Shown here in pieces: positions 1 to 64,000 of a DNA stretch of 64,000 nt (the first letter of the stretch is position 1; every line of letters starts with the position of its first letter). Made by a program: the position numbers and the translations under genes. Below the pieces are notes generated by a model that did not search any database, was not told the DNA's origin, and was given only the letters and a program-made list of their open reading frames with translations. Origin of the DNA: Mycobacterium dioxanotrophicus (GTDB lineage: Bacteria; Actinomycetota; Actinomycetes; Mycobacteriales; Mycobacteriaceae); the NCBI RefSeq assembly GCF_002157835.1, contig NZ_CP020809.1:4464001-4528000 (forward strand), in the 5' to 3' direction.

Positions 1-375
1 ATGGGGTCACCGGTCAACGCGATCGACAAGCGACAATCCGCGCGCGCAGAACTCTACGACCTCTTCGAAGCCAAGCACCTACCGTCATACTCGTTGGACC
101 AGTGGCGCACCCATCACGACAATCCCGTTCAGCCGATCACCTCGATATTCTCGAAGTCGGACGGAATCGTGCAATGGAAGGCCGCCTGCGTGGATGAGGG
201 ACCGCGCGCCGAAAACGTCGAGGTCTACGGATCCCATTTCGGGCTGGGTGCCAACGCCACCGTCGTCCACGTCATCCTCAACCGGCTCGCCGTGTCAGTG
301 GACGACTGGCAGCCGTTCCGGGCCGAACCCCTTATCGCGCACCTGTTTCCGGCGGCATTCCCACTCGCTGTCTGA
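1..375 (+). CDS. alpha/beta hydrolase, C-terminal fragment (5' end outside window)
   Basis: The visible 124 residues look like the C-terminal third of an alpha/beta hydrolase. An Asp in the motif FSKSDGIV and a His in YGSHFGLG sit where the acid and base of the catalytic triad lie in mycobacterial hydrolases whose C-termini read similarly. The nucleophile-elbow Ser is not present, so the gene must begin before the window; the ATG at base 1 is then an internal Met. It converges on the IclR gene downstream. The substrate cannot be told. The family call rests on the C-terminal motifs only. Confidence 0.55.
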   Translation: MGSPVNAIDKRQSARAELYDLFEAKHLPSYSLDQWRTHHDNPVQPITSIFSKSDGIVQWKAACVDEGPRAENVEVYGSHFGLGANATVVHVILNRLAVSVDDWQPFRAEPLIAHLFPAAFPLAV

Positions 376-389
376 CTGTGGCGACGCCG

Positions 390-1190
390 CTACTCGGCAG
401 AGTCCGACCATAAGGCGCCGACCAACCCGTCGACGATGTGCTGCATGCACTGCAGCGCCTCTGGAATCCGATTGCGCCCGAAGCGATACCGCGGCGCATT
501 GATGGTCAGGATTGCGATCATGGTGCCCGACGCGTCCCGTACGGGTCGCGACAGCGACAACAGACCCTCTTCGAGTTCGTTGTCGATCACGCCGAACCCT
601 TGTTCACGAATCTCCTGCAACTCGCGCAGCAGTTTGTCGTGGTCGGTGATCGTGTGCTCGGTGTACGCCGGAAGCTCTTCTGGCAGAACCGCCATGGCCT
701 TCCGGGCAGGCATCTCCGCCAACAACACCTTGCCCGATGAGCTGGCATGCAGCGGCCACCGTTGCCCGACCATGTGCTGGGCCATACCGGATCCCGTACC
801 GACCAGATGTGATCCGAACGCCTCGGCGATCAGGTCGACCCCATCCTGCGAATTCGGTACCGAGATCGACACCGTCTCGTTGAACTTGTCAGCGAGCTTC
901 TGCAGCAGCGGCTGGACACGTGCGACAAGACCGCCGTACGGGTCGGCCCGACGGCCCAGCCGCGCGAGATCCCAGCCCAGAACGTAGTTGTTGTCGACGC
1001 GGTCGACCAACCCGCTGCGTTCCAAACTGAACAGCAACCGGAATGCTGTGGGGCGTGAGATACCGACCGCCTTGGCCAGCACGGTGACCGTCGCCCCCGT
1101 GCGGGGTTGCGCCGCCAGCTCCCGCAGCAGCCGAACAGCCTTGGTCACCGACTTGTTGACCAGATCCTCAGACCCAGCAGCCTCGGCCAT
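390..1190 (-). CDS. IclR-family transcriptional regulator (left copy)
   Basis: This is a 266-aa IclR regulator with an N-terminal winged helix (about residues 10-75, recognition segment GISRPTAFRLL) and a C-terminal effector domain with the family motifs HASSSGKVLLA and EEGLLSLSRPVRD. A GTG lies at 1196, but the ATG at 1190 has AAGGG five bases before it and is preferred. It is a close paralogue of the IclR gene at 15607-16404, and the recognition helices are identical over SRPTAFRLL, so both probably read the same operator. The two genes bracket the catabolic cluster. The effector is unknown; family members bind small acids made in the pathway they control. Confidence 0.9.
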   Translation of the reverse strand: MAEAAGSEDLVNKSVTKAVRLLRELAAQPRTGATVTVLAKAVGISRPTAFRLLFSLERSGLVDRVDNNYVLGWDLARLGRRADPYGGLVARVQPLLQKLADKFNETVSISVPNSQDGVDLIAEAFGSHLVGTGSGMAQHMVGQRWPLHASSSGKVLLAEMPARKAMAVLPEELPAYTEHTITDHDKLLRELQEIREQGFGVIDNELEEGLLSLSRPVRDASGTMIAILTINAPRYRFGRNRIPEALQCMQHIVDGLVGALWSDSAE

Positions 1191-1250
1191 CCCCACCCTT
1201 CACTGTCGATGATCATCTGTCGGTTCACGCACAACTGCTATCCGTTCAGG

Positions 1251-2789
1251 TCAGAACGCCGCCTGACCCCATGACTGTGATTGGCCTGCTTCATGTGTCC
1301 TGCGAGGCACGCCCATCGGGTTGGCATCCTGCAATTGCTCGGGAAGGAGCTCCGTCGGTGCGTCCTGGTAGGCGATCGGGCGCAAGAAACGATTCATCGC
1401 GGAGGTTCCCACCGAGGTGTGCGCAATCGCCGTGGTGGCCGGGTACGGGCCTCCGTGGTTCTGCGCGGGTGTTACCGCCACGCCGGTCGGCCAGCCGTTG
1501 AAGACCACGCGTCCTGTGCGGGCGGCGGCAACACGGATCAGCCCACGCAGCTCCTGACGCTCGGCAGCGTCTGGATTGGCCGGCGTGTGCACCGTGACGG
1601 TCAAGGCGCCGTCGAGACGCGACAGAATCTCATGAACCTCAGCGACACTGGCATATTCGACGACGATTGCCGTGGGGCCGAAGGTCTCCTCCAGCAGGAC
1701 TTCCGCATGTTCAAGCAAAGCAGTTGCGTTGGTGCGCAACAGCGTCGGGCTGAACGACGGCACACCATCTTCGCCGGCCGGAACCTCAGCACCGTCGACC
1801 AGCACGTCGACACCGTCTACGCGTCGGACATCATCGAGTCGGCTGCGGAATCCCTGCGCGATCTTGGCGGTGAGCATGCGCGCGGCCGGAACCTCCGCTG
1901 CCAATTCGGCAATGCGGGCAACCAACGCCGACCCGTGCGGCACGAGCAACAGACCCGGTTTGGTGCAGAACTGGCCCGCGCCCAGCGTGAACGAGCCGAC
2001 GAAGCCCGCGGCGATGTCCTCTGTTCGCTCGGCGGCTGCACCTGATGTGATGACGGCGGGGTTGAGGCTGCCCAACTCGCCGTAGAACGGAATCGGGCAC
2101 TTACGTGCCGACGCGATGTCGAACAGTGCCCGGCCGCCGGGAACGGAGCCCGTAAAGGCCGCTGCCGCGACCCGTGGGTCCTGCAGCGCCCGGACCCCCG
2201 CATCGACTCCGGTGATCATGGCGAAGATTCCTGCTGGAGCACCGGCAGCTGCGAGCGCGGCGGTCACGATGTCGGCGGTCATCGCCGAGGTTCGCGGATG
2301 GCCGGGGTGGGCTTTGAGAATCACAGGGCACCCGGCCGCCAAGGCCGAAGCCGTATCTGTACCAGCGACCGAAAAGGCGAACGGGAAGTTGCTCGCCGCG
2401 AACACCAGGACGGGCCCGACGGGCACCTGATAGCGACGCAGATCGGGGCGCGGTCCGAGGACGAACTGCGGATCCGGCAGGTCGATCACCACGTCGAGGA
2501 AGCGGCCGGCCAGCAGCTCCTCTGCGAACATCCTCAGTTGCACGCTGGTACGCGAAACCTCGCCTCGCAGTCGCGCTTCGGGCAGACCGGTCTCCTCACC
2601 CGCGACGGCGACCAATGAATCAACGTGCGCGGACAGGGCGTCGGCCAGCGCCACCAACACCCGAGCGCGCTGTGTCGGGGTCTGGTCCTCCCACGCCGAT
2701 GCGGCGGCGACGGCTGCATCGAGCACTCGGTCGAGTTCGTGGTCGGTGGTTTCGGCGGATTCGTTCAGATGCTCGTGAACAACTGACAT
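1251..2789 (-). CDS. aldehyde dehydrogenase, 2,5-dioxovalerate (2-oxoglutarate semialdehyde) type
   Basis: The 512-aa protein is an NAD(P)-dependent aldehyde dehydrogenase. The catalytic Cys is about residue 275 (GAGQFCTKPG) and the general-base Glu about residue 238 (FYGELGSLNP). The segments LVFAASNFPFAFSVAG and VILKAHPGHP are typical of 2-oxoglutarate-semialdehyde dehydrogenases, which make 2-oxoglutarate, but related members accept other semialdehydes. The start has AAGGAG upstream with good spacing. It lies 29 bp behind the flavin reductase, so the two form one minus-strand operon controlled from the 3317-3703 region. It may oxidise the aldehyde released by the aldolase at 8111-8902. Family is secure; substrate is inferred. 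Confidence 0.85.
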   Translation of the reverse strand: MSVVHEHLNESAETTDHELDRVLDAAVAAASAWEDQTPTQRARVLVALADALSAHVDSLVAVAGEETGLPEARLRGEVSRTSVQLRMFAEELLAGRFLDVVIDLPDPQFVLGPRPDLRRYQVPVGPVLVFAASNFPFAFSVAGTDTASALAAGCPVILKAHPGHPRTSAMTADIVTAALAAAGAPAGIFAMITGVDAGVRALQDPRVAAAAFTGSVPGGRALFDIASARKCPIPFYGELGSLNPAVITSGAAAERTEDIAAGFVGSFTLGAGQFCTKPGLLLVPHGSALVARIAELAAEVPAARMLTAKIAQGFRSRLDDVRRVDGVDVLVDGAEVPAGEDGVPSFSPTLLRTNATALLEHAEVLLEETFGPTAIVVEYASVAEVHEILSRLDGALTVTVHTPANPDAAERQELRGLIRVAAARTGRVVFNGWPTGVAVTPAQNHGGPYPATTAIAHTSVGTSAMNRFLRPIAYQDAPTELLPEQLQDANPMGVPRRTHEAGQSQSWGQAAF

Positions 2790-2818
2790 CAGTCGGTTTC
2801 TCCTTGGTATCTCGTCTA

Positions 2819-3316
2819 TTACACGGCGATGGGTTGGCGGTAACCGCCGAGCTGCCCTTTGTGGAACACCAGCGGCTCGCCGTCGCCACCGTCCATGGCG
2901 GTGACCTCGGCGACGACGATGACGTGGTCACCACCGTCGAACTCGTGGACCACCTGGCAGTCGATCCAGGCGTGGGCTCCGGTGACGCGCGGCGAGCCGC
3001 CCGGGGAAAGCCTCCAGTCGACGTAGGCGAACTTGTCGGGGTTCTTGCCGGACAGGGCTTTACACACGTCCTTCTGTCCAACGCCCAGCACGCTCGCACA
3101 AAGCTGTCCGGCGGTGCGGAGCCTGGGCCAGCTGGTCGACGTGTGGGCGACACTGAAACTCACCAGCGCGGGACCGAGCGAGAGCGACTGGAAGGTTCCC
3201 ACGATCATCCCCCACGGCTGAGCCGTGTCCGGAAGGATCGCCGATACGGCCACGACGCCGGTCGGGAGGTGGCCCATGACGGTGCGGTAGTGCGTCTGCT
3301 CGATCATCGCTGTCAT
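2819..3316 (-). CDS. flavin reductase (HpaC/NtaB-like, split-barrel FMN binding)
   Basis: This 165-aa protein has the flavin reductase split-barrel fold: an N-terminal PTGVVAVSA strand, the FQSLSLGPALVSFSV segment and a C-terminal GGDHVIVVAEV strand. Such enzymes reduce FMN or FAD with NAD(P)H and pass the free reduced flavin to a partner monooxygenase. The longest reading frame starts at 3370, inside an operator palindrome, but the ATG at 3316 has GGAAGG at the right distance and is preferred. It heads an operon with the aldehyde dehydrogenase. The likely partner is the monooxygenase at 12355-13809, although a second reductase lies closer to it at 17557-18060. Confidence 0.85.
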   Translation of the reverse strand: MTAMIEQTHYRTVMGHLPTGVVAVSAILPDTAQPWGMIVGTFQSLSLGPALVSFSVAHTSTSWPRLRTAGQLCASVLGVGQKDVCKALSGKNPDKFAYVDWRLSPGGSPRVTGAHAWIDCQVVHEFDGGDHVIVVAEVTAMDGGDGEPLVFHKGQLGGYRQPIAV

Positions 3317-3362
3317 CGTTGTAGTCCTTCCGGGTCGTTCGGCCGACTGGACCGATAGTTTC

Positions 3363-3381
3363 ACGTTCATTATTTGAACGT
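3363..3381. promoter_or_regulatory. operator palindrome 1 (ACGTTCA-N5-TGAACGT)
   Basis: Seven-base perfect arms flank a 5-bp spacer TTATT. It lies 46 bp upstream of the flavin reductase start. A further half-site (GTTCG) follows within a few bases. It is one of six matching sites in the first 17 kb and is probably bound by the paired IclR proteins. Confidence 0.7.
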
Positions 3382-3597
3382 TGTGTTCGATTGCTACCTA
3401 TCGTGCGATCCGAATCACAATCTGTCAATAGGCAGGCCGTGAAGTCCGCGCACCGACTTGGCGCCCACGAGCATCGAAGGCAGCGGTTCGATGCGAATTT
3501 CCGGGTATTCACCTCGCCAGATGCCCTCCGCACGGTCACGGTGTGCCTCAGGCGGTATTGACGACACACTGAGCCGCGTGTCACACTTTGGTCGCCT

Positions 3598-3614
3598 TGT
3601 TCAGTAACTGAACA
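3598..3614. promoter_or_regulatory. operator palindrome 2 (TGTTCA-N5-TGAACA)
   Basis: Six-base perfect arms flank the spacer GTAAC, about 90 bp upstream of the ribBA start. It matches the same GTTCA-N5-TGAAC consensus as the other sites in this cluster. Confidence 0.7.
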
Positions 3615-3703
3615 CCTGCAATCATCGCGGTCGGATGACCGGTGATCTCAGCACCTCGTCACCCTCCCCCGTCCTGAACACCAAGCAAGACAAGGAGTTC
3701 CAG

Positions 3704-4939
3704 ATGCTCTCGACAATTCCCGAAGCCATCGAAGCGCTGGCCGGCAAGAAGATGGTGGTCGTCGTGGACAACGAGGACAGGGAGAACGAGGGCGACCTGA
3801 TCATGGCCGCCGAACACGCCGACACCGAGGCCGTGGCATTCTTCCTGCAGCACACCTCCGGATTCCTCTGTGTGGCGATCGACGAGAACCGCGCCCATGA
3901 ACTGTCACTGGAACCCATGGCCCGCACGAACACCGACCGGCACCGCACCGCGTACCTGGTCACTGTCGACTACAAGCACGGCACCACCACAGGCATCAGC
4001 GCCGGAGACCGCGCTGCCACGGTGCGAGCACTGGCCGATCCCGCCGTCGCGCCCGACGACCTGTCGCGGCCCGGCCACGTCATCCCGCTGCAGGCCAAGC
4101 CCGGCGGCGTGCTGGAACGCGCCGGCCATACCGAGGCCGGCGTGGACTTGTGCAAGGCAGCAGGGTTGAGCGGTGCAGCCCTGCTGTGCGAGATCGTCAC
4201 CCCGGATCGGCGAGACATGATGCGTCGCACCGAACTCGAACAGTTCGCGAAAACGCACGGGCTGCCGATCATTTCCATCGATGCACTACGAGCATGGCGC
4301 CGGCGAGGTCACCCCCTCTCGGCGACGGCTCAGCAACCCAGCATCGTACGGTCCGGCCAGAGCACGCTGCCGACCGAGACCGGCACCTTCCACGCCATCG
4401 CATACCACTCCCCCGAGGACGGCGTCGAACATCTCGCATTGGTGATGGGCGACCCCGCATCGGCCACAGCCCCGCTCGTCCGGGTGCACAGCGAGTGCCT
4501 CACCGGCGATCTCGCAGGATCACTGCGGTGCGATTGCGGAACCCAGTTCCAGTCGGCGCTACAGGCCATCGCCGACGCCGGTACCGGGGTGATGATCTAC
4601 CTGCGCGGCCACGAAGGCCGGGGAATCGGTCTCGGTAACAAGCTGCGCGCCTATCAACTTCAGCAACACGAAGGCCTCGACACGGTCGATGCCAACGTGA
4701 GCCTCGGACTGCCCATTGACAGCCGCAGTTTCACCAGCGCCTGCCAGATTCTCGACGATCTCGGCGTCCGTGCGGTGAGGCTCATGACCAACAACCCCGA
4801 CAAGACCCGCGCCCTCGACGAGCACGGGATCACCGTCGTCGAGCAGGTCGCACATGAGGTGTCGCCCGGCTACTACAACCGCGGCTATCTCACCACCAAA
4901 CGCGACCGCATGGGCCACACGCTGCAGCACATCGGCTGA
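3704..4939 (+). CDS. ribBA: bifunctional 3,4-dihydroxy-2-butanone-4-phosphate synthase / GTP cyclohydrolase II
   Basis: The 411-aa protein makes the two committed riboflavin precursors. Residues 1 to about 200 are the DHBP synthase (DNEDRENEGDL, HTSGFL, GHTEAGVDL) and the rest is GTP cyclohydrolase II (zinc ligands in SECLTGDLAGSLRCDCG, then RGHEGRGIGL). The ATG at 3704 has AAGGAG before it and is preferred over the upstream start at 3635. Its place between an operator and a RidA-SDR pair suggests it is a dedicated copy that boosts FMN supply for the flavin-dependent monooxygenase, not the housekeeping enzyme. That role is inferred from context; the enzymatic call is firm. Confidence 0.93.
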   Translation: MLSTIPEAIEALAGKKMVVVVDNEDRENEGDLIMAAEHADTEAVAFFLQHTSGFLCVAIDENRAHELSLEPMARTNTDRHRTAYLVTVDYKHGTTTGISAGDRAATVRALADPAVAPDDLSRPGHVIPLQAKPGGVLERAGHTEAGVDLCKAAGLSGAALLCEIVTPDRRDMMRRTELEQFAKTHGLPIISIDALRAWRRRGHPLSATAQQPSIVRSGQSTLPTETGTFHAIAYHSPEDGVEHLALVMGDPASATAPLVRVHSECLTGDLAGSLRCDCGTQFQSALQAIADAGTGVMIYLRGHEGRGIGLGNKLRAYQLQQHEGLDTVDANVSLGLPIDSRSFTSACQILDDLGVRAVRLMTNNPDKTRALDEHGITVVEQVAHEVSPGYYNRGYLTTKRDRMGHTLQHIG

Positions 4940-4978
4940 GCCACAGCCGCTTTCATCCCACCGCCTCGAAGGGACCAC

Positions 4979-5389
4979 ATGACCACCGTCGAAACCCGCA
5001 GCGCACCGTTCACCTGGGCCCAATCAGCGCAGTACAGCCAGGGCGCCAAAGCCGGTGACCTCGTGTTCACGTCGGGTCAGGCCGGGTATGACGACGCGGG
5101 CAACCTGCTGGACGGGTTCGAGGCCCAGGCCCGCCAGGTGCTCCACAACATCGAGGCCGTCCTCATCCAACACGGCGCGTCGCTGTCGTCGGTGGTGAAG
5201 CTGACCGCCTACCTCGGCGACAAGGGTGATTTCGAGGCATTCAAGAAGATCCGCAGTGAGTTCTTCTCCAGCCCGTGGCCGGCCGTGACGGCTGTGCAGA
5301 ACGACTTCCTGGTCGAGGGCATGCTCGTGGAGATGGACGCCATCGCGGTGGCCGGCGGACTCCGCGTCCACGTCGACGACACCGAGTAA
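4979..5389 (+). CDS. RidA-family protein lacking the catalytic-type Arg
   Basis: This 136-aa protein has the RidA (YjgF/YER057c/UK114) fold: FTSGQAGYD near the N-terminus, a central SSVVKLTAYL segment and the C-terminal VEMDAIAV strand. Canonical RidA hydrolyses reactive enamines and imines using an Arg in a P-A-R motif; here the aligned segment is WPAVTAV, with Val at about 103. It is therefore probably not a classic imine deaminase and may act on a pathway intermediate, as RutC does in uracil breakdown. It sits 39 bp after ribBA and 32 bp before the SDR, in one operon. GAAGGGA precedes the ATG. Confidence 0.8.
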   Translation: MTTVETRSAPFTWAQSAQYSQGAKAGDLVFTSGQAGYDDAGNLLDGFEAQARQVLHNIEAVLIQHGASLSSVVKLTAYLGDKGDFEAFKKIRSEFFSSPWPAVTAVQNDFLVEGMLVEMDAIAVAGGLRVHVDDTE

Positions 5390-5421
5390 GACCGCAGGTA
5401 GATGCCAACAAGGAGGAACCC

Positions 5422-6159
5422 GTGGACCTCGGACTGACCGGCAAGGCCTTCGTCGTGACGGGCGGCAGCGAGGGCCTGGGATTCGCGTCTGCACGTGAAC
5501 TCACCCGCGAAGGCGCAGTCGTGACCATTTCATCGCGCACAGAAGCCAAAGTCGCGGACGCGGTGGACCGACTCGGTCGAGACAGGCCCGGCGCGGTCGA
5601 CGGTGTCGCCGTCGACAACGGGGATCCCGGTGCGGCTGACCGCGTAGTCGCGGCGGCGACGTCGCGGTGGGGCCGACTCGACGGCATGGTCATCAGCGTG
5701 GGCGGACCGCCTGCCGCCACCGCGTTCGCCGCGGCCGACGACGACTGGGAAAGTGCGTTCCGCTCAGTATTTCTGGGCGCCATCCGACTGGTTCGCGCAG
5801 CCGTCCCCGCGATGACAGAGGGAGGCGCCGTCGTACTGGTGCTGTCGACATCGGTAAAGTCCCCGTTGACAGGACTCGGCATCTCCAACGGATTGCGCCC
5901 AGGCTTGGCGATGGTGGCGAAAGACATTGCCGACGAACTGGGGCCCCGCGGCATCCGTGTGGTGAGCATGTTGCCGGGGCTGTTCAACACCGCGCGTGGC
6001 GCCAGCGCGACCGCACAAGAACTCGACAACATTCCCCTGGGACGTATCGGCGACCCCGCCGAGTTCGGCCGTGCAGTCGCATTTGTCGCGTCGCCTGCTG
6101 CGTCCTACATCACCGGTTCCACCATCGCTGTGGACGGCGGTGCGCTGCGCGCGCTGTGA
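5422..6159 (+). CDS. atypical short-chain dehydrogenase/reductase-like protein
   Basis: A GTG start preceded by AAGGAGGA gives 245 residues with an SDR Rossmann fold. The cofactor motif is TGGSEGLG (about residues 13-20) and the C-terminus ends ITGSTIAVDGG. The usual NNAG is replaced by ISVGGPP, and the YxxxK catalytic pair is absent: the region where it should lie reads GISNGLRPGL. It resembles the divergent BKR-like SDR subgroup that lacks the normal tetrad. It may be a reductase with other catalytic residues or a non-redox enzyme. It is the third gene of the ribBA operon. Confidence 0.8.
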   Translation: MDLGLTGKAFVVTGGSEGLGFASARELTREGAVVTISSRTEAKVADAVDRLGRDRPGAVDGVAVDNGDPGAADRVVAAATSRWGRLDGMVISVGGPPAATAFAAADDDWESAFRSVFLGAIRLVRAAVPAMTEGGAVVLVLSTSVKSPLTGLGISNGLRPGLAMVAKDIADELGPRGIRVVSMLPGLFNTARGASATAQELDNIPLGRIGDPAEFGRAVAFVASPAASYITGSTIAVDGGALRAL

Positions 6160-6536
6160 CTTGAGATTCAGTGCCCCGGTGGCACTTTGGCTGCAGCGCG
6201 CGAAATCCAGCATGGGGTGGTCGACGTCGCATAAGCCAACCACGCCCGAATCGCCGGTGAGCCTTGTTATGCGAATCGTGCATCAATATCGGTTTTCGAC
6301 CGACGCACAGCCCGCGGCGTTCGATCATTTTGCCGTGCATACGAAGTCGCACGGACTACGGGCCACCGTGTGGCAGGCCAGGGTGAGACATTGCCACCGG
6401 GTAAACCGTTCGGCTTTCCCACCTGCCACGCGGAGCTCGAAGACCGTTGGTCCGACGGGAAAGCCAGCCCACACGGAGGCCGCGATTACGCCTCTGGCTC
6501 GACAGATTTCAGCTACCCCTCAGCTCCAGGAGGACA
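6160..6536. other. intergenic region before the transporter, contains repeat copy A
   Basis: A 377-bp gap between the SDR and the MFS gene. It holds the left copy of an 83-bp diverged repeat (6267-6349). Otherwise I see no gene or clear terminator. It presumably carries the promoter of the transporter. Confidence 0.5.
6267..6349 (+). repeat. 83-bp diverged repeat, copy A
   Basis: It aligns without gaps to 10405-10487, with about 64 of 83 positions identical by my count. Both copies begin TTATGCGAAT and share CAATATCGGTTTTC. Read from the ATG at 6269 both encode a peptide starting MRI-x-x-QYRFST, and many differences between copies are synonymous (ATC/ATT, TCG/TCA, ACC/ACG, GCA/GCG, GCC/GCA). 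This hints at a short peptide or the 5' remnant of a gene. There is no clear ribosome binding site. Confidence 0.55.
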
Positions 6537-8033
6537 ATGATGTCGATACGAGGATCTGAACCCCCGCCGGCGAGACGGCTTGAGGTCAACGACGTCATCA
6601 TTGCAAACAAGAAGGAGTTGAGGATCGCGCACATCGGTGCGGGCGTCGGCAACTTCATCGAGTGGTACGACATCGGAGTCTACGGCTATCTCGCCGTCAC
6701 CATGACCGCTGTGTTTACCGCAGGCATGGATCGATCGATGGGTCTCGTCGTCACGCTGCTCGGCTTCGCGGTCTCATTCGTGGTGCGCCCTATCGGCGGC
6801 ATGATCCTGGGCCCGTTGGGTGACAAGATCGGCCGGCGAAAGATGCTTTTCTTCACCATCGCACTCATGGCGACCGCCACGACGCTCATCGGCTGTCTGC
6901 CGTCAGCCGAGAAAGTAGGCCTCTGGGTTATTGTTCCGCTCTACATGCTGAAGATGATGCAGGGCTTCTCGACTGGCGGGGAATACTCGGGCGCTTCGAC
7001 CTACATCGCAGAGTTCTCCCCCGATAAGCGCCGCGGTTTGATGGTGGGCCTGCTCAACGTGGGCTCCCAGCTCGGCTTCGCCGCCGGCGCGGGCATCGTC
7101 GCCGTCACCACCGCTTGGTCCACGTCGGTGTGGGGCGAGGACGCGATGGTCAATGGAGCTTGGCGCATTCCCTTCCTTATCGCGGCACCGTTGGGCATCC
7201 TGGCGGTCTGGTTCCGCACCCGCATCCCTGAGTCGCCCGCCTTCGAACTCGCAGAGTCCGTCGAGGAGCACGAGCACGCGGAGGGCCACAAACTCGACCC
7301 ACTGTTCGAGCGTCACGGTCTCGCTGACATCCTGCGCCGGTACTGGCCGGAGATCCTCATCGGTATCGGCGTGATCGCGGCCGACGGATCGGCCGTATAC
7401 CTGCTCCAGAGTTACATGCCGACCTACATGGAAGTTGAGATGGGCGTCCCAGCGTCCCACACTGCCACGGCTGCCGTCGTCGTCCTCGTGATGCAGGCGG
7501 TCCTCATACCGTTCTTCGCGATGGCGGGAGACCGCTTCGGGCGTCGGCCGGTGCTGTTCACCGCCGCCATCGGCAACATTGTTCTGCTGTTACCTGCGTT
7601 CGCCCTCGCTCAACACGGTACGTTCTGGGCGCTGTACACGACGCTGTTCATGCTCGCCGTCCCGAGCGCACTGTTCCTCGCGAACACCGGCGCCCTCATG
7701 TCGGAGCTGTTCCCGACGGCATCGCGGTACGGCTGCGTGGGCTTCACGCACAACGTTGCCATCTCGATATTCGGCGGTACGACCCCGCTGTTCAGCCAGA
7801 TGTTGGTAAATGGCACCGGCAATCTGTACTCGCCGGCGTTGTACGTCATGTTCTTCTCGATCGTCGCAGTCTTCGCGATCTGGAAGATGCGCGAGCCCGC
7901 GGGTCGTCCGCTGCTCGGCTCCGTGCCCGTCGTCGCAACCCGCGAGGAGGCGGAAGCCCTCGTCGCCGGGCAGAACACCAACCCGAAAATTGACACCCGC
8001 ACGATGCCGTTGCAGCTCGCGGCGATCAATTAG
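6537..8033 (+). CDS. MFS transporter, metabolite:H+ symporter (MHS) family
   Basis: The 498-aa membrane protein has about 12 hydrophobic segments and the MHS hallmarks NFIEWYDIGVYGYL at the first helix, GPLGDKIGRRKML in the 2-3 loop, and GFSTGGEYSGASTYIAEFSP in helix 4. Family members (ProP, KgtP, shikimate and citrate carriers) import carboxylates or betaines with protons across the inner membrane. The ATG at 6537 follows CAGGAGGACA; a second ATG comes directly after. It is the only importer in the cluster, so it probably brings in the substrate, which is likely a small acid or zwitterion. The exact solute is unknown. Confidence 0.9.
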   Translation: MMSIRGSEPPPARRLEVNDVIIANKKELRIAHIGAGVGNFIEWYDIGVYGYLAVTMTAVFTAGMDRSMGLVVTLLGFAVSFVVRPIGGMILGPLGDKIGRRKMLFFTIALMATATTLIGCLPSAEKVGLWVIVPLYMLKMMQGFSTGGEYSGASTYIAEFSPDKRRGLMVGLLNVGSQLGFAAGAGIVAVTTAWSTSVWGEDAMVNGAWRIPFLIAAPLGILAVWFRTRIPESPAFELAESVEEHEHAEGHKLDPLFERHGLADILRRYWPEILIGIGVIAADGSAVYLLQSYMPTYMEVEMGVPASHTATAAVVVLVMQAVLIPFFAMAGDRFGRRPVLFTAAIGNIVLLLPAFALAQHGTFWALYTTLFMLAVPSALFLANTGALMSELFPTASRYGCVGFTHNVAISIFGGTTPLFSQMLVNGTGNLYSPALYVMFFSIVAVFAIWKMREPAGRPLLGSVPVVATREEAEALVAGQNTNPKIDTRTMPLQLAAIN

Positions 8034-8040
8034 TGGCCGC

Positions 8041-8079
8041 GTGCCCCTGGGCGATCTACCGCAGACCACCCAGGGGCAC
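8041..8079. terminator. bidirectional hairpin between convergent genes
   Basis: GTGCCCCTGGG and its exact complement CCCAGGGGCAC form an 11-bp stem with a 17-nt loop, directly between the converging transporter and aldolase genes. There is no long T tract, as is common for mycobacterial terminators. Confidence 0.6.
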
Positions 8080-8110
8080 AGTGCATTTGGGTATCACACC
8101 CGCGCGACGG

Positions 8111-8902
8111 TCAAAGCCGCACGCGGGCATTGGCGAGATGCACCTGGGCGATCTGCTCCAAATGGACCAGATCACCCTCGATGCTGATGAAGTCGAATCC
8201 GAGTGCAAGGCGTTCGGCTGCGGAGTCACCGTCGTCGGCATGGATGCCCACAGCCTTACCGGCACCGTGTCCGGCCCGCAGAATCCGGTCGAGCGCGGCA
8301 TCTCGAGCCGCCGTTGCGGACGGATCATCGGGGTCCCCGCCGCCGACCGCGACGGTCAGATCGTACGGGCCGACGTACAGTGCGTCGACGCCCGGCACCG
8401 CCGCAATCTCCTCGACGTGTTCCAGCCCCGACGCCGTCTCGATCATCACGGCTACCAGGGTCGTGTCGTTGACACGTGCGAGATCTCCGTTGCGCCGCAA
8501 CTCCGCTCGCATCGGACCGTAGGACCGACGCCCCAGCGGCGGATATTTCGAGTTGCGGACAGCCTGCCGCGCTGCTTCGGCATCGTCGATCATCGGCACG
8601 ATGACGCCTGCAGCGCCACCGTCAAGCGCCTGACCGATGCAGTGCAGGTCGTTCGCTGCGGTACGCACGAGACCAACAGTGGGCCGAGGCCCCAGGGTTC
8701 CGCCCGCATCGATGGCCATCAGGCCGTCGCGGATGCCCTGGTAGCCCATGAGGCCGTGCTGCTGATCCAAGCACAGGTAGTCGTATCCGACGCGAGCCAA
8801 TCGCTCAGCCATCACCGGCGAGTCGGCCAGCAGCCAGTATCCGACAAGCTGCTCGCGCTCCCGAACACGCCGGACGAAGTCCTCAATTGGGGTTCGTTCC
8901 AT
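8111..8902 (-). CDS. HpcH/HpaI-family aldolase
   Basis: This 263-aa TIM-barrel enzyme matches class II metal-dependent aldolases that split 4-hydroxy-2-oxo acids into pyruvate and an aldehyde. The active-site set is visible: His about 49 (DQQHG), Arg about 80 (VGLVR), metal ligands Glu about 155 (VMIETASG) and Asp about 181 (VGPYDL). GAAGGGG precedes the ATG. It lies 224 bp behind the enolase-superfamily gene on the same strand. With the hydratase at 13889 and the FAH enzyme at 14720 it would complete a hydrolase/decarboxylase - hydratase - aldolase sequence. The true aldehyde product is unknown; semialdehydes are likely because of the ALDH at 1251. Confidence 0.88.
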   Translation of the reverse strand: MERTPIEDFVRRVREREQLVGYWLLADSPVMAERLARVGYDYLCLDQQHGLMGYQGIRDGLMAIDAGGTLGPRPTVGLVRTAANDLHCIGQALDGGAAGVIVPMIDDAEAARQAVRNSKYPPLGRRSYGPMRAELRRNGDLARVNDTTLVAVMIETASGLEHVEEIAAVPGVDALYVGPYDLTVAVGGGDPDDPSATAARDAALDRILRAGHGAGKAVGIHADDGDSAAERLALGFDFISIEGDLVHLEQIAQVHLANARVRL

Positions 8903-9126
8903 TTGTTGCCCCTTCGTGATTGTTCAACGAGTAGTTTGACTCGACGCTCGCCGATATCGCCGCCCCACTGAGCATTCCCTCCCGGAGAATCCCGTCGAGT
9001 GTTCGCCAGTCTTCACCGGTTCAATCATGATGATGGCCAACGCATCATCATCCCGATACCGGGACTGGCTGAAGATTTCATGCGGCACATCAGTGAACTG
9101 GTTTGCGCCCCGTGCCGAGGAAGCCG

Positions 9127-10230
9127 CTATCCGAACGACGCGACCGGCTCGCCGAACACCCCCTCATCGGGAGTGACACCAAGACCCGGGCCGGTCGGCA
9201 CCTTGATACGCCCCTTCTCCACCCGGATCGGATTTTCGGAGTCGTAGTGGACATCCAGGTAGGGCTCGGCGATCCATACGCCCTCGAGCAGCCGCGGTTG
9301 CACCGTGGCACCGATGTGGACACACGCCGCCGCGATGATGTCCCCGCCCCAAGCATCATCACAGGTATGCGGCATGGCACGCGTTTCGCAGATATCCCGC
9401 ACCGCGGCAAGATTGGCCAGCCCGCCCAGACGCGTCACCTTGAATCCGAATCCGTCGCAGATCCCGAGCGAAATCGCCCGCAGGACATCGTTGATGCTCT
9501 CGGTGTTCTCATCGAGGTATACGCCATGGTGCAATTGGCCTCGGATGGCAGCGATCTCGTCCATTGTGTTACAGGGCTGCTCGAACACAAAGGGAATGTC
9601 AGCGCACTCCCGCCCGATCCGCAGCACATCGCGTGCCAGCAATGAGCGGTTGCCATCCAACGCCAGTCGGGTGCAGCCCGTAGCTTCCCACACCTTGCGA
9701 ATCGTCTCGATATCCTTCTCGACGGGCCGCCCACCAACCTTGGCCTGCAACCGCGGATACCCCTCGGCGAATTTCTCGGCGGCCTTTTCCGCGATTTCGT
9801 CGGGCTCACCCACGGAGAGCGCATAGTACGAGTCCACCCAATCGGTCGTCGCACCACCCAACATGTCGCAGACCCGCATCCCATAGGTCTTACCGATCAA
9901 GTCGTGGATCGCGATGTCAATCGCAGCCTTGGCATAGTTGTGCCCGTTGAGAAGTCGATCCAACGCTCGACGCACCTCCCGCGGGCCGGTGACGGGAGCG
10001 CCGACCATTCCTGGCGCCATCTGCTGTAGCGCTGCCCGCGCGCCGAGCGCATGCTCCGGCGCATACACCGGACCCACGGGACACGTCTCGCCCCAACCCG
10101 AAACACCCGCATCCGACACGATCTGCACAATCGTCGAATCCAGACTCGTATACGGCCCCGACGACATCCGATAGGTCGTCCGCGTCACCGGAACATCCAT
10201 CTGATACACGTGAATTTCGGCTATCCGCAC
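9127..10230 (-). CDS. enolase-superfamily enzyme (mandelate racemase / muconate cycloisomerase type)
   Basis: The GTG at 10230 has TAGGAGGA just upstream and is preferred over the ATG at 10257, giving 367 aa. The N-terminal capping domain contains [20 protein letters not shown]; the barrel carries the base motif QAKVG and metal ligands in LDGNRS, FEQPC and LDENTES, then FKVTRLGG and a late [10 protein letters not shown]. It abstracts a proton alpha to a carboxylate: a dehydratase, racemase or cycloisomerase. DSTIV...GWGE is reminiscent of the cis-3-hydroxyproline dehydratase / hydroxyproline-betaine epimerase branch, but I hold that only weakly. It may share a transcript with the aldolase. 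Confidence 0.85.
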
Positions 10231-10721
10231 CGCCAGTCCTCCTACTACGAAATTCATCCCTACGCCAGGATCTCGGGTGGTGGGAGAACACGGCCGACGA
10301 CGCCAGAAGCCGAGGTCGGTTGGGGCTCGCGGAAATCCGGCGTCACACCGCCAAGCAGTTGACTGCGCTCCAAAAATAACTGATGCGGTCCGCCATTCAG
10401 ATTTTTATGCGAATTGCGTATCAATATCGGTTTTCAACGTGGGCGCTGTGCGCGGCGTCCGATCATTCGGCAATGCATTCGACGTCGTGCAAACCAGCAC
10501 CGAGTGTCCAGTCAGCGAGACCCAACCACCATATGAACCTTGACAGTGAGCTAGCCTCGATTTTTCGTCCAAGGTGATTGCGGTGGAGCGTTGGGGCAAG
10601 ATGGGCCGTGAGGTGGCTTCTGCGGTCACGGGGCGTGGCGGGGTGGTCCCTTATCGCCGGGCTGGGCGGGCTTTCCCAGGGCCAGTGGGCCTTTCGTCAG
10701 TTGGATCAGATGAGCTGTGGA
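10231..10721. other. intergenic region with repeat copy B and one side of the transposase relic
   Basis: A 491-bp stretch between the enolase-superfamily gene and the IS1380-type relic. It holds repeat copy B (10405-10487). The sequence from about 10550 onward is probably the non-coding end of the insertion element, but I could not place an inverted repeat with confidence. No gene is supported here. Confidence 0.45.
10405..10487 (+). repeat. 83-bp diverged repeat, copy B
   Basis: Counterpart of 6267-6349, same strand and no gaps. The frame from the ATG at 10407 encodes MRIAYQYRFST-W-A, parallel to copy A. The transposase relic follows, so this copy may once have been the leader of the monooxygenase operon that now begins at 12355. 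Confidence 0.55.
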
Positions 10722-12125
10722 TCAGTCGAAGGCGGTGCGGATGTGCTGCCAGGCGGTCGCGATCTGGGCGGCCCATCGCCAGGTGGCGTCGAGACGTAGG
10801 CATGTTTGGCGGGCGCTGCGGGTGATGCGGGCGGCGACGTGGAGGACCCGGTAGCGGAAGGTGGCGATCTCGGTGCGGGCCAGGCCCGGGTGGGTGCGGA
10901 ATCCGATGAGTCGGCACCAGGTGACCAGGTCGGCGGCGGTGAGGGCGATTTCCAGCCATGCGGCGTTGGCCCAAAATGAGTGGCAGGGCAGGTTGCGCAG
11001 GCCGGTGGCTTTGAGTTCGCGGATGCGGTCTTCGACGCGGGCGTGCTGACGGTGGCGCAGTTCCAGGCCGGCGACCTGTCCTGACACGACGCCGGGTGGT
11101 GTGTCGGTGATGAACGCTGTGATCCGCATCCCGTCGGCGTCGGTGAATCGCAGCTGGGCGCCCGGATGCGGCCTTTCTTTGCGCAGGATCAGCCGCGTGC
11201 CCGGTGGCCACGACGACAGGTTGACCAGGGTGGTGGCTTCGGCGATCCAGGCGCCGTCGCGGAGACCGCCGGCGGTGCCGATCGCCGGGTACCAGCCCTC
11301 GGCGAGGTTGAGGGTGTCCACCGCGTCTTGGACGCGCCAGTCGACGGGGTAACCGAAGGAGAACCCCACCCCGGCGGCCCGGCAGGCGTCGGCGAAGGTG
11401 TGGGTGGCTCCGGCGGTGTCGCAGCGCACCAGCACCTTGGGCTTGTCGGGATGATCGCCAGCCCTGGGGTCGGGTCGCCAGGCCGCGGGCAGCGCTGCCA
11501 GCGCTTGGGCCAGCACGATGACGTGGTCGCTGGCGGTGTTGGAGCCGGCGTTGCCGGTGCGTAGCAGCCCGGCCAGGGCTTCCCGCCGGCGATCTCGGGC
11601 GGTCCAGAAATGCCAGCAGCGGATGGTGCCCGAACGACTTCTTCCAGGTCGGCGTCGCACCGCCTTTGTTGTCGGAGTGATCGATCACCAGGGTGGCGTC
11701 GATGTCGATGTGCAGCCAGTCACCCGGAGCGGGGGCGGCACCGGCGGCCCAGGCCGCCGCCCGCGCGCCCGCTCGGGCCGCCCGCACCGCGGGTAGGTGT
11801 GCGGCGTCGATGCGCTCATCGACCAGCCGCCACATCGTGGTCGTCGAGGCTTTCGCACCGAAGGCGTGCTCACGGTCGCCGCAGAGCTGGCCGACCCCGT
11901 CGATGCAGTCCGCCCGTCAGCAACCGCAGCCGCCAGATCAGCGAACACGTCTCCGGGCGCATACACCCACGGCCCGCGGTAGGTGTCGGCCAAAGCAGCC
12001 GTGACCTGCGCCGATAACCCGGTCCGATCGGCCAGTTCACGTAGCAGGCCCATCCCGGCATGCGACACGACGCCATGGCCGTCGGCCGACACTTTCACCC
12101 GCGATGCGGCCGCGATATTCTTCAC
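10722..12125 (-). pseudogene. IS1380-family transposase, degenerate by frameshifts
   Basis: The N-terminal piece (start 12125, MKNIAAASRVKVSADG) runs to AAAVADG, then the reading moves to another frame at about 11911-11917, where one G seems to be missing from a GGG-C run. The second frame carries MWRLVDERIDAAHLPAV and DWLHIDIDATLVIDHSD. A further shift of two missing Gs at about 11581-11600 leads into the third frame (EALAGLLRTGNAGSNT to the stop at 10722), which includes the conserved DHPDKPKVLVRCDTAGATHT region. As read it cannot make a full transposase. The losses are all in G runs, so sequencing error is possible. Terminal repeats were not resolved. Confidence 0.8.
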
Positions 12126-12269
12126 CTGCGAAGTGCCTTCCCGTCAGGATCTTTGAACCGTAGAGAAGTCCAATTATCCCTTGCAGGACAGGCACTTTCG
12201 CTTATCTACACACCGCCAAAGGCAACATTCCGCGAAAAATTCGGGCTAGCCAACACTTAGACTGAACAT

Positions 12270-12290
12270 CACGTTCACTTATTGAACGTG
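12270..12290. promoter_or_regulatory. operator palindrome 3 (CACGTTCA-N5-TGAACGTG)
   Basis: Eight-base perfect arms flank the spacer CTTAT, about 65 bp before the monooxygenase start. Two more half-sites flank it (TGAAC at 12263 and GTTCA at 12290), giving four alternating half-sites, the most elaborate copy in the window. Confidence 0.75.
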
Positions 12291-12354
12291 TTCACAATCT
12301 CCATACGCAACGCCGCCGACGCGTTCGGCGCGAGTTCCAAGGAAGTGCACCGCC

Positions 12355-13809
12355 GTGAAGAATGCACCGCTGGCCCTCTTCGCCTTCGACGTCTTTGCCC
12401 CGTCGCATCTCACGACGGCATCCTGGCGCAGCGAAGGCGACGAAGGATACCGCTACACCGACCTGAAGTATTGGCTCGACACAGCCCGGATGCTTGAGGA
12501 CGCGAACTTCGACGGCATCTTTTTTGCCGACACTGTCGGCGTTCACGACGTGTACGCCGGTACGGGCGACGCGGCGATGCGCGATGCGGCGCAGTATCCC
12601 ATCGACGATCCGACCGTGCTGATCAGCGGAATGGCCGCCGTGACCGAGCATCTCACGTTCGGCGTCACCGTGTCGCTGACCTACGAGCAGCCGTACTTGC
12701 TGGCTCGCCGATTCAGCAGCCTGGACCACCTCACCAACGGCCGCGTCGGATGGAACGTCGTGACCTCTTACTCGGAGTCCGCCGCTCGCAACCTCGGCAA
12801 GGTCGAACAACTCAGTCCCGCCGAGCGTTACGAGTTGGCCGACGAGTACATGGACGTCGTCTACAAGTTGTGGGAAGGCTCCTTCGAAGACGACGCGGTG
12901 GTCCGCGACGGCGAATCCGCGACATACATCGATCCCGCCAAGGTCCATCCGATCAACCACAGCGGCAAGCACTTCACCGTCCCCGGTTTCCACCTGTGCG
13001 AACCCTCCCCCCAGCGCACCCCGGTGCTCTTCCAGGCCGGCTCTTCGTCGTCGGGAGTTGCGTTCGGCGGCAAGCATGCTGAAGCTGCCTTCATCAACAC
13101 CACATCGGTCGGCCAGGCGAAGTCCAGCGCGAAGAAGATCCGGCAGGCAGCCGCCGACGCGGGACGTGATCCCCAGGACGTCAAGGTCGTCGCACTGATC
13201 ACCGTCGTCGTCGCCCCCACCGATGAGGAAGCCCAGGCCAAGTACGAGCAGTACTTGCAAAACGCCACGGCCGAAGGGTGTTTGGCCCGATTCAGCGGCT
13301 GGACCGGAATCGACATGTCGACCTACGACCTCGACACACCGCTGAAATCTGTTGAGACAAAAGCCAGCCAGTCCATGGTGGACCTATTCTCCAAGGCCGA
13401 CCCCAACCGCGACTGGACACCGCGCCAGGTCGCGGAATTCCTCGCCATCGGCGGCACCGGCTGCACGATCGTCGGGTCCCCAGAAACCGTGGCGGCCGAG
13501 CTGCGTCGCTGGCGGGATGAGGGTGATATCGACGGAATCAACCTCAGCTACACCACCAAACCCGGCGGCTGGAAAGAATTCATCGAGTTGGCTCTTCCGG
13601 TGCTGCGGGAGCAAGGACTCATAGCGCCGGCACGTGCCGACGACCAAGCACCGGTCACCATGCGAGAGAAGCTGTATCCCGGGCACAAGCGGACTCTCGA
13701 CACTCACCCAGCAGCGGCTTTCCGCGCCAAGCAGACCCCGCCGTCACCGCGACGCGTGGCACCGCCCTCGGTGACGGCGCCTGAAGCGGTTTCCCAGACC
13801 GCGCAGTAA
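12355..13809 (+). CDS. FMNH2-dependent monooxygenase, NtaA/SnaA/DszA/SoxA family
   Basis: The 484-aa protein belongs to the class-C (luciferase-like) two-component monooxygenases. Visible hallmarks are the N-terminal FAFDVFAPSH, ADTVGVHDVYAG, and the signature GRVGWNVVTSYSESAARNLG at about residues 129-148, then FQAGSSSSG and IVGSPETVA. Relatives open or dealkylate nitrilotriacetate, EDTA, dibenzothiophene sulfone and heterocycles using reduced FMN from a separate reductase. A GTG start is used, with AAGGAAG upstream. The C-terminal 40 residues are Pro/Ala-rich and poorly conserved. It heads an operon with the hydratase and FAH enzyme below operator 3 and is the best candidate for the upper, substrate-attacking step. 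Confidence 0.9.
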   Translation: MKNAPLALFAFDVFAPSHLTTASWRSEGDEGYRYTDLKYWLDTARMLEDANFDGIFFADTVGVHDVYAGTGDAAMRDAAQYPIDDPTVLISGMAAVTEHLTFGVTVSLTYEQPYLLARRFSSLDHLTNGRVGWNVVTSYSESAARNLGKVEQLSPAERYELADEYMDVVYKLWEGSFEDDAVVRDGESATYIDPAKVHPINHSGKHFTVPGFHLCEPSPQRTPVLFQAGSSSSGVAFGGKHAEAAFINTTSVGQAKSSAKKIRQAAADAGRDPQDVKVVALITVVVAPTDEEAQAKYEQYLQNATAEGCLARFSGWTGIDMSTYDLDTPLKSVETKASQSMVDLFSKADPNRDWTPRQVAEFLAIGGTGCTIVGSPETVAAELRRWRDEGDIDGINLSYTTKPGGWKEFIELALPVLREQGLIAPARADDQAPVTMREKLYPGHKRTLDTHPAAAFRAKQTPPSPRRVAPPSVTAPEAVSQTAQ

Positions 13810-13888
13810 ACCTCACCCCCGAATCCACCGGTTCCCCTCCGCGGTGCCGATGACAATCGACCACCCATGAACGGAAAGGCCCATACTC

Positions 13889-14686
13889 ATGGCCGCAATC
13901 AATCTCGAAGAGATCGCGAACAGCCTTGATACCGCACGGCGGGAGCGCAAGCCGATCGCCCCGCCGAGCACGACCTGGCCCGGTCTGGACGCCGACGGCG
14001 GCTTCGAGGTCGCGAAGATCGGCGTCGCCAACGCCGTCGCCAACGGAGACCGGCTCGTGGGCTACAAGCTGGGAAACATCGCAAAGGTGATGCAGGAGGC
14101 CTTCGGCCTCGGCCAGCCTGACTATGGACATCTCCTGGCCAGCCAGACCGCTTACGAGAACACTGCCCTGGACCTCGACAATTTCATCGAGCCGTTCGTC
14201 GAACTGGAGCCCGCGTTCGTCCTGCGTCGGGAGCTTCGTGGCCCCAACATCACCGTGGTCGACGTCATCAACGCCATCGAGTACGCGATGCCGGCGATCG
14301 AGATCATCGACTCGCGGGTCAAGGATTGGGCCATCGACCTGCCGGACACGTTGGCGGACAACGGTTCTGTCGGAGCCGTGATCGTCGGCGGCACTCCCCG
14401 GCGCCTCACCGAGCTGACGTTGCGCGACACCCGCGGTGTGCTGCGGTTCAATGACCGCGAAGTCATCGCCGGAACGACGGCCAACATCCTCGGCAACCCC
14501 CTGGCCGCAGTCGCCTGGCTGGTCAACCGGTTGGCCGAATACGACGTTGTGTTCGAGCCCGGCCAGTTGATCCTGCCCGGCAGCTGCCTGAAGGCGGTCC
14601 CCATGCGGGAAGTGGGTCGTTGGTCGGGGACGTTCGAGGGGTTCGGAACCGTCGAATTCGACGTCGTCGATTCCACCAAGAACTGA
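13889..14686 (+). CDS. 2-oxopent-4-enoate hydratase family (MhpD/HpaH-like)
   Basis: The 265-aa protein belongs to the FAH-fold hydratase/decarboxylase family. The metal-ligand region EPFVELEPAFVL (about residues 103-114) and the C-terminal LPGSCLKAVPM are typical. Such enzymes add water to 2-hydroxydienoates to give 4-hydroxy-2-oxo acids, the substrate class for HpaI aldolases. It lies 79 bp after the monooxygenase and 33 bp before the FAH gene in one operon. 4-Oxalocrotonate decarboxylases share this fold, so a decarboxylase role is the main alternative. Confidence 0.85.
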   Translation: MAAINLEEIANSLDTARRERKPIAPPSTTWPGLDADGGFEVAKIGVANAVANGDRLVGYKLGNIAKVMQEAFGLGQPDYGHLLASQTAYENTALDLDNFIEPFVELEPAFVLRRELRGPNITVVDVINAIEYAMPAIEIIDSRVKDWAIDLPDTLADNGSVGAVIVGGTPRRLTELTLRDTRGVLRFNDREVIAGTTANILGNPLAAVAWLVNRLAEYDVVFEPGQLILPGSCLKAVPMREVGRWSGTFEGFGTVEFDVVDSTKN

Positions 14687-14719
14687 ACACGTCGATCCAC
14701 AGCGGGAGGTAGTCGCCGT

Positions 14720-15562
14720 ATGCGTCTTGCCAACATCGCCAACCGCGCGACGCTGGTCGGTCCCGACGACCAAATCATCGACATTGCAACCGGATCCGGC
14801 GGTAGGTTCGGTACTCGGATTCAGGATTGCTACGAACGCTGGGACGAACTGCTAGATGTCATTGCGGACCTACCTGTGACAGGTCCCGGCCTGTCACAGG
14901 TTCCGCTGACCGACTATGGAAGTCCAGCGCCCCAACCGCGTCAGATCTTTGCCATCGGCCTCAACTACGCCGACCACGCAGCAGAGGCCAACCTTGCTGT
15001 CCCCGAGGAATTGACGGTATTCACCAAGTTCGTCACTTCCCTGGCCGGGCCTTACGGAACAATCACCCTGCCGCCCGGGACAGTGGACTGGGAAGTCGAG
15101 ATGGTGACGGTCATCGGGCGAGGAGGTCAGCACATCTGTGCTGAACACGCCTGGGACCATGTCGCCGGTGTCACTGTGGCACAGGATCTTTCGGAGCGCT
15201 CGATGCAGCTCAGTGGGGATGCCCCACAGTTCAGTCTGGGCAAGTCGTTTCCAGGTTTTGGGCCGATGGGCCCCGTATTGGCTACCCCTGATGAATTCGA
15301 GGATCCCAACAACATCGCATTGGGTTGCAGCATCAACGGCGAACCGGTTCAGAGCGGCACTACTGCCGACATGGTTTTCCCTGTCCCCGAGATCGTCGCG
15401 CGCCTGTCGAGAATCACCCCACTATTGGCCGGCGACATCATCTTCACCGGCACCCCAGCAGGCGTTGGTATCGGCAGGTCACCGCAGCGATTCCTCCAAC
15501 CGGGCGATGAGCTCGTCACCCGTATGCAAGGCGTCGGCGAAATGCGGCACCGACTCCGGTGA
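14720..15562 (+). CDS. fumarylacetoacetate hydrolase (FAH) family protein
   Basis: The 280-aa protein has the FAH catalytic domain: FAIGLNYADHAAEA, metal ligands in VDWEVEMVTVIGR, VAQDLSERSMQ, and the C-terminal IFTGTPAGVGIG. Members hydrolyse acylpyruvates, decarboxylate or isomerise 2-oxo-dienoates (HpaG/HpcE type). GGGAGG precedes the ATG. As the third gene of the monooxygenase operon it probably acts on the opened product before the hydratase. It converges with the right IclR gene, 44 bp away. Family firm, reaction inferred. Confidence 0.9.
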   Translation: MRLANIANRATLVGPDDQIIDIATGSGGRFGTRIQDCYERWDELLDVIADLPVTGPGLSQVPLTDYGSPAPQPRQIFAIGLNYADHAAEANLAVPEELTVFTKFVTSLAGPYGTITLPPGTVDWEVEMVTVIGRGGQHICAEHAWDHVAGVTVAQDLSERSMQLSGDAPQFSLGKSFPGFGPMGPVLATPDEFEDPNNIALGCSINGEPVQSGTTADMVFPVPEIVARLSRITPLLAGDIIFTGTPAGVGIGRSPQRFLQPGDELVTRMQGVGEMRHRLR

Positions 15563-15606
15563 TCCGGCTGGATCTCGGCGCTGAAAGCTGCTCTCCCCCA
15601 CGATCT

Positions 15607-16404
15607 TCAGTCGGCGACCGACGCGTCCTGCCAAATCTCGTCGGTGAGCCGGTCGACGGTGACGTGCATCTGCTGCAGTCCCTCGGGGATACGGTCACGG
15701 CCGAACCGGTACCGCGGGGCATTGAGGGACAGCACGGCCACCAGGGTGCCGGAGGAATCGCGTACCGGACGTGACAGCGACAGCAGCCCTTCTTCGAGTT
15801 CGTTGTCGATGACTCCGAACCCCTGCTCGCGGACCTGCTCGAGTTCTTTGAGCAGGGTCTTGCGGTCGGTGATGGTGCGCTCGGCGTAGGCCTCGAGGGT
15901 TTCCGGCAGCAGCGCAACCACCTTGTCGACCGGCATATCCGCCAGCAGCACCTTCCCGGACGAACTCGCGTGCAGCGGCCACTGTTTGCCGATCATGTTG
16001 CCCGACATCACCCCGACCACTCGGGAGCCGATGGCCTCGGCGATCAGGTCCAACCCGTCCTGTGCATTGGGCACCGCCAACGTGGCCGTTTCGTTGAATT
16101 TGTCGGCCAGTTCCTGCAGCAGGGGCTGGGCCCGGGCCACCAAGCCGGCGTAGGGATCGGCGCGCCTACCCAACCGTGCCAATTCGCACCCGAGGGTGTA
16201 GTTGTTGTCGACCCGGTCGACGAAACCGGTGCGTTCCAGGCTGTAGAGCAGGCGAAACGCGGTCGGGCGGGAAATGCCGACGGCCTTGGCCAGCGTGGTC
16301 ACCGTCGCACCCGATCGAGGTTGAGCGGCCAACTCCCGCAGCAATCGCACCGCTTTGGTCACCGACTTGTTCGTCAACTCCGTCGGCTCGATCGGCTCGC
16401 CCAT
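15607..16404 (-). CDS. IclR-family transcriptional regulator (right copy)
   Basis: The 265-aa paralogue of the IclR gene at 390-1190; by eye about 70% of residues match. The winged helix carries NKSVTKAVRLLRELAAQPR and GISRPTAFRLL; the effector domain has HASSSGKVLLA and EEGLLSLSRPVRD. A TTG at 16422 opens the longest frame, but the ATG at 16404 follows GAAGGGA with proper spacing and matches the arrangement of the left copy. An operator palindrome lies 80 bp upstream, so it may regulate itself. It probably controls the monooxygenase, ribBA and reductase operons. Confidence 0.9.
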   Translation of the reverse strand: MGEPIEPTELTNKSVTKAVRLLRELAAQPRSGATVTTLAKAVGISRPTAFRLLYSLERTGFVDRVDNNYTLGCELARLGRRADPYAGLVARAQPLLQELADKFNETATLAVPNAQDGLDLIAEAIGSRVVGVMSGNMIGKQWPLHASSSGKVLLADMPVDKVVALLPETLEAYAERTITDRKTLLKELEQVREQGFGVIDNELEEGLLSLSRPVRDSSGTLVAVLSLNAPRYRFGRDRIPEGLQQMHVTVDRLTDEIWQDASVAD

Positions 16405-16484
16405 GCCACATCCCTTCCCCAAGCGCTCACGTCTCGCGGCACACTGCCCCTGGCCTCCACGTATGGTGATTCTAACGCTAAAGC

Positions 16485-16499
16485 GTTCAATTAGTGAAC
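16485..16499. promoter_or_regulatory. operator palindrome 4 (GTTCA-N5-TGAAC)
   Basis: Spacer ATTAG; lies 80 bp upstream of the right IclR gene. It overlaps another small inverted repeat, AACGCT-AA-AGCGTT at 16474-16487. Autoregulation of the IclR gene is the simplest reading. Confidence 0.65.
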
Positions 16500-16749
16500 A
16501 AAGTATTCATCGCGACCCCGGGTCGATACCCAGCCCAACAGGCGTGACGCACATGGTGGGCACACCCACCTGGACAATGCGCCGCGGTTGCCACGATGAC
16601 GTGTCCCGCCCCGCCACTAAGGCCCGGCCGTACCAATACGGCTGCGGTTCGGGCAGTGGGTAATTCGTAGCCAGAAGTCCATTCCATGCACCTGAAGGTT
16701 CCCGCCGGATCCTTCCTGCCCAATGAGGCACGCAATCCAGCAAGTTCCA

Positions 16750-16764
16750 GTTCGAATAACGAAC
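16750..16764. promoter_or_regulatory. operator palindrome 5, variant (GTTCG-N5-CGAAC)
   Basis: Self-complementary arms with A-to-G change in the fifth position and spacer AATAA. It lies 41 bp before an ATG at 16805 that has a Shine-Dalgarno-like GGGAG but opens a doubtful frame, suggesting a former promoter whose gene has decayed. Confidence 0.5.
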
Positions 16765-17185
16765 ACTGCGTTCATACTGGGTAGTAGCTAGCGGGAGATC
16801 CGCGATGAAGTTGCGCCGAGAGGTTCATCCTGTCTTCGAGCGTCTTCGCAAGGTTCCCACACATGTCGCCGGGTTGCCCAACATTTGCCGAGACCGCTCA
16901 GGTGCACCCAGTCATATTCCGGGCCGTCCGACATCACGCCCGATGCGCACGAGAGCGTCTTTGCTGCGCTCCTTACCTGGTCAGCGCCGCAAACGCTACC
17001 GGATGAGGGGCTTCGGGCCGAGGCAAGAATGGCCCGCGAAAGTACGTCGCGAGGACGCTCCCGCCGCCAGAAGTGTCAGCGACAAGCCGCTCGACCCGCG
17101 CGCCGTCGTGAGGCGCGACTGCACTTTTGTGTCGCACGCCATCCTTGACGACCACTGAGGTACGTGGCACAATTTTGATCACCCC

Positions 17186-17200
17186 GTTCAATAATTGAAC
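17186..17200. promoter_or_regulatory. operator palindrome 6 (GTTCA-N5-TGAAC)
   Basis: Perfect arms with spacer ATAAT. It lies 356 bp before the flavin reductase at 17557, far for a direct operator, so the transcript may have a long leader or a small gene may intervene. Confidence 0.6.
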
Positions 17201-17556
17201 ATACAGGAAGGGCCAAATCGGCTCGCCCCAGCTGTACAAAACACCCGACCACCCAACGGCAACGGCAGGCGCCAGAACCACACGATCCCGACGAAACTCG
17301 ACACCAGCGCCCGAATACCGCAGTGAGACAAGGAGTGCACGATCATGTCGACCATCGGCCCTCGATGCACTCGGCAACAGGAAGATGGCCCGGCAACAAC
17401 TCGACCAAGAAATCATCGAATAGTCAGCGATAGCACCAGATCGAATCGCGGTTTCGCATAATCTCTATCTGCCAATGGTTTTCGGCTTACCCCAGCCGAT
17501 CCCGAGCCCCACTTACCTGCACCGCACCGCCAACAACAACCAACAAGGAGTACCCG

Positions 17557-18060
17557 ATGAGCGCAAGTTCGACCAAACCCGATCTGGACCTGATGAAGCA
17601 GGTAAACCGCCAGTTCGTGAGCGGTGTGACCGTCGTGACCGCGATGGACGGCGAAAAGCCGCGCGGCCTTGCGGTCAACGCGTTCTCAAGCGTCTCACTG
17701 GAGCCGCCTACCGTCATGGTCGCTGTGCAGCGGACCTCCTCCACCCACGAATGCCTCTACCGTGCACAGCATCTGGCCATCAATATCCTCTCCACCGACC
17801 AACTCGACGTCGTCGGCGTGTTCGCGACCAAGACCGAAGACAAGTTCGCCGGTCTGGACTGGGAGCCCGGACCGTTCGGCAGCCCGCTGATCCAGCGCAG
17901 CGCTGCCCGGATGGAAGTCGAGATCCGCGAACGACTCCAGGCCAGCACGCATACCCTGTTCTTCTGTCGAGTCATGCATGCCGAGGTCAGCGACCGCCAT
18001 GCGATGGTGTACAGCGCCGGGAAATTCTTCGACGGCGGCGCGCTGACGCCCTTGGCGTGA
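17557..18060 (+). CDS. flavin reductase (split-barrel, second copy)
   Basis: The 167-aa protein has the flavin reductase domain: QFVSGVTVVTAM, RGLAVNAFSSVSLEPPTVM, and C-terminal HTLFFCRVMHAEV. It shares the fold with the protein at 2819-3316 but is clearly different in sequence, so the cluster has two reductases instead of a duplication. AAGGAG precedes the ATG. The likely role is to supply FMNH2 to the monooxygenase at 12355-13809; two reductases may serve different flavins or different oxygenases elsewhere. Confidence 0.87.
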   Translation: MSASSTKPDLDLMKQVNRQFVSGVTVVTAMDGEKPRGLAVNAFSSVSLEPPTVMVAVQRTSSTHECLYRAQHLAINILSTDQLDVVGVFATKTEDKFAGLDWEPGPFGSPLIQRSAARMEVEIRERLQASTHTLFFCRVMHAEVSDRHAMVYSAGKFFDGGALTPLA

Positions 18061-18433
18061 TGTGACGCGCTCGATGTACCGACCCGCTCGGTCGACCACC
18101 TGATCAATACGAACGAACGCCGTCGCCGATGCTTGGTCATGGATCGTCGATCGCGCACAGGATCCTAGATTTTCCAGGGCATTCCGCCCATGACGACACG
18201 GCCCCAAACAGCGCGTAGCCGCGCTGCTCGAAAGGTTTTGGGTGGTGTCCAGCGCGGACAGCCTGCCGACCCCGGTGTGTCACGGCCACCGACGCATCGG
18301 CACAACTGAACTCAGATGAACAACTCTGACTGACCGTCGGGGCGACGGAGCCCGTGCCGGTGATTACGCAACTGCAACAAACCGGTGTGTTGCCAACACA
18401 TAAGACACAACGCACCATTGCAAGGAGTGCACC
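18061..18433. other. intergenic region before the LysR gene
   Basis: A 373-bp gap. Apart from the palindrome at 18386-18400 nothing stands out. It separates the catabolic cluster from the LysR gene and has no recognisable gene. Confidence 0.45.
18386..18400. promoter_or_regulatory. palindrome in the LysR promoter (TGTGTTG-C-CAACACA)
   Basis: Seven-base perfect arms around one central base, 33 bp before the LysR start. It contains a T-N11-A core, so it may be the LysR autoregulatory site. Confidence 0.5.
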
Positions 18434-19408
18434 ATGTTTGCGCTGGCTCGACTAGCTTGTTTCATAGCAGTCGCCGAAGAACTCCATTTTGGCCGTGCCG
18501 CCGAACGGCTGCACATGACTCAGCCTCCCCTATCACGCCAAATTCAGCAACTCGAATCCGAGTTGGGCGTACAGCTGATCGACCGGACAACGCGGGTGGT
18601 GACCCTGACACCCGCCGGCGTTGCGCTGCTCCCCGACGCGCGACGGATCATGCACCTTGCCGAGCGTGCCGCCCTCAACGTAAAGCGCGCGCCGGCAGGC
18701 GAAATGGGCACGGTGGTTGTCGGATTCACCGCTACATCTGCCGTGTCGGTGCTGCCTCGGCTGCTCGAAAAGGTACGGGAGAAGCTGCCGGACGTCACGC
18801 TGGATCTTCGCGAACTGCCGACAGCCGCTCAAGTTGAGGCGCTGCTTGCCGGCGAACTCGATCTCGGCTTGGCCCGCCCACACTTCAAGCGCCCTGGCCT
18901 GGCGTCCCGACCGCTCCTCCATGAACAACTCGTCGCCGCGTTGCCTGCCGCCCATCCGCTAGCACGGTTGCAGCGCCCCTTAACGCTCAGCGATATCGAC
19001 GGTCACGATCTCATCATGTATTCACCGGTCGATTCCCGTTATTTCCATGAGCTGCTGGTCAGCGCCTTCGCGGCGTCCGGAGTTACTCCGCGCTACGTGC
19101 AGTACGTCAGTCAGGTACACACCATGCTTGCTCTGGTGGGTTCTGCAACAGGTATCGCCGTGGTACCGGCATCAGCGGCACACCTGCATTCTGATGCCGT
19201 GGTCTTTCGATCGATCGCCGCCATTCGGTCACATCCCGTCAAACTCGACGCCATCTGGCGCGCCGACAGGACCACACCGGCGCTACGACGACTCCTGCGC
19301 GATGTCCTGCCGCCACGCGAGTGGATCAACGACGATCGGACCCTGCAAGCGGTCGGGACCACCGCGGTCAGCGGTGTTCCGCACTGCTCTCGTCGTCGGA
19401 ACGCGTAA
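18434..19408 (+). CDS. LysR-family transcriptional regulator
   Basis: The 324-aa protein has an N-terminal helix-turn-helix (residues about 1-60: LACFIAVAEELHFGRAAERL and TQPPLSRQIQQLE) and the periplasmic-binding-like effector domain (LLAGELDLGLARPH, LALVGSATGIAVVP). The sequence resembles the BenM/CatM branch that responds to aromatic-derived acids. AAGGAG precedes the ATG. Its 3' end overlaps the convergent gene 19368-19853 by 41 bp. No divergent target is adjacent; it could control the cluster to its left or sdh to its right. Confidence 0.9.
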   Translation: MFALARLACFIAVAEELHFGRAAERLHMTQPPLSRQIQQLESELGVQLIDRTTRVVTLTPAGVALLPDARRIMHLAERAALNVKRAPAGEMGTVVVGFTATSAVSVLPRLLEKVREKLPDVTLDLRELPTAAQVEALLAGELDLGLARPHFKRPGLASRPLLHEQLVAALPAAHPLARLQRPLTLSDIDGHDLIMYSPVDSRYFHELLVSAFAASGVTPRYVQYVSQVHTMLALVGSATGIAVVPASAAHLHSDAVVFRSIAAIRSHPVKLDAIWRADRTTPALRRLLRDVLPPREWINDDRTLQAVGTTAVSGVPHCSRRRNA

Positions 19409-19853
19409 ACGCACCGGCCCACATCGACATCAACTGCGCAACCGCCTCGGTCGGAGCAGACCAGGCCGACGGTGTCAGGAGCGCTTTCGCTGCCTCCATC
19501 TGGCTATCGCCTGCGGTTTTCAGATCGTCGACTGAGGTCTGTACCAGCCGGGCCGTTCGCTCTTGCGCCGTCAGATAGCGATCCACGATCTGTCGATAGC
19601 CCTGCAGGCTGAGCCGCAGAGCCCGGTTGGTCTCTTCTTGACTGGCCAGCACCCGTTCCATGGCCTCCAGCGACGCCGTCAAGGTGGACAGCGTGGCCCG
19701 TGCGTCCTCGGACTGGTCGGCAAATGTTGTCAGCAGCGAGTCCGACCAGCGGCGAGCGAGCGCCATGTTCCGCTCGGTCGAGGCAAGCAAGAACTCGGCC
19801 ATCCCCCCGTACGGATCGGGCGTGCTCCCCTGGCCGTGAGATGTACCAGACAT
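19368..19853 (-). CDS. helical, phasin-like hypothetical protein
   Basis: The 161-aa protein is almost entirely predicted amphipathic helix with few aromatic residues (for example ARATLSTLTASLEAMERVL and YLTAQERTARLVQTSVDDL), a composition like phasins that coat polyhydroxyalkanoate or lipid granules. There is no signal peptide or membrane segment. GAGGAG lies upstream of the ATG. It converges with and overlaps the LysR gene. The phasin reading is from composition only; other coiled-coil proteins remain possible. Confidence 0.5.
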   Translation of the reverse strand: MSGTSHGQGSTPDPYGGMAEFLLASTERNMALARRWSDSLLTTFADQSEDARATLSTLTASLEAMERVLASQEETNRALRLSLQGYRQIVDRYLTAQERTARLVQTSVDDLKTAGDSQMEAAKALLTPSAWSAPTEAVAQLMSMWAGAFTRSDDESSAEHR

Positions 19854-20309
19854 GTCCTCTCCTCCTCGCGACGACCGTCACGACGTTCTGGATACCGCGT
19901 ACGCTGCCGGCAGACGCAATCACGTTGTGCCAGTGAACTCGTCGTGCATGAAACCGACACGGCCACAATCGAACCCCTCGATGAAGGTGGACGGGTTGCG
20001 ACATTTGGAGATTCTCAGGCTAGCAGCGACCGCAGGGCTATGTGTGACCGATGCCATGTCTAATTGAATTGCAGGCCAAACTGGTCACCGCATGAATCGA
20101 CTCACTGAGAAGCGCTGCCCGACAATGAGTGTGCGGCACCGCCATGATGAGCAGCGCCGAGAAGTGATTCATTAATTGTTTTAATCGCTCGTCGAACGAG
20201 ACCACTTCGAAAGTCTTGTTAAGCTGCGGCACCCGAACTCGTCGCCAGAGGCTGACGTGCCACCGGTGTGTCAGGGCGTTTGAGTCCACCGATGACGTTG
20301 GAGGGCGAT
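19854..20309. other. promoter region of the sdh operon
   Basis: A 456-bp gap between the phasin-like gene and sdhC, transcribed away from each other. An AT-rich patch near 20165-20195 could hold a -10 element. A small inverted repeat CTCGT-CGA-ACGAG lies just after it. No gene is supported. Confidence 0.4.
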
Positions 20310-20726
20310 GTGAGTACTCAGACGGAGGTGCCGGCTGCGCGATCGGGGAAACCGCGCCGGCGCACGTTGTATCGCGGGGATCCGGGGATGTGGTCGTGGG
20401 TGTTGCATCGCATCACCGGCGCGACGATTTTCTTTTTCCTGTTTGTCCATGTGTTGGACACCGCGTTGGTGCGGGTGAGCCCGCAGGCCTATAACGCGGT
20501 CATCGAGACCTACAAAACCCCGATTGTCGGGTTGATGGAGATGGGTCTGGTCGCCGCGGTGCTCTTCCATGCCCTCAACGGCATCCGGGTCATCCTCATC
20601 GACTTCTGGGCCCAGGGCCCGCGCTATCAACGCCACATGCTCGCCGTGGCCGTCACCGTATTCGTCATCGCCTTGATCGCCGGACTAGGAGTACTCGGTA
20701 TGCACATGACGGAGCGGTTCCTGTGA
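20310..20726 (+). CDS. sdhC: succinate dehydrogenase cytochrome b subunit
   Basis: The GTG at 20310 follows GGAGGG and gives 138 aa; the longer frame from 20268 lacks support. Three membrane helices are visible (ATIFFFLFVHVLDTALV, MEMGLVAAVLFHALNGI, MLAVAVTVFVIALIAGLGVL) with heme-ligand type His in LHRITG and FHALNG. It anchors the catalytic SdhAB dimer in the inner membrane and passes electrons to menaquinone. First gene of sdhCDAB, the Sdh2-type order of mycobacteria. Confidence 0.92.
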   Translation: MSTQTEVPAARSGKPRRRTLYRGDPGMWSWVLHRITGATIFFFLFVHVLDTALVRVSPQAYNAVIETYKTPIVGLMEMGLVAAVLFHALNGIRVILIDFWAQGPRYQRHMLAVAVTVFVIALIAGLGVLGMHMTERFL

Positions 20727-21190
20727 GCGCCCCGGGTGAATCGCGCCTGGGCCGGCCCGCACCGGTACTGGAACGCGAACACGACCGTCCCGCGGCGCTG
20801 GATCACCCCCGCGCCCCACGCCGCCCGCGCGGCATCCCCTACTTCGAGAAGTACGCGTGGCTGTTCATGCGGTTCTCCGGGGTGGCGCTGGTGTTTTTGG
20901 CGTTGGGGCACCTGTTCATCATGCTGATGTGGCAAGACGGCGTGTACCGCATCGACTTCAACTACGTCGCCACCCGATGGGCCTCGCCGTTCTGGCAGAT
21001 CTGGGACATGGCCCTGCTGTGGCTGGCCATGATCCACGGCGCCAACGGCATGCGCACCATCATCGGCGACTACGCCCGCAAAAACGTGACCAAGTTCTAC
21101 CTGAACTCACTGCTACTTTTGGCCACCGGGTTCACCCTGGTGCTGGGCACCTACGTCCTGGTCACCTTCGACGCCAACATCGGGGGCTAA
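20723..21190 (+). CDS. sdhD: succinate dehydrogenase membrane anchor subunit
   Basis: This 155-aa protein starts at a GTG that overlaps the sdhC stop by 4 bp. A charged N-terminus of about 45 residues is followed by three hydrophobic helices (LFMRFSGVALVFLALGHLFIML, WDMALLWLAMIHGANGMR, SLLLLATGFTLVLGTYVLV); the conserved HGANGMR segment is typical. It pairs with SdhC to form the quinone site. Confidence 0.9.
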   Translation: MSAPGESRLGRPAPVLEREHDRPAALDHPRAPRRPRGIPYFEKYAWLFMRFSGVALVFLALGHLFIMLMWQDGVYRIDFNYVATRWASPFWQIWDMALLWLAMIHGANGMRTIIGDYARKNVTKFYLNSLLLLATGFTLVLGTYVLVTFDANIGG

Positions 21191-21194
21191 CACC

Positions 21195-22949
21195 ATGATT
21201 CACCACCATCGCTACGACGTCGTCATCGTCGGCGCCGGGGGCGCCGGCATGCGCGCCGCGGTCGAAGCCGCCCCGCGCGCCCGCACCGCGGTGCTGACCA
21301 AGCTCTACCCCACCCGCAGCCACACCGGCGCCGCCCAGGGCGGCATGTGCGCCGCACTGGCCAACGTCGAAGAAGACAACTGGGAATGGCACACCTTCGA
21401 CACCGTCAAAGGCGGCGACTACCTCGCCGACCAGGACGCCGTGGAAATCATGGCCAAAGAAGCCATCGACGCCGTACTGGACTTAGAGAAAATGGGGATG
21501 CCGTTCAACCGCACCCCCGAAGGCCGCATCGACCAACGCCGCTTCGGCGGACACACCCGCGATCACGGCAAAGCCCCGGTCCGGCGGGCCTGCTACGCCG
21601 CCGACCGCACCGGCCACATGATCCTGCAAACCCTCTACCAAAACTGCGTCAAACACGACGTCGAATTCTTCAACGAGTTCTACGCGCTGGACGTCGCGCT
21701 GACCGACACCCCCGCCGGCCCGGTCGCCACCGGCGTCATCGCCTACGAGTTGGCCACCGGCGACATCCACATCTTCCACGCCAAGGCCATCGTGTTCGCC
21801 ACCGGCGGGTCCGGGCGCATGTACAAGACCACCTCCAATGCCCACACCCTGACCGGCGACGGCCTGGGCATCATCTTCCGCAAAGGACTCCCGCTGGAAG
21901 ACATGGAGTTTCACCAATTCCACCCCACCGGCCTGGCCGGGCTGGGCATCCTCATCTCCGAAGCCGTGCGCGGCGAAGGCGGCCGGCTGCTCAACGGCGA
22001 AGGCGAACGGTTCATGGAACGCTACGCGCCGACCATCGTCGACCTCGCCCCGCGCGACATCGTCGCCCGCTCCATGGTGCTGGAAGTGCTCGAAGGCCGC
22101 GGCGCCGGCCCCAACAAGGACTACGTCTACATCGACGTGCGCCACCTCGGCGAAGACGTGCTGGAAGCCAAACTGCCCGACATCACCGAATTCGCCCGCA
22201 CCTACCTGGGTGTGGACCCGGTCACCGAACTGGTCCCGGTCTACCCCACCTGTCACTACGTCATGGGCGGTATCCCCACCACCGTGCATGGCCAAGTCCT
22301 GCGCGACAACACCAACGTCATCCCCGGCCTGTACGCCGCCGGGGAATGCGCCTGCGTCTCAGTGCACGGCGCCAACCGGCTGGGCACCAACTCGCTGCTC
22401 GACATCAACGTGTTCGGCCGCCGCGCCGGTATCGCCGCCGCCGAATACGCCAACAACCACAACCACGTCGACCTCCCCGACAATCCCGCCGACATGGTGG
22501 TGGGCTGGGTCGCCGACATCCTCTCCGAACACGGCAACGAACGCGTCGCCGACATCCGCACCGCCCTGCAACAGTCCATGGACAACAATGCCGCGGTGTT
22601 CCGCACCGAAGAAACGTTGAAGCAGGCGTTGACCGACATCCACGCCCTCAAAGAGCGCTACTCGCGGATCACCGTGCACGACAAGGGCAAGCGCTACAAC
22701 AGCGACCTGCTCGAAGCCATCGAGCTCGGGTTCCTGCTCGAACTCGCCGAAGTCACCGTCGTCGGCGCCCTCAACCGCAAAGAATCCCGCGGTGGGCACG
22801 CCCGCGAGGACTACCCCAACCGCGACGACACCAACTACATGCGCCACACCATGGCCTATAAGGAAGGTCCCGGCCTGCTGGCCGATATCCGGTTGGACTA
22901 CAAACCCGTCGTCCAAACCCGCTACGAGCCGATGGAACGGAAATACTGA
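21195..22949 (+). CDS. sdhA: succinate dehydrogenase flavoprotein subunit
   Basis: The 584-aa flavoprotein oxidises succinate to fumarate. It shows the FAD-binding VIVGAGGAGMRAA, the covalent FAD-His motif RSHTGAAQGG (about residue 44), and the substrate-site motifs FHQFHPTGLAG and RDIVARSM. Starts 4 bp after sdhD. The C-terminal GGHAREDYPNRDD block is typical. Normal length, no anomaly. Confidence 0.96.
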   Translation: MIHHHRYDVVIVGAGGAGMRAAVEAAPRARTAVLTKLYPTRSHTGAAQGGMCAALANVEEDNWEWHTFDTVKGGDYLADQDAVEIMAKEAIDAVLDLEKMGMPFNRTPEGRIDQRRFGGHTRDHGKAPVRRACYAADRTGHMILQTLYQNCVKHDVEFFNEFYALDVALTDTPAGPVATGVIAYELATGDIHIFHAKAIVFATGGSGRMYKTTSNAHTLTGDGLGIIFRKGLPLEDMEFHQFHPTGLAGLGILISEAVRGEGGRLLNGEGERFMERYAPTIVDLAPRDIVARSMVLEVLEGRGAGPNKDYVYIDVRHLGEDVLEAKLPDITEFARTYLGVDPVTELVPVYPTCHYVMGGIPTTVHGQVLRDNTNVIPGLYAAGECACVSVHGANRLGTNSLLDINVFGRRAGIAAAEYANNHNHVDLPDNPADMVVGWVADILSEHGNERVADIRTALQQSMDNNAAVFRTEETLKQALTDIHALKERYSRITVHDKGKRYNSDLLEAIELGFLLELAEVTVVGALNRKESRGGHAREDYPNRDDTNYMRHTMAYKEGPGLLADIRLDYKPVVQTRYEPMERKY

Positions 22950-22984
22950 CCGATGAGCCGCTTACGCGAAGAGGAGACGACCCC

Positions 22985-23770
22985 GTGAGTGCCCCCGTCA
23001 TCGACAAACCCGAAGCCGGCGACCCGCCCCTGCCCCCCATCCCCGACGGCGCGGTCATGGTCACCCTCAAAATCGCCCGATTCAACCCGGAAAACCCCGA
23101 CGCCGCCGGCTGGCAAAGCTTCCGCGTGCCCTGCCTCCCCTCGGACCGGCTACTCAACCTGCTGCTCTACGTCAAGGGCTACCTCGACGGCACCCTGACC
23201 TTCCGCCGCTCCTGCGCCCACGGCGTCTGCGGCTCCGACGCCATGCGCATCAACGGGGTCAACCGCCTGGCCTGCAAAGTCCTCATGCGCGACCTGCTAC
23301 CCAAAAAACCCGGCAAACAACTCACCATCACCATCGAACCCATCCGCGGCCTACCCGTGGAAAAAGACCTCGTCGTCGACATGGAACCCTTCTTCGACGC
23401 CTACCGCGCCGTCAAACCGTTCCTCATCACCTCAGGCAACCCACCCACCCGCGAACGCATCCAAAGCGCCACCGACCGCGCCCGCTTCGACGACACCACC
23501 AAATGCATCCTCTGCGCCTGCTGCACCACCAGCTGCCCCGTCTACTGGAGCGAAGGCTCCTACTTCGGCCCCGCCGCCATCGTCAACGCCCACCGCTTCA
23601 TCTTCGACTCCCGCGACGAAGCCGCCGCCGAACGCCTCGACATCCTCAACGAAGTCGACGGTGTCTGGCGCTGCCGCACCACCTTCAACTGCACCGAAGC
23701 CTGCCCCCGCGGCATCCAAGTCACCCAAGCCATCCAAGAAGTCAAACGCGCCTTAATGTTCGCCCGCTAA
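22985..23770 (+). CDS. sdhB: succinate dehydrogenase iron-sulfur subunit
   Basis: The 261-aa protein carries the [2Fe-2S] motif CAHGVCGSDAM with a later Cys, and the [4Fe-4S]/[3Fe-4S] motifs CILCACCTTSCPVYW and CRTTFNCTEACPRGI. It relays electrons from SdhA to the membrane quinone site. A GTG start is used, 35 bp after sdhA. Confidence 0.95.
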   Translation: MSAPVIDKPEAGDPPLPPIPDGAVMVTLKIARFNPENPDAAGWQSFRVPCLPSDRLLNLLLYVKGYLDGTLTFRRSCAHGVCGSDAMRINGVNRLACKVLMRDLLPKKPGKQLTITIEPIRGLPVEKDLVVDMEPFFDAYRAVKPFLITSGNPPTRERIQSATDRARFDDTTKCILCACCTTSCPVYWSEGSYFGPAAIVNAHRFIFDSRDEAAAERLDILNEVDGVWRCRTTFNCTEACPRGIQVTQAIQEVKRALMFAR

Positions 23771-23825
23771 AACACCCGCTTCCCGAGCACTTCAGAGACC
23801 CCGGTTCTCCAGAAAGGCTGTGACG

Positions 23826-25472
23826 ATGAACAGTTCCCCGCCTCAGATCCCGAATGTCTTGTCTTCGCCCAGTCTCAATCGCGGTGTCGGCTTCACCCGC
23901 GAGCAGCGGCGTGAACTCGGACTCACGGGGCGGCTGCCCTCCGGTGTTCTGACCTTGGAGCAGCAGGCCGAGCGCGTGTGGCACCAACTGCAAGGCCTGT
24001 CAACAAATCTCGCGCGTAACCTGCTGCTCGATCAGCTGCACTACCGTCACGAAGTCCTGTTCTTCAAGGTTCTCGCCGATCACCTCACCGAATTGACGCC
24101 CGTCGTCTATACCCCGACGGTAGCCGAGGCGATTCAACGGTTCTCCGACGAGTACCGCGGTCAGCGTGGCCTGTACCTGTCGGTCAATCATCCCGACGAG
24201 ATCGAGGACGCATTCAAGACACTCGGGCAAGGACCCGACGATATCGATCTCATCGTGTGCACCGATGCGGAGTCGATCCTGGGCATCGGAGATTGGGGCG
24301 TCGGCGGCATCCAGATCGCGGTCGGAAAGCTCGCGCTCTACACCGCCGGAGGCGGTATCGATCCCCGCCGGACCATCGCCGTGTCATTGGATGTCGGCAC
24401 GGACAACGAGCAACTTCTCAACGACCCGTTCTATGTGGGAAATCGGCACGCCCGCCGTCGTGGTGCGGAATACGACGAGTTCATCCGACAGTACGTGGAG
24501 GTCGCCAGCCGGATGTTTCCGCACGCGCTCTTGCACTTTGAGGACTTCGGTCCGGCGAACGCACGCGCGATCCTCGACAAGTACTCGCAAGAACACTGCG
24601 TGTTCAACGACGATGTGCAAGGCACCGGCGCCGTTTTGATGGCGGCGATCTACTCCGGACTCCAGGTCACCGGCATTCCGATGAGAGACCAGAAGGTCGT
24701 GGTCTTCGGAGCCGGCAGCGCGGGCATCGGCATTGCCGATCAGATCCGCGATGCGATGGTCGCCGACGGTGCGACCAATGAGCAAGCGAGTTCGCAGATC
24801 TGGGCGATCGACAGAGCCGGACTGTTGTTCGACGACATGGATGACCTGCACGACTTTCAAAGGCCATACGCCAAATCCCGCCATGCACTCGGTATCGACG
24901 CGGACCGTCGAGTTGATCTCGTCGAGGCGATCCGAATCGCGTCGCCGACGATCCTTCTCGGATGCTCCACGGTCGCCGGTGCGTTCACGCGTGAGGTGAT
25001 CGAGATGATGACAGCATCCACCGGGCGCCCGTTGATCTTCCCCCTGTCCAATCCCACTTCCCACATGGAAGTCAGTCCAGCCCATGCCATCGCATGGTCG
25101 AACGGAAACGCTTTGGTAGCAACAGGATCACCTACCCCGCCGGTCATACTCAACGGAACCACGTACACCATCGGTCAGGCCAACAACATGCTCGCGTTCC
25201 CCGGTCTGGGCCTCGGCGTCGTTCTGGCACGTGCGACGCAAGTGACCAGGCGCATGCTCGACTCGGCCGCCAAAGCGATTGCGCGTCAAGTAGACCCAAC
25301 ACCGCCCGGGGCCGCGATATTGCCCGATGTCACCAATCTCCCCGAGATATCCGTCCAGGTCGCCGAAGCCGTGTACCGAGCAGCCGTCGCCGACGGCGTC
25401 GCGACCAAGACGCATGACGATATCGCCGACGCGATACACAGGACCGTGTGGCGCGCCGGTTACGACGATTAG
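23826..25472 (+). CDS. NAD-type malic enzyme
   Basis: The 548-aa enzyme decarboxylates malate to pyruvate with NAD(P). Motifs: catalytic-Tyr region VVYTPTVAEA, metal/substrate segments FEDFGPANA and FNDDVQGTGAV, and the dinucleotide fold VVVFGAGSAGIGIAD. The GTG at 23820 is only two bases from AGAAAGG, so the ATG at 23826 is preferred. Its length matches the large bacterial malic enzymes. It follows sdhB by 55 bp without a clear terminator, so it may be cotranscribed; together they turn succinate into pyruvate via fumarase located elsewhere. Confidence 0.92.
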   Translation: MNSSPPQIPNVLSSPSLNRGVGFTREQRRELGLTGRLPSGVLTLEQQAERVWHQLQGLSTNLARNLLLDQLHYRHEVLFFKVLADHLTELTPVVYTPTVAEAIQRFSDEYRGQRGLYLSVNHPDEIEDAFKTLGQGPDDIDLIVCTDAESILGIGDWGVGGIQIAVGKLALYTAGGGIDPRRTIAVSLDVGTDNEQLLNDPFYVGNRHARRRGAEYDEFIRQYVEVASRMFPHALLHFEDFGPANARAILDKYSQEHCVFNDDVQGTGAVLMAAIYSGLQVTGIPMRDQKVVVFGAGSAGIGIADQIRDAMVADGATNEQASSQIWAIDRAGLLFDDMDDLHDFQRPYAKSRHALGIDADRRVDLVEAIRIASPTILLGCSTVAGAFTREVIEMMTASTGRPLIFPLSNPTSHMEVSPAHAIAWSNGNALVATGSPTPPVILNGTTYTIGQANNMLAFPGLGLGVVLARATQVTRRMLDSAAKAIARQVDPTPPGAAILPDVTNLPEISVQVAEAVYRAAVADGVATKTHDDIADAIHRTVWRAGYDD

Positions 25473-25614
25473 GAAGCTTCGCACAGAACATGAAAATTGT
25501 TCTGGTTCACGTTATTACGCAGCTTGAGGTGATTACGATGAGACCTACGAACAACGTTGGCCAATTCCACCAAAATGCCCGATACACTTTGCGTCTCGAT
25601 ACTAGGGTGGCGAT

Positions 25615-27009
25615 GTGACCCACTTTGACGTCGTCGTTCTCGGAGCTGGTCCCGGTGGATACGTCGCGGCTATTCGTGCCGCTCAACTGGGGCTGAACAC
25701 CGCCATCATCGAACCCAAGTATTGGGGTGGGGTGTGCCTCAACGTCGGGTGCATCCCGTCCAAGGCGTTGCTGCGCAATGCCGAGCTGGCCCATATCTTC
25801 GCCAAGGAAGCCAAGACCTTCGGCATCAGCGGTGAGGCCAGCTTCGACTACGGCGCGGCGTTCGACCGCAGCCGCAAGGTCGCCGAGGGCCGGGTGGCCG
25901 GCGTGCACTTCCTGATGAAGAAGAACAAGATCACCGAGATCCACGGCTACGGCACCTTCACGGGCCCCAAGTCGATCTCGGTGAAACTCAACGACGGCGG
26001 CACCGACAACGTCACGTTCGACAACGCGATCATCGCCACCGGGTCGTCGACCCGCCTGGTGCCCGGCACCACCTTGTCCGACAACGTGGTGACCTACGAG
26101 ACCCAGATCCTCTCGCGCGAGCTGCCCGGGTCGATCATCATCGCCGGCGCCGGTGCGATCGGCATGGAGTTCGCCTACGTGCTCAAGAACTACGGCGTGG
26201 ATGTCACCATCGTCGAGTTCCTGCCCCGCGCGCTGCCCAACGAGGACGCCGAGGTGTCCAAGGAGATCGAAAAGCAGTACAAGAAGCTCGGGGTGAAGAT
26301 CCTCACCGGCACCAAGGTCGAGGCCATCGCCGATGATGGCTCGGTCGTGAAGGTCACCGTGAGCAAGGACGGCAAGACCGAGGAACTCAAGGCCGACAAG
26401 GTGTTGCAGGCCATCGGGTTCGCCCCCAACGTCGAGGGCTACGGCCTGGAAGCCGCCGGGGTGGCGCTCACCGACCGCAAGGCCATCGCGATCGACGAGT
26501 ACATGCGCACCAACGTGCCGGGCATCTATGCGATCGGGGATGTCACGGCGCTGCTGCAGTTGGCGCATGTGGCCGAGGCCCAGGGCGTGGTGGCCGCCGA
26601 GACCATCGCCGGTGCCGAGACGTTGGCGCTCGGGGATTACCGGATGATGCCGCGCGCGACGTTCTGCCAGCCGCAGGTGGCCAGTTTCGGGTTGACCGAA
26701 CAGCAGGCCAAGGACGAGGGCTACGACGTGGTGGTGGCCAAGTTCCCGTTCACCGCCAACGGCAAGGCCCACGGCCTGGCCGACCCGACCGGGTTCGTCA
26801 AACTCATCGCCGACAAGAAACACCTCGAACTGCTCGGCGGGCACCTCATCGGCCCCGACGTCTCCGAACTGCTACCCGAGCTGACCCTGGCCCAAAAGTG
26901 GGACCTCACCGCCCATGAGCTGGCCCGCAACGTGCACACCCACCCGACCCTGTCCGAAGCACTACAGGAATGCTTCCACGGCCTCACCGGCCACATGATC
27001 AACTTTTGA
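25615..27009 (+). CDS. lpdC: dihydrolipoamide dehydrogenase (E3)
   Basis: The 464-aa flavoprotein reoxidises lipoyl groups of the 2-oxo-acid dehydrogenases with NAD. Visible: FAD motif [13 protein letters not shown], redox-active Cys41 and Cys46 in [16 protein letters not shown] motif [12 protein letters not shown], and the C-terminal active-site His in [10 protein letters not shown]. Length and sequence are very close to what I recall of M. tuberculosis LpdC, the E3 shared by PDH, peroxiredoxin and branched-chain complexes. A GTG start is used. It precedes the E2 gene dlaT by 79 bp. Confidence 0.93.
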
Positions 27010-27088
27010 GAAACGCTGTCCGCCAGTAGATCCGAACTAGTTCCGGGTTCGTGTCGTCACGAGTGACCGTCCGAGGGAGTCAATACAC

Positions 27089-28873
27089 ATGGCCATCTCC
27101 GTCCAGATGCCCGCGCTAGGTGAGAGTGTCACTGAGGGGACCGTCACCCGCTGGCTTAAACAGGAGGGCGACACGGTCGAACTCGACGAGCCGCTGCTGG
27201 AGGTCTCCACCGACAAGGTCGACACCGAAATCCCGGCCCCGGCCGCGGGTGTGCTGACCAAGATCGTGGCCCAGGAAGACGACACCGTCGAGATCGGCGG
27301 CGAACTGGCCGTGATCGGTGAGGCCGGCGAAGCCGCCTCCGAAGCCCCGGCCCCCCAGGCCGAAGCCGAGCCCGAGCCGGAGCCGGAGCCCGAACCGGCT
27401 GCCCAGGCCCCCGAACCCGAACCGGCCACACAGCAGGCCCCGGCCGCGCAGGCGCCCGCGGCACCGGCGTCGTCGGGCGCGGCGACCTCGGTGGTGATGC
27501 CCGAACTGGGCGAATCGGTCACCGAAGGCACCGTGACGCGCTGGCTGAAAAAAGTCGGCGACAGCGTCGGCGTGGACGAACCCCTCGTCGAGGTGTCCAC
27601 CGACAAGGTCGACACCGAAATCCCCTCCCCGGTCGCCGGCACCCTGCTCTCGATCAGCGCCGAAGAAGACGACGTCGTCGCTGTCGGCGGCGAACTGGCC
27701 AAGATCGGCGACGCCGCCGCCGCACCCGCACCGGCCACCCCGGAGCCCAAGCCGCAACCCGAGCCCAAGCCCGAACCGAAGCCCGAACCGAAACCCGAAC
27801 CCAAGGCCGCCCCAGCACCCGAACCCAAGGCCGAACCCAAGCCGCAACCGGCCCCGCAGCCCAAGGCCGCCCCGGCCCCGCAGCCCAAACCCGCCGCCCC
27901 CGCGGCGGCGGCCGGGTCTGCCGATGGCGCCCCCTACGTGACCCCGCTGGTGCGAAAGTTGGCCGCGGAGAACAACATCGACCTCACCGCGGTCAAAGGC
28001 ACCGGTGTCGGCGGCCGCATCCGCAAACAAGACGTCCTCGCCGCCGCCGACGCCAAAAAAGCACCCCCCGCCCCGGCGGCAGCCGCCGCACCCGCGGCAG
28101 CATCACCCGCGGCACCCGCCGCGGCGGCGCCCGCACCGGCGTTGGCGCACCTGCGCGGCACCACCCAAAAAGCCAACCGGATCCGCCAGATCACCGCCAA
28201 GAAGACCCGCGAATCCCTGCAGGCCACAGCACAATTGACGCAAACCCACGAGGTCGACATGACCAAGATCGTGGCACTGCGGGCCCGCGCCAAAGCCGAC
28301 TTCGCCGAACGCGAAGGCGTCAACCTCACCTACCTACCCTTCATCGCCCGCGCCGTCATCGACGCGTTGAAGATCCACCCCAACGTCAACGCCAGCTACA
28401 ACGAAGACACCAAAGAAATCACCTACTACGACGCCGAACACCTCGGCTTCGCCGTCGACACCGACCAGGGCCTGCTCTCCCCGGTCATCCACAACGCCGG
28501 TGACCTCTCCCTCGGTGGGCTGGCCCGCGCCATCGCCGACATCGCCGCCCGCGCCCGCTCAGGCAACCTCAAACCCGACGAACTGTCCGGCGGCACCTTC
28601 ACCATCACCAACATCGGCAGCCAGGGCGCCCTGTTCGACACCCCCATCCTGGTACCGCCACAAGCAGCCATGCTGGGCACCGGCGCCATCGTCAAACGCC
28701 CCCGGGTGATCTCCGACGCCTACGGCAACGAATCCATCGGCGTACGGTCGGTCTGCTACCTGCCCCTGACCTACGACCACCGCCTCATCGACGGCGCCGA
28801 CGCCGGACGCTTCGTCACCACCATCAAACGCCGGCTCGAGGACGGTGCTTTCGACGCCGAGTTGGGAAAGTAA
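27089..28873 (+). CDS. dlaT: dihydrolipoamide acyltransferase (E2), two lipoyl domains
   Basis: The 594-aa E2 has two lipoyl domains (1-80 and about 132-210; lipoylated Lys about 43 and 173 in [10 protein letters not shown]), long Ala/Pro/Glu linkers with PEPKPEP-type repeats (about 85-130 and 212-285), a peripheral-subunit-binding domain (about 290-325, [16 protein letters not shown]) and a catalytic core ending in [13 protein letters not shown] (His about 564, Asp about 568). It is like mycobacterial DlaT/SucB, the E2 of pyruvate dehydrogenase and the antioxidant Lpd-AhpD-AhpC system. The linkers make it about 40 residues longer than the M. tuberculosis protein as I remember it. The pairing with lpdC is notable. 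Confidence 0.93.
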
Positions 28874-28920
28874 GCACCCCGCCAGTCGCATACCGTGCCG
28901 ACGTGAGGTGGCGTCCCGAC

Positions 28921-31818
28921 TTAAAGATGTGACGGTTCCAGCTCGGCCTGCATCCGCGCGTGCTCGCGGCGCACCAATTCGGCGGAGCTGTGATCGCCGA
29001 GCGACTCGTGCAGTTCGGCCAGCACCACCCAGGCGGTGTCCTGGTACGGCTCAAGCTGCACCGAGCGTTGCGCCATCACAAGCGCCTGCTCGACCTCCCC
29101 GAGGCTCCGGTGATCTGCCGCGAGCGCAGCGGCGGCGGCCGCGGCCGCGCGCTGGAGCCGATCACGTTCTGCGTCAAGGTAAGACGAGCCCGAGATCTCA
29201 GGCAGCAATTCCCCGGTGTACAGGTTCATCGCCTCATGCCGTGCAGTCATCCGGCCGTGCAGATCTCCGCGTGCCGACGCGGCCGCCGCCCGGGCCAGCG
29301 CATCGGTGAAGTCGCGCACGTCGACGGTGGACCGCTCACCCAGTTCCAGGCGGTAGGACTCGCCGCGACGACCGATGACCAGATCCGCCTGACCGAACAT
29401 GGTCCGCACGCTCGACACCGCCACCTGCAGGCGGTGGCAGGCGACCGCATGGTCTACACCCGGCCACAGGATGTCCTCCAGGAGTTCGCGGTGATGGTCG
29501 CGCCCGGGCGCTGCCGACAGGATCTGTAGGACCCAACGCGCCTGGGGCCGAAGTTGATTCAGTCCTACGATCTCTCCGTCGATCGCGATGTGGTATTCGC
29601 CGAAGCAGGTGATCGCCACCGGTGGCAGACTCGCCTCGACCACCTCGGTCGCGGTGGCGATCGCACCCCGGGGCGCGTCGGCGTCCCCGCGACGCAGCAG
29701 CGGTACGCCGCAGGTCTCGGCCATCCGGGCAGCTTCGGTCGCCTCCGCGCCGGTCCGCGTCGACGCCAGCAGTCCGAGTACCACCGCCTGCGCACCGCGC
29801 GACCGCAGTGTTTGGCTGGCTGCCAGCAGTTGCCGGATCGCGACATCGGTTGCGCCCCGAGCCGCCGCTACCAATTGGCACCACAGCTGCAGCACCGGAG
29901 CACCGAGCTCACCGAATATCGTGCTGGCACTGTCCAGTTCGCCGCTGCCGTCCTGGCCCACCCGATTCTTGGCAAGGCCCGCCGCGAACAGCAGCAGTCC
30001 GGCGCCCCAGCGATCACCCACCCGTTCGGCGGCGTCGATGATGTCCGAGCAACTCTCCAAGCGCCACAGCGCATCTCGTGACACGATCAGGGAGACTTGT
30101 TCCAACCCGTGGCAGAGCCGCGCCACCCACGGCAGTCCCTCGTTTTCGGCTGCCACCGCGATGGTGCTGAACCGCGCGGACGGATCGGCAGCGGCACCGT
30201 CGAGTAAATCGAGCGCGGCCAGTGCGAGATCGGCACCGACTGCTGCCAGCACATCGACGGTCCCCTCGGCCGGTACGGTCCCGTCGATCGACTCCAAAAG
30301 ATTCCGGGCTGAGCTGAGCTCACCGGCGGCCATCGCCGCAAGCCCGCATGTCAACTGTTCGCGGGCATCCATGCACCGGTGGTCGCCGCCGGCGTCGGGC
30401 GAGCGGACCAGGGCTTGGCGCAACGACCCGCTCCAGTGATGTGCCAGGGTTCCCGAACCCGGTGCCCGCCTGGCGTGGTCGGCGGACAACCAGGCCGACG
30501 CCACACCGGCTTCGTCGCGGCACATCTGTTGATAGTTGGGCTCGTCGTAGAGCGTGCGGGCGTGCCGGTAGGCCTCGACGGCACGCACCAAGGCGCCTTC
30601 GCGGACCAAGCGTCGTGCATGCGCCAGCGCCAACCACGGGTCGTGCTGCCAGGTGCTGGCCGGCAGGAGGTGGGCATCATCGAGCGCCGTCGCATCGATA
30701 CGCGGGCCACCGGTGTCCTGCACGAGGCGCGACACCGAGGACCAGTCGCCGGCCTTCGCGAACGCCCTTGCTGCCGAACGGGTCTCACCGAGCGATTCCA
30801 GGACGCCTGCACTCTTGCGGTAGCACTCGCGGGCAGCTGCCGGACCGTACTGCTCGACCAGCGCCAGCTCCAGATGCGACTGCAGCACCTCGTGATAGCG
30901 GAAGTAGACACCGCCGTCGTCGGTGAAGGTGAACAGCTGGGCACTTTCCAGGTCTTCGAGGATGCGGTGACTGCCGGTGATTCCCAGCAGGGCATCGCAG
31001 GCAGTACCGGAGAGGCGCCCGAGCGTGCAGGTTCGCAACAAGAACTCCCGCCGATCGGCCGGAAGCTCTGCGAGCACATTGCGGGTCAGATAGGAGCGGA
31101 CCAGTTTGGACCGGCCGCCGAGGCCGGCGACCGCCTGATGACGCTCGACCGCGGTGCGTCCCACGGTGGCCAGGTGGAACAACTGCAGCCCCGCGGCCCA
31201 CCCGCCGGTGCGACGCGTCAACGCGGCGGCGGCCTCTGGACGCAACGGCTCGCGGTAGACCGAGGCGAACAACTCCTCGACCTCCCAGGACCGGAAACGC
31301 AAGTCGTCACTTCCCGTTTCGGAGATCGACCCCGAAACCCGGATCCGGGAGATGTTGAAATCGGGCATCCGGCGCGACCCGCAGATCAGTTGAAGTCCGC
31401 GCGGTCGCAGCGAGATGAACTGCTCCAACACCCGCTCGGCCGGGGTGTCCGCGATCTCGTGCACATCATCGAGGATCAAGACGCCACACACGCTCGTCCT
31501 GCGATCCAGAGCAGCGAGCAGATCAGCCATCGAACCCGCATCGTCGGTATCGCTCACCGCCGACAGCGCCGCCGCCAAGTGCGCGACCATCCGAGATTCG
31601 GTCGAATCGTCGGAGGTGATGCGGTACCACCCCACCGGCCGGTCCGATGCCGTCGCGACATGGGACAGCAGAGTGGTCTTGCCACAGCCGGCGGGCGCCA
31701 CCACGAGGTCGACGTTAGTTTGCGAGCCGGACAGCAGCGGCCCTTCCAGCCGGGCCCGGGCGAGACCCGAAACCTCGGGCACCCGCAGCTTTTCCTGCAG
31801 CACAACGCCGTCAATCAT
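28921..31818 (-). CDS. STAND ATPase transcriptional regulator with C-terminal BTAD domain
   Basis: The 965-aa protein starts with a MalT-like STAND ATPase: Walker A APAGCGKTTL (about residues 41-50) and Walker B VLILDDVHE (about 113-121). The middle is helical, TPR-like (about 330-720). The last 240 residues hold a winged-helix segment (EYHIAIDGEIVGLNQLRPQ) and a BTAD domain (YTGELLPEISGSSYLDAERDRL, then VQLEPYQDTAWVVLAELHE). Thus the SARP-type DNA-binding module is at the C-terminus instead of the N-terminus as in AfsR, and no LuxR helix-turn-helix is seen. It converges on dlaT, 47 bp away. Target unknown, possibly the oxidative genes to its right. Confidence 0.85.
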   Translation of the reverse strand: MIDGVVLQEKLRVPEVSGLARARLEGPLLSGSQTNVDLVVAPAGCGKTTLLSHVATASDRPVGWYRITSDDSTESRMVAHLAAALSAVSDTDDAGSMADLLAALDRRTSVCGVLILDDVHEIADTPAERVLEQFISLRPRGLQLICGSRRMPDFNISRIRVSGSISETGSDDLRFRSWEVEELFASVYREPLRPEAAAALTRRTGGWAAGLQLFHLATVGRTAVERHQAVAGLGGRSKLVRSYLTRNVLAELPADRREFLLRTCTLGRLSGTACDALLGITGSHRILEDLESAQLFTFTDDGGVYFRYHEVLQSHLELALVEQYGPAAARECYRKSAGVLESLGETRSAARAFAKAGDWSSVSRLVQDTGGPRIDATALDDAHLLPASTWQHDPWLALAHARRLVREGALVRAVEAYRHARTLYDEPNYQQMCRDEAGVASAWLSADHARRAPGSGTLAHHWSGSLRQALVRSPDAGGDHRCMDAREQLTCGLAAMAAGELSSARNLLESIDGTVPAEGTVDVLAAVGADLALAALDLLDGAAADPSARFSTIAVAAENEGLPWVARLCHGLEQVSLIVSRDALWRLESCSDIIDAAERVGDRWGAGLLLFAAGLAKNRVGQDGSGELDSASTIFGELGAPVLQLWCQLVAAARGATDVAIRQLLAASQTLRSRGAQAVVLGLLASTRTGAEATEAARMAETCGVPLLRRGDADAPRGAIATATEVVEASLPPVAITCFGEYHIAIDGEIVGLNQLRPQARWVLQILSAAPGRDHHRELLEDILWPGVDHAVACHRLQVAVSSVRTMFGQADLVIGRRGESYRLELGERSTVDVRDFTDALARAAAASARGDLHGRMTARHEAMNLYTGELLPEISGSSYLDAERDRLQRAAAAAAAALAADHRSLGEVEQALVMAQRSVQLEPYQDTAWVVLAELHESLGDHSSAELVRREHARMQAELEPSHL

Positions 31819-32039
31819 GGTTGTTCGTCCACCTGTCCGAACAATCGACGCTTCCCGCCGGATCGCGCTTCATCTTGCCAGTGATCCTTGCTCGCGTTTC
31901 CTGTGGAATACCTTGTGGCGAGCATATGGCCGGGGTCGGCATGCGGGATCGAGTAATGCACTACTCGAATTTTCGGCGCGGGCGCCGCAGGCAATCGTCA
32001 GATCGGCCCACTTCGCGAATGGAAGGGGCCGATCTCGGT

Positions 32040-32900
32040 TCAGCGGGCAGGCTTATGGCAGGTCGGCAGATGATCGGCAGCATTCGTTCCGACGGTGCGC
32101 TGCCGGGCCCGTTGCCGCGGACCCGACCGGCCGACTGCGGCATCATCCAGATTGCGCCAGATCTGCAGGGCTGTGATGCGCACCGGTGCCGCGAGCCGGT
32201 TGTCGAACGGGAGCCGGTCGACGGGGCCGCACACCGACACCGCGGCGACGGGTTCGTCGATCGGCCCGACCGGGGCTGCCACACAGCCGAACCCGGGCGC
32301 GCACTCCTCGCGGTCGAATGCGACGCCGCGAGTTCTGATCTCGCTCAGGGCGACCCGAAGCTCGGCCGAGTCGGTGATCGAGTAGTTGGTCTTGCGGGTC
32401 AGCTCGGCCTCCTCGAGGTCCTCGAGCCGGCCGAGGGGGCGGTAGGCCAGAATCGCCTTGCCCACACCCGTGCAATGCGCCGGTTGGCGCGAGCCGACCT
32501 GCGTCGGAATCGACAGTCCCATGCGGCCGCCCACCTTTTCGAGATAGACGACGTCGGCGCCGTCGAGAATCGCCAGATGCACCACCATGCCCGTCGCGCG
32601 ATGCAGATCCCACAGGAAAGGCGCTGCCGCCCGGTACACGCGATTCTGATGCACGGCGCGGTGGCCCAGTTCGATGAGTTTGGTTCCGAGCTCGTACTCG
32701 TGTCCGCTGCGGAGCAGCCACTGCAGCCGCACCAACTGGTCGAGCATGCGGTGAGTCGAGGAGCGCGGCAGGCCGGTCCGACGGGCAATCTGCGCCAGGG
32801 TCAGTCGATTACCACCGTCGAAGGCATCCAGCAGCGCTGACACCCGTCCGATCGCAGCAATCGGCGGGGTATCGGGGCTGTCCTTGACGGCCGGCACCAT
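32040..32900 (-). CDS. IclR-family transcriptional regulator
   Basis: The ATG at 32900 follows GAGGAG and gives 286 aa; the frame extends to 32999 without support. The winged helix (IGRVSALLDAFDGG, ARRTGLPRSSTHRMLDQL) is followed by the IclR effector domain (RATGMVVHLAILDGADVVYLEKV, HCTGVGKAILA). The C-terminal 35 residues are Arg-rich and atypical. It is divergent from the 33068 gene with a 167-bp gap and probably controls that operon. It is distinct from the two flanking regulators of the first cluster. Confidence 0.88.
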   Translation of the reverse strand: MVPAVKDSPDTPPIAAIGRVSALLDAFDGGNRLTLAQIARRTGLPRSSTHRMLDQLVRLQWLLRSGHEYELGTKLIELGHRAVHQNRVYRAAAPFLWDLHRATGMVVHLAILDGADVVYLEKVGGRMGLSIPTQVGSRQPAHCTGVGKAILAYRPLGRLEDLEEAELTRKTNYSITDSAELRVALSEIRTRGVAFDREECAPGFGCVAAPVGPIDEPVAAVSVCGPVDRLPFDNRLAAPVRITALQIWRNLDDAAVGRSGPRQRARQRTVGTNAADHLPTCHKPAR

Positions 32901-33067
32901 GACTGTCTCCTCATCTGCTTGATCATGAAATCGCTTACGGCACCAGCGTTCGGTTTTGTGCCGGGCATTGTGATGGTGCAGTGCACGAGACCTATTCATG
33001 GGCCGTTGTCCCGCTCAGCGGTACAGGTTGTGCAATATTTCAGCCCCCGCGGTGACGATCTTCAGTC

Positions 33068-33859
33068 ATGACGTACTCGGGGCCGTTCCGCAACTGGGAC
33101 TCGTTCCGGCCGCTGGACTCCATCGCGTCGTTGTGGTCGTCGGCGATGGTCAGCCAGCACGGCAGCGGATCGGCTGGCGCCTACCGGACCGTGTTCACCA
33201 CGCTGCGCCGACTTATCGTCGGCCGCCGGCTCAACATCGGCCTCGACTCGGGCGAGATCACGCTGACAGTCACCGAGTTCGAGTCCGATCTCGACATGCG
33301 GGGCCTCTCGGTCGGCCAACTCAACGACGTGTCCCTGTCCGTCGCCGAAATCTCCTGGAACGGTCACCAGCTCGACCGGGCCACTGTGGTCATGCACAAC
33401 GTGCACATCAAACCCGCCACCCCGCCGGTGCTGGTCACGGCGCCACTCGACCTGACCGTCGAAGTGTCCCCTGCCGTCGTCGACACGCTCTTCGACCTCG
33501 CCGCACCGCAGCTGACAGGTCGGGTCGACGCGAACGGCGTCGCGCAGATCCGGTGGGCCCGCCGCCCCGGCTTGGGCCACCTCGAAGTAGACGCCGCCAT
33601 CGACGGGTCGACGCTACTGGTGAGGCCACGCGTGCTGGTCCTGCGCCGCACCAGATGGAATCTGCCGTCCCGCGTGCCCGCCTACCGCATGAGGCTGCCG
33701 ACACTGCCGCGCGAACTCGAACTCACCGCCATCAGCTTCGGCCCGAACACCGTGCACCTCAGAGGAAGGGTGGCCGAGTGGCAGGTGGACGTTCCGGGTG
33801 GACGACTCGAAGACGTCATCAATCAACTCAGTGGCATGGGGCGGTTGCGCCAGTGGTAG
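33068..33859 (+). CDS. DUF2993/LmeA-like lipid-binding protein, cytosolic form
   Basis: The 263-aa protein resembles the LmeA/DUF2993 family: beta-rich repeats with a central VDTLFDLAAPQLTGRVDANGVAQIRWA region and the late LPRELELTAISFGPNTVHLRGRV. Family members bind phospholipids, usually in the envelope, but this one has no signal peptide or lipobox. It overlaps the next gene, an esterase-like hydrolase, by 7 bp, so the two are made together; a lipid-handling pair is plausible. Family match is from pattern memory and moderate. Confidence 0.6.
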   Translation: MTYSGPFRNWDSFRPLDSIASLWSSAMVSQHGSGSAGAYRTVFTTLRRLIVGRRLNIGLDSGEITLTVTEFESDLDMRGLSVGQLNDVSLSVAEISWNGHQLDRATVVMHNVHIKPATPPVLVTAPLDLTVEVSPAVVDTLFDLAAPQLTGRVDANGVAQIRWARRPGLGHLEVDAAIDGSTLLVRPRVLVLRRTRWNLPSRVPAYRMRLPTLPRELELTAISFGPNTVHLRGRVAEWQVDVPGGRLEDVINQLSGMGRLRQW

Positions 33860-34815
33860 CTCCCGACCGACAATCCGAGCACCCGGACCTCGATCCCGAG
33901 GTCGCCGAGCTGCTGCCGGCCCTCAACACCGGCTTCCCCGCCGTCGAGACCATGACGGGCGCGCAGGCCCGCGCAGCGGTCCGGGCCCGGTTCCGACCGC
34001 CCACCGCGCCGCGACCGGTCGGCGCCGTGCGCGACAGCGTCATACCCGTCGGCCTACCGGTCCGAATCTATTGGCCGGCAATGCCTCTCACCTGCCCACT
34101 GCCGCTGGTGGTATTCGCCCACGGCGGTGGATTCGTGTTCTGCGATCTGGACACCCACGACGACCTGTGCCGGTCGCTCGCCAACGACATCGGTGCCGTG
34201 GTGGTGTCGGTGGACTATCGGCTTGCGCCCGAGTCGCCGTGGCCCGCGGCTGCCGAAGATCTGTACGCCGCAGTGTGCTGGGCCGCCGAGCGTGCCGGAG
34301 AGCTCGGGGCCGACGCGGCCCGGTTGGTGGTCGCCGGCGACAGCGCGGGCGGCAACCTCGCTGCGGTGACAGCGATCTTGGCGCGCGATCGCGGCGGTCC
34401 CCGCATTGCGGGTCAGGCCCTGCTGTATCCGGTGATCGCCGCCGATTTCACCACGCAGTCCTACCGCCAGTTCGCGACCGGCTACTACAACACCGCGGCC
34501 GCCATGGCCTGGTACTGGGATCAGTACATTCCCGAGGTGTCGGACCGCACCCATCCGCATGCCTCACCGCTGCATGCGGACCTGTCGGGACTGCCCCCGG
34601 CGGTCGTCCTGACGGCGGGCTTCGACCCGTTGCGCTCCGAAGCCGATCAGTACGCCGAAGCCCTTGCGGCCAAGGGTGTTCCGGTACTTCATCGGCGCTA
34701 CTGCGGCGCCATCCACGGTTTCATGACCATGCCCGCTCTCGCCGTGGCCGGCGAGGCCCGCCGCCGGGTAGCCGGCGATATCAGTTCGATCTTGAAGCGC
34801 TGTGCAGACGACTAG
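33853..34815 (+). CDS. alpha/beta hydrolase, hormone-sensitive-lipase family
   Basis: The GTG at 33853, overlapping the upstream stop, yields 320 aa; the much longer frame from 32998 is an Arg-rich shadow of the neighbour. HSL-family motifs: oxyanion-hole HGGGFVF, nucleophile GDSAGGNL, acid in AGFDPLRSEAD, and the base His in AIHGF. These enzymes cut short-chain esters. Next to the BVMO gene at 34909, it could hydrolyse the ester or lactone that the BVMO forms. It ends at a large hairpin. Confidence 0.9.
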   Translation: MVAPDRQSEHPDLDPEVAELLPALNTGFPAVETMTGAQARAAVRARFRPPTAPRPVGAVRDSVIPVGLPVRIYWPAMPLTCPLPLVVFAHGGGFVFCDLDTHDDLCRSLANDIGAVVVSVDYRLAPESPWPAAAEDLYAAVCWAAERAGELGADAARLVVAGDSAGGNLAAVTAILARDRGGPRIAGQALLYPVIAADFTTQSYRQFATGYYNTAAAMAWYWDQYIPEVSDRTHPHASPLHADLSGLPPAVVLTAGFDPLRSEADQYAEALAAKGVPVLHRRYCGAIHGFMTMPALAVAGEARRRVAGDISSILKRCADD

Positions 34816-34828
34816 CAATCGGCCAGCG

Positions 34829-34896
34829 CCGTCGCGAGTGTGAACTGTCTGCGATTTCCTGGCCCGGTTTTCGCAGAGGCTGCACACTCGCGACGG
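34829..34896. terminator. large nested hairpin (REP-like) between convergent genes
   Basis: A perfect 14-bp stem (CCGTCGCGAGTGTG with its complement CACACTCGCGACGG) encloses a 40-nt loop that contains a second stem, CTGCGA with TCGCAG. It sits exactly between the convergent hydrolase and BVMO genes and could stop transcription from both sides. The CACACTCGCGAC stem resembles short palindromic repeats I recall between mycobacterial genes. Confidence 0.6.
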
Positions 34897-34908
34897 TGCC
34901 GGACCTGG

Positions 34909-36543
34909 TCAGTCCTCGTGGATGTCGAATCCCTTGTAACCGGCTGCGGCCACGTCGGCGATGATCTCGCCGTATACCCCGAAGCCCCCGACGAACGGCA
35001 TGAACACTCGCGGCTTGCCCGGGATGTTGGCGCCTAGGTACCACGAATTCGCCTGCGGCATCAAGGTTCCCGCGGCCCGGCGGCTGCACTCCCGCACCCA
35101 CTCCGCTGCGGCGTCCGCACGTGCCTCCAGGGCACGAGCATCCCGCTCGTCGAGATAGGTGATCGCGTCGGCCACCCAGTCCACGTGCAACTCCGAATGC
35201 AACACCATGTTGGCCAGCACGGACGGGCTGCCCGGTCCGGCGATGTTGAACATGTTCGGGAAACCAGTGACCCCGAGCCCGAGGTAGGTGGCGGGGCCAT
35301 GCGCCCACGCATCGTTGAGCGTGCGTCCACCGCGGCCGACGACATTGAGTTTCTGCACCGACCCGGTCATCGCGTCGAACCCGGTGGCCAACACCAGGGC
35401 GTCCAACGCGTAATGGGCATCGGAGGTGTCGACCCCCGTGGCGTCTATCCGCTCGATCGGCGTCGCCCGCAGGTTCACGAGGTGCACATGATCGCGGTTG
35501 AACGTCTGAAAGTAGTTGTCGTCGGTGCAGATCCGCTTGGCACCGATCGGATGATCCTTCGGGATCAGCAGATCCGCGATCGCCGGATCATCGATGACAC
35601 CGCGGACCTTCTGCTCCCAGAACCGGCGTGCGGTGTCGTTGGCCTCGAGGGTGATCAGCTGATCGGGAAACGCCTTGGAGAACAGCACGCCGCCCAGCTC
35701 CCAGCGGCGCTCGTAGGTTTCCCGGAGCTCGTCGTCGGAGACCTCAAGCGCCGACTTGGGATGCGGCTGATGCGGGGAGCCCCCACCGCTGGCGCGCGAG
35801 AGCCGCCGCCGCTCGGCGTAATTCGCCTTCTGCCGAGCCCGCGTTTCGTCATCGAGCGGCACATTGCCTGCCGGAACACTGTAATTCGGAGTCCGCTGGA
35901 AGACGTACAACTGCGCGGCCTGTGCGGCGATACACGGAATCGCTTGAATGCCTGAGGATCCGGTACCGATCACGCCGACTCGCTTGCCCGTGAAGTCGAC
36001 GCCGTCGTGCGGCCAGTGAGCGGTGTGGTACACCTCGCCGGTGAACGAGTCCAGCCCGTCGATCGCGGGGATGTTCGCGTTCGACAGCGGCCCCACCGCC
36101 AGGATGCAGAAGCGCGCCGACACCACGTCACCACGGTCCGTGCGGACCTCCCAGCGCAGCGTCTGCTCATCGAGGATCATGTCGGTCACCCTGGTCCCGA
36201 ACGTGATGTCGCGGCGCAGGTCGAACCGGTCGGCCACGTGGTTGAGGTAGCGCAGGATCTCCGGCTGGGTTGCGTACTTCTCGCTCCAGTCCCAGTCCTG
36301 CTGCAGATCCTCGTCGAACGAATAGGAGTAGTCGACGCTCTCGACATCGCAGCGTGCGCCCGGGTACCGGTTCCAGTACCACACGCCGCCCACACCGTCG
36401 GCCGCTTCGAACACCCGCACCGAAAGTCCCTGACCGCGAAGGCGGTGCAACGCGTACAGTCCGGCGAAACCGGCGCCGACCACCACGACATCCACCCTGG
36501 CCGGAGCCTCCGCGTTCTCTGACGATGGTGCCTGGACTGCCAC
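34909..36543 (-). CDS. Baeyer-Villiger monooxygenase (cyclohexanone-monooxygenase type)
   Basis: The 544-aa flavoprotein has the FAD Rossmann motif VVVGAGFAGLYA (about 20-31), the BVMO fingerprint FTGEVYHTAHWP (about residues 167-178) and the NADPH motif GVIGTGSSGIQ (about 190). GTG start with GAAAGG upstream. It inserts oxygen next to a ketone, giving esters or lactones. The neighbours fit: hydrolases to open the ester, SDRs to oxidise the alcohol, an acyl-CoA synthetase further right. It is divergent from the WS/DGAT gene at 36789. Substrate could be a cyclic or long-chain ketone. It resembles MymA/CHMO-type enzymes of mycobacteria. Confidence 0.93.
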   Translation of the reverse strand: MAVQAPSSENAEAPARVDVVVVGAGFAGLYALHRLRGQGLSVRVFEAADGVGGVWYWNRYPGARCDVESVDYSYSFDEDLQQDWDWSEKYATQPEILRYLNHVADRFDLRRDITFGTRVTDMILDEQTLRWEVRTDRGDVVSARFCILAVGPLSNANIPAIDGLDSFTGEVYHTAHWPHDGVDFTGKRVGVIGTGSSGIQAIPCIAAQAAQLYVFQRTPNYSVPAGNVPLDDETRARQKANYAERRRLSRASGGGSPHQPHPKSALEVSDDELRETYERRWELGGVLFSKAFPDQLITLEANDTARRFWEQKVRGVIDDPAIADLLIPKDHPIGAKRICTDDNYFQTFNRDHVHLVNLRATPIERIDATGVDTSDAHYALDALVLATGFDAMTGSVQKLNVVGRGGRTLNDAWAHGPATYLGLGVTGFPNMFNIAGPGSPSVLANMVLHSELHVDWVADAITYLDERDARALEARADAAAEWVRECSRRAAGTLMPQANSWYLGANIPGKPRVFMPFVGGFGVYGEIIADVAAAGYKGFDIHED

Positions 36544-36788
36544 TATGGTCGCCTTTCACGTGGTGTTCGGAGGTGCCACGGTACGAATCGGATCCGTGCG
36601 GCCACAGCCGTTGTCTCACTCACCGGCACAACCCCGCCGAGCCCCGGCGCGGTGGCGGGGCGCTATCCGGATGCTCCTGCCCCGACTTCAACCGGTGTCC
36701 CGCTGACCGGGAACAACTCCCAGCTCGGAGCCGGTTTCTCGGTACGTTCGTGCCTGCAGGGCTACGTGGTCCGCGAATGGAGTGCTCG

Positions 36789-38174
36789 GTGAAACGCTTG
36801 TCAGGTATGGATGCCATGTTCTTGTCCATGGAGGGCACCGAGTGGCCGCAACACACGCTGGGGTTGATGATCCTCGACCCCAGTGACGCACCAGGATTCG
36901 ATTTCGAGCACCTGCGTGACCACCTGAACCGGCGGCTACCCTACCTGCCCCAGTTCCGGCGTCGCATCCAAGAGGTGCCGCTGGGACTCGACCGGCCGGT
37001 GTGGGTCGACGACCCCTCGTTCAAACTCGACTACCACATCCACCGCGCGGCGCTACCCGCGCCCGGTGGCGAACGCGAGCTGGCCGACGTCGTCGGCGAG
37101 ATCCTGGGCCGCCAACTCGACCGCAACCAGCCACTGTGGGAAAGCTGGTTCGTCGAGGGCCTGGAAGGTGGCCGCGTCGCCTACATCGCCAAGACCCACC
37201 ACTCGATGGTCGACGGGGTCTCCGGCGCCGGCCTGTCGTCAGTGCTGTGCGACGCACATCCGAAGGCCGACAAGCCGCTGGTCGCTCTGCCCGATGAGGA
37301 CGAACAACCGCGGCACTCTGCCCTCGAGCTGTTCGCCAAGGGCACGGTCGCGGCCGCGACCTCACCTCCGAAAATCGTGCAGTACCTGGGCCAGACCGTC
37401 CGCGGCGCCGTGACAACCATCAGTCACCTGCGGCGCGACAACCCGCCGCCACGGCCGATGAGTGCCCCGAAGACCAGCTTCAACGGCGCGCTGAGTTCGC
37501 ACCGCAGCTTCGCCTACACCTCCCTGCCGATGGCCGACATCAAGCACGTCAAGAACAGCCTGGGCGTCAAGGTCAACGACGTCATCCTGTGTGTCGTTGC
37601 GGGCGCACTGCGCAGTTATCTACTGAAACGCGATGAGCTGCCGCAGAACTCGGTGCTGGCCACCGTCCCGATGTCGACCCGCGACGCCGGCGACGACGAA
37701 CTCGGCAACTTCGTGCACGCGATGGTCGCGTCGATGTGTACTGACGTCGAGGACCCGGTCGAGCGGCTCTCGGCCATCCACAACGGCATGAACAGCGCCA
37801 AGGCGCTGGCCGAGGACCTGCAGTCACAGCAGTCGGTCGGCCTGACCGACTTCGCTCCGCCGGTGCTGCTGAACCTGTTGTTCAAGGGATTCCGCGCGGC
37901 CAAACTCGAAGACAAGCTGCCGCTGGGCAGCAACCTCATCGTGTCGAACGTTCCCGGTCCGCCGGTCCAGCTGTACATGGCCGGTGCACGCATAGAACAC
38001 ATCGTGCCGGTGGGCCCGCTGACGGTCGGTATGGGTATCAACGTCACGGTGTTCAGCTACGGCAACTACGTGGACGTCGGTGTGCAAGCCGATCCAGATC
38101 TGATGGACGACCCGTGGGAACTTCTCGAGGGCGCCAAGGCCGAGCTCGAGAAACTGATGGCCGCCGCCGGTTGA
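36789..38174 (+). CDS. wax ester synthase / diacylglycerol acyltransferase (WS/DGAT)
   Basis: A GTG start (GTG AAA CGC) gives 461 aa beginning VKRLSGMDAMFL, the usual WS/DGAT opening. The catalytic motif is intact: THHSMVDG with His137, His138 and Asp142. Late motifs NVPGPPVQLYMAG and GLTVGMGINVTVFSYG-like segments are present. It esterifies acyl-CoA to alcohols or diacylglycerol, making storage lipid. It leads a plus-strand unit with two SDRs. Confidence 0.93.
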   Translation: MKRLSGMDAMFLSMEGTEWPQHTLGLMILDPSDAPGFDFEHLRDHLNRRLPYLPQFRRRIQEVPLGLDRPVWVDDPSFKLDYHIHRAALPAPGGERELADVVGEILGRQLDRNQPLWESWFVEGLEGGRVAYIAKTHHSMVDGVSGAGLSSVLCDAHPKADKPLVALPDEDEQPRHSALELFAKGTVAAATSPPKIVQYLGQTVRGAVTTISHLRRDNPPPRPMSAPKTSFNGALSSHRSFAYTSLPMADIKHVKNSLGVKVNDVILCVVAGALRSYLLKRDELPQNSVLATVPMSTRDAGDDELGNFVHAMVASMCTDVEDPVERLSAIHNGMNSAKALAEDLQSQQSVGLTDFAPPVLLNLLFKGFRAAKLEDKLPLGSNLIVSNVPGPPVQLYMAGARIEHIVPVGPLTVGMGINVTVFSYGNYVDVGVQADPDLMDDPWELLEGAKAELEKLMAAAG

Positions 38175-38308
38175 CCGGTTCCGCCCACCGAGACGGCCCG
38201 GCACCCGAATTCCCACTGAGTAGGACTAAACCCCGCGCGACCTCCCGCGATGTGATTGCGTCAAGGCGTGGGCAGACCCGGCCGAGGTCTCTGTCCAGTC
38301 GACGCTGA

Positions 38309-39100
<792 letters not shown>

Positions 39101-39137
39101 CATCCGCCGACCGGACCTACGACGGGAGCACTCCAGC

Positions 39138-39929
39138 ATGAAGCGACTCGAAGACCACCGGATCCTCGTGACCGGCGCAGCATCGGGCATCGGGCAGGCC
39201 ACCGTCCTGCGCCTGCTCGACGAAGGCGCGACCGTTGTCGGCGCCGACATCTCCACCGACGGATTGGTCCAGACGGGCGAGCTCGCCCAGCAGGCCGGCA
39301 GCGACTCCCGGTTCACGGCTCTGACCATGGACATCGGGGACGAGACCTCGGTCGTCGAGGGGGTCAAGGCCGGAATCGAGGCGCTCGGTGGCCTCGACGC
39401 CCTGGTCAATGCGGCGGGCATGCTGCGCGCCGTGCACACCCACGAGATGAGCCTGGCGTCGTGGAACCAGATCATCGCGGTCAACCTGACCGGTACCTTC
39501 CTGGTGATCCGCGAAGCCCTGCCTGCGCTGCTGGCCAACCCGCGCAGCGCGATCGTCAACTTCAGCTCCACCTCGGCGGCGTTTGCCCATCCCTACATGG
39601 CGGCGTATGCGGCGAGCAAGGGCGGAATCCAGTCGATGACACACTCTCTGGCACTGGAGTACGGCAAGCAGGGGCTGCGCGCCGTGAGCGTCGCGCCCGG
39701 CAGCATCAAGTCCGGAATCACCGACGCCACACCGGGTTTCATCCCCTCCGACGCAGACTGGTCACTGTTCGCCAAGCTGTCGCCCATCGTGCCGACAACG
39801 TTGACCTCGGGCACCGCCGCCATGGGCGATCCCAGCGCGGTCGCCGGTGTGATCGCGATGCTGGTCTCCGACGACGGCGTGTTCATCAGTGGCACGGAGA
39901 TCCGCATCGACGGTGGCACCCACGCCTGA
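39138..39929 (+). CDS. short-chain dehydrogenase/reductase
   Basis: The 263-aa SDR shows TGAASGIG, VNAAG, NFSSTSA and YAASK. The acidic residue after strand 2 (GADIS) points to NAD(H). Its substrate is unknown; the context of WS/DGAT and BVMO suggests secondary alcohols or fatty alcohols. It converges with the acyl-CoA-dehydrogenase-like gene, 23 bp away. Confidence 0.9.
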   Translation: MKRLEDHRILVTGAASGIGQATVLRLLDEGATVVGADISTDGLVQTGELAQQAGSDSRFTALTMDIGDETSVVEGVKAGIEALGGLDALVNAAGMLRAVHTHEMSLASWNQIIAVNLTGTFLVIREALPALLANPRSAIVNFSSTSAAFAHPYMAAYAASKGGIQSMTHSLALEYGKQGLRAVSVAPGSIKSGITDATPGFIPSDADWSLFAKLSPIVPTTLTSGTAAMGDPSAVAGVIAMLVSDDGVFISGTEIRIDGGTHA

Positions 39930-39952
39930 TCAGGCGGGGCGCGTCGGGGCGT

Positions 39953-41026
39953 TCAGCCCATCAGCCCCGACGCGGCAACCACCCCGGCAAGCCCGACATG
40001 GGCATCCCGCCAGAACCTCTGCAGCGGGTGGTCGCGACGCAGCGCGTCGATGCTCGACCGCGACACGATGTCGTCGACCGCACGCACCGCACGGCGCGCC
40101 GAGGCCACCTGATCGCGCCGTGCCCGCTCCCGCACACCGGCATCGATCGGCCCGTCGAGGACAAGATGGAACGACGCGCTGACAGTGTCGAGCAGCGCCA
40201 GCCGCGAAGCCCTGATCTCCGCGGCCGCCTGCTCGACGACCGCATCGTCGGATCCCCCCGCCGCGCCGTGATGTGCCAGCGCACCATCGGCCATCCCGAT
40301 CACCGCGGCCGTGATGCCCAGCGGCACCACCATCCCGAACGGCAAGTGGTAGATGGGATTACGCAGGCCGGCCTGTGCGGCCGCGGTCCCGTCGGCGACG
40401 CCGCGATGCACCCGGTATGCCGGCACGAAGATGTCGTCGGCGGCGATCGTCTTACTGCCGGCACCCGCCAACCCGACACCATTCCAGGAATCCTCGACGA
40501 TCAACAGATCGGCGGTCGGCGCCAGGACGTACGTGTCGCCCGACGCGTCGGCGGTGTCGACCACGCGGGCTCCCAGAATGACCCAGTCACAATGATCGAC
40601 ACCCGCCACGAACTGCCACTCACCCGACAGCCGGTAGCCGGCGGCAACCGGAAGCAACAGTCCCGCAGCGGAATACGCCGATGCGATCCAGCTACCCGGA
40701 TCGGCTTCCCACACCTCGTCGCGCGGGCGCCGGGCCGCGGTGGCCACGATCCACGGGGGCACGCCGACCGATCCCGCGACCCAGCCCGCCGAACCGTCCA
40801 GGCGGGCGATCTCGTAGACGGCGTCCGCGAAATCCGCCGGGTGCGTTTCGACGCCGCCGAACTCCTCGGGCTGCAGCAGGTGCATCACCCCGCAACGGCG
40901 CAACGCGTCGGCGCAACGATCGTCCAACCGGCCCAGCGCCTCGTTGACCGGTCCGAGGGCACGCAACACCTCGGCCTGTTCGTCGATGCCTTCCAGAACA
41001 TCTCTGGTCATGTCAACACCACGCAT
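39953..41026 (-). CDS. acyl-CoA-dehydrogenase-fold flavoprotein (HsaA-like monooxygenase family)
   Basis: The ATG at 41026 follows AGGGAG and gives 357 aa. Motifs include FGGVETHPADFADAVYEIARLDGSAGWVAG and YRLSGEWQFVAGVDHCDWVILGA, typical of the flavin-dependent group-D oxygenases (HsaA, HpaB-like acyl-CoA-DH fold) rather than of true acyl-CoA dehydrogenases: the expected catalytic Glu context is not seen. Such enzymes hydroxylate aromatics with FMNH2/FADH2 from a reductase. Two relatives lie to the right (42102 and 43283). The function is inferred. Confidence 0.8.
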   Translation of the reverse strand: MRGVDMTRDVLEGIDEQAEVLRALGPVNEALGRLDDRCADALRRCGVMHLLQPEEFGGVETHPADFADAVYEIARLDGSAGWVAGSVGVPPWIVATAARRPRDEVWEADPGSWIASAYSAAGLLLPVAAGYRLSGEWQFVAGVDHCDWVILGARVVDTADASGDTYVLAPTADLLIVEDSWNGVGLAGAGSKTIAADDIFVPAYRVHRGVADGTAAAQAGLRNPIYHLPFGMVVPLGITAAVIGMADGALAHHGAAGGSDDAVVEQAAAEIRASRLALLDTVSASFHLVLDGPIDAGVRERARRDQVASARRAVRAVDDIVSRSSIDALRRDHPLQRFWRDAHVGLAGVVAASGLMG

Positions 41027-41162
41027 CCACAACTCCCTTGTCGCCCGCATTGCGCGCTGTCGACCATCGTGGGGGATGTGATCGCGGGGTTGCGCCGCAA
41101 TCTCACTGAATGGGATCGTGGTGGACCGAGGATCCGACGTCCACGCAGAAGGGACGGCGCAG

Positions 41163-42098
41163 ATGCCGAGTTACACAAGCCGTGAACCGGCAAAGCCGCG
41201 GCCCGACCAAAGTAGCCGCGCACGCGAGGAGCACCCAAGTAACCGCGCACGCGAGGAGCACCAAGGTAGCAACGCGGTGTCCATGGTGGATCGAGTCGCG
41301 CTGATCCTGAACACGTTCGACGAACCGGGCAAGCACCTGCGGCTGGATCAGATCGCCGGCCGCACCGAGCTGCCGCGCTCGTCGGTGCACCGCATCCTCA
41401 AACAGCTCCACAAGGCCGGCCTGCTGCAGCACCGCCGCGACGGCTACGCGCTGGCCGCCTCACCCCTGCCGGTGACCAGGATGGTCGACCACTCGCAACT
41501 GCGTGGCGTGGCTTCACCGACCCTGTCGCGGCTGCACGCCGACACCGGGCTGGTGGTGCACCTCGGGGTGCTCTTCGGAGGCGACGTCGTCTATCTCGAC
41601 AAGGTCGCGGGCCGCAACAGCGCCGTCGTACCGACCCGCGTGGCCGGCCACACCCCCGCGCACGCCAGCGCCCTGGGCAAGACCATGCTGGCGCAACTTC
41701 CCGCCGAAGACGTCGACGCCATCGTCGGGCAACGGCTCGTGCGGTGCACCCGGGCCACCATCGGCGATCTACCGACCCTGCACCGGGAGCTGGCCCGCAT
41801 CCGGTCGCGCCACGGTCTTGCCTACGACAACGAAGAACTCGCCATCGGCCTGACAAGCGTGGCGGCCCCGTTGCGCTCGGTCGACGGTGAGGTGGCCGGC
41901 CTGTCGCTGAGCGGAACCGTCCCGTTGCACCGGTTGCAACGCACGGCCCCGTTCGTCATCCGCGCCGCGCGGCACATCTCCCAGCAACTTGGCGCCGACC
42001 TGGGCGCCAAGCCGGCATCGTCGGGCGCTCCAGCTCTGGCCACCGACAACCTGCTGTCCCGGGTGCTGCGGACGATCACCTCCGACGCCTGGGTCTGA
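41163..42098 (+). CDS. IclR-family transcriptional regulator with N-terminal repeat
   Basis: Starting at the ATG at 41163 (GAAGGGA upstream) the protein has 311 aa: a charged N-terminal extension with a duplicated RAREEH peptide (about residues 16-40), then the winged helix (MVDRVALILNTFDEP, RTELPRSSVHRILKQL) and the effector domain (TPAHASALGKTMLA). A start at 41277 (GTG) or 41283 (ATG) would remove the repeat and fit the usual IclR length better; the GAGGAG inside each repeat could then be an RBS. Divergent from 39953-41026 and convergent with 42102, it probably regulates these flavoproteins. Confidence 0.82.
   Translation: MPSYTSREPAKPRPDQSSRAREEHPSNRAREEHQGSNAVSMVDRVALILNTFDEPGKHLRLDQIAGRTELPRSSVHRILKQLHKAGLLQHRRDGYALAASPLPVTRMVDHSQLRGVASPTLSRLHADTGLVVHLGVLFGGDVVYLDKVAGRNSAVVPTRVAGHTPAHASALGKTMLAQLPAEDVDAIVGQRLVRCTRATIGDLPTLHRELARIRSRHGLAYDNEELAIGLTSVAAPLRSVDGEVAGLSLSGTVPLHRLQRTAPFVIRAARHISQQLGADLGAKPASSGAPALATDNLLSRVLRTITSDAWV
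41216..41262 (+). repeat. tandem 20-bp repeat, period 27 bp
   Basis: The sequence CCGCGCACGCGAGGAGCACC occurs at 41216-41235 and again at 41243-41262. The core ACGCGAGGAGCAC also appears twice, inverted, before the DUF3039 gene (53555-53607). Confidence 0.7.
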
Positions 42099-42101
42099 CA
42101 G

Positions 42102-43199
42102 TCACCAGAGGATGTCATCGACCTCCATGCCGAACGAGTAGCGCCCGACAAGGGCGAGCACCTGCTCGACGTTGCTCGCCACGTGGGTGCGCGCGGTCTG
42201 TACGTCGCGCCAAATCCGTTCCACCACAGCATCATCGGCGGCGTGGTCGGTCGCGTGCCGCATGAACGTCTGGATCGCGCCGTAGGCCCGATCGGAAGCC
42301 AGCACCTGGTCGCGCCGTGAGCGCAACACCAGCCCGGTGTCGGGGGCCGCGTCGGCGCGGGCACAGTCCATCAGGGCGGCGATGTTGCCGTCGATCTGCC
42401 GCATCGACAGCTCGACATCGGAACTCGCCATCGCGACCGGACCCAGCGGCGAGGAGACATCCGGCCGCAGGGCTGCCAGCACCCGGTCGGCCGCACCGAT
42501 CAACGGAACCGTTCCGGTGTGGATGTACATCGTCGGCTGCGGCAATCGGTAGAGCGGCCCCGGAACCTCCCGCTGGTCACCGCTGACCCAGCCGAACGTG
42601 CGGTAGCGAGGCACCAGTGCCCCAGACACGACGACATCGTGAGCGCCGATACCCCGCAAACCCACACTGTTCCAGCTTGATTCGACGGTGTAGTCCTCAT
42701 GAGGCACCAGCGCCACCACGAAATCCTGGGCGGCCCCGTCGTCACCGACGAGGACGGCCGCCGCCATCAACCACGCCGCGTGCGCGATGCCGGTACATCG
42801 ACTCCACCGGCCCGACAGCCGGAAACCGTCCCCGGCCCGCTCGAGCCGGCCCGTCGGGGCATACGACTCACAGATCAGCGTGTTCGGGTCGGCACCCCAG
42901 ACGTCGCTCTGGGCCTGCTCGTCGAACAGCGACAGATGCCAGGTGTTCACGCCGAGCCAGCCCGCCACCCACCCGGTGGACATGCAGGCCGCTGACAGTT
43001 CCCGCACCACCGACAGATACTCGACCGGGTCGGCTTCCAGCCCACCGAAGGCCTTGGGCCGCAGCATGGCGAAAAACCCGGCATCGTGCAGACGCGCGAT
43101 CACCGATGCGTCGACCGCACCGCTGCGGTCCACCTCCGACGCGGCCCCGTCGATCACCGGCAGCAATCGACCGATCGCGCTGCGCACGCTCTGTGTCAT
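42102..43199 (-). CDS. acyl-CoA-dehydrogenase-fold flavoprotein (HsaA-like), second copy
   Basis: The 365-aa protein has the same architecture as 39953-41026: FGGLEADPVEYLSVVRELSAACMSTGWVAGWL at the N-terminal half and FRLSGRWSRCTGIAHAAWLMAAAV in the middle. The group-D flavin oxygenase reading is favoured over acyl-CoA dehydrogenation. Three bases separate it from the convergent IclR stop, so the two transcripts meet head-on without a terminator. It is divergent from the third relative at 43283. Confidence 0.8.
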   Translation of the reverse strand: MTQSVRSAIGRLLPVIDGAASEVDRSGAVDASVIARLHDAGFFAMLRPKAFGGLEADPVEYLSVVRELSAACMSTGWVAGWLGVNTWHLSLFDEQAQSDVWGADPNTLICESYAPTGRLERAGDGFRLSGRWSRCTGIAHAAWLMAAAVLVGDDGAAQDFVVALVPHEDYTVESSWNSVGLRGIGAHDVVVSGALVPRYRTFGWVSGDQREVPGPLYRLPQPTMYIHTGTVPLIGAADRVLAALRPDVSSPLGPVAMASSDVELSMRQIDGNIAALMDCARADAAPDTGLVLRSRRDQVLASDRAYGAIQTFMRHATDHAADDAVVERIWRDVQTARTHVASNVEQVLALVGRYSFGMEVDDILW

Positions 43200-43282
43200 C
43201 GCCTACCGCCTATCCCGCCTGCGCGGTGTCTGGAGTGTGTCACCATCGTGGATACCATTCGTCGCCCCGCCCAGGAGGTCAT

Positions 43283-44245
43283 ATGGCCCAGCCGCCCGGT
43301 GAATCAATTGCCGTGCTGGACGATTCGTCCACCACGCGACTGCTGCAGCCGGCCAGAAACGGCGGTCGGGGTGTTCCGGTGTCCGAATTCGTCTCGGCGA
43401 TATCCGAACTCGCCGGACGCGACGGCTCCGCAGGTTGGCTCGCGGCCATCCTCAACGCCGCCGCCAACCAGGTCGCTGCCGTCGGCAGCGATGTCGCAGA
43501 GCGGGTGTGGGGCCGCGACACGGCCGCTCTGGTGACCATGGCGACGCGCGCCGACGGGCGATTGATCCGGCAGGGCCCCAACTTTCGGCTGACCGGCCGG
43601 TGGAACACGGTCACCGGTGCGGCATTCGCACACTGGCTGCTGCTGCGCGCCGATCTCGACGGCACTGCCCACTGGGTGCTGCTCCCACGCGACGCGGTCG
43701 AGCCGGCACAGCGCAACGACATCGCCGGCCTACGCACCACCGGCATCTGCGACGTGACCGTGGCCGATACCGTCGTCGACGCGTCTTCCGTGCACCGCTG
43801 TGTCGAGGAAAACCTCTGTGCCGATGCCGAATTCGACGTCGCCCCAAGGATCGTCACCGGAGCCGCCGTTGCGGCCGCGGTGCTCGGTGCCGCTTCCGGA
43901 ATCTGGCAGGCCCACGTCGACCAGGTACGCGAGCGGCTGGCCACCTCGTACGGCAGTGAGGACACCGCCGAGCGCACGGCATCGGCGGTGGCGGTGGCCG
44001 AAACCGCCTCTGCCATCGATGCCGCCACGTTGCAACTCGATGCATCACTGCACGCCCAGGCCGCACCGGCGGCCCGGGCCCAACTGCAAGCCGTCGCCCG
44101 GGCCCGCGACGCCGCCGACCGGCTCTTGTCCAGCGGCAACCGCCACGCGCTGGACGCCACCGACCCGGTCACCAGGTTGTGGCTGGACGTGTCAGCCGGA
44201 TACCGCCTGGCGGTCCGCATCCTCGACGATCCCGGCACCGGCTGA
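43283..44245 (+). CDS. acyl-CoA-dehydrogenase-fold flavoprotein (HsaA-like), third copy, short
   Basis: The ATG at 43283 follows CAGGAGGT, giving 320 aa; the frame open since 42617 is antisense noise. Relative to the two neighbours it lacks about 40 residues, chiefly at the N-terminus, but keeps ISELAGRDGSAGWLAAIL and FRLTGRWNTVTGAAFAHWLLL. It may be a smaller subunit that pairs with another copy, or an inactive homologue. Its last 54 bp overlap the convergent WS/DGAT gene. Confidence 0.75.
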   Translation: MAQPPGESIAVLDDSSTTRLLQPARNGGRGVPVSEFVSAISELAGRDGSAGWLAAILNAAANQVAAVGSDVAERVWGRDTAALVTMATRADGRLIRQGPNFRLTGRWNTVTGAAFAHWLLLRADLDGTAHWVLLPRDAVEPAQRNDIAGLRTTGICDVTVADTVVDASSVHRCVEENLCADAEFDVAPRIVTGAAVAAAVLGAASGIWQAHVDQVRERLATSYGSEDTAERTASAVAVAETASAIDAATLQLDASLHAQAAPAARAQLQAVARARDAADRLLSSGNRHALDATDPVTRLWLDVSAGYRLAVRILDDPGTG

Positions 44246-45631
44246 GCCTGCCCGCTCGGACAGCTCGGCGAGGACACCTGGCAACCGATCGGCGATACCG
44301 TATGGGTCCGGGACGTGATCCCCGCAGGTCAGGACGCAGATCGTCATGTCATCCCGATAGCTCCAGCCGGTGAAGTTGAGACCCATCGGGAACACCACCG
44401 GGCCCGACGAGATGAGCTGCTCGATGGGGGCGCCGCCGAGATACAGAGTCTGCTGCGGCCCGCGCATGTTCGAGGCGATCAGGCTGAACATCGGGCGCTG
44501 TTTGATCCGAGCGCCCAGGATCGGCAGCACCCGCGAATACAACCAGAACAGCGGCCAATATTCCATCCAGTCGTGCTGCAGCCAGGCGTCACGTTCGCCC
44601 TGGACCTCACGCGCGGTGCGGGTGGCCGCCGCCACGGCCTGCAGCCGTGCCACGGGATCGGCGATGTGCGTCGCCAGGTCGACGTTCCACCGGGCGACCT
44701 GATTGCCCCACTGCGCTTCGCTGCCCGCCGGCCGCATCGACACCGGCACCACGGCGGTCAGCGGCTCATCGCTGAGCTGGTCGTGCTCCTGCAGATAGCC
44801 GCGCAGCGCTCCCCCGCACAGCGTGAGGAACACATCGTTGACCGTGACTCCGAATGCCTTGGCGACCCGTTTGATCTCGGCCGCGTCGCAACAGCGGTAG
44901 GCGAACCGGCGGCGCGCCGAGAACGGCTCGTTGAAAGCCATTGCGGGCGCCGTGAACGCCTCGGCGTAGCCGGGCTGTCCGGCTTTCTGCCGCCGCCGGA
45001 TCACGCCCGTGACCTTGGCCGTGCGCGTGACGATGCGCGGGAACCGGCTGAGCGCGGCGATCTGGTGCCGCAGCACCCACGGCCACCACACCACGGCGGC
45101 CGGGCGCTTCTCGTCGGGCAGCGGAATCTTCCGCGGCTGCGGCAGCGGCGTCTCGGGATCGGTGCTGTAGAGCATTTCCAGCAAGCGCAGCGAGGCGCTG
45201 CCAACGGCCACCGCATGATGAATCTTGAGCACCAGTGCGATCCGGCCGCCGGCCAGACCGTCGACGTACCACAGCTGCCACGCTGGCCGGTCGCGGTCGA
45301 GCGCGACCTCGAAGATGTCCCCGATGGTGGCTGCGAGCTCTTCGTCACCGCCGGGGGCCGGCGCGGTGGTCCGCTGGACGTGATGGTCGAGGTCGATCCG
45401 CGGCCGGGACACCCACCACGGGCGACCGACACCGACGCGTGGCGAGAGCAACTGCCACTGCATGGGCTCGACGCGGTCCACCCAACCCTGGACCACAGTC
45501 TTGAGCCGATCGAAGCTGAGCGGCTCGGAAACCCGGGCAGGATCCAGCACAACCGCCTTGATGGTGTGCTGCGGTTGCACCGAGCTCTCCCACGCCAGGA
45601 AGCTGTTGTCCTCACCCTTCAAACGGCGCAT
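44192..45631 (-). CDS. WS/DGAT-family protein with altered active site
   Basis: The ATG at 45631 (GAGGTGAAC upstream) gives 479 aa starting MRRLKGEDNSFLAWES. The fold is clear (RPAWQLWYVDGLAGGR, SNMRGPQQTLYLGGAPI, GWSYRDDM), but the catalytic HHxxxDG motif reads HHAVAVG: both His (138, 139) are kept while the Asp is Val143. In WS/DGATs this motif is considered essential, so activity may be weak, altered, or absent. It is divergent from the acyl-CoA synthetase operon. Confidence 0.87.
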   Translation of the reverse strand: MRRLKGEDNSFLAWESSVQPQHTIKAVVLDPARVSEPLSFDRLKTVVQGWVDRVEPMQWQLLSPRVGVGRPWWVSRPRIDLDHHVQRTTAPAPGGDEELAATIGDIFEVALDRDRPAWQLWYVDGLAGGRIALVLKIHHAVAVGSASLRLLEMLYSTDPETPLPQPRKIPLPDEKRPAAVVWWPWVLRHQIAALSRFPRIVTRTAKVTGVIRRRQKAGQPGYAEAFTAPAMAFNEPFSARRRFAYRCCDAAEIKRVAKAFGVTVNDVFLTLCGGALRGYLQEHDQLSDEPLTAVVPVSMRPAGSEAQWGNQVARWNVDLATHIADPVARLQAVAAATRTAREVQGERDAWLQHDWMEYWPLFWLYSRVLPILGARIKQRPMFSLIASNMRGPQQTLYLGGAPIEQLISSGPVVFPMGLNFTGWSYRDDMTICVLTCGDHVPDPYGIADRLPGVLAELSERAGSAGAGIVEDADRQAVSG

Positions 45632-45779
45632 GTTCACCTCGCTTGTTCGGCCGCCGGGCGCGGCGGCGTATGTGGCTGTGATCACTCTTCTCTATTTCTG
45701 TGTCCCACGAGACAAGGTGTCCCGGCCAGCGGGATTTGACGATCCACGGCCCCGGTGACGCGCCGTACGGTTTCGTGCC

Positions 45780-47426
45780 ATGAAGCGAGCTATCCCAGGA
45801 AGCGAGGCCGTTGCCGCCAGGATCCACCGGATGCGGGTCATCGCCCGCAGCATCGCGGTACTGCGCGAATCCGGACTGTCCGGAGGGGCCGCCGACGGCA
45901 TCAGGCAGGCCCGGCTCGTTCGTCAGTTCGGTGGTTTCGCCGCCGTCATCGAAAGTGCCGCCGCACGCAACCCGGACGCCATCGCGATCACCGACGAGAT
46001 CGGCGACATCACGTTCGCGCAACTGGGCGGCCGGGTCAATGCCCTGGCGCGAGCGTGGAATTCGCGCGGTATCGGGCAGGGCTCGGTGATCGCCGCACTC
46101 TGCCGCGACCACCGCGGGCTCCTCACTGTGCTGGCCGCCACGGGCAAGGTCGGCGCCCAACTACTGCTGATGAACACCGGTTTCGCCAAACCGCAGCTCG
46201 CCGATGTCGCCGCCCGCGAGAAGGTCAACGTGCTCGTCTACGACGAGGAATTCACCGACCTGGTCAGCGCGATCGATCCGGACGTGCGGCGATTCCTGGC
46301 CTGGACCGACGACCGTTCGACCACCGACATCGAAGGCACCCTCGAGGGCCTCATCGCGGCGACGTCGACGGCGCCGGTGGCCGCCCCCGCCAAGCCCGGT
46401 GGCATGACGCTGCTGACCAGCGGCACCACCGGTACGCCCAAGGGCGCCCCGCGCGGCAAGACCTCGCCACTGTTCTCCGCCCAACTGCTCGACCGCGTGC
46501 CGCGCCGACGGAACCAGACCTGCATGCTGGCCGCCCCGATGTTCCACGGCACCGGGCTGGGCCAGGCGGTGCTGTCGCTGGCGCTCGGCAACCGGCTGGT
46601 ACTCCGCCGCAGGTTCGATCCCGAAGCCACGCTGCGCGCGGTGCAGACCTACCGGTGCGACGTACTCGTCGTGGTGCCGACCATGCTGCAGCGAATCCTG
46701 GCGCTGCCCAACGAGGTTCGCGACAGCTACGACACGTCGTCACTGAAGATCATCTTCGCGTCGGGTTCGGCCATGCCGCCCGCGCTGGTCGAACGCACGC
46801 TCGCCGAATTCGGCCCTGTGCTCTACAACCTCTACGGTTCGACCGAGCTCGCGGTGATGGCCGTCGCCATGCCTGAGGACCTGCGCCACGACCCGCGCAC
46901 CGCGGGCCGCCCCCCGGTGGGTTGCGCTGTGCGGCTCTACGATTCGGCTGACAACGAAATCACCGAGCCGGGCGTGATCGGCAGGATCTTCGCCGGCAGC
47001 GACGTGAGCTTCGGCGGCTACACCGACGGCCGCACCAAGCAGTCCATCGGCGGCCTCCAAAGCAGCGGTGACGTCGGCCATTTCGACGAAACCGGTCGGC
47101 TCTACGTCGACGGCCGTGACGACGACATGGTGATCTGCGGCGGCGAGAACGTCTACCCGCTGGAGGTCGAGAACCTGATCACGGGCCACCCCGACGTGGA
47201 CGAGGTCGCGGTGATCGGGGTCAGCGACGCCGATTTCGGCCAACGGCTCAACGCCTACGTGGTGCTCAACGACGGAGCCACCCTCGACGCCGAGGGTGTC
47301 AAAGAGTTCGTGAAAGCAAACCTGGCGCGCTACAAGGTGCCCCGCGACGTCGAATTCCTCAGCAGGCTGCCCCGCAACGCGACCGGCAAGGTGCTGCGCG
47401 GCGAGCTGACCGGAGGCGCCAAATGA
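45780..47426 (+). CDS. fatty acyl-CoA synthetase (FadD type)
   Basis: The 548-aa AMP-forming ligase carries the P-loop-like LLTSGTTGTPKGAP, NLYGSTELAVMA, SSGDVGHFDETGRLYVDGRDDD and the C-terminal Lys in PRNATGKVLRGEL. It activates a carboxylic acid to its CoA ester via acyl-AMP. It resembles FadD12 of M. tuberculosis, which as I recall also lies near esterase and WS/DGAT genes. It overlaps the following hydrolase by 4 bp and leads a six-gene plus-strand run to about 51.6 kb. Confidence 0.92.
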   Translation: MKRAIPGSEAVAARIHRMRVIARSIAVLRESGLSGGAADGIRQARLVRQFGGFAAVIESAAARNPDAIAITDEIGDITFAQLGGRVNALARAWNSRGIGQGSVIAALCRDHRGLLTVLAATGKVGAQLLLMNTGFAKPQLADVAAREKVNVLVYDEEFTDLVSAIDPDVRRFLAWTDDRSTTDIEGTLEGLIAATSTAPVAAPAKPGGMTLLTSGTTGTPKGAPRGKTSPLFSAQLLDRVPRRRNQTCMLAAPMFHGTGLGQAVLSLALGNRLVLRRRFDPEATLRAVQTYRCDVLVVVPTMLQRILALPNEVRDSYDTSSLKIIFASGSAMPPALVERTLAEFGPVLYNLYGSTELAVMAVAMPEDLRHDPRTAGRPPVGCAVRLYDSADNEITEPGVIGRIFAGSDVSFGGYTDGRTKQSIGGLQSSGDVGHFDETGRLYVDGRDDDMVICGGENVYPLEVENLITGHPDVDEVAVIGVSDADFGQRLNAYVVLNDGATLDAEGVKEFVKANLARYKVPRDVEFLSRLPRNATGKVLRGELTGGAK

Positions 47427-48379
47427 GTGACTCCGACACCATGAAGCGCGAGGTGGCGGGCCGCATGGGCGACGCCTTCGCCCCGATCGTCGAAGGCGGC
47501 ATGGATCCCATCGCCGCGGCGGCCGAGGTACGCGCCCGGCTCAAGGCCAGCCGCCGTCCCGCCAAACCCGTCGAGGTCGGCAAGGTCGAAAACCGGACGA
47601 TACCCGGCCCCGCGGGCGAGATACCGGTACGCATCTACCAACCGCTGGGCGCCGGCGACACTCACCTGCCCGTGGTGATCTACTTCCACGGCGGCGGATT
47701 CGTGCTGTGCGACCTCGATTCACACGACTCCTGCTGCCGCCGGCTGTCCAATGGCATTGGCGCCGTGGTGGTTTCGGTCGACTATCGGCTGGCTCCGGAG
47801 CATCCGTTCCCGGCCGCCGTCGACGATGCGTGGGCGGCCACCGAGTGGGTGGGCAGCCACGTCGACGAGCTCGGTGGTGATCCGGCCCGGCTGGTGCTCG
47901 CCGGTGACAGCGCCGGCGGCAACCTCGCCGCCGTGATGGCGATGACGGCCCGCGACCGCGGCGCCCCGGCCATCGCATTCCAGGTGCTCATCTATCCCGT
48001 CGTCGACCAGCGCCGCAAGTCGTCACTGGCGAGCCCGCACACCAAAAGCGGTGTGCTCACCGCGGCGCACATGCAGTGGTTCACCGAGCAGTACCTCGGC
48101 GTAGACGGGAACCGGAGCAGCGCACAGGTATCGCCGATTCTCGGTGACCTGTCGGGACTTCCGGACGCCCATGTGCTCACCGGAGGACTGGACCCGCTGT
48201 GCGAGGAGGGCGAGGAGTACGCGCGCAGGCTTGCCGCAGGCGGCGCGAAAGTCAGCGTCCGACGGTACGACCGTGGCTTCCACGGATTCTTCAATCTCGC
48301 CGACCATCTGCCGGACGCGGCACAAGCCACCGACGACGTTTGCACCGTCGTCCGCGATGCCCTGGGCACCCAGCCCTGA
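47423..48379 (+). CDS. alpha/beta hydrolase, hormone-sensitive-lipase family (LipO/LipN-like)
   Basis: The 318-aa enzyme shows HGGGFVL, GDSAGGNLA, the acid in GGLDPLCEEGE, and the base His in GFHGF. The ATG overlaps the acyl-CoA synthetase stop, so expression is coupled: it could release an acid that the synthetase then activates. It is a paralogue of 33853-34815 with near-identical catalytic segments. Confidence 0.92.
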   Translation: MSDSDTMKREVAGRMGDAFAPIVEGGMDPIAAAAEVRARLKASRRPAKPVEVGKVENRTIPGPAGEIPVRIYQPLGAGDTHLPVVIYFHGGGFVLCDLDSHDSCCRRLSNGIGAVVVSVDYRLAPEHPFPAAVDDAWAATEWVGSHVDELGGDPARLVLAGDSAGGNLAAVMAMTARDRGAPAIAFQVLIYPVVDQRRKSSLASPHTKSGVLTAAHMQWFTEQYLGVDGNRSSAQVSPILGDLSGLPDAHVLTGGLDPLCEEGEEYARRLAAGGAKVSVRRYDRGFHGFFNLADHLPDAAQATDDVCTVVRDALGTQP

Positions 48380-48417
48380 ACATCACCCCACATCGGAACA
48401 TCGTGAAAGGCACACCC

Positions 48418-49215
48418 ATGGAACTACGAAACGCGCGGGTGCTGGTCACCGGCGCCAGCCGCGGACTCGGCAAGAGTATCGCCGAGGTGCTGGCGCGCCG
48501 GGGCGCCGAGGTCGCGCTGGTCGCGCGGAACGGCGCAGCCCTCGAGGCACTGGCCCAGGAGCTGGGTGGCAAGGCCTACCCGACCGACCTGGGTGATCCC
48601 GCGGCGGTGGAAAGTCTCGTCGACCGGGTCGAAGCAGACGGTCCGGTGGACATCGTGGTCAACAACGCCGGTGTCGACCACGTCGGCCGGTTCCATCAGG
48701 TCAGCCCCCAGCAGGTACGCGACCTACTGCAGATCAACCTCGCGGCGCCGATGGAAATCTGCCGTCAGGTGTTGCCGCGCATGGTCTCGCGCGGCCGTGG
48801 CCACATCGTCAACGTGTCGTCGATGGGCGCCATATCGCAGGGCCCCGGACTGACCCTGTACGGCACGTCGAAAGCCGGACTGAGCCACTTCACCGCCGGG
48901 ATTCGCATGGAACTGCGTGGCAAACCGGTGGGCACCACGCTCGTGCAGATCGGCGAGGTCAAGACCGACATGATCGACAACATCCGGGAATTCGGCCCGG
49001 CACGGCGCACCATCGAGCGGTCCATCCGGTGGCGGATGATTCCCCGTGAATCGCTCGACCCGGCAGCGGTTTCCGAGGCCATCGCCGACGCGATCGAACG
49101 CAACCGTCGCCATGTCATCCTGCCGCGCAACATCGTGGCCATGGCCAAGTTCACCGAGTTCCCGCGCCGGGTCTCCGAGCTCATGCTGACCGGCATCGAC
49201 CAGGACATGGACTGA
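48418..49215 (+). CDS. short-chain dehydrogenase/reductase
   Basis: From the ATG at 48418 the protein has 265 aa: TGASRGLG, NNAGVDHVG, NVSSMGA and YGTSK. The Arg after strand 2 (ARNG) suggests NADP(H). The C-terminal 45 residues (RNIVAMAKFTEFPRRVSELM) resemble the extended SDRs that reduce fatty aldehydes or acyl chains in mycobacteria. The stop overlaps the next ATG by one base. Confidence 0.9.
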   Translation: MELRNARVLVTGASRGLGKSIAEVLARRGAEVALVARNGAALEALAQELGGKAYPTDLGDPAAVESLVDRVEADGPVDIVVNNAGVDHVGRFHQVSPQQVRDLLQINLAAPMEICRQVLPRMVSRGRGHIVNVSSMGAISQGPGLTLYGTSKAGLSHFTAGIRMELRGKPVGTTLVQIGEVKTDMIDNIREFGPARRTIERSIRWRMIPRESLDPAAVSEAIADAIERNRRHVILPRNIVAMAKFTEFPRRVSELMLTGIDQDMD

Positions 49216-49988
49216 TGCCGGGCGTCGACCTGTCCGGGAAGGTCGCGATCATCACCGGTGCGGCTCAAGGGCAGGGCGCAGCAGAAGCCCGCCTGTTCGC
49301 CGACCTGGGTGCGCGGGTGGTGCTGACCGACGTCCTGGTGGACAAAGGCCGGGAGGTGGCGGCAGCCATCGGTGACTCGGCACGGTTCCTGCACCATGAC
49401 GTATCCGATGAAAGCGGCTGGGCCGCGGCCGTGGACACCGCCGTCAGCGAATTCGGCCGCCTCGACGTGCTGGTGAACAACGCCGCCATCTGCAAGGTGG
49501 TGCCGTTGACCGAGCAGACCGCCGACGGGTTCGACCAGATGTTCCGGGTCAACCTCCTCGGCGCGTTTCTCGGGATCAAGGCCGTCGTGGAGCCGATGAA
49601 AGCAGCCGGCGGCGGGTCCATCGTCAACATCTCATCGCAGGCCGGCGTACAGGGACTGGCCGGCTACACCGCTTACGGCGCGTCCAAATGGGGCCTGCGC
49701 GGCATGTCCAAGGTGGCGGCAATCGAATTGGGACCGTTGGGAATTCGAGTGAACACCGTCTACCCCGGCATGATAGACACCCCGATGATCGCGCACCTCG
49801 ACGTCGAACGCGGTCCGGGCGGGCACCCCGGCGCACCGCTGACCCGGGTCGGCACGCCCGAGGAAGTGGCCGAGGTGGTGGCATTCCTGGCGTCCGACGC
49901 GTCGTCCTACATCACCGGGGCCGACCTCACGGTCGACGGAGGCGCCAGCGCGGGCCGGATCCCCGTCACCCCAACACATTCCAGCTGA
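49215..49988 (+). CDS. short-chain dehydrogenase/reductase (3-alpha/20-beta-hydroxysteroid DH-like)
   Basis: The 257-aa SDR carries TGAAQGQG, NNAAICKV, NISSQAG, YGASK and the ITGADLTVDGG end. It is a close relative of 38324-39100; the shared [20 protein letters not shown] block and PG-MT/PG-MI loop suggest a duplication. The Asp after strand 2 (LTDV) points to NAD(H). Confidence 0.9.
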   Translation: MPGVDLSGKVAIITGAAQGQGAAEARLFADLGARVVLTDVLVDKGREVAAAIGDSARFLHHDVSDESGWAAAVDTAVSEFGRLDVLVNNAAICKVVPLTEQTADGFDQMFRVNLLGAFLGIKAVVEPMKAAGGGSIVNISSQAGVQGLAGYTAYGASKWGLRGMSKVAAIELGPLGIRVNTVYPGMIDTPMIAHLDVERGPGGHPGAPLTRVGTPEEVAEVVAFLASDASSYITGADLTVDGGASAGRIPVTPTHSS

Positions 49989-50025
49989 CCGACCTGCGAA
50001 ACGACTGCGAAACAAGGAGGTTCCG

Positions 50026-51138
50026 TTGTCGGCAAGCCGCAATGGCGCTGGTAGGTTCTCGGGCACCCGCTCGGACTGCGTGAACCTGACGCAGCGCGCG
50101 ACCATCACGCCCCACATCGCGCTCGACGAGGCAGTGCTGGCCGTGATGCGCCGCCGCCAGCCGCGACGGTCGAGTACCGCCGCGGCCGAACGGACAGCCG
50201 CGGACATGGCCGCGGCGGCAACGCTTTTCGCCGAGCGCGGCTGGTTGGCGATGCCGGCGACGTATCACCGCGCTCCCCCGCCGCTGCTCGATTCCGAGGT
50301 GCGGAGCCGGCGCACGCACGCCCGCCCGTGGGGACACGAGACCATGACGTTTGCATCGGGATTTCGACCCCGCGCCATCGAACCGGGCGCGACGCTGTGG
50401 CCGGAGAACGACCGCAACGACACCGTCTCGGTCCGCGTGTTGCGCCGCGAGGAGTCCCGGGCCCCGTGGGTGATCTGCCTGCACGGCTTCGGGATGGGCG
50501 CGTCGCGTTTCGACCTGGCCGTGCTGTGGGCCAGCTATCTGCACTCCAAGCTGGGTTTCAATGTGGCACTTCCGGTTTCGCCGCTGCACGGAACCCGCAG
50601 GGCGCCCAGTGACGGGGAGTTGCTGTCGCTGGACCTCACGGCGATGCTGCATGGCATCACCCAATCGGTGTGGGATGTCAGGCGACTGGTGAGCTGGATC
50701 CGCGGCAACACCGACGCGCCGGTGGGCGTCTACGGGGTCTCCCTGGGCGGATTCCTGGCCACCCTGTTGGCCGGCCTCGAGCCACTCGACGCGGTCGCGG
50801 CCGCTCTGCCGTTCACCGACGTATTGGGACTGCTGCAGCATCACGGACCGCCGAGCGACTACCGGGAGGTGATCGGGAGTGCGGCGGCCAGGGACACCTT
50901 CCGAGTCACGTCGCCGCTGGAGCTACCGCCGGTGATCGCACCGGAGCGGCTGTCTCTCTTCGCGGCCCGGGCCGACCGGCTGATCCCGATCGAGCAGTCC
51001 CGCGCCCTCGCGCAGGCGTGGCGGGGCGGCCATGTGCAGTGGTTCAACGCCGGGCATGTCGGCTTCACGTGGTCCCGGGCGGCCCGGGGTGTGCTGGCCG
51101 CCCGGATGCGCGACGCGCTGGGCCCCGGCCGCTCCTGA
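50026..51138 (+). CDS. alpha/beta hydrolase (ABHD18/DUF2048-like)
   Basis: A TTG start is chosen because AAGGAGG lies at 50013-50019; the product has 370 aa. The N-terminal 115 residues are Arg/Ala-rich. Then come the oxyanion region LHGFGMGASRFD, the nucleophile GVSLGG, an acid in FAARADRLIP and a base His in AGHVGF. No signal peptide is visible. It lies 37 bp after the SDR and may be the last member of the FadD operon. Confidence 0.8.
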   Translation: MSASRNGAGRFSGTRSDCVNLTQRATITPHIALDEAVLAVMRRRQPRRSSTAAAERTAADMAAAATLFAERGWLAMPATYHRAPPPLLDSEVRSRRTHARPWGHETMTFASGFRPRAIEPGATLWPENDRNDTVSVRVLRREESRAPWVICLHGFGMGASRFDLAVLWASYLHSKLGFNVALPVSPLHGTRRAPSDGELLSLDLTAMLHGITQSVWDVRRLVSWIRGNTDAPVGVYGVSLGGFLATLLAGLEPLDAVAAALPFTDVLGLLQHHGPPSDYREVIGSAAARDTFRVTSPLELPPVIAPERLSLFAARADRLIPIEQSRALAQAWRGGHVQWFNAGHVGFTWSRAARGVLAARMRDALGPGRS

Positions 51139-51210
51139 GGGCGGCCACGTCGCAGCGATGACCGTGTCCCGCCGCGCGGGAGTCGATCGGCTGCCCTCTA
51201 CGCTGACCGC

Positions 51211-51615
51211 ATGTCGCAGCCGCGTATCAACATCAGCTCCGGATCCGAGTTCGAGGACATCGTCGGATACTCCCGCGCCGTCCGGGTCGGCGATCACGTC
51301 GCGGTCTCCGGCACCACGGGCGCCGGAGACGACGTCGCCGCCCAGACCCGCGACGCACTGGCCCGCGTCGAAAAGGCCCTGCAGGACGCGGGCGCCAGCC
51401 TGGCCGACGTGGTGCGCACCCGGGTCTTCGTCACCGACATCAGCCGATGGAAAGACGTCGCGGCGGCCCACGCCGAGGTATTCGGGAACATCCGTCCGGT
51501 GACGACGATGGTCGAGGTTTCGGCGCTGATCGCCCCCGAGTTGCTGGTCGAGATCGAGACCGACGCCTACGTCGCCGCAAGTGGCGAGAACGTACCGTCG
51601 GAGGCCGGCAGGTAG
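51211..51615 (+). CDS. RidA-family protein (second copy)
   Basis: The 134-aa RidA-fold protein has VAVSGTTGAG, DVVRTRVFVTDI and VEIETDAYV. At the P-A-R position it reads RPVTTM, so, like the copy at 4979-5389, it lacks the Arg of classical imine deaminases. It overlaps the convergent DUF952 gene at the 3' end by 49 bp. It may correspond to the RidA gene found near sigA/sigB in M. tuberculosis (Rv2704); I could not check this. Confidence 0.8.
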   Translation: MSQPRINISSGSEFEDIVGYSRAVRVGDHVAVSGTTGAGDDVAAQTRDALARVEKALQDAGASLADVVRTRVFVTDISRWKDVAAAHAEVFGNIRPVTTMVEVSALIAPELLVEIETDAYVAASGENVPSEAGR

Positions 51616-51929
51616 GCATTGACAGCCGTCACCGCCTCGGCAGGCAGCGGCCCGTACAGATGCGGGAACAGCATGGCCTCGGGATCGGACGGCACGCCGG
51701 GCTCCCAGCGCACCGGCGCAGTCAGCGCCGCCGCGTCGATGTAGAGCAGCACCAGGTCGGTGCGACCGGCGTAGAGCCGGTTGGCAGGCAGGTGCACTTG
51801 CTCGGGCGCCGACAGGTGGACGAAGCCCGCAGCGTCCAACGAGGAGGGGCGGTGCTCCCCGGACGCCTGGGCGTACCGCCACTCATCGGCACTGCACAGG
51901 TGAACCAGCACGGGCGGCGACGGATGCAT
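51567..51929 (-). CDS. DUF952 family protein
   Basis: The 120-aa protein from the ATG at 51929 (a GTG at 51974 would add 15 residues) matches DUF952: LVHLCSADEWRYAQASG, FVHLSAPEQVHLPANRLY, LVLLYIDAAAL and FPHLYGPLP. The conserved His residues are present. The biochemical role of the family is unknown to me; it resembles ADP-ribosyl-transferase-like folds such as RNA 2'-phosphotransferases. Confidence 0.8.
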   Translation of the reverse strand: MHPSPPVLVHLCSADEWRYAQASGEHRPSSLDAAGFVHLSAPEQVHLPANRLYAGRTDLVLLYIDAAALTAPVRWEPGVPSDPEAMLFPHLYGPLPAEAVTAVNAYLPASDGTFSPLAAT

Positions 51930-52088
51930 AACGCCAGCTTGCCGGTCGAGCAACTCGGCGGACAAGTGAGACACGACACACCGGTAAACCCCTAGGGAAC
52001 AAGGCCGGAACCGAAAACGTCTGAGAGAGTAGACATACGCAAACCCGGCGCCATTGCCGGGAGGCGCAGAGCAGAAGACGGAGGAGCC

Positions 52089-52280
52089 ATGAACGCAACT
52101 CTGACCACCCCGGAGCTAACCAGAGCCGATCGTTGCGACCGCTGCGGTGCCGCCGCACGCGTGCGCGCGACCCTGCCGTCAGGCAGCGAGCTTCTCTTCT
52201 GCCAGCACCACGCCAACGAGCACGAGGCCAAGCTGGTCGAACTGGCAGCCGTCATCGAAGTCAGTCCGGTCGAGGCATAA
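52089..52280 (+). CDS. DUF7455 small zinc-ribbon-like protein
   Basis: The 63-aa protein has RADRCDRCGAAARVR and LLFCQHHANEH, a Cys2-Cys/His set that probably binds one zinc. It is a conserved actinobacterial small protein near sigB. GGAGG precedes the ATG. The function is unknown. Confidence 0.85.
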   Translation: MNATLTTPELTRADRCDRCGAAARVRATLPSGSELLFCQHHANEHEAKLVELAAVIEVSPVEA

Positions 52281-52341
52281 ACGCCGCTGAGCACCACCCG
52301 ACTGGGCAGGAGCACGCTTCGTCCGTAATGCTGGTCTGAAC

Positions 52342-53322
52342 ATGACCGGCCAGCCGCTTCCACTACCCCCATCACGCCATCACATCTGGCATATCGCACG
52401 GCGCACACTCTCCAAGAGTTGGGACGACTCCATCTTTTCGGAATCGGCCCAGGCAGCTTTCTGGTGTGCGCTGTCGTTACCGCCGCTGCTGTTGGGGGTG
52501 CTGGGCAGCTTGGCGTATATCGCCCCGTTGTTCGGGCCGGATACGTTGACCGCGATCATCAGCCAGCTGATCAATGCGGCGAACAGCTTCTTCTCGAAGA
52601 ACGTCGTCAACGAGATCATCGAGCCCACGATCCGTGACATCGCCTCCAGCGCCCGCGGCGAGGTGGTGTCACTGGGGTTCGTGATCTCGTTGTGGGCGGG
52701 GTCCTCTGCGGTGTCGGCATTCGTCGACTCGGTTGTCGAGGCCCATGACCAGACCCCGCTGCGCCACCCCGTACGGCAGCGGTTCTACGCCCTCGGGCTC
52801 TACGTGGTGATGCTGATCGGCGTCATCGCCACCGCGCCGTTCATCGCGTTGGGGCCACGCACCATCAGCGAGCACATCCCCGACAGCTGGGACAACGTCC
52901 TGCGTTACGGCTATTTCCCCGCCCTGTTCCTGGCCGGGGTCGGCGGGGTGACGCTGCTCTACCGGGTGTCGTTGCCCAAGCCACTGCCATCACACCGGCT
53001 GCTGCTGGGCTCGGTGCTGGCCACTGTGGTGTTCCTGGTGGCGACTGTGGGCCTGCGGTTCTACTTGAACTGGATCACCCGCACCGGCTACACCTACGGC
53101 GCGCTCGCGACGCCCATCGCGTTCCTGCTGTTCGCGTTCTTCCTGGGCTTCGCGGTGATGCTGGGCGCCGAGCTCAACGCTGCCATCCAGGAGGAGTGGC
53201 CTGCCGCGGACACGCACGCCCAGCGTCTGCGGGACTGGCTGGAGGACAAGGCCCTCAACGGCAACGGCGCGGCGGCCAAGGACTCGGCCGCCGACGCCAA
53301 CGAGAAGCCGACTACTTCTTGA
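52342..53322 (+). CDS. YihY/BrkB-family inner-membrane protein
   Basis: The 326-aa protein has six or so membrane helices and the family signature SLWAGSSAVSAFVDSVVEAHDQTPLRHPVRQR split across the 3-4 loop, plus the late GALATPIAFLLFAFFLGFAVMLGAELNAAI. It is the counterpart of Rv2707. The family was named for a serum-resistance locus, but the name is probably misleading; a transport role is possible. Its end overlaps the DUF3039 gene by 11 bp. Confidence 0.9.
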   Translation: MTGQPLPLPPSRHHIWHIARRTLSKSWDDSIFSESAQAAFWCALSLPPLLLGVLGSLAYIAPLFGPDTLTAIISQLINAANSFFSKNVVNEIIEPTIRDIASSARGEVVSLGFVISLWAGSSAVSAFVDSVVEAHDQTPLRHPVRQRFYALGLYVVMLIGVIATAPFIALGPRTISEHIPDSWDNVLRYGYFPALFLAGVGGVTLLYRVSLPKPLPSHRLLLGSVLATVVFLVATVGLRFYLNWITRTGYTYGALATPIAFLLFAFFLGFAVMLGAELNAAIQEEWPAADTHAQRLRDWLEDKALNGNGAAAKDSAADANEKPTTS

Positions 53323-53548
53323 GCGATTCGTAGATGCGCTTGCAGTCGGGGCAGACGGGCGAGCCGGGCTTGGCGGCCTTGGTCACCGGGAACACCTCGC
53401 CGCACAGCGCGACAACGTGGGTGCCCATCACGGCACTCTCGGCGATCTTGTCCTTCTTGACGTAGTGGAAGTACTTCGGAGTGTCGCTGTCGGTCCCGTC
53501 GTCGACGCGTTCATCTGCGTCGGTGCGCTCGATCGTCTGGGTCTGCAT
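53312..53548 (-). CDS. DUF3039 family protein
   Basis: The 78-aa protein ends with a Cys pair set VALCGEVFPVTKAAKPGSPVCPDCKRIYE that looks like a zinc knuckle. It is the counterpart of Rv2708c. Function unknown. The start lies 12 bases after a GAGGAG that is part of a tandem repeat. Confidence 0.85.
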   Translation of the reverse strand: MQTQTIERTDADERVDDGTDSDTPKYFHYVKKDKIAESAVMGTHVVALCGEVFPVTKAAKPGSPVCPDCKRIYESLKK

Positions 53549-53554
53549 GTCTTT

Positions 53555-53607
53555 ATTGTGCTCCTCGCGTCCGGACTCTCATTGTGCTCCTCGCGTCCGC
53601 CGGACTC
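53555..53607 (-). repeat. tandem repeat carrying a duplicated RBS-like core
   Basis: Read on the minus strand, two near-identical units (24 and 27 nt, period 26) contain ACGCGAGGAGCACAAT; a third partial CACAAT follows at 53609-53615. The unit nearest the DUF3039 start provides its probable ribosome binding site. Confidence 0.7.
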
Positions 53608-53680
53608 ATATTGTGCCCGCCCACCCGGGCCCAGGAAATCCGCCTGCGCCGACGTCACCCAGGTGTGGAACAGTAGAGGT

Positions 53681-54097
53681 ATGAAACAAAGCCACGAGCT
53701 GAGTTTCGACGACGATTTCGACGGCGAAGGTCGCCCGATTCTCATCACGCGCGCCGCGCCGGCCTACGAAGAACAGCACCGCGCCCGGGTACGCAAGTAC
53801 CTGACGTTGATGGCGTTCCGTATCCCGGCGTTGCTCCTGGCGGCACTTGCCTACAACCTCTGGGGCAACGGCCTGATCTCGTTGGCGATCATCTTGGTCT
53901 CGGTACCCCTGCCGTGGATGGCCGTGCTCATCGCCAACGACCGTCCTCCCCGCAAGGCCGAGGAGCCCCGGCGGTATCACCATGGCGGCGAGCGGGTACC
54001 CCTTTTCCCGACCGCGCAAAGGCCGGCGCTACAGCCTGACGAACACCCGTCGCCGCAACCGGATGAGGACCGGCCGGGAGGCGACGTTCCAGGCTGA
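53681..54097 (+). CDS. DUF3099 membrane protein
   Basis: The 138-aa protein has an N-terminal soluble part (PILITRAAPAYEEQHRARVRKYL), two membrane helices (FRIPALLLAALAYNLWG, LISLAIILVSVPLPWMAVLIA) and a Pro/Asp-rich tail. It is the counterpart of Rv2709. The function is unknown; conservation of the block BrkB-DUF3039-DUF3099-sigB suggests an envelope role. Confidence 0.85.
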   Translation: MKQSHELSFDDDFDGEGRPILITRAAPAYEEQHRARVRKYLTLMAFRIPALLLAALAYNLWGNGLISLAIILVSVPLPWMAVLIANDRPPRKAEEPRRYHHGGERVPLFPTAQRPALQPDEHPSPQPDEDRPGGDVPG

Positions 54098-54180
54098 GGG
54101 GCTTCTTTAGCTATTCTCAGGATAATCTCAGGTCGTCGCCGAAAAACTGCAGGTCAAGCGGCATGAAATCGGCAACTGGT

Positions 54181-54209
54181 GGGAACTCTTACTGTGTCCA
54201 CTGCGTTAT
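54181..54209 (+). promoter_or_regulatory. SigE/SigH-type promoter of sigB
   Basis: GGGAAC at 54181-54186 and CGTTAT at 54204-54209 are separated by 17 bp, matching the -35 GGAAC and -10 CGTT elements of the stress ECF sigma factors known to drive sigB in mycobacteria. It lies 36 bp before the sigB start, with AGGAGG between. Confidence 0.8.
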
Positions 54210-54244
54210 AAGTGGTGACAGTTCGAGCCGATCAGGAGGCCGTC

Positions 54245-55204
54245 ATGGCAAATGCCACCACAAGCCGCGTTGACACCGATCTGGACGCCCAGAGCCCGGC
54301 TGCAGACCTCGTGCGCGTGTACTTGAACGGCATCGGCAAAACGGCGTTGCTCAATGCTGCCGATGAAGTAGAGCTCGCGAAACGCATCGAGGCCGGGTTG
54401 TATGCCCAGCACCTGCTGGACACCAAGAAGCGCCTCGGTGAAACCCGCAAACGCGAGCTTGCGACCGTAGTCCGGGACGGCGAAGCCGCCCGGCGCCATC
54501 TACTCGAAGCCAACCTGCGCCTGGTGGTGTCGTTGGCGAAGCGCTACACCGGCCGCGGCATGCCGCTGCTGGATCTGATCCAGGAGGGGAACCTGGGGCT
54601 GATCCGAGCGATGGAGAAGTTCGACTACACCAAGGGCTTCAAGTTCTCCACGTATGCCACGTGGTGGATCCGCCAGGCCATCACCCGCGGCATGGCCGAC
54701 CAGAGCCGCACCATCCGACTGCCCGTCCACCTCGTCGAGCAGGTGAACAAGCTGGCCCGGATCAAGCGGGAGATGCACCAGAACCTGGGCCGGGAAGCCA
54801 CCGACGAAGAGCTCGCCGAAGAGTCGGGTATTCCGGTGGAGAAGATCAACGACCTGCTGGAGCACAGCCGGGATCCGGTGAGCCTGGACATGCCGGTGGG
54901 CACCGACGAGGAGGCGCCGTTGGGCGACTTCATCGAGGACTCCGAAGCCATGTCGGCGGAGAACGCAGTGATCTCCGAGTTGCTGCACACCGACATCCGT
55001 TATGTGCTCGCCACGCTCGACGAACGTGAGCAGCAGGTGATCCGGCTGCGGTTCGGACTCGACGACGGTCAGCCGCGGACGCTGGACCAGATCGGAAAGC
55101 TGTTCGGGCTCTCTCGTGAGCGGGTCCGTCAGATCGAGCGCGAAGTGATGGCCAAGCTCCGCAACGGTGATCGCGCCGATCGGCTCCGGTCGTACGCAAG
55201 CTAG
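54245..55204 (+). CDS. sigB: RNA polymerase sigma factor SigB
   Basis: The 319-aa group-2 sigma-70 factor lacks region 1.1 and shows region 2 ([38 protein letters not shown]), region 3 and region 4 ([30 protein letters not shown]). It directs general-stress and stationary-phase transcription. The ATG at 54245 follows AGGAGG; a GTG at 54212 would add 11 residues lacking homology. A terminator hairpin separates it from ideR. Confidence 0.97.
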
Positions 55205-55216
55205 ACGTGCCCCTGG

Positions 55217-55246
55217 ATGTGCCCGCCGGATACCCGGCGGGCACAT
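55217..55246 (+). terminator. terminator hairpin between sigB and ideR
   Basis: A perfect 13-bp stem (ATGTGCCCGCCGG paired with CCGGCGGGCACAT) around the loop ATAC begins 13 bp after the sigB stop. No long T tract follows. It should separate sigB and ideR transcripts. Confidence 0.75.
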
Positions 55247-55375
55247 CGCATTTCCGTCGGTTTTATCGCCTTGAGCGGCGCCGCCGCGGGGACGAACGGC
55301 ACGACTACGTTGGCCGCCAGTTCGTGCCGCCCGAACGGTAGACTGTCGTGTGACGTTTGGGCTTGGAAGGCGCGA

Positions 55376-56068
55376 ATGAACGATCTTGTCGATACCACTG
55401 AGATGTATCTGCGAACCATCTACGACCTCGAAGAAGAGGGCGTGGTGCCGTTGCGCGCCCGGATTGCCGAGCGGCTCGACCAGAGTGGTCCCACCGTCAG
55501 CCAGACGGTGTCGCGGATGGAGCGCGACGGGCTACTGCACGTGGCCGGTGACCGGCACCTGGAGTTGACCGACAAGGGCCGCTCCCTGGCCATCGCGGTG
55601 ATGCGCAAGCACCGGCTCGCCGAACGGCTTCTCGTCGACGTCATCGGACTCCCGTGGGAAGACGTGCACGCCGAGGCATGCCGGTGGGAACACGTGATGA
55701 GCGAAGATGTCGAGCGCCGCCTGATGCAGGTGCTGAACAACCCCACCACCTCACCGTTCGGCAACCCGATCCCCGGCCTGTCCGAACTCGGTGTCGGAAC
55801 CACCGGTTTCTCCGACGATGTGAGCCTGGTCCGGCTGACCGAGCTGCCAGTCGGACTCCCGGTCGCGGTCGTGGTGCGTCAGCTGACCGAACACGTCCAG
55901 GGCGACACCGAGCTGATCGGACGGCTCAAGGAAGCCGGCGTCGTGCCCAACGCCCGTGTCACGGTCGAGGCCAACGACCACGGCGGAGTGATGATCCTGA
56001 TCCCCGGCCACCAACAGGTTGAGCTGCCCCACCAGATGGCGCACGCCGTCAAGGTCGAGAAGGTCTGA
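55376..56068 (+). CDS. ideR: iron-dependent repressor IdeR (DtxR family)
   Basis: The 230-aa repressor has the DtxR winged helix (LRARIAERLDQSGPTVSQTVSRM) and all metal ligands in register: Met10, His79, Glu83, His98, Cys102, Glu105, His106. A C-terminal SH3-like domain (about 150-230) is present. With Fe(II) it binds iron boxes to repress siderophore genes and activate storage genes. Same length as the M. tuberculosis protein. Its 3' end overlaps the DUF4192 gene by 20 bp. Confidence 0.97.
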   Translation: MNDLVDTTEMYLRTIYDLEEEGVVPLRARIAERLDQSGPTVSQTVSRMERDGLLHVAGDRHLELTDKGRSLAIAVMRKHRLAERLLVDVIGLPWEDVHAEACRWEHVMSEDVERRLMQVLNNPTTSPFGNPIPGLSELGVGTTGFSDDVSLVRLTELPVGLPVAVVVRQLTEHVQGDTELIGRLKEAGVVPNARVTVEANDHGGVMILIPGHQQVELPHQMAHAVKVEKV

Positions 56069-57116
56069 CACCCCCGAAGGTCCGACGCGGCGGCAACCGC
56101 ACGCCGAGCCGATCGGCCTGCCGGTAGCCGCTGAGCGCGAGCTCACGGACCTGATCGGGGCGCATCCCCGACTGCAGTGCGGTGTCGAGCATGCCCGCCA
56201 TCCGGTGCTCCGGATCGCAGTCGAGCGCGGCGTCCAGCGATACCCCGGTCAGCGGTCCGTCACCGCGGACGTAGGCCGAGAATGCCAGCAGCACCAGGGC
56301 CTCTGCCCGCCACGGCGGCGGCACCGCGCGCGCCAGCTCGGCCCACAGTGACTCCGCCGGGCCCGCGCTGTCCCCCACCGCCAGCGCGTACAACGTGTCG
56401 CGGACCTGCGGATCGGTCAGCGCCACCGCGATCCGGGCCATCTCCTCGTCGCTGGGTGGCTGCCCGTCCGCGAACCGGCCGGCAGCGGCTATCGCGGCTT
56501 CGATGTCCGCGCGGACCCGGGCCCGACCGCGGGTCGGTGGCGTGGCCGGCAGCTCAGCGATCACCCGAGCCAACCGCGCACCGCGGACGGAGTCGGCCTC
56601 GACGATCTGTTGCAGTTCCTCGCGCCGCCGGTAGAGCCTGCGGCCGTCGAGCACTGCGGCCACAGCTAACGGTGACGCGGATGGGTCCTCGACAACGCCG
56701 TGGCTGCCGCACCCGTCGGCGCAGTGCCAGGTGCCGCCGGCTTCCACCCGGTCGACGACGTGCGCGCCGAGCAGTTCGATGCCGCCGGCCGCCAGCCGCT
56801 CGGCCAGCAGGCCGGCCAGTTCGCGGAACTCGTCGTTGCACTGCTGGCAGTCGGCCCCGTTCTCGTCGACGAACACGGCGACGGCGGTCTGCGGTTCGGC
56901 GGCCGAGGCCACTTCGGCCAAATGATCTATCCGGGCCGACATGTCTTGTGAAAGATCAACGCGCATAACGCATCCCAGCGCGCCATCGTCGACGGTGACC
57001 AGCACCAGCGAGTGTACGGGAACGAAACCGAGGACCGCGGGCAGCGCGGCGATCAGGGTGCCGGGCCGGTCGAGGTTGAATTGCTCGGTATCCGGTGAAT
57101 CCGATGAATATGTCAT
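56049..57116 (-). CDS. DUF4192 family protein
   Basis: The 355-aa protein shows the DUF4192 opening FNLDRPGTLIAALPAVLGFVPVHSLVLVTV, a Cys pair DCQQCNDEF and a WHCADGCGSHGVV segment. The counterpart is Rv2712c. It is cytosolic and conserved in actinobacteria; the function is unknown. It is divergent from sthA with a 176-bp gap. Confidence 0.85.
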   Translation of the reverse strand: MTYSSDSPDTEQFNLDRPGTLIAALPAVLGFVPVHSLVLVTVDDGALGCVMRVDLSQDMSARIDHLAEVASAAEPQTAVAVFVDENGADCQQCNDEFRELAGLLAERLAAGGIELLGAHVVDRVEAGGTWHCADGCGSHGVVEDPSASPLAVAAVLDGRRLYRRREELQQIVEADSVRGARLARVIAELPATPPTRGRARVRADIEAAIAAAGRFADGQPPSDEEMARIAVALTDPQVRDTLYALAVGDSAGPAESLWAELARAVPPPWRAEALVLLAFSAYVRGDGPLTGVSLDAALDCDPEHRMAGMLDTALQSGMRPDQVRELALSGYRQADRLGVRLPPRRTFGGVRPSRP

Positions 57117-57292
57117 GGCACGACCGTCGCAGCAGGCACCGTCAACGCGATTCGCCGCGCAGCCCGATCACGGCCACCTGTGGATGAAAATCGTTCTGGG
57201 GATAACGGTCCGGAGCAATTGTTCATGCGCAATTTGACGCGGTCGGCGTGCAAGAACCGAGCAACCGGCGTAAACACTCTCCCATGGGTTCG

Positions 57293-58699
57293 ATGCAGGA
57301 GTACGACCTCGTCGTCATCGGTTCAGGTCCCGGCGGCCAACGTGCCGCCATCGCCGCCGCAAAACTGGGCAAGTCGGTCGCCGTCATCGAACGCGGACGG
57401 ATGCTCGGCGGTGTGTGCGTCAACACCGGCACCATCCCCTCCAAGACACTGCGCGAAGCGGTCGTCTACCTGACCGGCATGAGCCAGCGCGAGCTGTACG
57501 GCGCCAGCTACCGCGTCAAGGACAAGATCACCCCGGCCGATCTGCTGGCGCGCACCCAGCACGTCATCGGCAAAGAGATCGACGTGGTGCGCTCGCAACT
57601 CATGCGCAACCGCATCGAGCTCTACACCGGGCACGGCCGCTTCGCCGACGAGCACACCATCCTGGTCGAAGATCCCAACCGTGCCGAGCTCGTCACGGTG
57701 CGGGGCCACTACATCGTGCTGGCCACCGGCACCAAACCCGCCCGCCCCGCGGGCGTCGAGTTCGACGAAGAGCGCGTGCTGGACTCCGACGGCATCCTCG
57801 ACCTCAAGTCGCTGCCCACCTCGATGGTGGTGGTCGGCGCAGGCGTCATCGGCATCGAATACGCATCGATGTTCGCTGCGCTCGGCACCAAGGTGACCGT
57901 GGTCGAAAAGCGCGACTCCATGCTCGATTTCTGTGATCCGGAGATCGTTGAGGCACTCAAGTTCCACCTGCGCGACCTCGCGGTGACCTTCCGGTTCGGC
58001 GAGGAGGTCACCGCTGTCGACGTCGGCTCCGCCGGAACCGTCACAACCCTGGCCAGCGGCAAGCAGATCCCCGCCGAGACGGTCATGTACTCGGCGGGCC
58101 GCCAGGGCCAGACCGATCATCTCGACCTGGCCAACGCAGGCCTGGAGTGCGACAACCGGGGTCGAATCTTCGTCGACGACAACTTCTGCACCAAGGTCGA
58201 CCACATCTACGCCGTCGGCGACGTCATCGGCTTCCCTGCCCTGGCCGCGACGTCCATGGAGCAGGGCCGCCTGGCGGCCTACCACGCGTTCGGCGAGCCC
58301 ACCAAGGGCATGATGCAGTTGCAGCCGATCGGCATCTACTCGATTCCCGAGGTGTCCTACGTCGGCGCCACGGAGGTGGACCTCACCAAGGACTCGATCC
58401 CCTACGAGGTGGGCGTGTCCCGCTACCGCGAGCTGGCCCGCGGTCAGATCGCCGGCGACTCCTACGGCATGCTCAAACTGCTGGTGTCCACCGAGGATCT
58501 GCGGGTGCTTGGGGTACACATCTTCGGCACCAGCGCCACCGAGATGGTGCACATCGGCCAGGCCGTGATGGGTTGCGGCGGCACCGTGGAGTACCTCGTC
58601 GACGCGGTGTTCAACTACCCGACCTTCTCCGAGGCCTACAAGGTCGCCGCGCTCGACGTGATGAACAAGCTGCGCGCGCTCAACCAGTTCCGCGCTTAG
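57293..58699 (+). CDS. sthA: soluble pyridine nucleotide transhydrogenase
   Basis: The 468-aa flavoprotein interconverts NADPH and NADH. It belongs to the disulfide-oxidoreductase family ([16 protein letters not shown]; second Rossmann [12 protein letters not shown]), but the redox motif is [13 protein letters not shown], with only one of the two Cys, as in transhydrogenases. The ATG at 57293 gives the same length as M. tuberculosis SthA (Rv2713); a start at 57284 is possible. Neither has a clear SD. The protease gene overlaps its 3' end by 4 bp. Confidence 0.95.
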
Positions 58700-59526
58700 C
58701 AGTCGCTGTCGTAGGCGGACGGCGCGGAGTCGCCCGCCCCGCCTGTCTCCGCGCGCGCCAGCAGCCCCAGGATCGATTCGTCGAATCGGGGTGAAAAGGA
58801 CAGGTCGTCGTCGCAACCGCCGCCGTCGGGCCCGCCGATCAATCCGATCACCGTAGAACCCACGACCCATGGCGCGCCGCTGAAGCCGTCGGTCAGACCG
58901 ATACACGGCAGCGACGGATATCCGTCGTGCGACAACCCGGTCACCCCCTGACACCGCAGCGGATCGCCGCCCGACCCCATCGGGTAGCCGGTGACCGTGA
59001 CCGATGTCCCCGCCGGGGGTGCCGAGCCGAGCGTCAGCCCGCCCGCGAACGACTGGACCGCTCCCCCGTCGGCCTCGTGATGCACCCGTGCGATCGCGAA
59101 GTCGGCATGCGGATCCTGCGATGCGACCCATCTGGGGTCGAGATAGACCGTGGTGATCCGCCAGATGTCGTCGTCCCCGTCATGGAAGCCTGGGATGAAC
59201 GTGGTGCCGATGCCATCGGCCACACAATGCGCGGCGGTGAGGATCAGATCGCCGGTACTGCTGTCGAGGACCGCAGCGCTGCAGGTGTGCACCGATTCGC
59301 CGGTCCCACCGCCGAGAAACACCGCTCCCACCCGCGGGTCGGGCGCGACGGGCGCGGCGCCCGAGACGGCATTGGCCTCGGGGTCGGCGTGTGGGGCCGA
59401 TCCCGCCGAGGTGGCGGGCGTCGCAGCGGAACCGGTGTGCCGCGCAGGCGCGGGTGCCGCACACGACGCGACGACGGCCGTGATGGCCGCCGCTGCCGCG
59501 AGCGTTCGAACCCTCACCACCTGCAT
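58696..59526 (-). CDS. secreted trypsin-like serine protease, probable lipoprotein
   Basis: From the ATG at 59526 the protein has 276 aa: a signal peptide with a lipobox ending VVASC (Cys22), a Ala/Pro-rich linker and a chymotrypsin fold. The triad is visible: His in LTAAHC (about 100), Asp in HADFAIARV (about 142), Ser in DGFSGAPW (about 216, the G-D-S-G motif altered to G-F-S-G). Paired Cys residues are present. Cell-envelope location likely. I do not recall a protease at this point in the M. tuberculosis order, so it may be an insertion between sthA and the PAC2 gene. Confidence 0.85.
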
Positions 59527-59706
59527 GACCACCGATCCTGCCCGAAAATCCGTCGCTCAGGCTGGAATGCCGGGTGGGCGCTGCCTGTTCGATTCCACAT
59601 GCGGGGCATAACGCGCCGCATGATGGGAATGCGCGACACTATATGGCACAGCACGAGGGTTCGGCAGGATCTGAACCAGGGCGTGCAGTGACAAGGAGAC
59701 GGAGTG

Positions 59707-60759
59707 ATGGCCGACAGTAGCGACCACCCTGAGCACCACTACCAGCCCGATCAGAGCGGGATGTACGAGCTGGAGTTTCCCGCGCCGCAGTTGTCTGCGT
59801 CCGACGGGCGCGGACCGGTGATGATCCACGCGCTCGAAGGGTTCTCCGACGCCGGCCACGCGATCCGTCTGGCGGCCGAGCACCTGAAGAACAGCCTCGA
59901 CACCGAGCTCGTCGCCTCGTTCGCCATCGACGAACTCCTCGACTACCGGTCGCGGCGGCCGCTGATGACGTTCAAGACCGACCACTTCACCGGCTACGAG
60001 GACCCCGAACTCAATCTGTACGCCCTGCACGACAGCGTCGGCACACCGTTTCTGCTGCTCGCGGGCATGGAACCGGACCTGCGGTGGGAACGCTTCATCA
60101 CTGCCGTCCGGCTGCTCGCCGAGCGGCTCGGCGTCCGGCAGACCATCGGACTCGGGACCATCCCGATGGCGGTGCCGCACACCCGCCCGGTCACTCTCAC
60201 CGCGCACGCCAACAACAAGGAGTTGATCGCCGAGCACACCCCGTGGGTCGGCGAGGTGCAGGTGCCCGCCAGTGTGTCGAACCTGCTGGAGTTCCGGATG
60301 GCGCAGCACGGCCACGAGGTGGTCGGCTTCACCGTCCATGTCCCGCACTACCTGGCCCAGACCGCGTACCCGCCTGCGGCCGAGGCGCTGCTGGCCGAGG
60401 TGGCCAGGACGGGTTCGCTACAGTTGCCGCTGGCTGCACTGTCCGAGGCGGGCGCCGAGGTGTACGGAAAGATCAACGAGCAGGTAGAGGCCAGCACCGA
60501 GGTCGCCCAAGTGGTGGCGGCGCTGGAGCAACAGTACGATGCGTTCGTTGCCGCACAGGAAAACCGGTCCCTGCTGGCACGGGACGACGAACTGCCCAGC
60601 GGCGACGAGTTGGGTGCCGAGTTCGAACGATTCCTCGCCCAGCAGACCGGTGACAAATTCAAAGACGACAAGTACAAGGACGACAGGTATCGCGACGACC
60701 TGTACCGCGAGGACAGACAGTCGGACGACCCCGACGACACAGACCCGGACCATCCATAG
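59707..60759 (+). CDS. PAC2-family protein with charged repeat tail
   Basis: The ATG at 59707 has AAGGAG eight bases upstream and is preferred to the GTG at 59704; 350 aa. It matches the Rv2714-like PAC2 family (IHALEGFSDAGHAIRLAAEHL, GLGTIPMAVPHTRP, VPHYLAQTAYP), related to proteasome assembly chaperones. The C-terminal 35 residues are a run of short charged repeats, KDDKYKDD then RDDLYRED, ending in an Asp-rich tail. The function is unclear. Confidence 0.85.
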   Translation: MADSSDHPEHHYQPDQSGMYELEFPAPQLSASDGRGPVMIHALEGFSDAGHAIRLAAEHLKNSLDTELVASFAIDELLDYRSRRPLMTFKTDHFTGYEDPELNLYALHDSVGTPFLLLAGMEPDLRWERFITAVRLLAERLGVRQTIGLGTIPMAVPHTRPVTLTAHANNKELIAEHTPWVGEVQVPASVSNLLEFRMAQHGHEVVGFTVHVPHYLAQTAYPPAAEALLAEVARTGSLQLPLAALSEAGAEVYGKINEQVEASTEVAQVVAALEQQYDAFVAAQENRSLLARDDELPSGDELGAEFERFLAQQTGDKFKDDKYKDDRYRDDLYREDRQSDDPDDTDPDHP

Positions 60760-60795
60760 GAGCCCGCAGCAGGGCCGACAGCGAGGTTGGCGAAC

Positions 60796-61818
60796 ATGAC
60801 GGAGCGAAAGCCCAATCTGCGGTCGGTCAGGGAGGTCACACCGGCACTCGAGTTCCGCACTGTGCACGGATACCGGCGCGCGTACCGCGTCGCCGGGTCC
60901 GGGCCGGCGATCCTGTTGATCCACGGCATCGGTGACAACTCGACCACCTGGCAGACCGTGCAGACCGCCCTGGCGCAGCGATTCACCGTGATCGCCCCCG
61001 ATCTGCTCGGCCACGGCCGATCGGACAAACCGCGTGCGGACTACTCCGTCGCCGCCTACGCCAACGGGATGCGTGACCTGCTCAGCGTCCTCGACATCGA
61101 CCGGGTCACCGTCATCGGGCACTCCCTGGGCGGTGGAGTGGCCATGCAGTTCGCCTACCAGTTCCCGCAGTTGGTCGACCGACTGGTTCTCGTCGGTGCC
61201 GGAGGGGTCACCAAAGACGTCAACGTCGCGCTGCGGATCGCGTCACTGCCGATGGGTAGCGAAGCGCTCGCGCTGCTGCGCCTGCCGCTGCTGCTGCCCG
61301 CGCTGCAGATCATCGGCCGGGCTGCGGGAGCGTTGTTCGGCTCCACGGGAGTCGGCCGGGACATCCCGGACATGCTGCGCATCCTGGCCGATCTGCCCGA
61401 ACCCACCGCGTCGTCGGCTTTCGCCCGCACCCTGCGCGCCGTGGTGGACTGGCGAGGCCAGGTCGTCACCATGCTGGACCGCTGTTATCTGACCGAATCC
61501 GTTCCCGTGCAACTCATCTGGGGCGCTTCGGACTCGGTGATCCCGGTCAGTCACGCACTCATGGCACACGCGGCAATGCCCGGTTCCCAGCTCGAGATCT
61601 TCGAGGGGTCCGGGCATTTTCCGTTCCACGACGACCCCGACCGCTTCGTCGAGGTCGTCGAACGGTTCATCGACTCCACCGAGCCTGCCGTCTACGACCA
61701 GGAACTGCTGCGAAATCTGCTGCGCTCAGGAATCAGCGAGGCCACGATCTCCGGGCCGCTGGACACCCAGGTCGCGGTGCTCGATGCGATGGGTGCCGAC
61801 GAACGCAGCGCGACGTAG
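60796..61818 (+). CDS. alpha/beta hydrolase (Rv2715-like)
   Basis: The 340-aa hydrolase shows ILLIHGIGDNSTTW, nucleophile GHSLGGG, acid in WGASDSVIP and base His in GSGHFPFHDDP. The ATG at 60796 is chosen over a TTG at 60787. It follows the PAC2 gene by 36 bp and is likely cotranscribed. The substrate is unknown; the family includes C-C bond hydrolases and esterases. Confidence 0.88.
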   Translation: MTERKPNLRSVREVTPALEFRTVHGYRRAYRVAGSGPAILLIHGIGDNSTTWQTVQTALAQRFTVIAPDLLGHGRSDKPRADYSVAAYANGMRDLLSVLDIDRVTVIGHSLGGGVAMQFAYQFPQLVDRLVLVGAGGVTKDVNVALRIASLPMGSEALALLRLPLLLPALQIIGRAAGALFGSTGVGRDIPDMLRILADLPEPTASSAFARTLRAVVDWRGQVVTMLDRCYLTESVPVQLIWGASDSVIPVSHALMAHAAMPGSQLEIFEGSGHFPFHDDPDRFVEVVERFIDSTEPAVYDQELLRNLLRSGISEATISGPLDTQVAVLDAMGADERSAT

Positions 61819-61870
61819 CCCCGGCCCGGGGATCAGCCCATCGGTGATCGCTGCCACGTAGCATCGGCTT

Positions 61871-62557
61871 ATGGCCATTGATGTGACCGTCCTGCGCGTG
61901 TTCACCGATTCCGACGGCAAGTTCGGCAACCCGCTGGGCGTGGTCGACAACAGCACCGTGGATCCGGCCGACCGGCAGCGCATCGCCACCGAATTAGGTT
62001 ACAGCGAAACCATTTTCATCGACGTACCACCGCCGGGCGGCACGTCGGCGCAGGCCAGGATCTACACGCCGGCGGCGGAGATGGCATTTGCCGGCCACCC
62101 CACCGTCGGCGCATCGTGGTGGCTGCGCGAAACCGGGAAGCCGGTCAAGACCCTGCACGTGCCGGCAGGCATTGTGCAGGTCGAATACGACGGTGACCTG
62201 GCTGCGGTGAGCGCGCGCTCCGAATGGGCGCCCGAGTTCGCCATCCACGACCTGTCGTCGACCGACGAACTCATGGCCGCCCAACCCGACGACTTCTCCG
62301 ACGACGTCGAGAACTACCTGTGGACGTGGATCGACCAGGATCAGGGCATCATGCGGTCACGGATGTTCGCTCCGCACCTGGGTATTCCCGAGGACGAGGC
62401 CACCGGCGCAGCGGCCGTCCGGATGACCGACTATCTCAGCCGGGATCTGAAAATCATCCAGGGCAAAGGGTCGGTGATTCACACGCGCTGGAGCCCTGAG
62501 GGTTGGGTTCGGGTGGCGGGCCGGGTGGTCAACGACGGCAGCACGCAACTGGACTAG
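61871..62557 (+). CDS. PhzF-family protein
   Basis: The 228-aa protein belongs to the PhzC/PhzF isomerase family ([46 protein letters not shown]). It is the counterpart of Rv2716. The catalytic-Glu region of PhzF around the ETIFI segment is kept. The protein is complete, but an IS481-type element is inserted right at its TAG stop codon, so its downstream context has been replaced. Confidence 0.88.
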
Positions 62558-62558
62558 C
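62553..62558. repeat. target site duplication, left (ACTAGC)
   Basis: ACTAGC directly precedes the left end of the IS481-type element and is repeated at 63650-63655 directly after its right end. It contains the PhzF stop codon TAG. Confidence 0.85.
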
Positions 62559-63649
62559 TGTACTGACCACCGACGTTAGGTACGGCGTGGCGTAGTGACA
62601 TGACGAAGACCTCCGAGTGAAGTGCGAGCTGTCGAGGAACGCACCAACTCACTCCGGAGGTCTTCATGTCCCACCGTAATGCCCCGTTGTCAGAAACCGG
62701 ACGTCTGCGCCTAGCTCGGTGCATTGTTGAGGACGGTTGGCCGCTGCGGCGGGCTGCCGAGCGGTTCCAGGTCTCGGTGAGCACCGCAGCTCGCTGGGCC
62801 GGGCGGTACCGCGAACTCGGTGATGCCGGCATGGCTGATCGCAGCTCACGGCCTCACCACAGCCCCAAGAGAACACCCACCCGAACTGAGCGGCGCATCA
62901 TCAAAGTCCGGGTCATCCGGCGTTGGGGCCTGCGCGTATCGGTTATCTGCTGAGGTTGCATCCCTCGACGGTGCACCGCGTGCTGACCCGGTACGGCCTG
63001 GCCAAACTGCGCTGGCTCGACCGCCCGACCGGGCGGGTCATCCGCCGGATGGAATCCGCGGCCTGCGGCGATCTCGTGCATGTCGATGTCAAGAAGCTGG
63101 GCAAGATCCCGGACGGAGGCGGCTGGCGGATGTTGGGAAAACCTATCGGTGGCCGCAACAGGCAGGCCGACAAGAGTTCAGGGCAGACCAGCAAGTACGG
63201 CAATCCGGTGCGGGGGTATCACTTCTTGCACACCGCCATCGATGCGCACTCACGGCTGGCCTACTCCGAACTACTGGCAGACGAACGCAAAGAGACGGCC
63301 GCAGCGTTCTGGCTGCGGGCCAACGCCTGGTTCAATCATTGCGGCTTTACGGTGCGGAAAGTGTTGACCGACAACGGGTCCTGCTATCGGTCGCACAAAT
63401 TTCGCGATGCCCTGGGTGACATCGAGCACCGGCGCACCCGCCCCTACCGGCCACAAACCAATGGCAAAGTGGAACGTTTCCACCGCACCCTGGCCGACGA
63501 ATGGGCCTACGCCCGGCTCTACACCAGCGACACCGACCGCTGCGCCGAGTACCCGCGATGGCTACACAACTACAATCACCACCGCGGCCACACAGCACTC
63601 AAGGGTCAACCACCTGCCAGCCGCGTGCCTAACCTCTCAGGTCAGTACA
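62559..63649 (+). mobile_element. IS481-family insertion sequence, 1091 bp
   Basis: The element is bounded by imperfect terminal inverted repeats of about 25 bp (62559-62583 and 63625-63649; 20 of 25 positions match, both starting TGTACTGACC) and flanked by a perfect 6-bp duplication, ACTAGC. The TGT...ACA ends and a single DDE transposase of about 320 codons fit IS481. The perfect duplication indicates fairly recent, simple insertion. Confidence 0.9.
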
Positions 63650-63654
63650 ACTAG
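62666..63654 (+). pseudogene. IS481-family transposase, frameshifted
   Basis: The N-terminal frame (from 62666, MSHRNAPLSETGRLRLAR) has the helix-turn-helix and stops at 62953. The C-terminal frame (from 62923) has the DDE catalytic domain: DLVHVDVKKLG, TAIDAHSRLAYSE, VLTDNGSCYRS, and the ERFHRTLADEWAY Glu. One base appears to be missing in the GGGG run at 62925-62928; adding it joins the two parts as RRWGPARIGYLL. The last codon and stop (63652-63654) lie beyond the inverted repeat, in the duplicated target. As read it is inactive unless frameshifting or a sequence error explains it. Confidence 0.85.
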
Positions 63655-63655
63655 C
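63650..63655. repeat. target site duplication, right (ACTAGC)
   Basis: Matches 62553-62558. It supplies the transposase stop codon TAG. Confidence 0.85.
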
Positions 63656-63662
63656 GACCCGG

Positions 63663-64000
63663 TCAGCCAGACCGATGGGCGCGCAGCGCCTCGATCTCCC
63701 GCTCGAAATCATCGGCCGACGTGAACGACCGGTACACCGAGGCGAACCGCAGATAGGCGACCTCGTCGAGTTCGCGCAACGGCCCGAGGATTGCCAGGCC
63801 CACCTCATGGCTGGGGATCTCCGGTGTGCCGAGGCCCCGCACCGCATCCTCGACCTTCTGTGCCAGCAGGTTCAGCGCGTCGTCGTCGACCTGCCTGCCC
63901 TGGCAGGCGCGCCGCACGCCCCGCACGACCTTCTCCCGGCTGAACGGCTCCGTGACGCCACTGCGTTTGACGACCGCCAGCACGGCAGTCTCTACCGTGG
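63663..64000 (-). CDS. nrdR: transcriptional repressor NrdR, C-terminal part (5' end outside window)
   Basis: The visible part is the ATP-cone domain ([25 protein letters not shown]) and the end [20 protein letters not shown]. The N-terminal zinc ribbon would lie past base 64000; the Met at 63983 is internal. NrdR binds nucleotides and represses ribonucleotide reductase genes. In M. tuberculosis the gene between PhzF and nrdR is Rv2717c; none is seen here, only the IS element. Confidence 0.93.

Follow-up and report, generated by a model that had tools for sequence, protein, structure and literature searches.

In our judgement the chances are about even that a gene cluster in Mycobacterium dioxanotrophicus (GCF_002157835.1, NZ_CP020809.1) makes up most of an IclR-associated regulon for the breakdown of proline-type cyclic betaines (stachydrine, hydroxyproline betaine), in which an LLM monooxygenase would open the ring at C-alpha. 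The cluster occupies positions 390-18,060 of the window, by which we mean the whole 64,000-nt stretch analysed (positions 4,464,001-4,528,000), and runs on for ~16 kb upstream of it. We observed its gene content, its conservation in relatives, a shared palindrome and the co-occurrence of its genes; the position of cleavage, the later steps and the end products (2-oxoglutarate and/or pyruvate) are predicted. Somewhat more tentatively, we propose an aerobic pathway not described before. In it, the FMNH2-dependent LLM enzyme would open the saturated quaternary pyrrolidinium ring of proline or hydroxyproline betaine at N-C-alpha to give a delta-dimethylamino 2-oxo acid, releasing dimethylamine or dimethylglycine with the ring not demethylated, under one palindromic operator shared by Actinomycetota and an alphaproteobacterium.

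Gene content of the cluster

Family scans recovered every gene named in an earlier note on this DNA, namely the LLM monooxygenase, hydratase, FAH hydrolase, HpaI-like aldolase, aldehyde dehydrogenase (ALDH), two flavin reductases, RidA-like protein, SDR and MHS importer (Table 1). Absent from that note are the HpbD-like epimerase, the extra RibBA, two IclR regulators, the insertion sequence and the part of the cluster that lies upstream of the window. The ends of the insertion sequence, which is not a pathway member, are tentative, and are set by inverted repeats (10550-10567 and 12233-12250, 83% complementary) that are one of 48 reported pairs.

Table 1. Features of the cluster, in window coordinates
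Feature	Position	Strand	Evidence or remark
IclR-family regulator 1 (IclR1)	390-1196	-	Pfam IclR_C 109 bits, HTH_IclR
ALDH, possible 2,5-dioxopentanoate (alpha-ketoglutarate semialdehyde) dehydrogenase	1251-2789	-	Pfam Aldedh 161 bits
Flavin reductase 1 (FlvRed1), likely monooxygenase partner	2819-3370	-	PF01613 120 bits
Candidate operator palindrome	3365-3379		overlaps FlvRed1 start codon
Candidate operator palindrome	3599-3613		first base 36 nt ahead of RibBA
Extra RibBA (riboflavin synthesis), probable FMN supply	3635-4939	+	PF00926, PF00925
RidA-family imine/enamine hydrolase-like protein	4979-5389	+	PF01042 98.5 bits; TIGR00004 90.6, cut-off 106.25
Atypical SDR, SNGLRPG replacing YxxxK	~5422-6159, start estimated	+	PF13561 144 bits
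MHS-type MFS importer	6447-8033	+	best NCBIfam match ProP (glycine betaine/proline), 361 bits, below cut-off of 544
HpaI/HpcH-family aldolase	8111-8902	-	PF03328 100 bits
HpbD-like proline/hydroxyproline betaine 2-epimerase (enolase superfamily)	9127-10257	-	554 bits to 4e8g, 463 to 2pmq
Insertion sequence	10550-12250	-	transposase split over two frames (10722-11660, 11685-12125); DDE_Tnp_1_4
Candidate operator palindrome	12273-12287		first base 82 nt ahead of monooxygenase
LLM (NtaA/DmoA-type) FMN-dependent monooxygenase, proposed ring opener	12355-13809	+	TIGR03860 507 bits, above cut-off of 279.7
2-Oxopent-4-enoate-type hydratase	13889-14686	+	HpaH 194 bits, DmpE 178 bits, both below cut-offs
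FAH-family hydrolase (2,4-dioxo acid hydrolase-like)	14720-15562	+	PF01557 210 bits
IclR-family regulator 2 (IclR2)	15607-16422	-	94% to IclR3, upstream of window
Candidate operator palindrome	16485-16499		ahead of IclR2
Candidate operator palindrome	17186-17200		between IclR2 and FlvRed2, 371 nt ahead of FlvRed2
Flavin reductase 2 (FlvRed2)	17557-18060	+	PF01613 132 bits

The absence of an extradiol or intradiol dioxygenase, likewise claimed earlier, held: family scans detected none in the cluster, among chosen genes of the upstream 24 kb, or among chosen genes to 38 kb in the window. In a genome-wide search with the LigB (2 matches) and intradiol PF00775 (4 matches) families, the nearest gene is ~0.46 Mb away. 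No Rieske oxygenase occurs in the cluster (the genome has 6 PF00848 matches, the nearest ~0.7 Mb away), and no MttB-family enzyme was found there. By contrast, the reading of the lower genes as homoprotocatechuate (Hpa) enzymes was not borne out, because all scored below the model cut-offs (HpaH 194 against 351.5 bits, HpaI 130 against 368.8, HpaE 100 against 638, and the HpaG C-terminal model 136 against 276). The hydratase was aligned with both HpaH-type and MhpD-type structures. The proposal of a degradation pathway stands as to a co-regulated set, a two-component flavin monooxygenase in the place of another oxygenase and, probably, a cyclic amine as substrate, and is unsupported as to a Hpa lower half.

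Among PDB structures, the LLM protein matches 6ak1, a dimethyl-sulfide monooxygenase, most strongly (496 bits), followed by 3b9n (387), 6lr1 (324) and 5w48 (303), the last a riboflavin lyase. DmoA, NtaA and EmoA oxidise the carbon next to S or N; the window's enzyme resembles this NtaA/SnaA/DszA group in its TIGR03860 membership and its match to 6ak1, whereas it falls in its own clade and has different gene neighbours. Two-component flavin systems open N-heterocycles in RutA (uracil), PyrA (pyridine) and TgnAB (trigonelline). With the proposed system these would share an LLM-type oxygenase, a separate flavin reductase and opening of a ring next to N, whereas the substrate proposed here is a saturated quaternary pyrrolidinium ring and the downstream enzymes differ. 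Of the three, RutA was compared by sequence, and the LLM protein scores only 81 bits against its model TIGR03612 (cut-off 498.3). The separate reductase expected of an NtaA/DmoA-type enzyme is present twice, and RibBA has three places in the genome at 51% identity or more, the cluster copy counted.

Conservation and a candidate operator

LLM orthologues from 18 other genomes (67-90% identity) form a single clade with the window's protein (19 members, support 1.0), inside which none of 95 other sequences is placed. We compared these 18 loci with 62 loci of paralogues, counting partners at 35% identity or more. Partners of the gene set, sought in other genomes as the earlier note had suggested, recurred in 7-17 of the 18 loci and 0-2 of the 62: flavin reductase in 17 against 2, ALDH and IclR each in 15 against 0, hydratase in 11 against 0 and FAH in 7 against 0. 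FlvRed1 is 41-52% identical to the reductases in 17 of the loci and FlvRed2 29-41% identical to those in 14. For RidA, the SDR and the window's HpaI, nothing in the 18 loci reaches this threshold. A nicotine-oxidase-like amine oxidase, found in 15 of the 18, Arthrobacter among them, is absent from the window's cluster. Dimethylglycine oxidase (near FAH in L023) and a ThDP enzyme each occur in just one locus; the latter, in Gulosibacter (L024), accompanies an ALDH and is nearest to 5-guanidino-2-oxopentanoate decarboxylase, below the NCBIfam cut-off.

The perfect palindrome GTTCA-N5-TGAAC occurs 5 times in the window against 0.02 expected. The genome holds 11 sites, 7 in the cluster and 4 outside, compared to 1 for a reversed-pattern control. 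In the 18 loci we counted 37 against 0.12 expected from base composition, and in the 62 paralogue loci 1 against 0.50; relative loci L009 and L011 have no perfect copy. The palindrome is common to Actinomycetota and one alphaproteobacterium. BCCT betaine transporter genes, present in 3 of the 18 loci and 1 of the 62 (at 37%), have palindromes upstream in L014 (256 and 408 nt) and L016 (532 and 613 nt), and none nearby in L018; in L021, one lies 23 nt before a riboflavin kinase ORF. The palindrome is probably the operator of an IclR-associated regulon, with putative binding by IclR proteins, of which IclR1 is 72% identical to both IclR2 and IclR3.

Candidate substrates and predicted route

The 9127-10257 product is HpbD-like by sequence: it is closest to 4e8g and 2pmq, which we take to be the characterised epimerases, is 63-65% identical to all four hpbD-named plasmid genes (4 of 40 plasmid records), and keeps the motif stretches Qx (15 further protein letters not shown) and EGVW, presumably with the same catalytic-site roles. 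We take hpbD to encode hydroxyproline betaine 2-epimerase. As a cis-3-hydroxy-L-proline dehydratase (NF043002) the protein scored 263.7 bits, under the cut-off of 500, as did two upstream paralogues (272.8 and 302.2). Counterparts of the importer occur at 63-75% in four of the 18 loci (L012, L016, L017, L024). The HpbD-like epimerase together with the ProP-like importer makes proline-type betaines the leading substrate class, which we regard as fairly well supported; betaines and hydroxyprolines had earlier been named merely as growth tests. Among 297 genomes from the genus of the window, two have the LLM orthologue, and exactly these two have the HpbD orthologue. However, an HpbD homologue occurs at 56-88% in only 3 of the 18 LLM-orthologue genomes and at 34-35% in 3 more, with none at E<=1e-40 in 12, which makes the epimerase an optional member and leaves room for a broader core substrate. 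Arthrobacter globiformis NBRC 12137 is one strain that has the core and no HpbD.

Among 456 plasmid records, the two best ALDH matches (53.6% and 51.9%) sit in what are presumably hydroxyproline operons working via 2,5-dioxopentanoate (L151, L152), and four lower matches that were opened do not. This possible kinship would point to 2-oxoglutarate as a product, so that the earlier description of the pathway as pyruvate-forming may hold for part of it only. The ALDH falls under the KGSADH cut-offs of NF052305 (89 against 750 bits) and NF042993 (80 against 770), models that may describe other KGSADH types. Most ALDHs from the 18 loci match the window's at 41-44% identity (one reaches 45%); since the latter is closer to the plasmid enzymes, it may have another origin. 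The cluster would share with hydroxyproline catabolism a C5 skeleton ending at 2-oxoglutarate and an ALDH 52-54% identical, whereas the proline racemase, DHDPS-family deaminase and FAD/2Fe-2S dehydrogenase set of those operons were not found in it.

In the proposed route, the ProP-like carrier would import the betaine and the epimerase would set its C-alpha stereochemistry. The LLM enzyme, with FMNH2 from a flavin reductase and extra flavin from RibBA, would hydroxylate C-alpha beside the quaternary nitrogen, and the ring would open at N-C-alpha to 5-(dimethylamino)-2-oxopentanoate or the corresponding 4-hydroxy compound. On the latter, the hydratase may act as a dehydratase and, with RidA, yield an enamine and then 2,5-dioxopentanoate plus dimethylamine; for the non-hydroxylated form in Arthrobacter, the amine oxidase may take that role. 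The ALDH would then form 2-oxoglutarate. A side branch, the weakest step, might lead through the SDR and FAH, or the HpaI-type aldolase, to pyruvate and dimethylglycine or its aldehyde.

Stachydrine and related hydroxylated compounds are widespread as osmolytes in plants. If the proposal is true, Arthrobacter and mycobacteria would have a flavin route in which carbon and nitrogen end up differently (dimethylamine or dimethylglycine), opening of a saturated quaternary ring would add a new kind of reaction to those of the LLM oxygenases, and the regulon would be recognisable in genomes by its palindrome.

Competing explanations

Work by Zhao in 2013 and Kumar in 2014 is said to have assigned hpb genes to proline and hydroxyproline betaine catabolism in Paracoccus, Rhodobacter and rhizobia. 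Those systems and the window share an HpbD-type 2-epimerase, betaine importers and possibly the end product 2-oxoglutarate. Whereas the former have a Rieske-type oxygenase or MttB-family neighbour, taken as demethylating, the window has the LLM enzyme with a flavin reductase, hydratase, FAH, ALDH, other importers and IclR genes. It is unlikely, yet worth weighing, that on the same substrates the LLM enzyme stands in the Rieske enzyme's place as an N-demethylase, giving N-methylproline plus formaldehyde and then proline. Its match 6ak1 presumably takes off a methyl group, and the second methyl could go to the Arthrobacter amine oxidase. We opened three plasmid hpbD neighbourhoods: a Rieske-type oxygenase adjoins hpbD in Paracoccus pantotrophus, a second has an MttB-family gene, and the third (Shinella), whose gene table is incomplete, lists neither. 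The gene names in two of these records agree with the methyl-removing route, demethylation to proline, given for bacteria in a passage of review PMC11337228. However, demethylation leaves no role for the hydratase, FAH, HpaI, KGSADH-like ALDH or Gulosibacter ThDP decarboxylase, and no scanned cluster gene is named formaldehyde dehydrogenase. A possible exception is a zinc ADH-family gene far upstream (L112 71-1213), placed in its family by Pfam.

Slightly less likely is hydroxylation of the same substrates at C5 to 2-(dimethylamino)-5-oxopentanoate, which the ALDH would convert to N,N-dimethylglutamate and the amine oxidase to 2-oxoglutarate plus dimethylamine. This employs the LLM enzyme, reductase, ALDH and Arthrobacter amine oxidase and also reaches 2-oxoglutarate, but leaves the hydratase, FAH, HpaI and the 5-guanidino-2-oxopentanoate-decarboxylase-like enzyme idle; known members of these families act on 2-oxo acids. 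We consider it improbable that the core degrades another N-heterocycle or cyclic amine by pyridine- or trigonelline-like opening, a known flavin reaction, with HpbD and importers set beside it as an accessory module. The 12 core-bearing genomes lacking an HpbD homologue at E<=1e-40 would fit, while the shared palindrome, the paired genes in the window's genus, the betaine transporters near palindromes in some relatives, and ALDH and ThDP relatives suited to a C5 proline skeleton argue against it. Riboflavin catabolism of the rca type, which combines an LLM lyase, flavin reductase and flavin kinase, is very improbable: the L021 kinase and the relationship to 5w48 favour it, but three structures outrank 5w48, the extra RibBA makes riboflavin, and the epimerase and betaine carriers go unaccounted for. 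We give still less credence to a sugar-acid or homoprotocatechuate lower pathway adjoined by an unrelated flavin enzyme. FAH, HpaI, SDR and enolase-superfamily genes occur there too, and FAH scores 190.7 bits against NF053535; this and the other cut-offs were missed (500 for NF053535), however, the enolase-family protein is HpbD-like, and the LLM gene and several others recur jointly with one palindrome.

Gene content and upstream extension of the cluster

All of the genes named in the earlier note were recovered by ORF and family scans in the window (G000:C1:4464001-4528000 of the 8.08-Mb Mycobacterium dioxanotrophicus genome), and its description of the SDR as atypical was borne out by the absence of the usual YxxxK from the SDR sequence. 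From left to right, the genes for IclR1, the aldehyde dehydrogenase (ALDH) and flavin reductase 1 lie on the minus strand, divergent from those for RibBA, RidA, the SDR and the MHS importer on the plus strand; the best NCBIfam model for this importer was ProP (361 bits vs a cut-off of 544, which was not reached). The HpaI aldolase and enolase-superfamily genes follow on the minus strand, and then an insertion sequence, located between the divergent epimerase and monooxygenase genes, whose transposase is split over two frames. The right part holds the FMN-dependent monooxygenase (LLM), hydratase and FAH genes on the plus strand, IclR2 on the minus strand and flavin reductase 2 on the plus strand, with LysR and then succinate dehydrogenase genes downstream. 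The genes past the cluster also include a malic enzyme and the E2 component of a 2-oxoacid dehydrogenase.

The cluster extends past the upstream edge of the window (L112 and L113, own-genome DNA), where a SnoaL-like gene, an MFS carrier, IclR3, a third enolase-family gene, a second HpbD-like gene, an alcohol-dehydrogenase (ADH)-family gene and another MFS carrier were found. Except for IclR3, which grouped into the common IclR family of the compared loci, these genes were compared with the LLM loci, and their best relatives there are 48-76% identical; a 26% ADH match in L022 and 35-39% matches between enolase subgroups were set aside. IclR2 and IclR3 share 94% of their protein sequence and 93% of their DNA over 807 nt, an identity that marks a recent duplication within the cluster. 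The third enolase-family gene is 2pce-like (474 bits), and this subgroup (68-76% conserved) recurs with an ADH-family gene (64-66%) as a pair that perhaps handles another betaine; the enolase-family copy in L025 reads in pieces.

Just upstream of the cluster are a zinc ADH-family gene, PHA synthase genes, an acetyl-CoA hydrolase/transferase and an HpaB-family protein that could be another flavin oxygenase; a 4-hydroxybutyrate/PHA link of these genes is possible. Next to the SnoaL gene, the gene for 2-oxoglutarate decarboxylase occurs as a broken second copy; across 621 aa this shares 99% identity with a copy whose open frame is long.

Coordinates of features in the window, elsewhere in the genome and in compared loci
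Feature	Location	Position	Strand
ALDH	window	1251-2789	-
ProP-like importer	window	6447-8033	+
HpbD-like epimerase	window	9127-10257	-
Insertion sequence (ends tentative)	window	10550-12250	
LLM monooxygenase	window	12355-13809	+
IclR2	window	15607-16422	-
Succinate dehydrogenase to E2 genes	window	20268-28873	
Palindromes	window	3365, 3599, 12273, 16485, 17186	
Zinc ADH to HpaB-family genes	L112	71-6562	
Broken 2-oxoglutarate decarboxylase copy	L112	8082-11808 (G000:C1 4448082 on)	
Long-open-frame decarboxylase copy	C1	1928767	
IclR3	L112	15327-16121	
2pce-like enolase/ADH pair	L112	16168-19779	
Same pair	L014	2470-4742	
Same pair	L021	17447-19809	
Same pair	L024		
Same pair	L025		
LLM gene to ribB	L118	7977-11450	
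Permease-like to LLM-like genes	L146	2543-7901 (G000:C1 ~6960543-6965901)	
LDSFL..LMYGE protein	L013	5200-5472	
Same protein	L016	5766-6053	
Same protein	L020	4230-4652	
Amine oxidase homologue	C1	599811	

Conservation of the LLM set and a shared palindrome

In one scan of 80 loci, the best 80 of 123 relatives, LLM identity was 67-90% in 18 loci of other genomes (L009-L026) and ≤53% in the other 62, which served as controls. The closest relative among the matches listed (90%) came from a MAG titled Mycolicibacterium, and a tree built from 114 LLM sequences placed the window protein and the 18 close ones in one clade (support 1.0). Partners were counted at ≥35% identity over 40% of the query, in loci some of which are truncated at the end of a contig (L009 spans 3 kb). 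By this measure, the ALDH (15 of 18 close loci, at ≥45% identity in 1 only), IclR (15), hydratase (11), FAH (7), ProP-like importer (4), HpbD (2) and RibBA (1) partners were each found in 0/62 controls, and flavin reductase in 17/18 close loci vs 2/62 controls. The window-type HpaI, RidA and SDR were found in none of the 18 close loci or 62 controls at this threshold. Also present in close loci are SnoaL (16/18), an FAD amine oxidase (15/18), an HpaI of a different subfamily (6/18) and BCCT (3/18, and 1 control), the betaine/carnitine/choline carrier family. Genome-wide, HpbD homologues were 56-88% identical in 3 of the 18 genomes and only 34-35% in 3 more, and none was detected at E≤1e-40 in 12/18. 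Among 297 genomes of the genus, orthologues of LLM (E≤1e-170) and of HpbD (≥56%) are confined to the same 2, one being M. dioxanotrophicus.

Genes for flavin supply include the window's RibBA and, in L017, a RibBA-like gene; a second RibBA in the M. dioxanotrophicus genome is 1.8 kb away from an LLM paralogue. A plasmid of Paracoccus sp. MA (L118) provides another case of flavin supply adjoining an LLM oxygenase: its LLM gene, 52% identical to that of the window, is located two genes ahead of ribB.

The candidate operator GTTCA-N5-TGAAC was derived by comparing intergenic regions of these sequences, and the tests in the whole genome and in relatives are therefore fairer. The window contains 5 palindromes, all at or between cluster genes, vs 0.02 expected in shuffles. 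The whole genome contains 11, compared to 1 for a reversed-pattern control; 7 are in the cluster; two of these lie beyond the window's upstream edge, one ahead of an MFS carrier and one ahead of IclR3. In the 18 relatives, 37 palindromes occurred in 16 loci vs 0.12 expected from base composition; the 62 control loci contained 1 vs 0.50 expected. The palindrome starts 9-204 nt upstream of the longest LLM ORF in 11/18 loci. It also lies 161 nt before the ProP-like importer in L012, between the BCCT transporter and ADH genes in L014, 532 and 613 nt before the BCCT gene in L016, and, in L021, 23 nt ahead of the ORF for a riboflavin kinase. Several more of the relatives' sites are followed by other ORFs. 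Because IclR genes are constantly present, we infer that IclR proteins bind this site. The palindrome is not wholly specific to the cluster, since 4 of the 11 genome sites fall outside it: one precedes another flavin reductase/LLM operon, and the remaining three show no evident link. At one own-genome site (L146), a permease-like gene, two SDR-like genes, a flavin reductase and an LLM-like gene (21% to the window's), named from sequence and BLAST, share a palindrome. The right inverted repeat of the insertion sequence ends 22 nt ahead of the palindrome at 12273. In Arthrobacter, palindromes lie upstream of a small conserved protein (~90 aa) ending LDSFL..LMYGE, whose L016 copy had no Pfam match at E≤1e-5.

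An HpbD-like epimerase and the likely substrate class

The enolase-superfamily protein of the window matched the PDB entries 4e8g/4izg/4j1o at 554 bits, 2pmq at 463 and 4h2h at 462, with the following structure, 4mgg, far lower at 229 bits; alignments to the structures showed that the catalytic stretches are retained. We take 4e8g and 2pmq to be proline betaine/hydroxyproline betaine 2-epimerases (HpbD); their PDB label is only "mandelate racemase/muconate lactonizing enzyme." The second HpbD-like protein is 58.5% identical to the first and scored 553 bits to 4e8g. By tblastn, 40 plasmid records contained 54-65% matches to the window protein, and in 4 of them (63-65% identity) the gene is named hpbD, a naming that provides an independent check on the HpbD-like identity. 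Cis-3-hydroxyproline dehydratase was rejected for all three enolase-family proteins, which scored below the cut-off.

The earlier proposal that a flavin enzyme acts on a cyclic amine in place of a dioxygenase was strengthened, and with the HpbD-like epimerase and the ProP-like importer the likely substrate class narrows to proline-type betaines. By contrast, the homoprotocatechuate-type lower pathway assumed earlier did not survive the family tests: cut-offs for meta-cleavage/Hpa membership were not reached, and no dioxygenase was found in scans of the cluster genes, the genome's nearest LigB or intradiol match being ~0.46 Mb away. Likewise, the RutA model scored too low for a uracil-type breakdown. 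Three plasmid neighbourhoods of hpbD were examined. In Paracoccus pantotrophus, hpbD neighbours a Rieske-type oxygenase, a reductase, formaldehyde dehydrogenase, a proline racemase family gene and a betaine ABC importer, and in Mesorhizobium it adjoins a trimethylamine-methyltransferase-family gene, whereas neither the Rieske-type nor the methyltransferase-family gene was found in the M. dioxanotrophicus cluster. Neither is listed in the incomplete gene table of the Shinella neighbourhood. The Rieske enzymes of the M. dioxanotrophicus genome (6 PF00848 matches) were rejected as partners, the nearest being ~0.7 Mb off. The favoured reading of the cluster is betaine breakdown in which the first oxygenase is of another type. 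A passage on proline betaine catabolism in the review PMC11337228 describes only demethylation, and no report of flavin-dependent ring opening of proline betaine appeared among the open-licence literature matches listed (titles and abstract starts).

Proposed ring opening and later steps

LLM would open the ring between N and C-alpha to give 5-(dimethylamino)-2-oxopentanoate, a C5 2-oxo acid, with the cleavage position as the least certain point. This position is proposed because of three facts: the kinship of the ALDH, a ThDP enzyme in Gulosibacter, and the presence of 2-oxo-acid families. The two best ALDH matches among 456 plasmid records (53.6% and 51.9%) lie in operons with proline racemase family, DHDPS-family and ornithine cyclodeaminase family genes and FAD/2Fe-2S oxidoreductases, presumably a hydroxyproline catabolism set, in which the ALDH converts 2,5-dioxopentanoate to 2-oxoglutarate. 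Four lower-ranking plasmid matches examined had other gene settings, and similarity to the window's ALDH is lower for those of the Arthrobacter LLM loci (mostly 41-44%). The Gulosibacter locus (L024) lacks the window-type hydratase, FAH and ALDH; its ThDP enzyme, with another ALDH next to it, had as best model 5-guanidino-2-oxopentanoate decarboxylase (465.5 bits against 500), whose substrate 5-(dimethylamino)-2-oxopentanoate would closely resemble. The hydratase, FAH and HpaI families act on 2-oxo acids.

The order of steps following ring opening is our inference, and the hydratase acting as a dehydratase, together with RidA, is a chemical proposal. The amine oxidase of the relatives would serve a non-hydroxylated betaine, and it is missing from the M. 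dioxanotrophicus cluster. A 63% homologue elsewhere in this genome was rejected as the missing partner, since its neighbours, judged from sequence as a PucR-like regulator, an amidohydrolase-like ORF and a permease-like ORF, resemble another pathway. In one of the 18 loci (L023), an FAH gene whose reading frame is in two pieces lies close to a gene for a dimethylglycine oxidase (1353 bits to 1pj5), which fits a branch yielding dimethylglycine.
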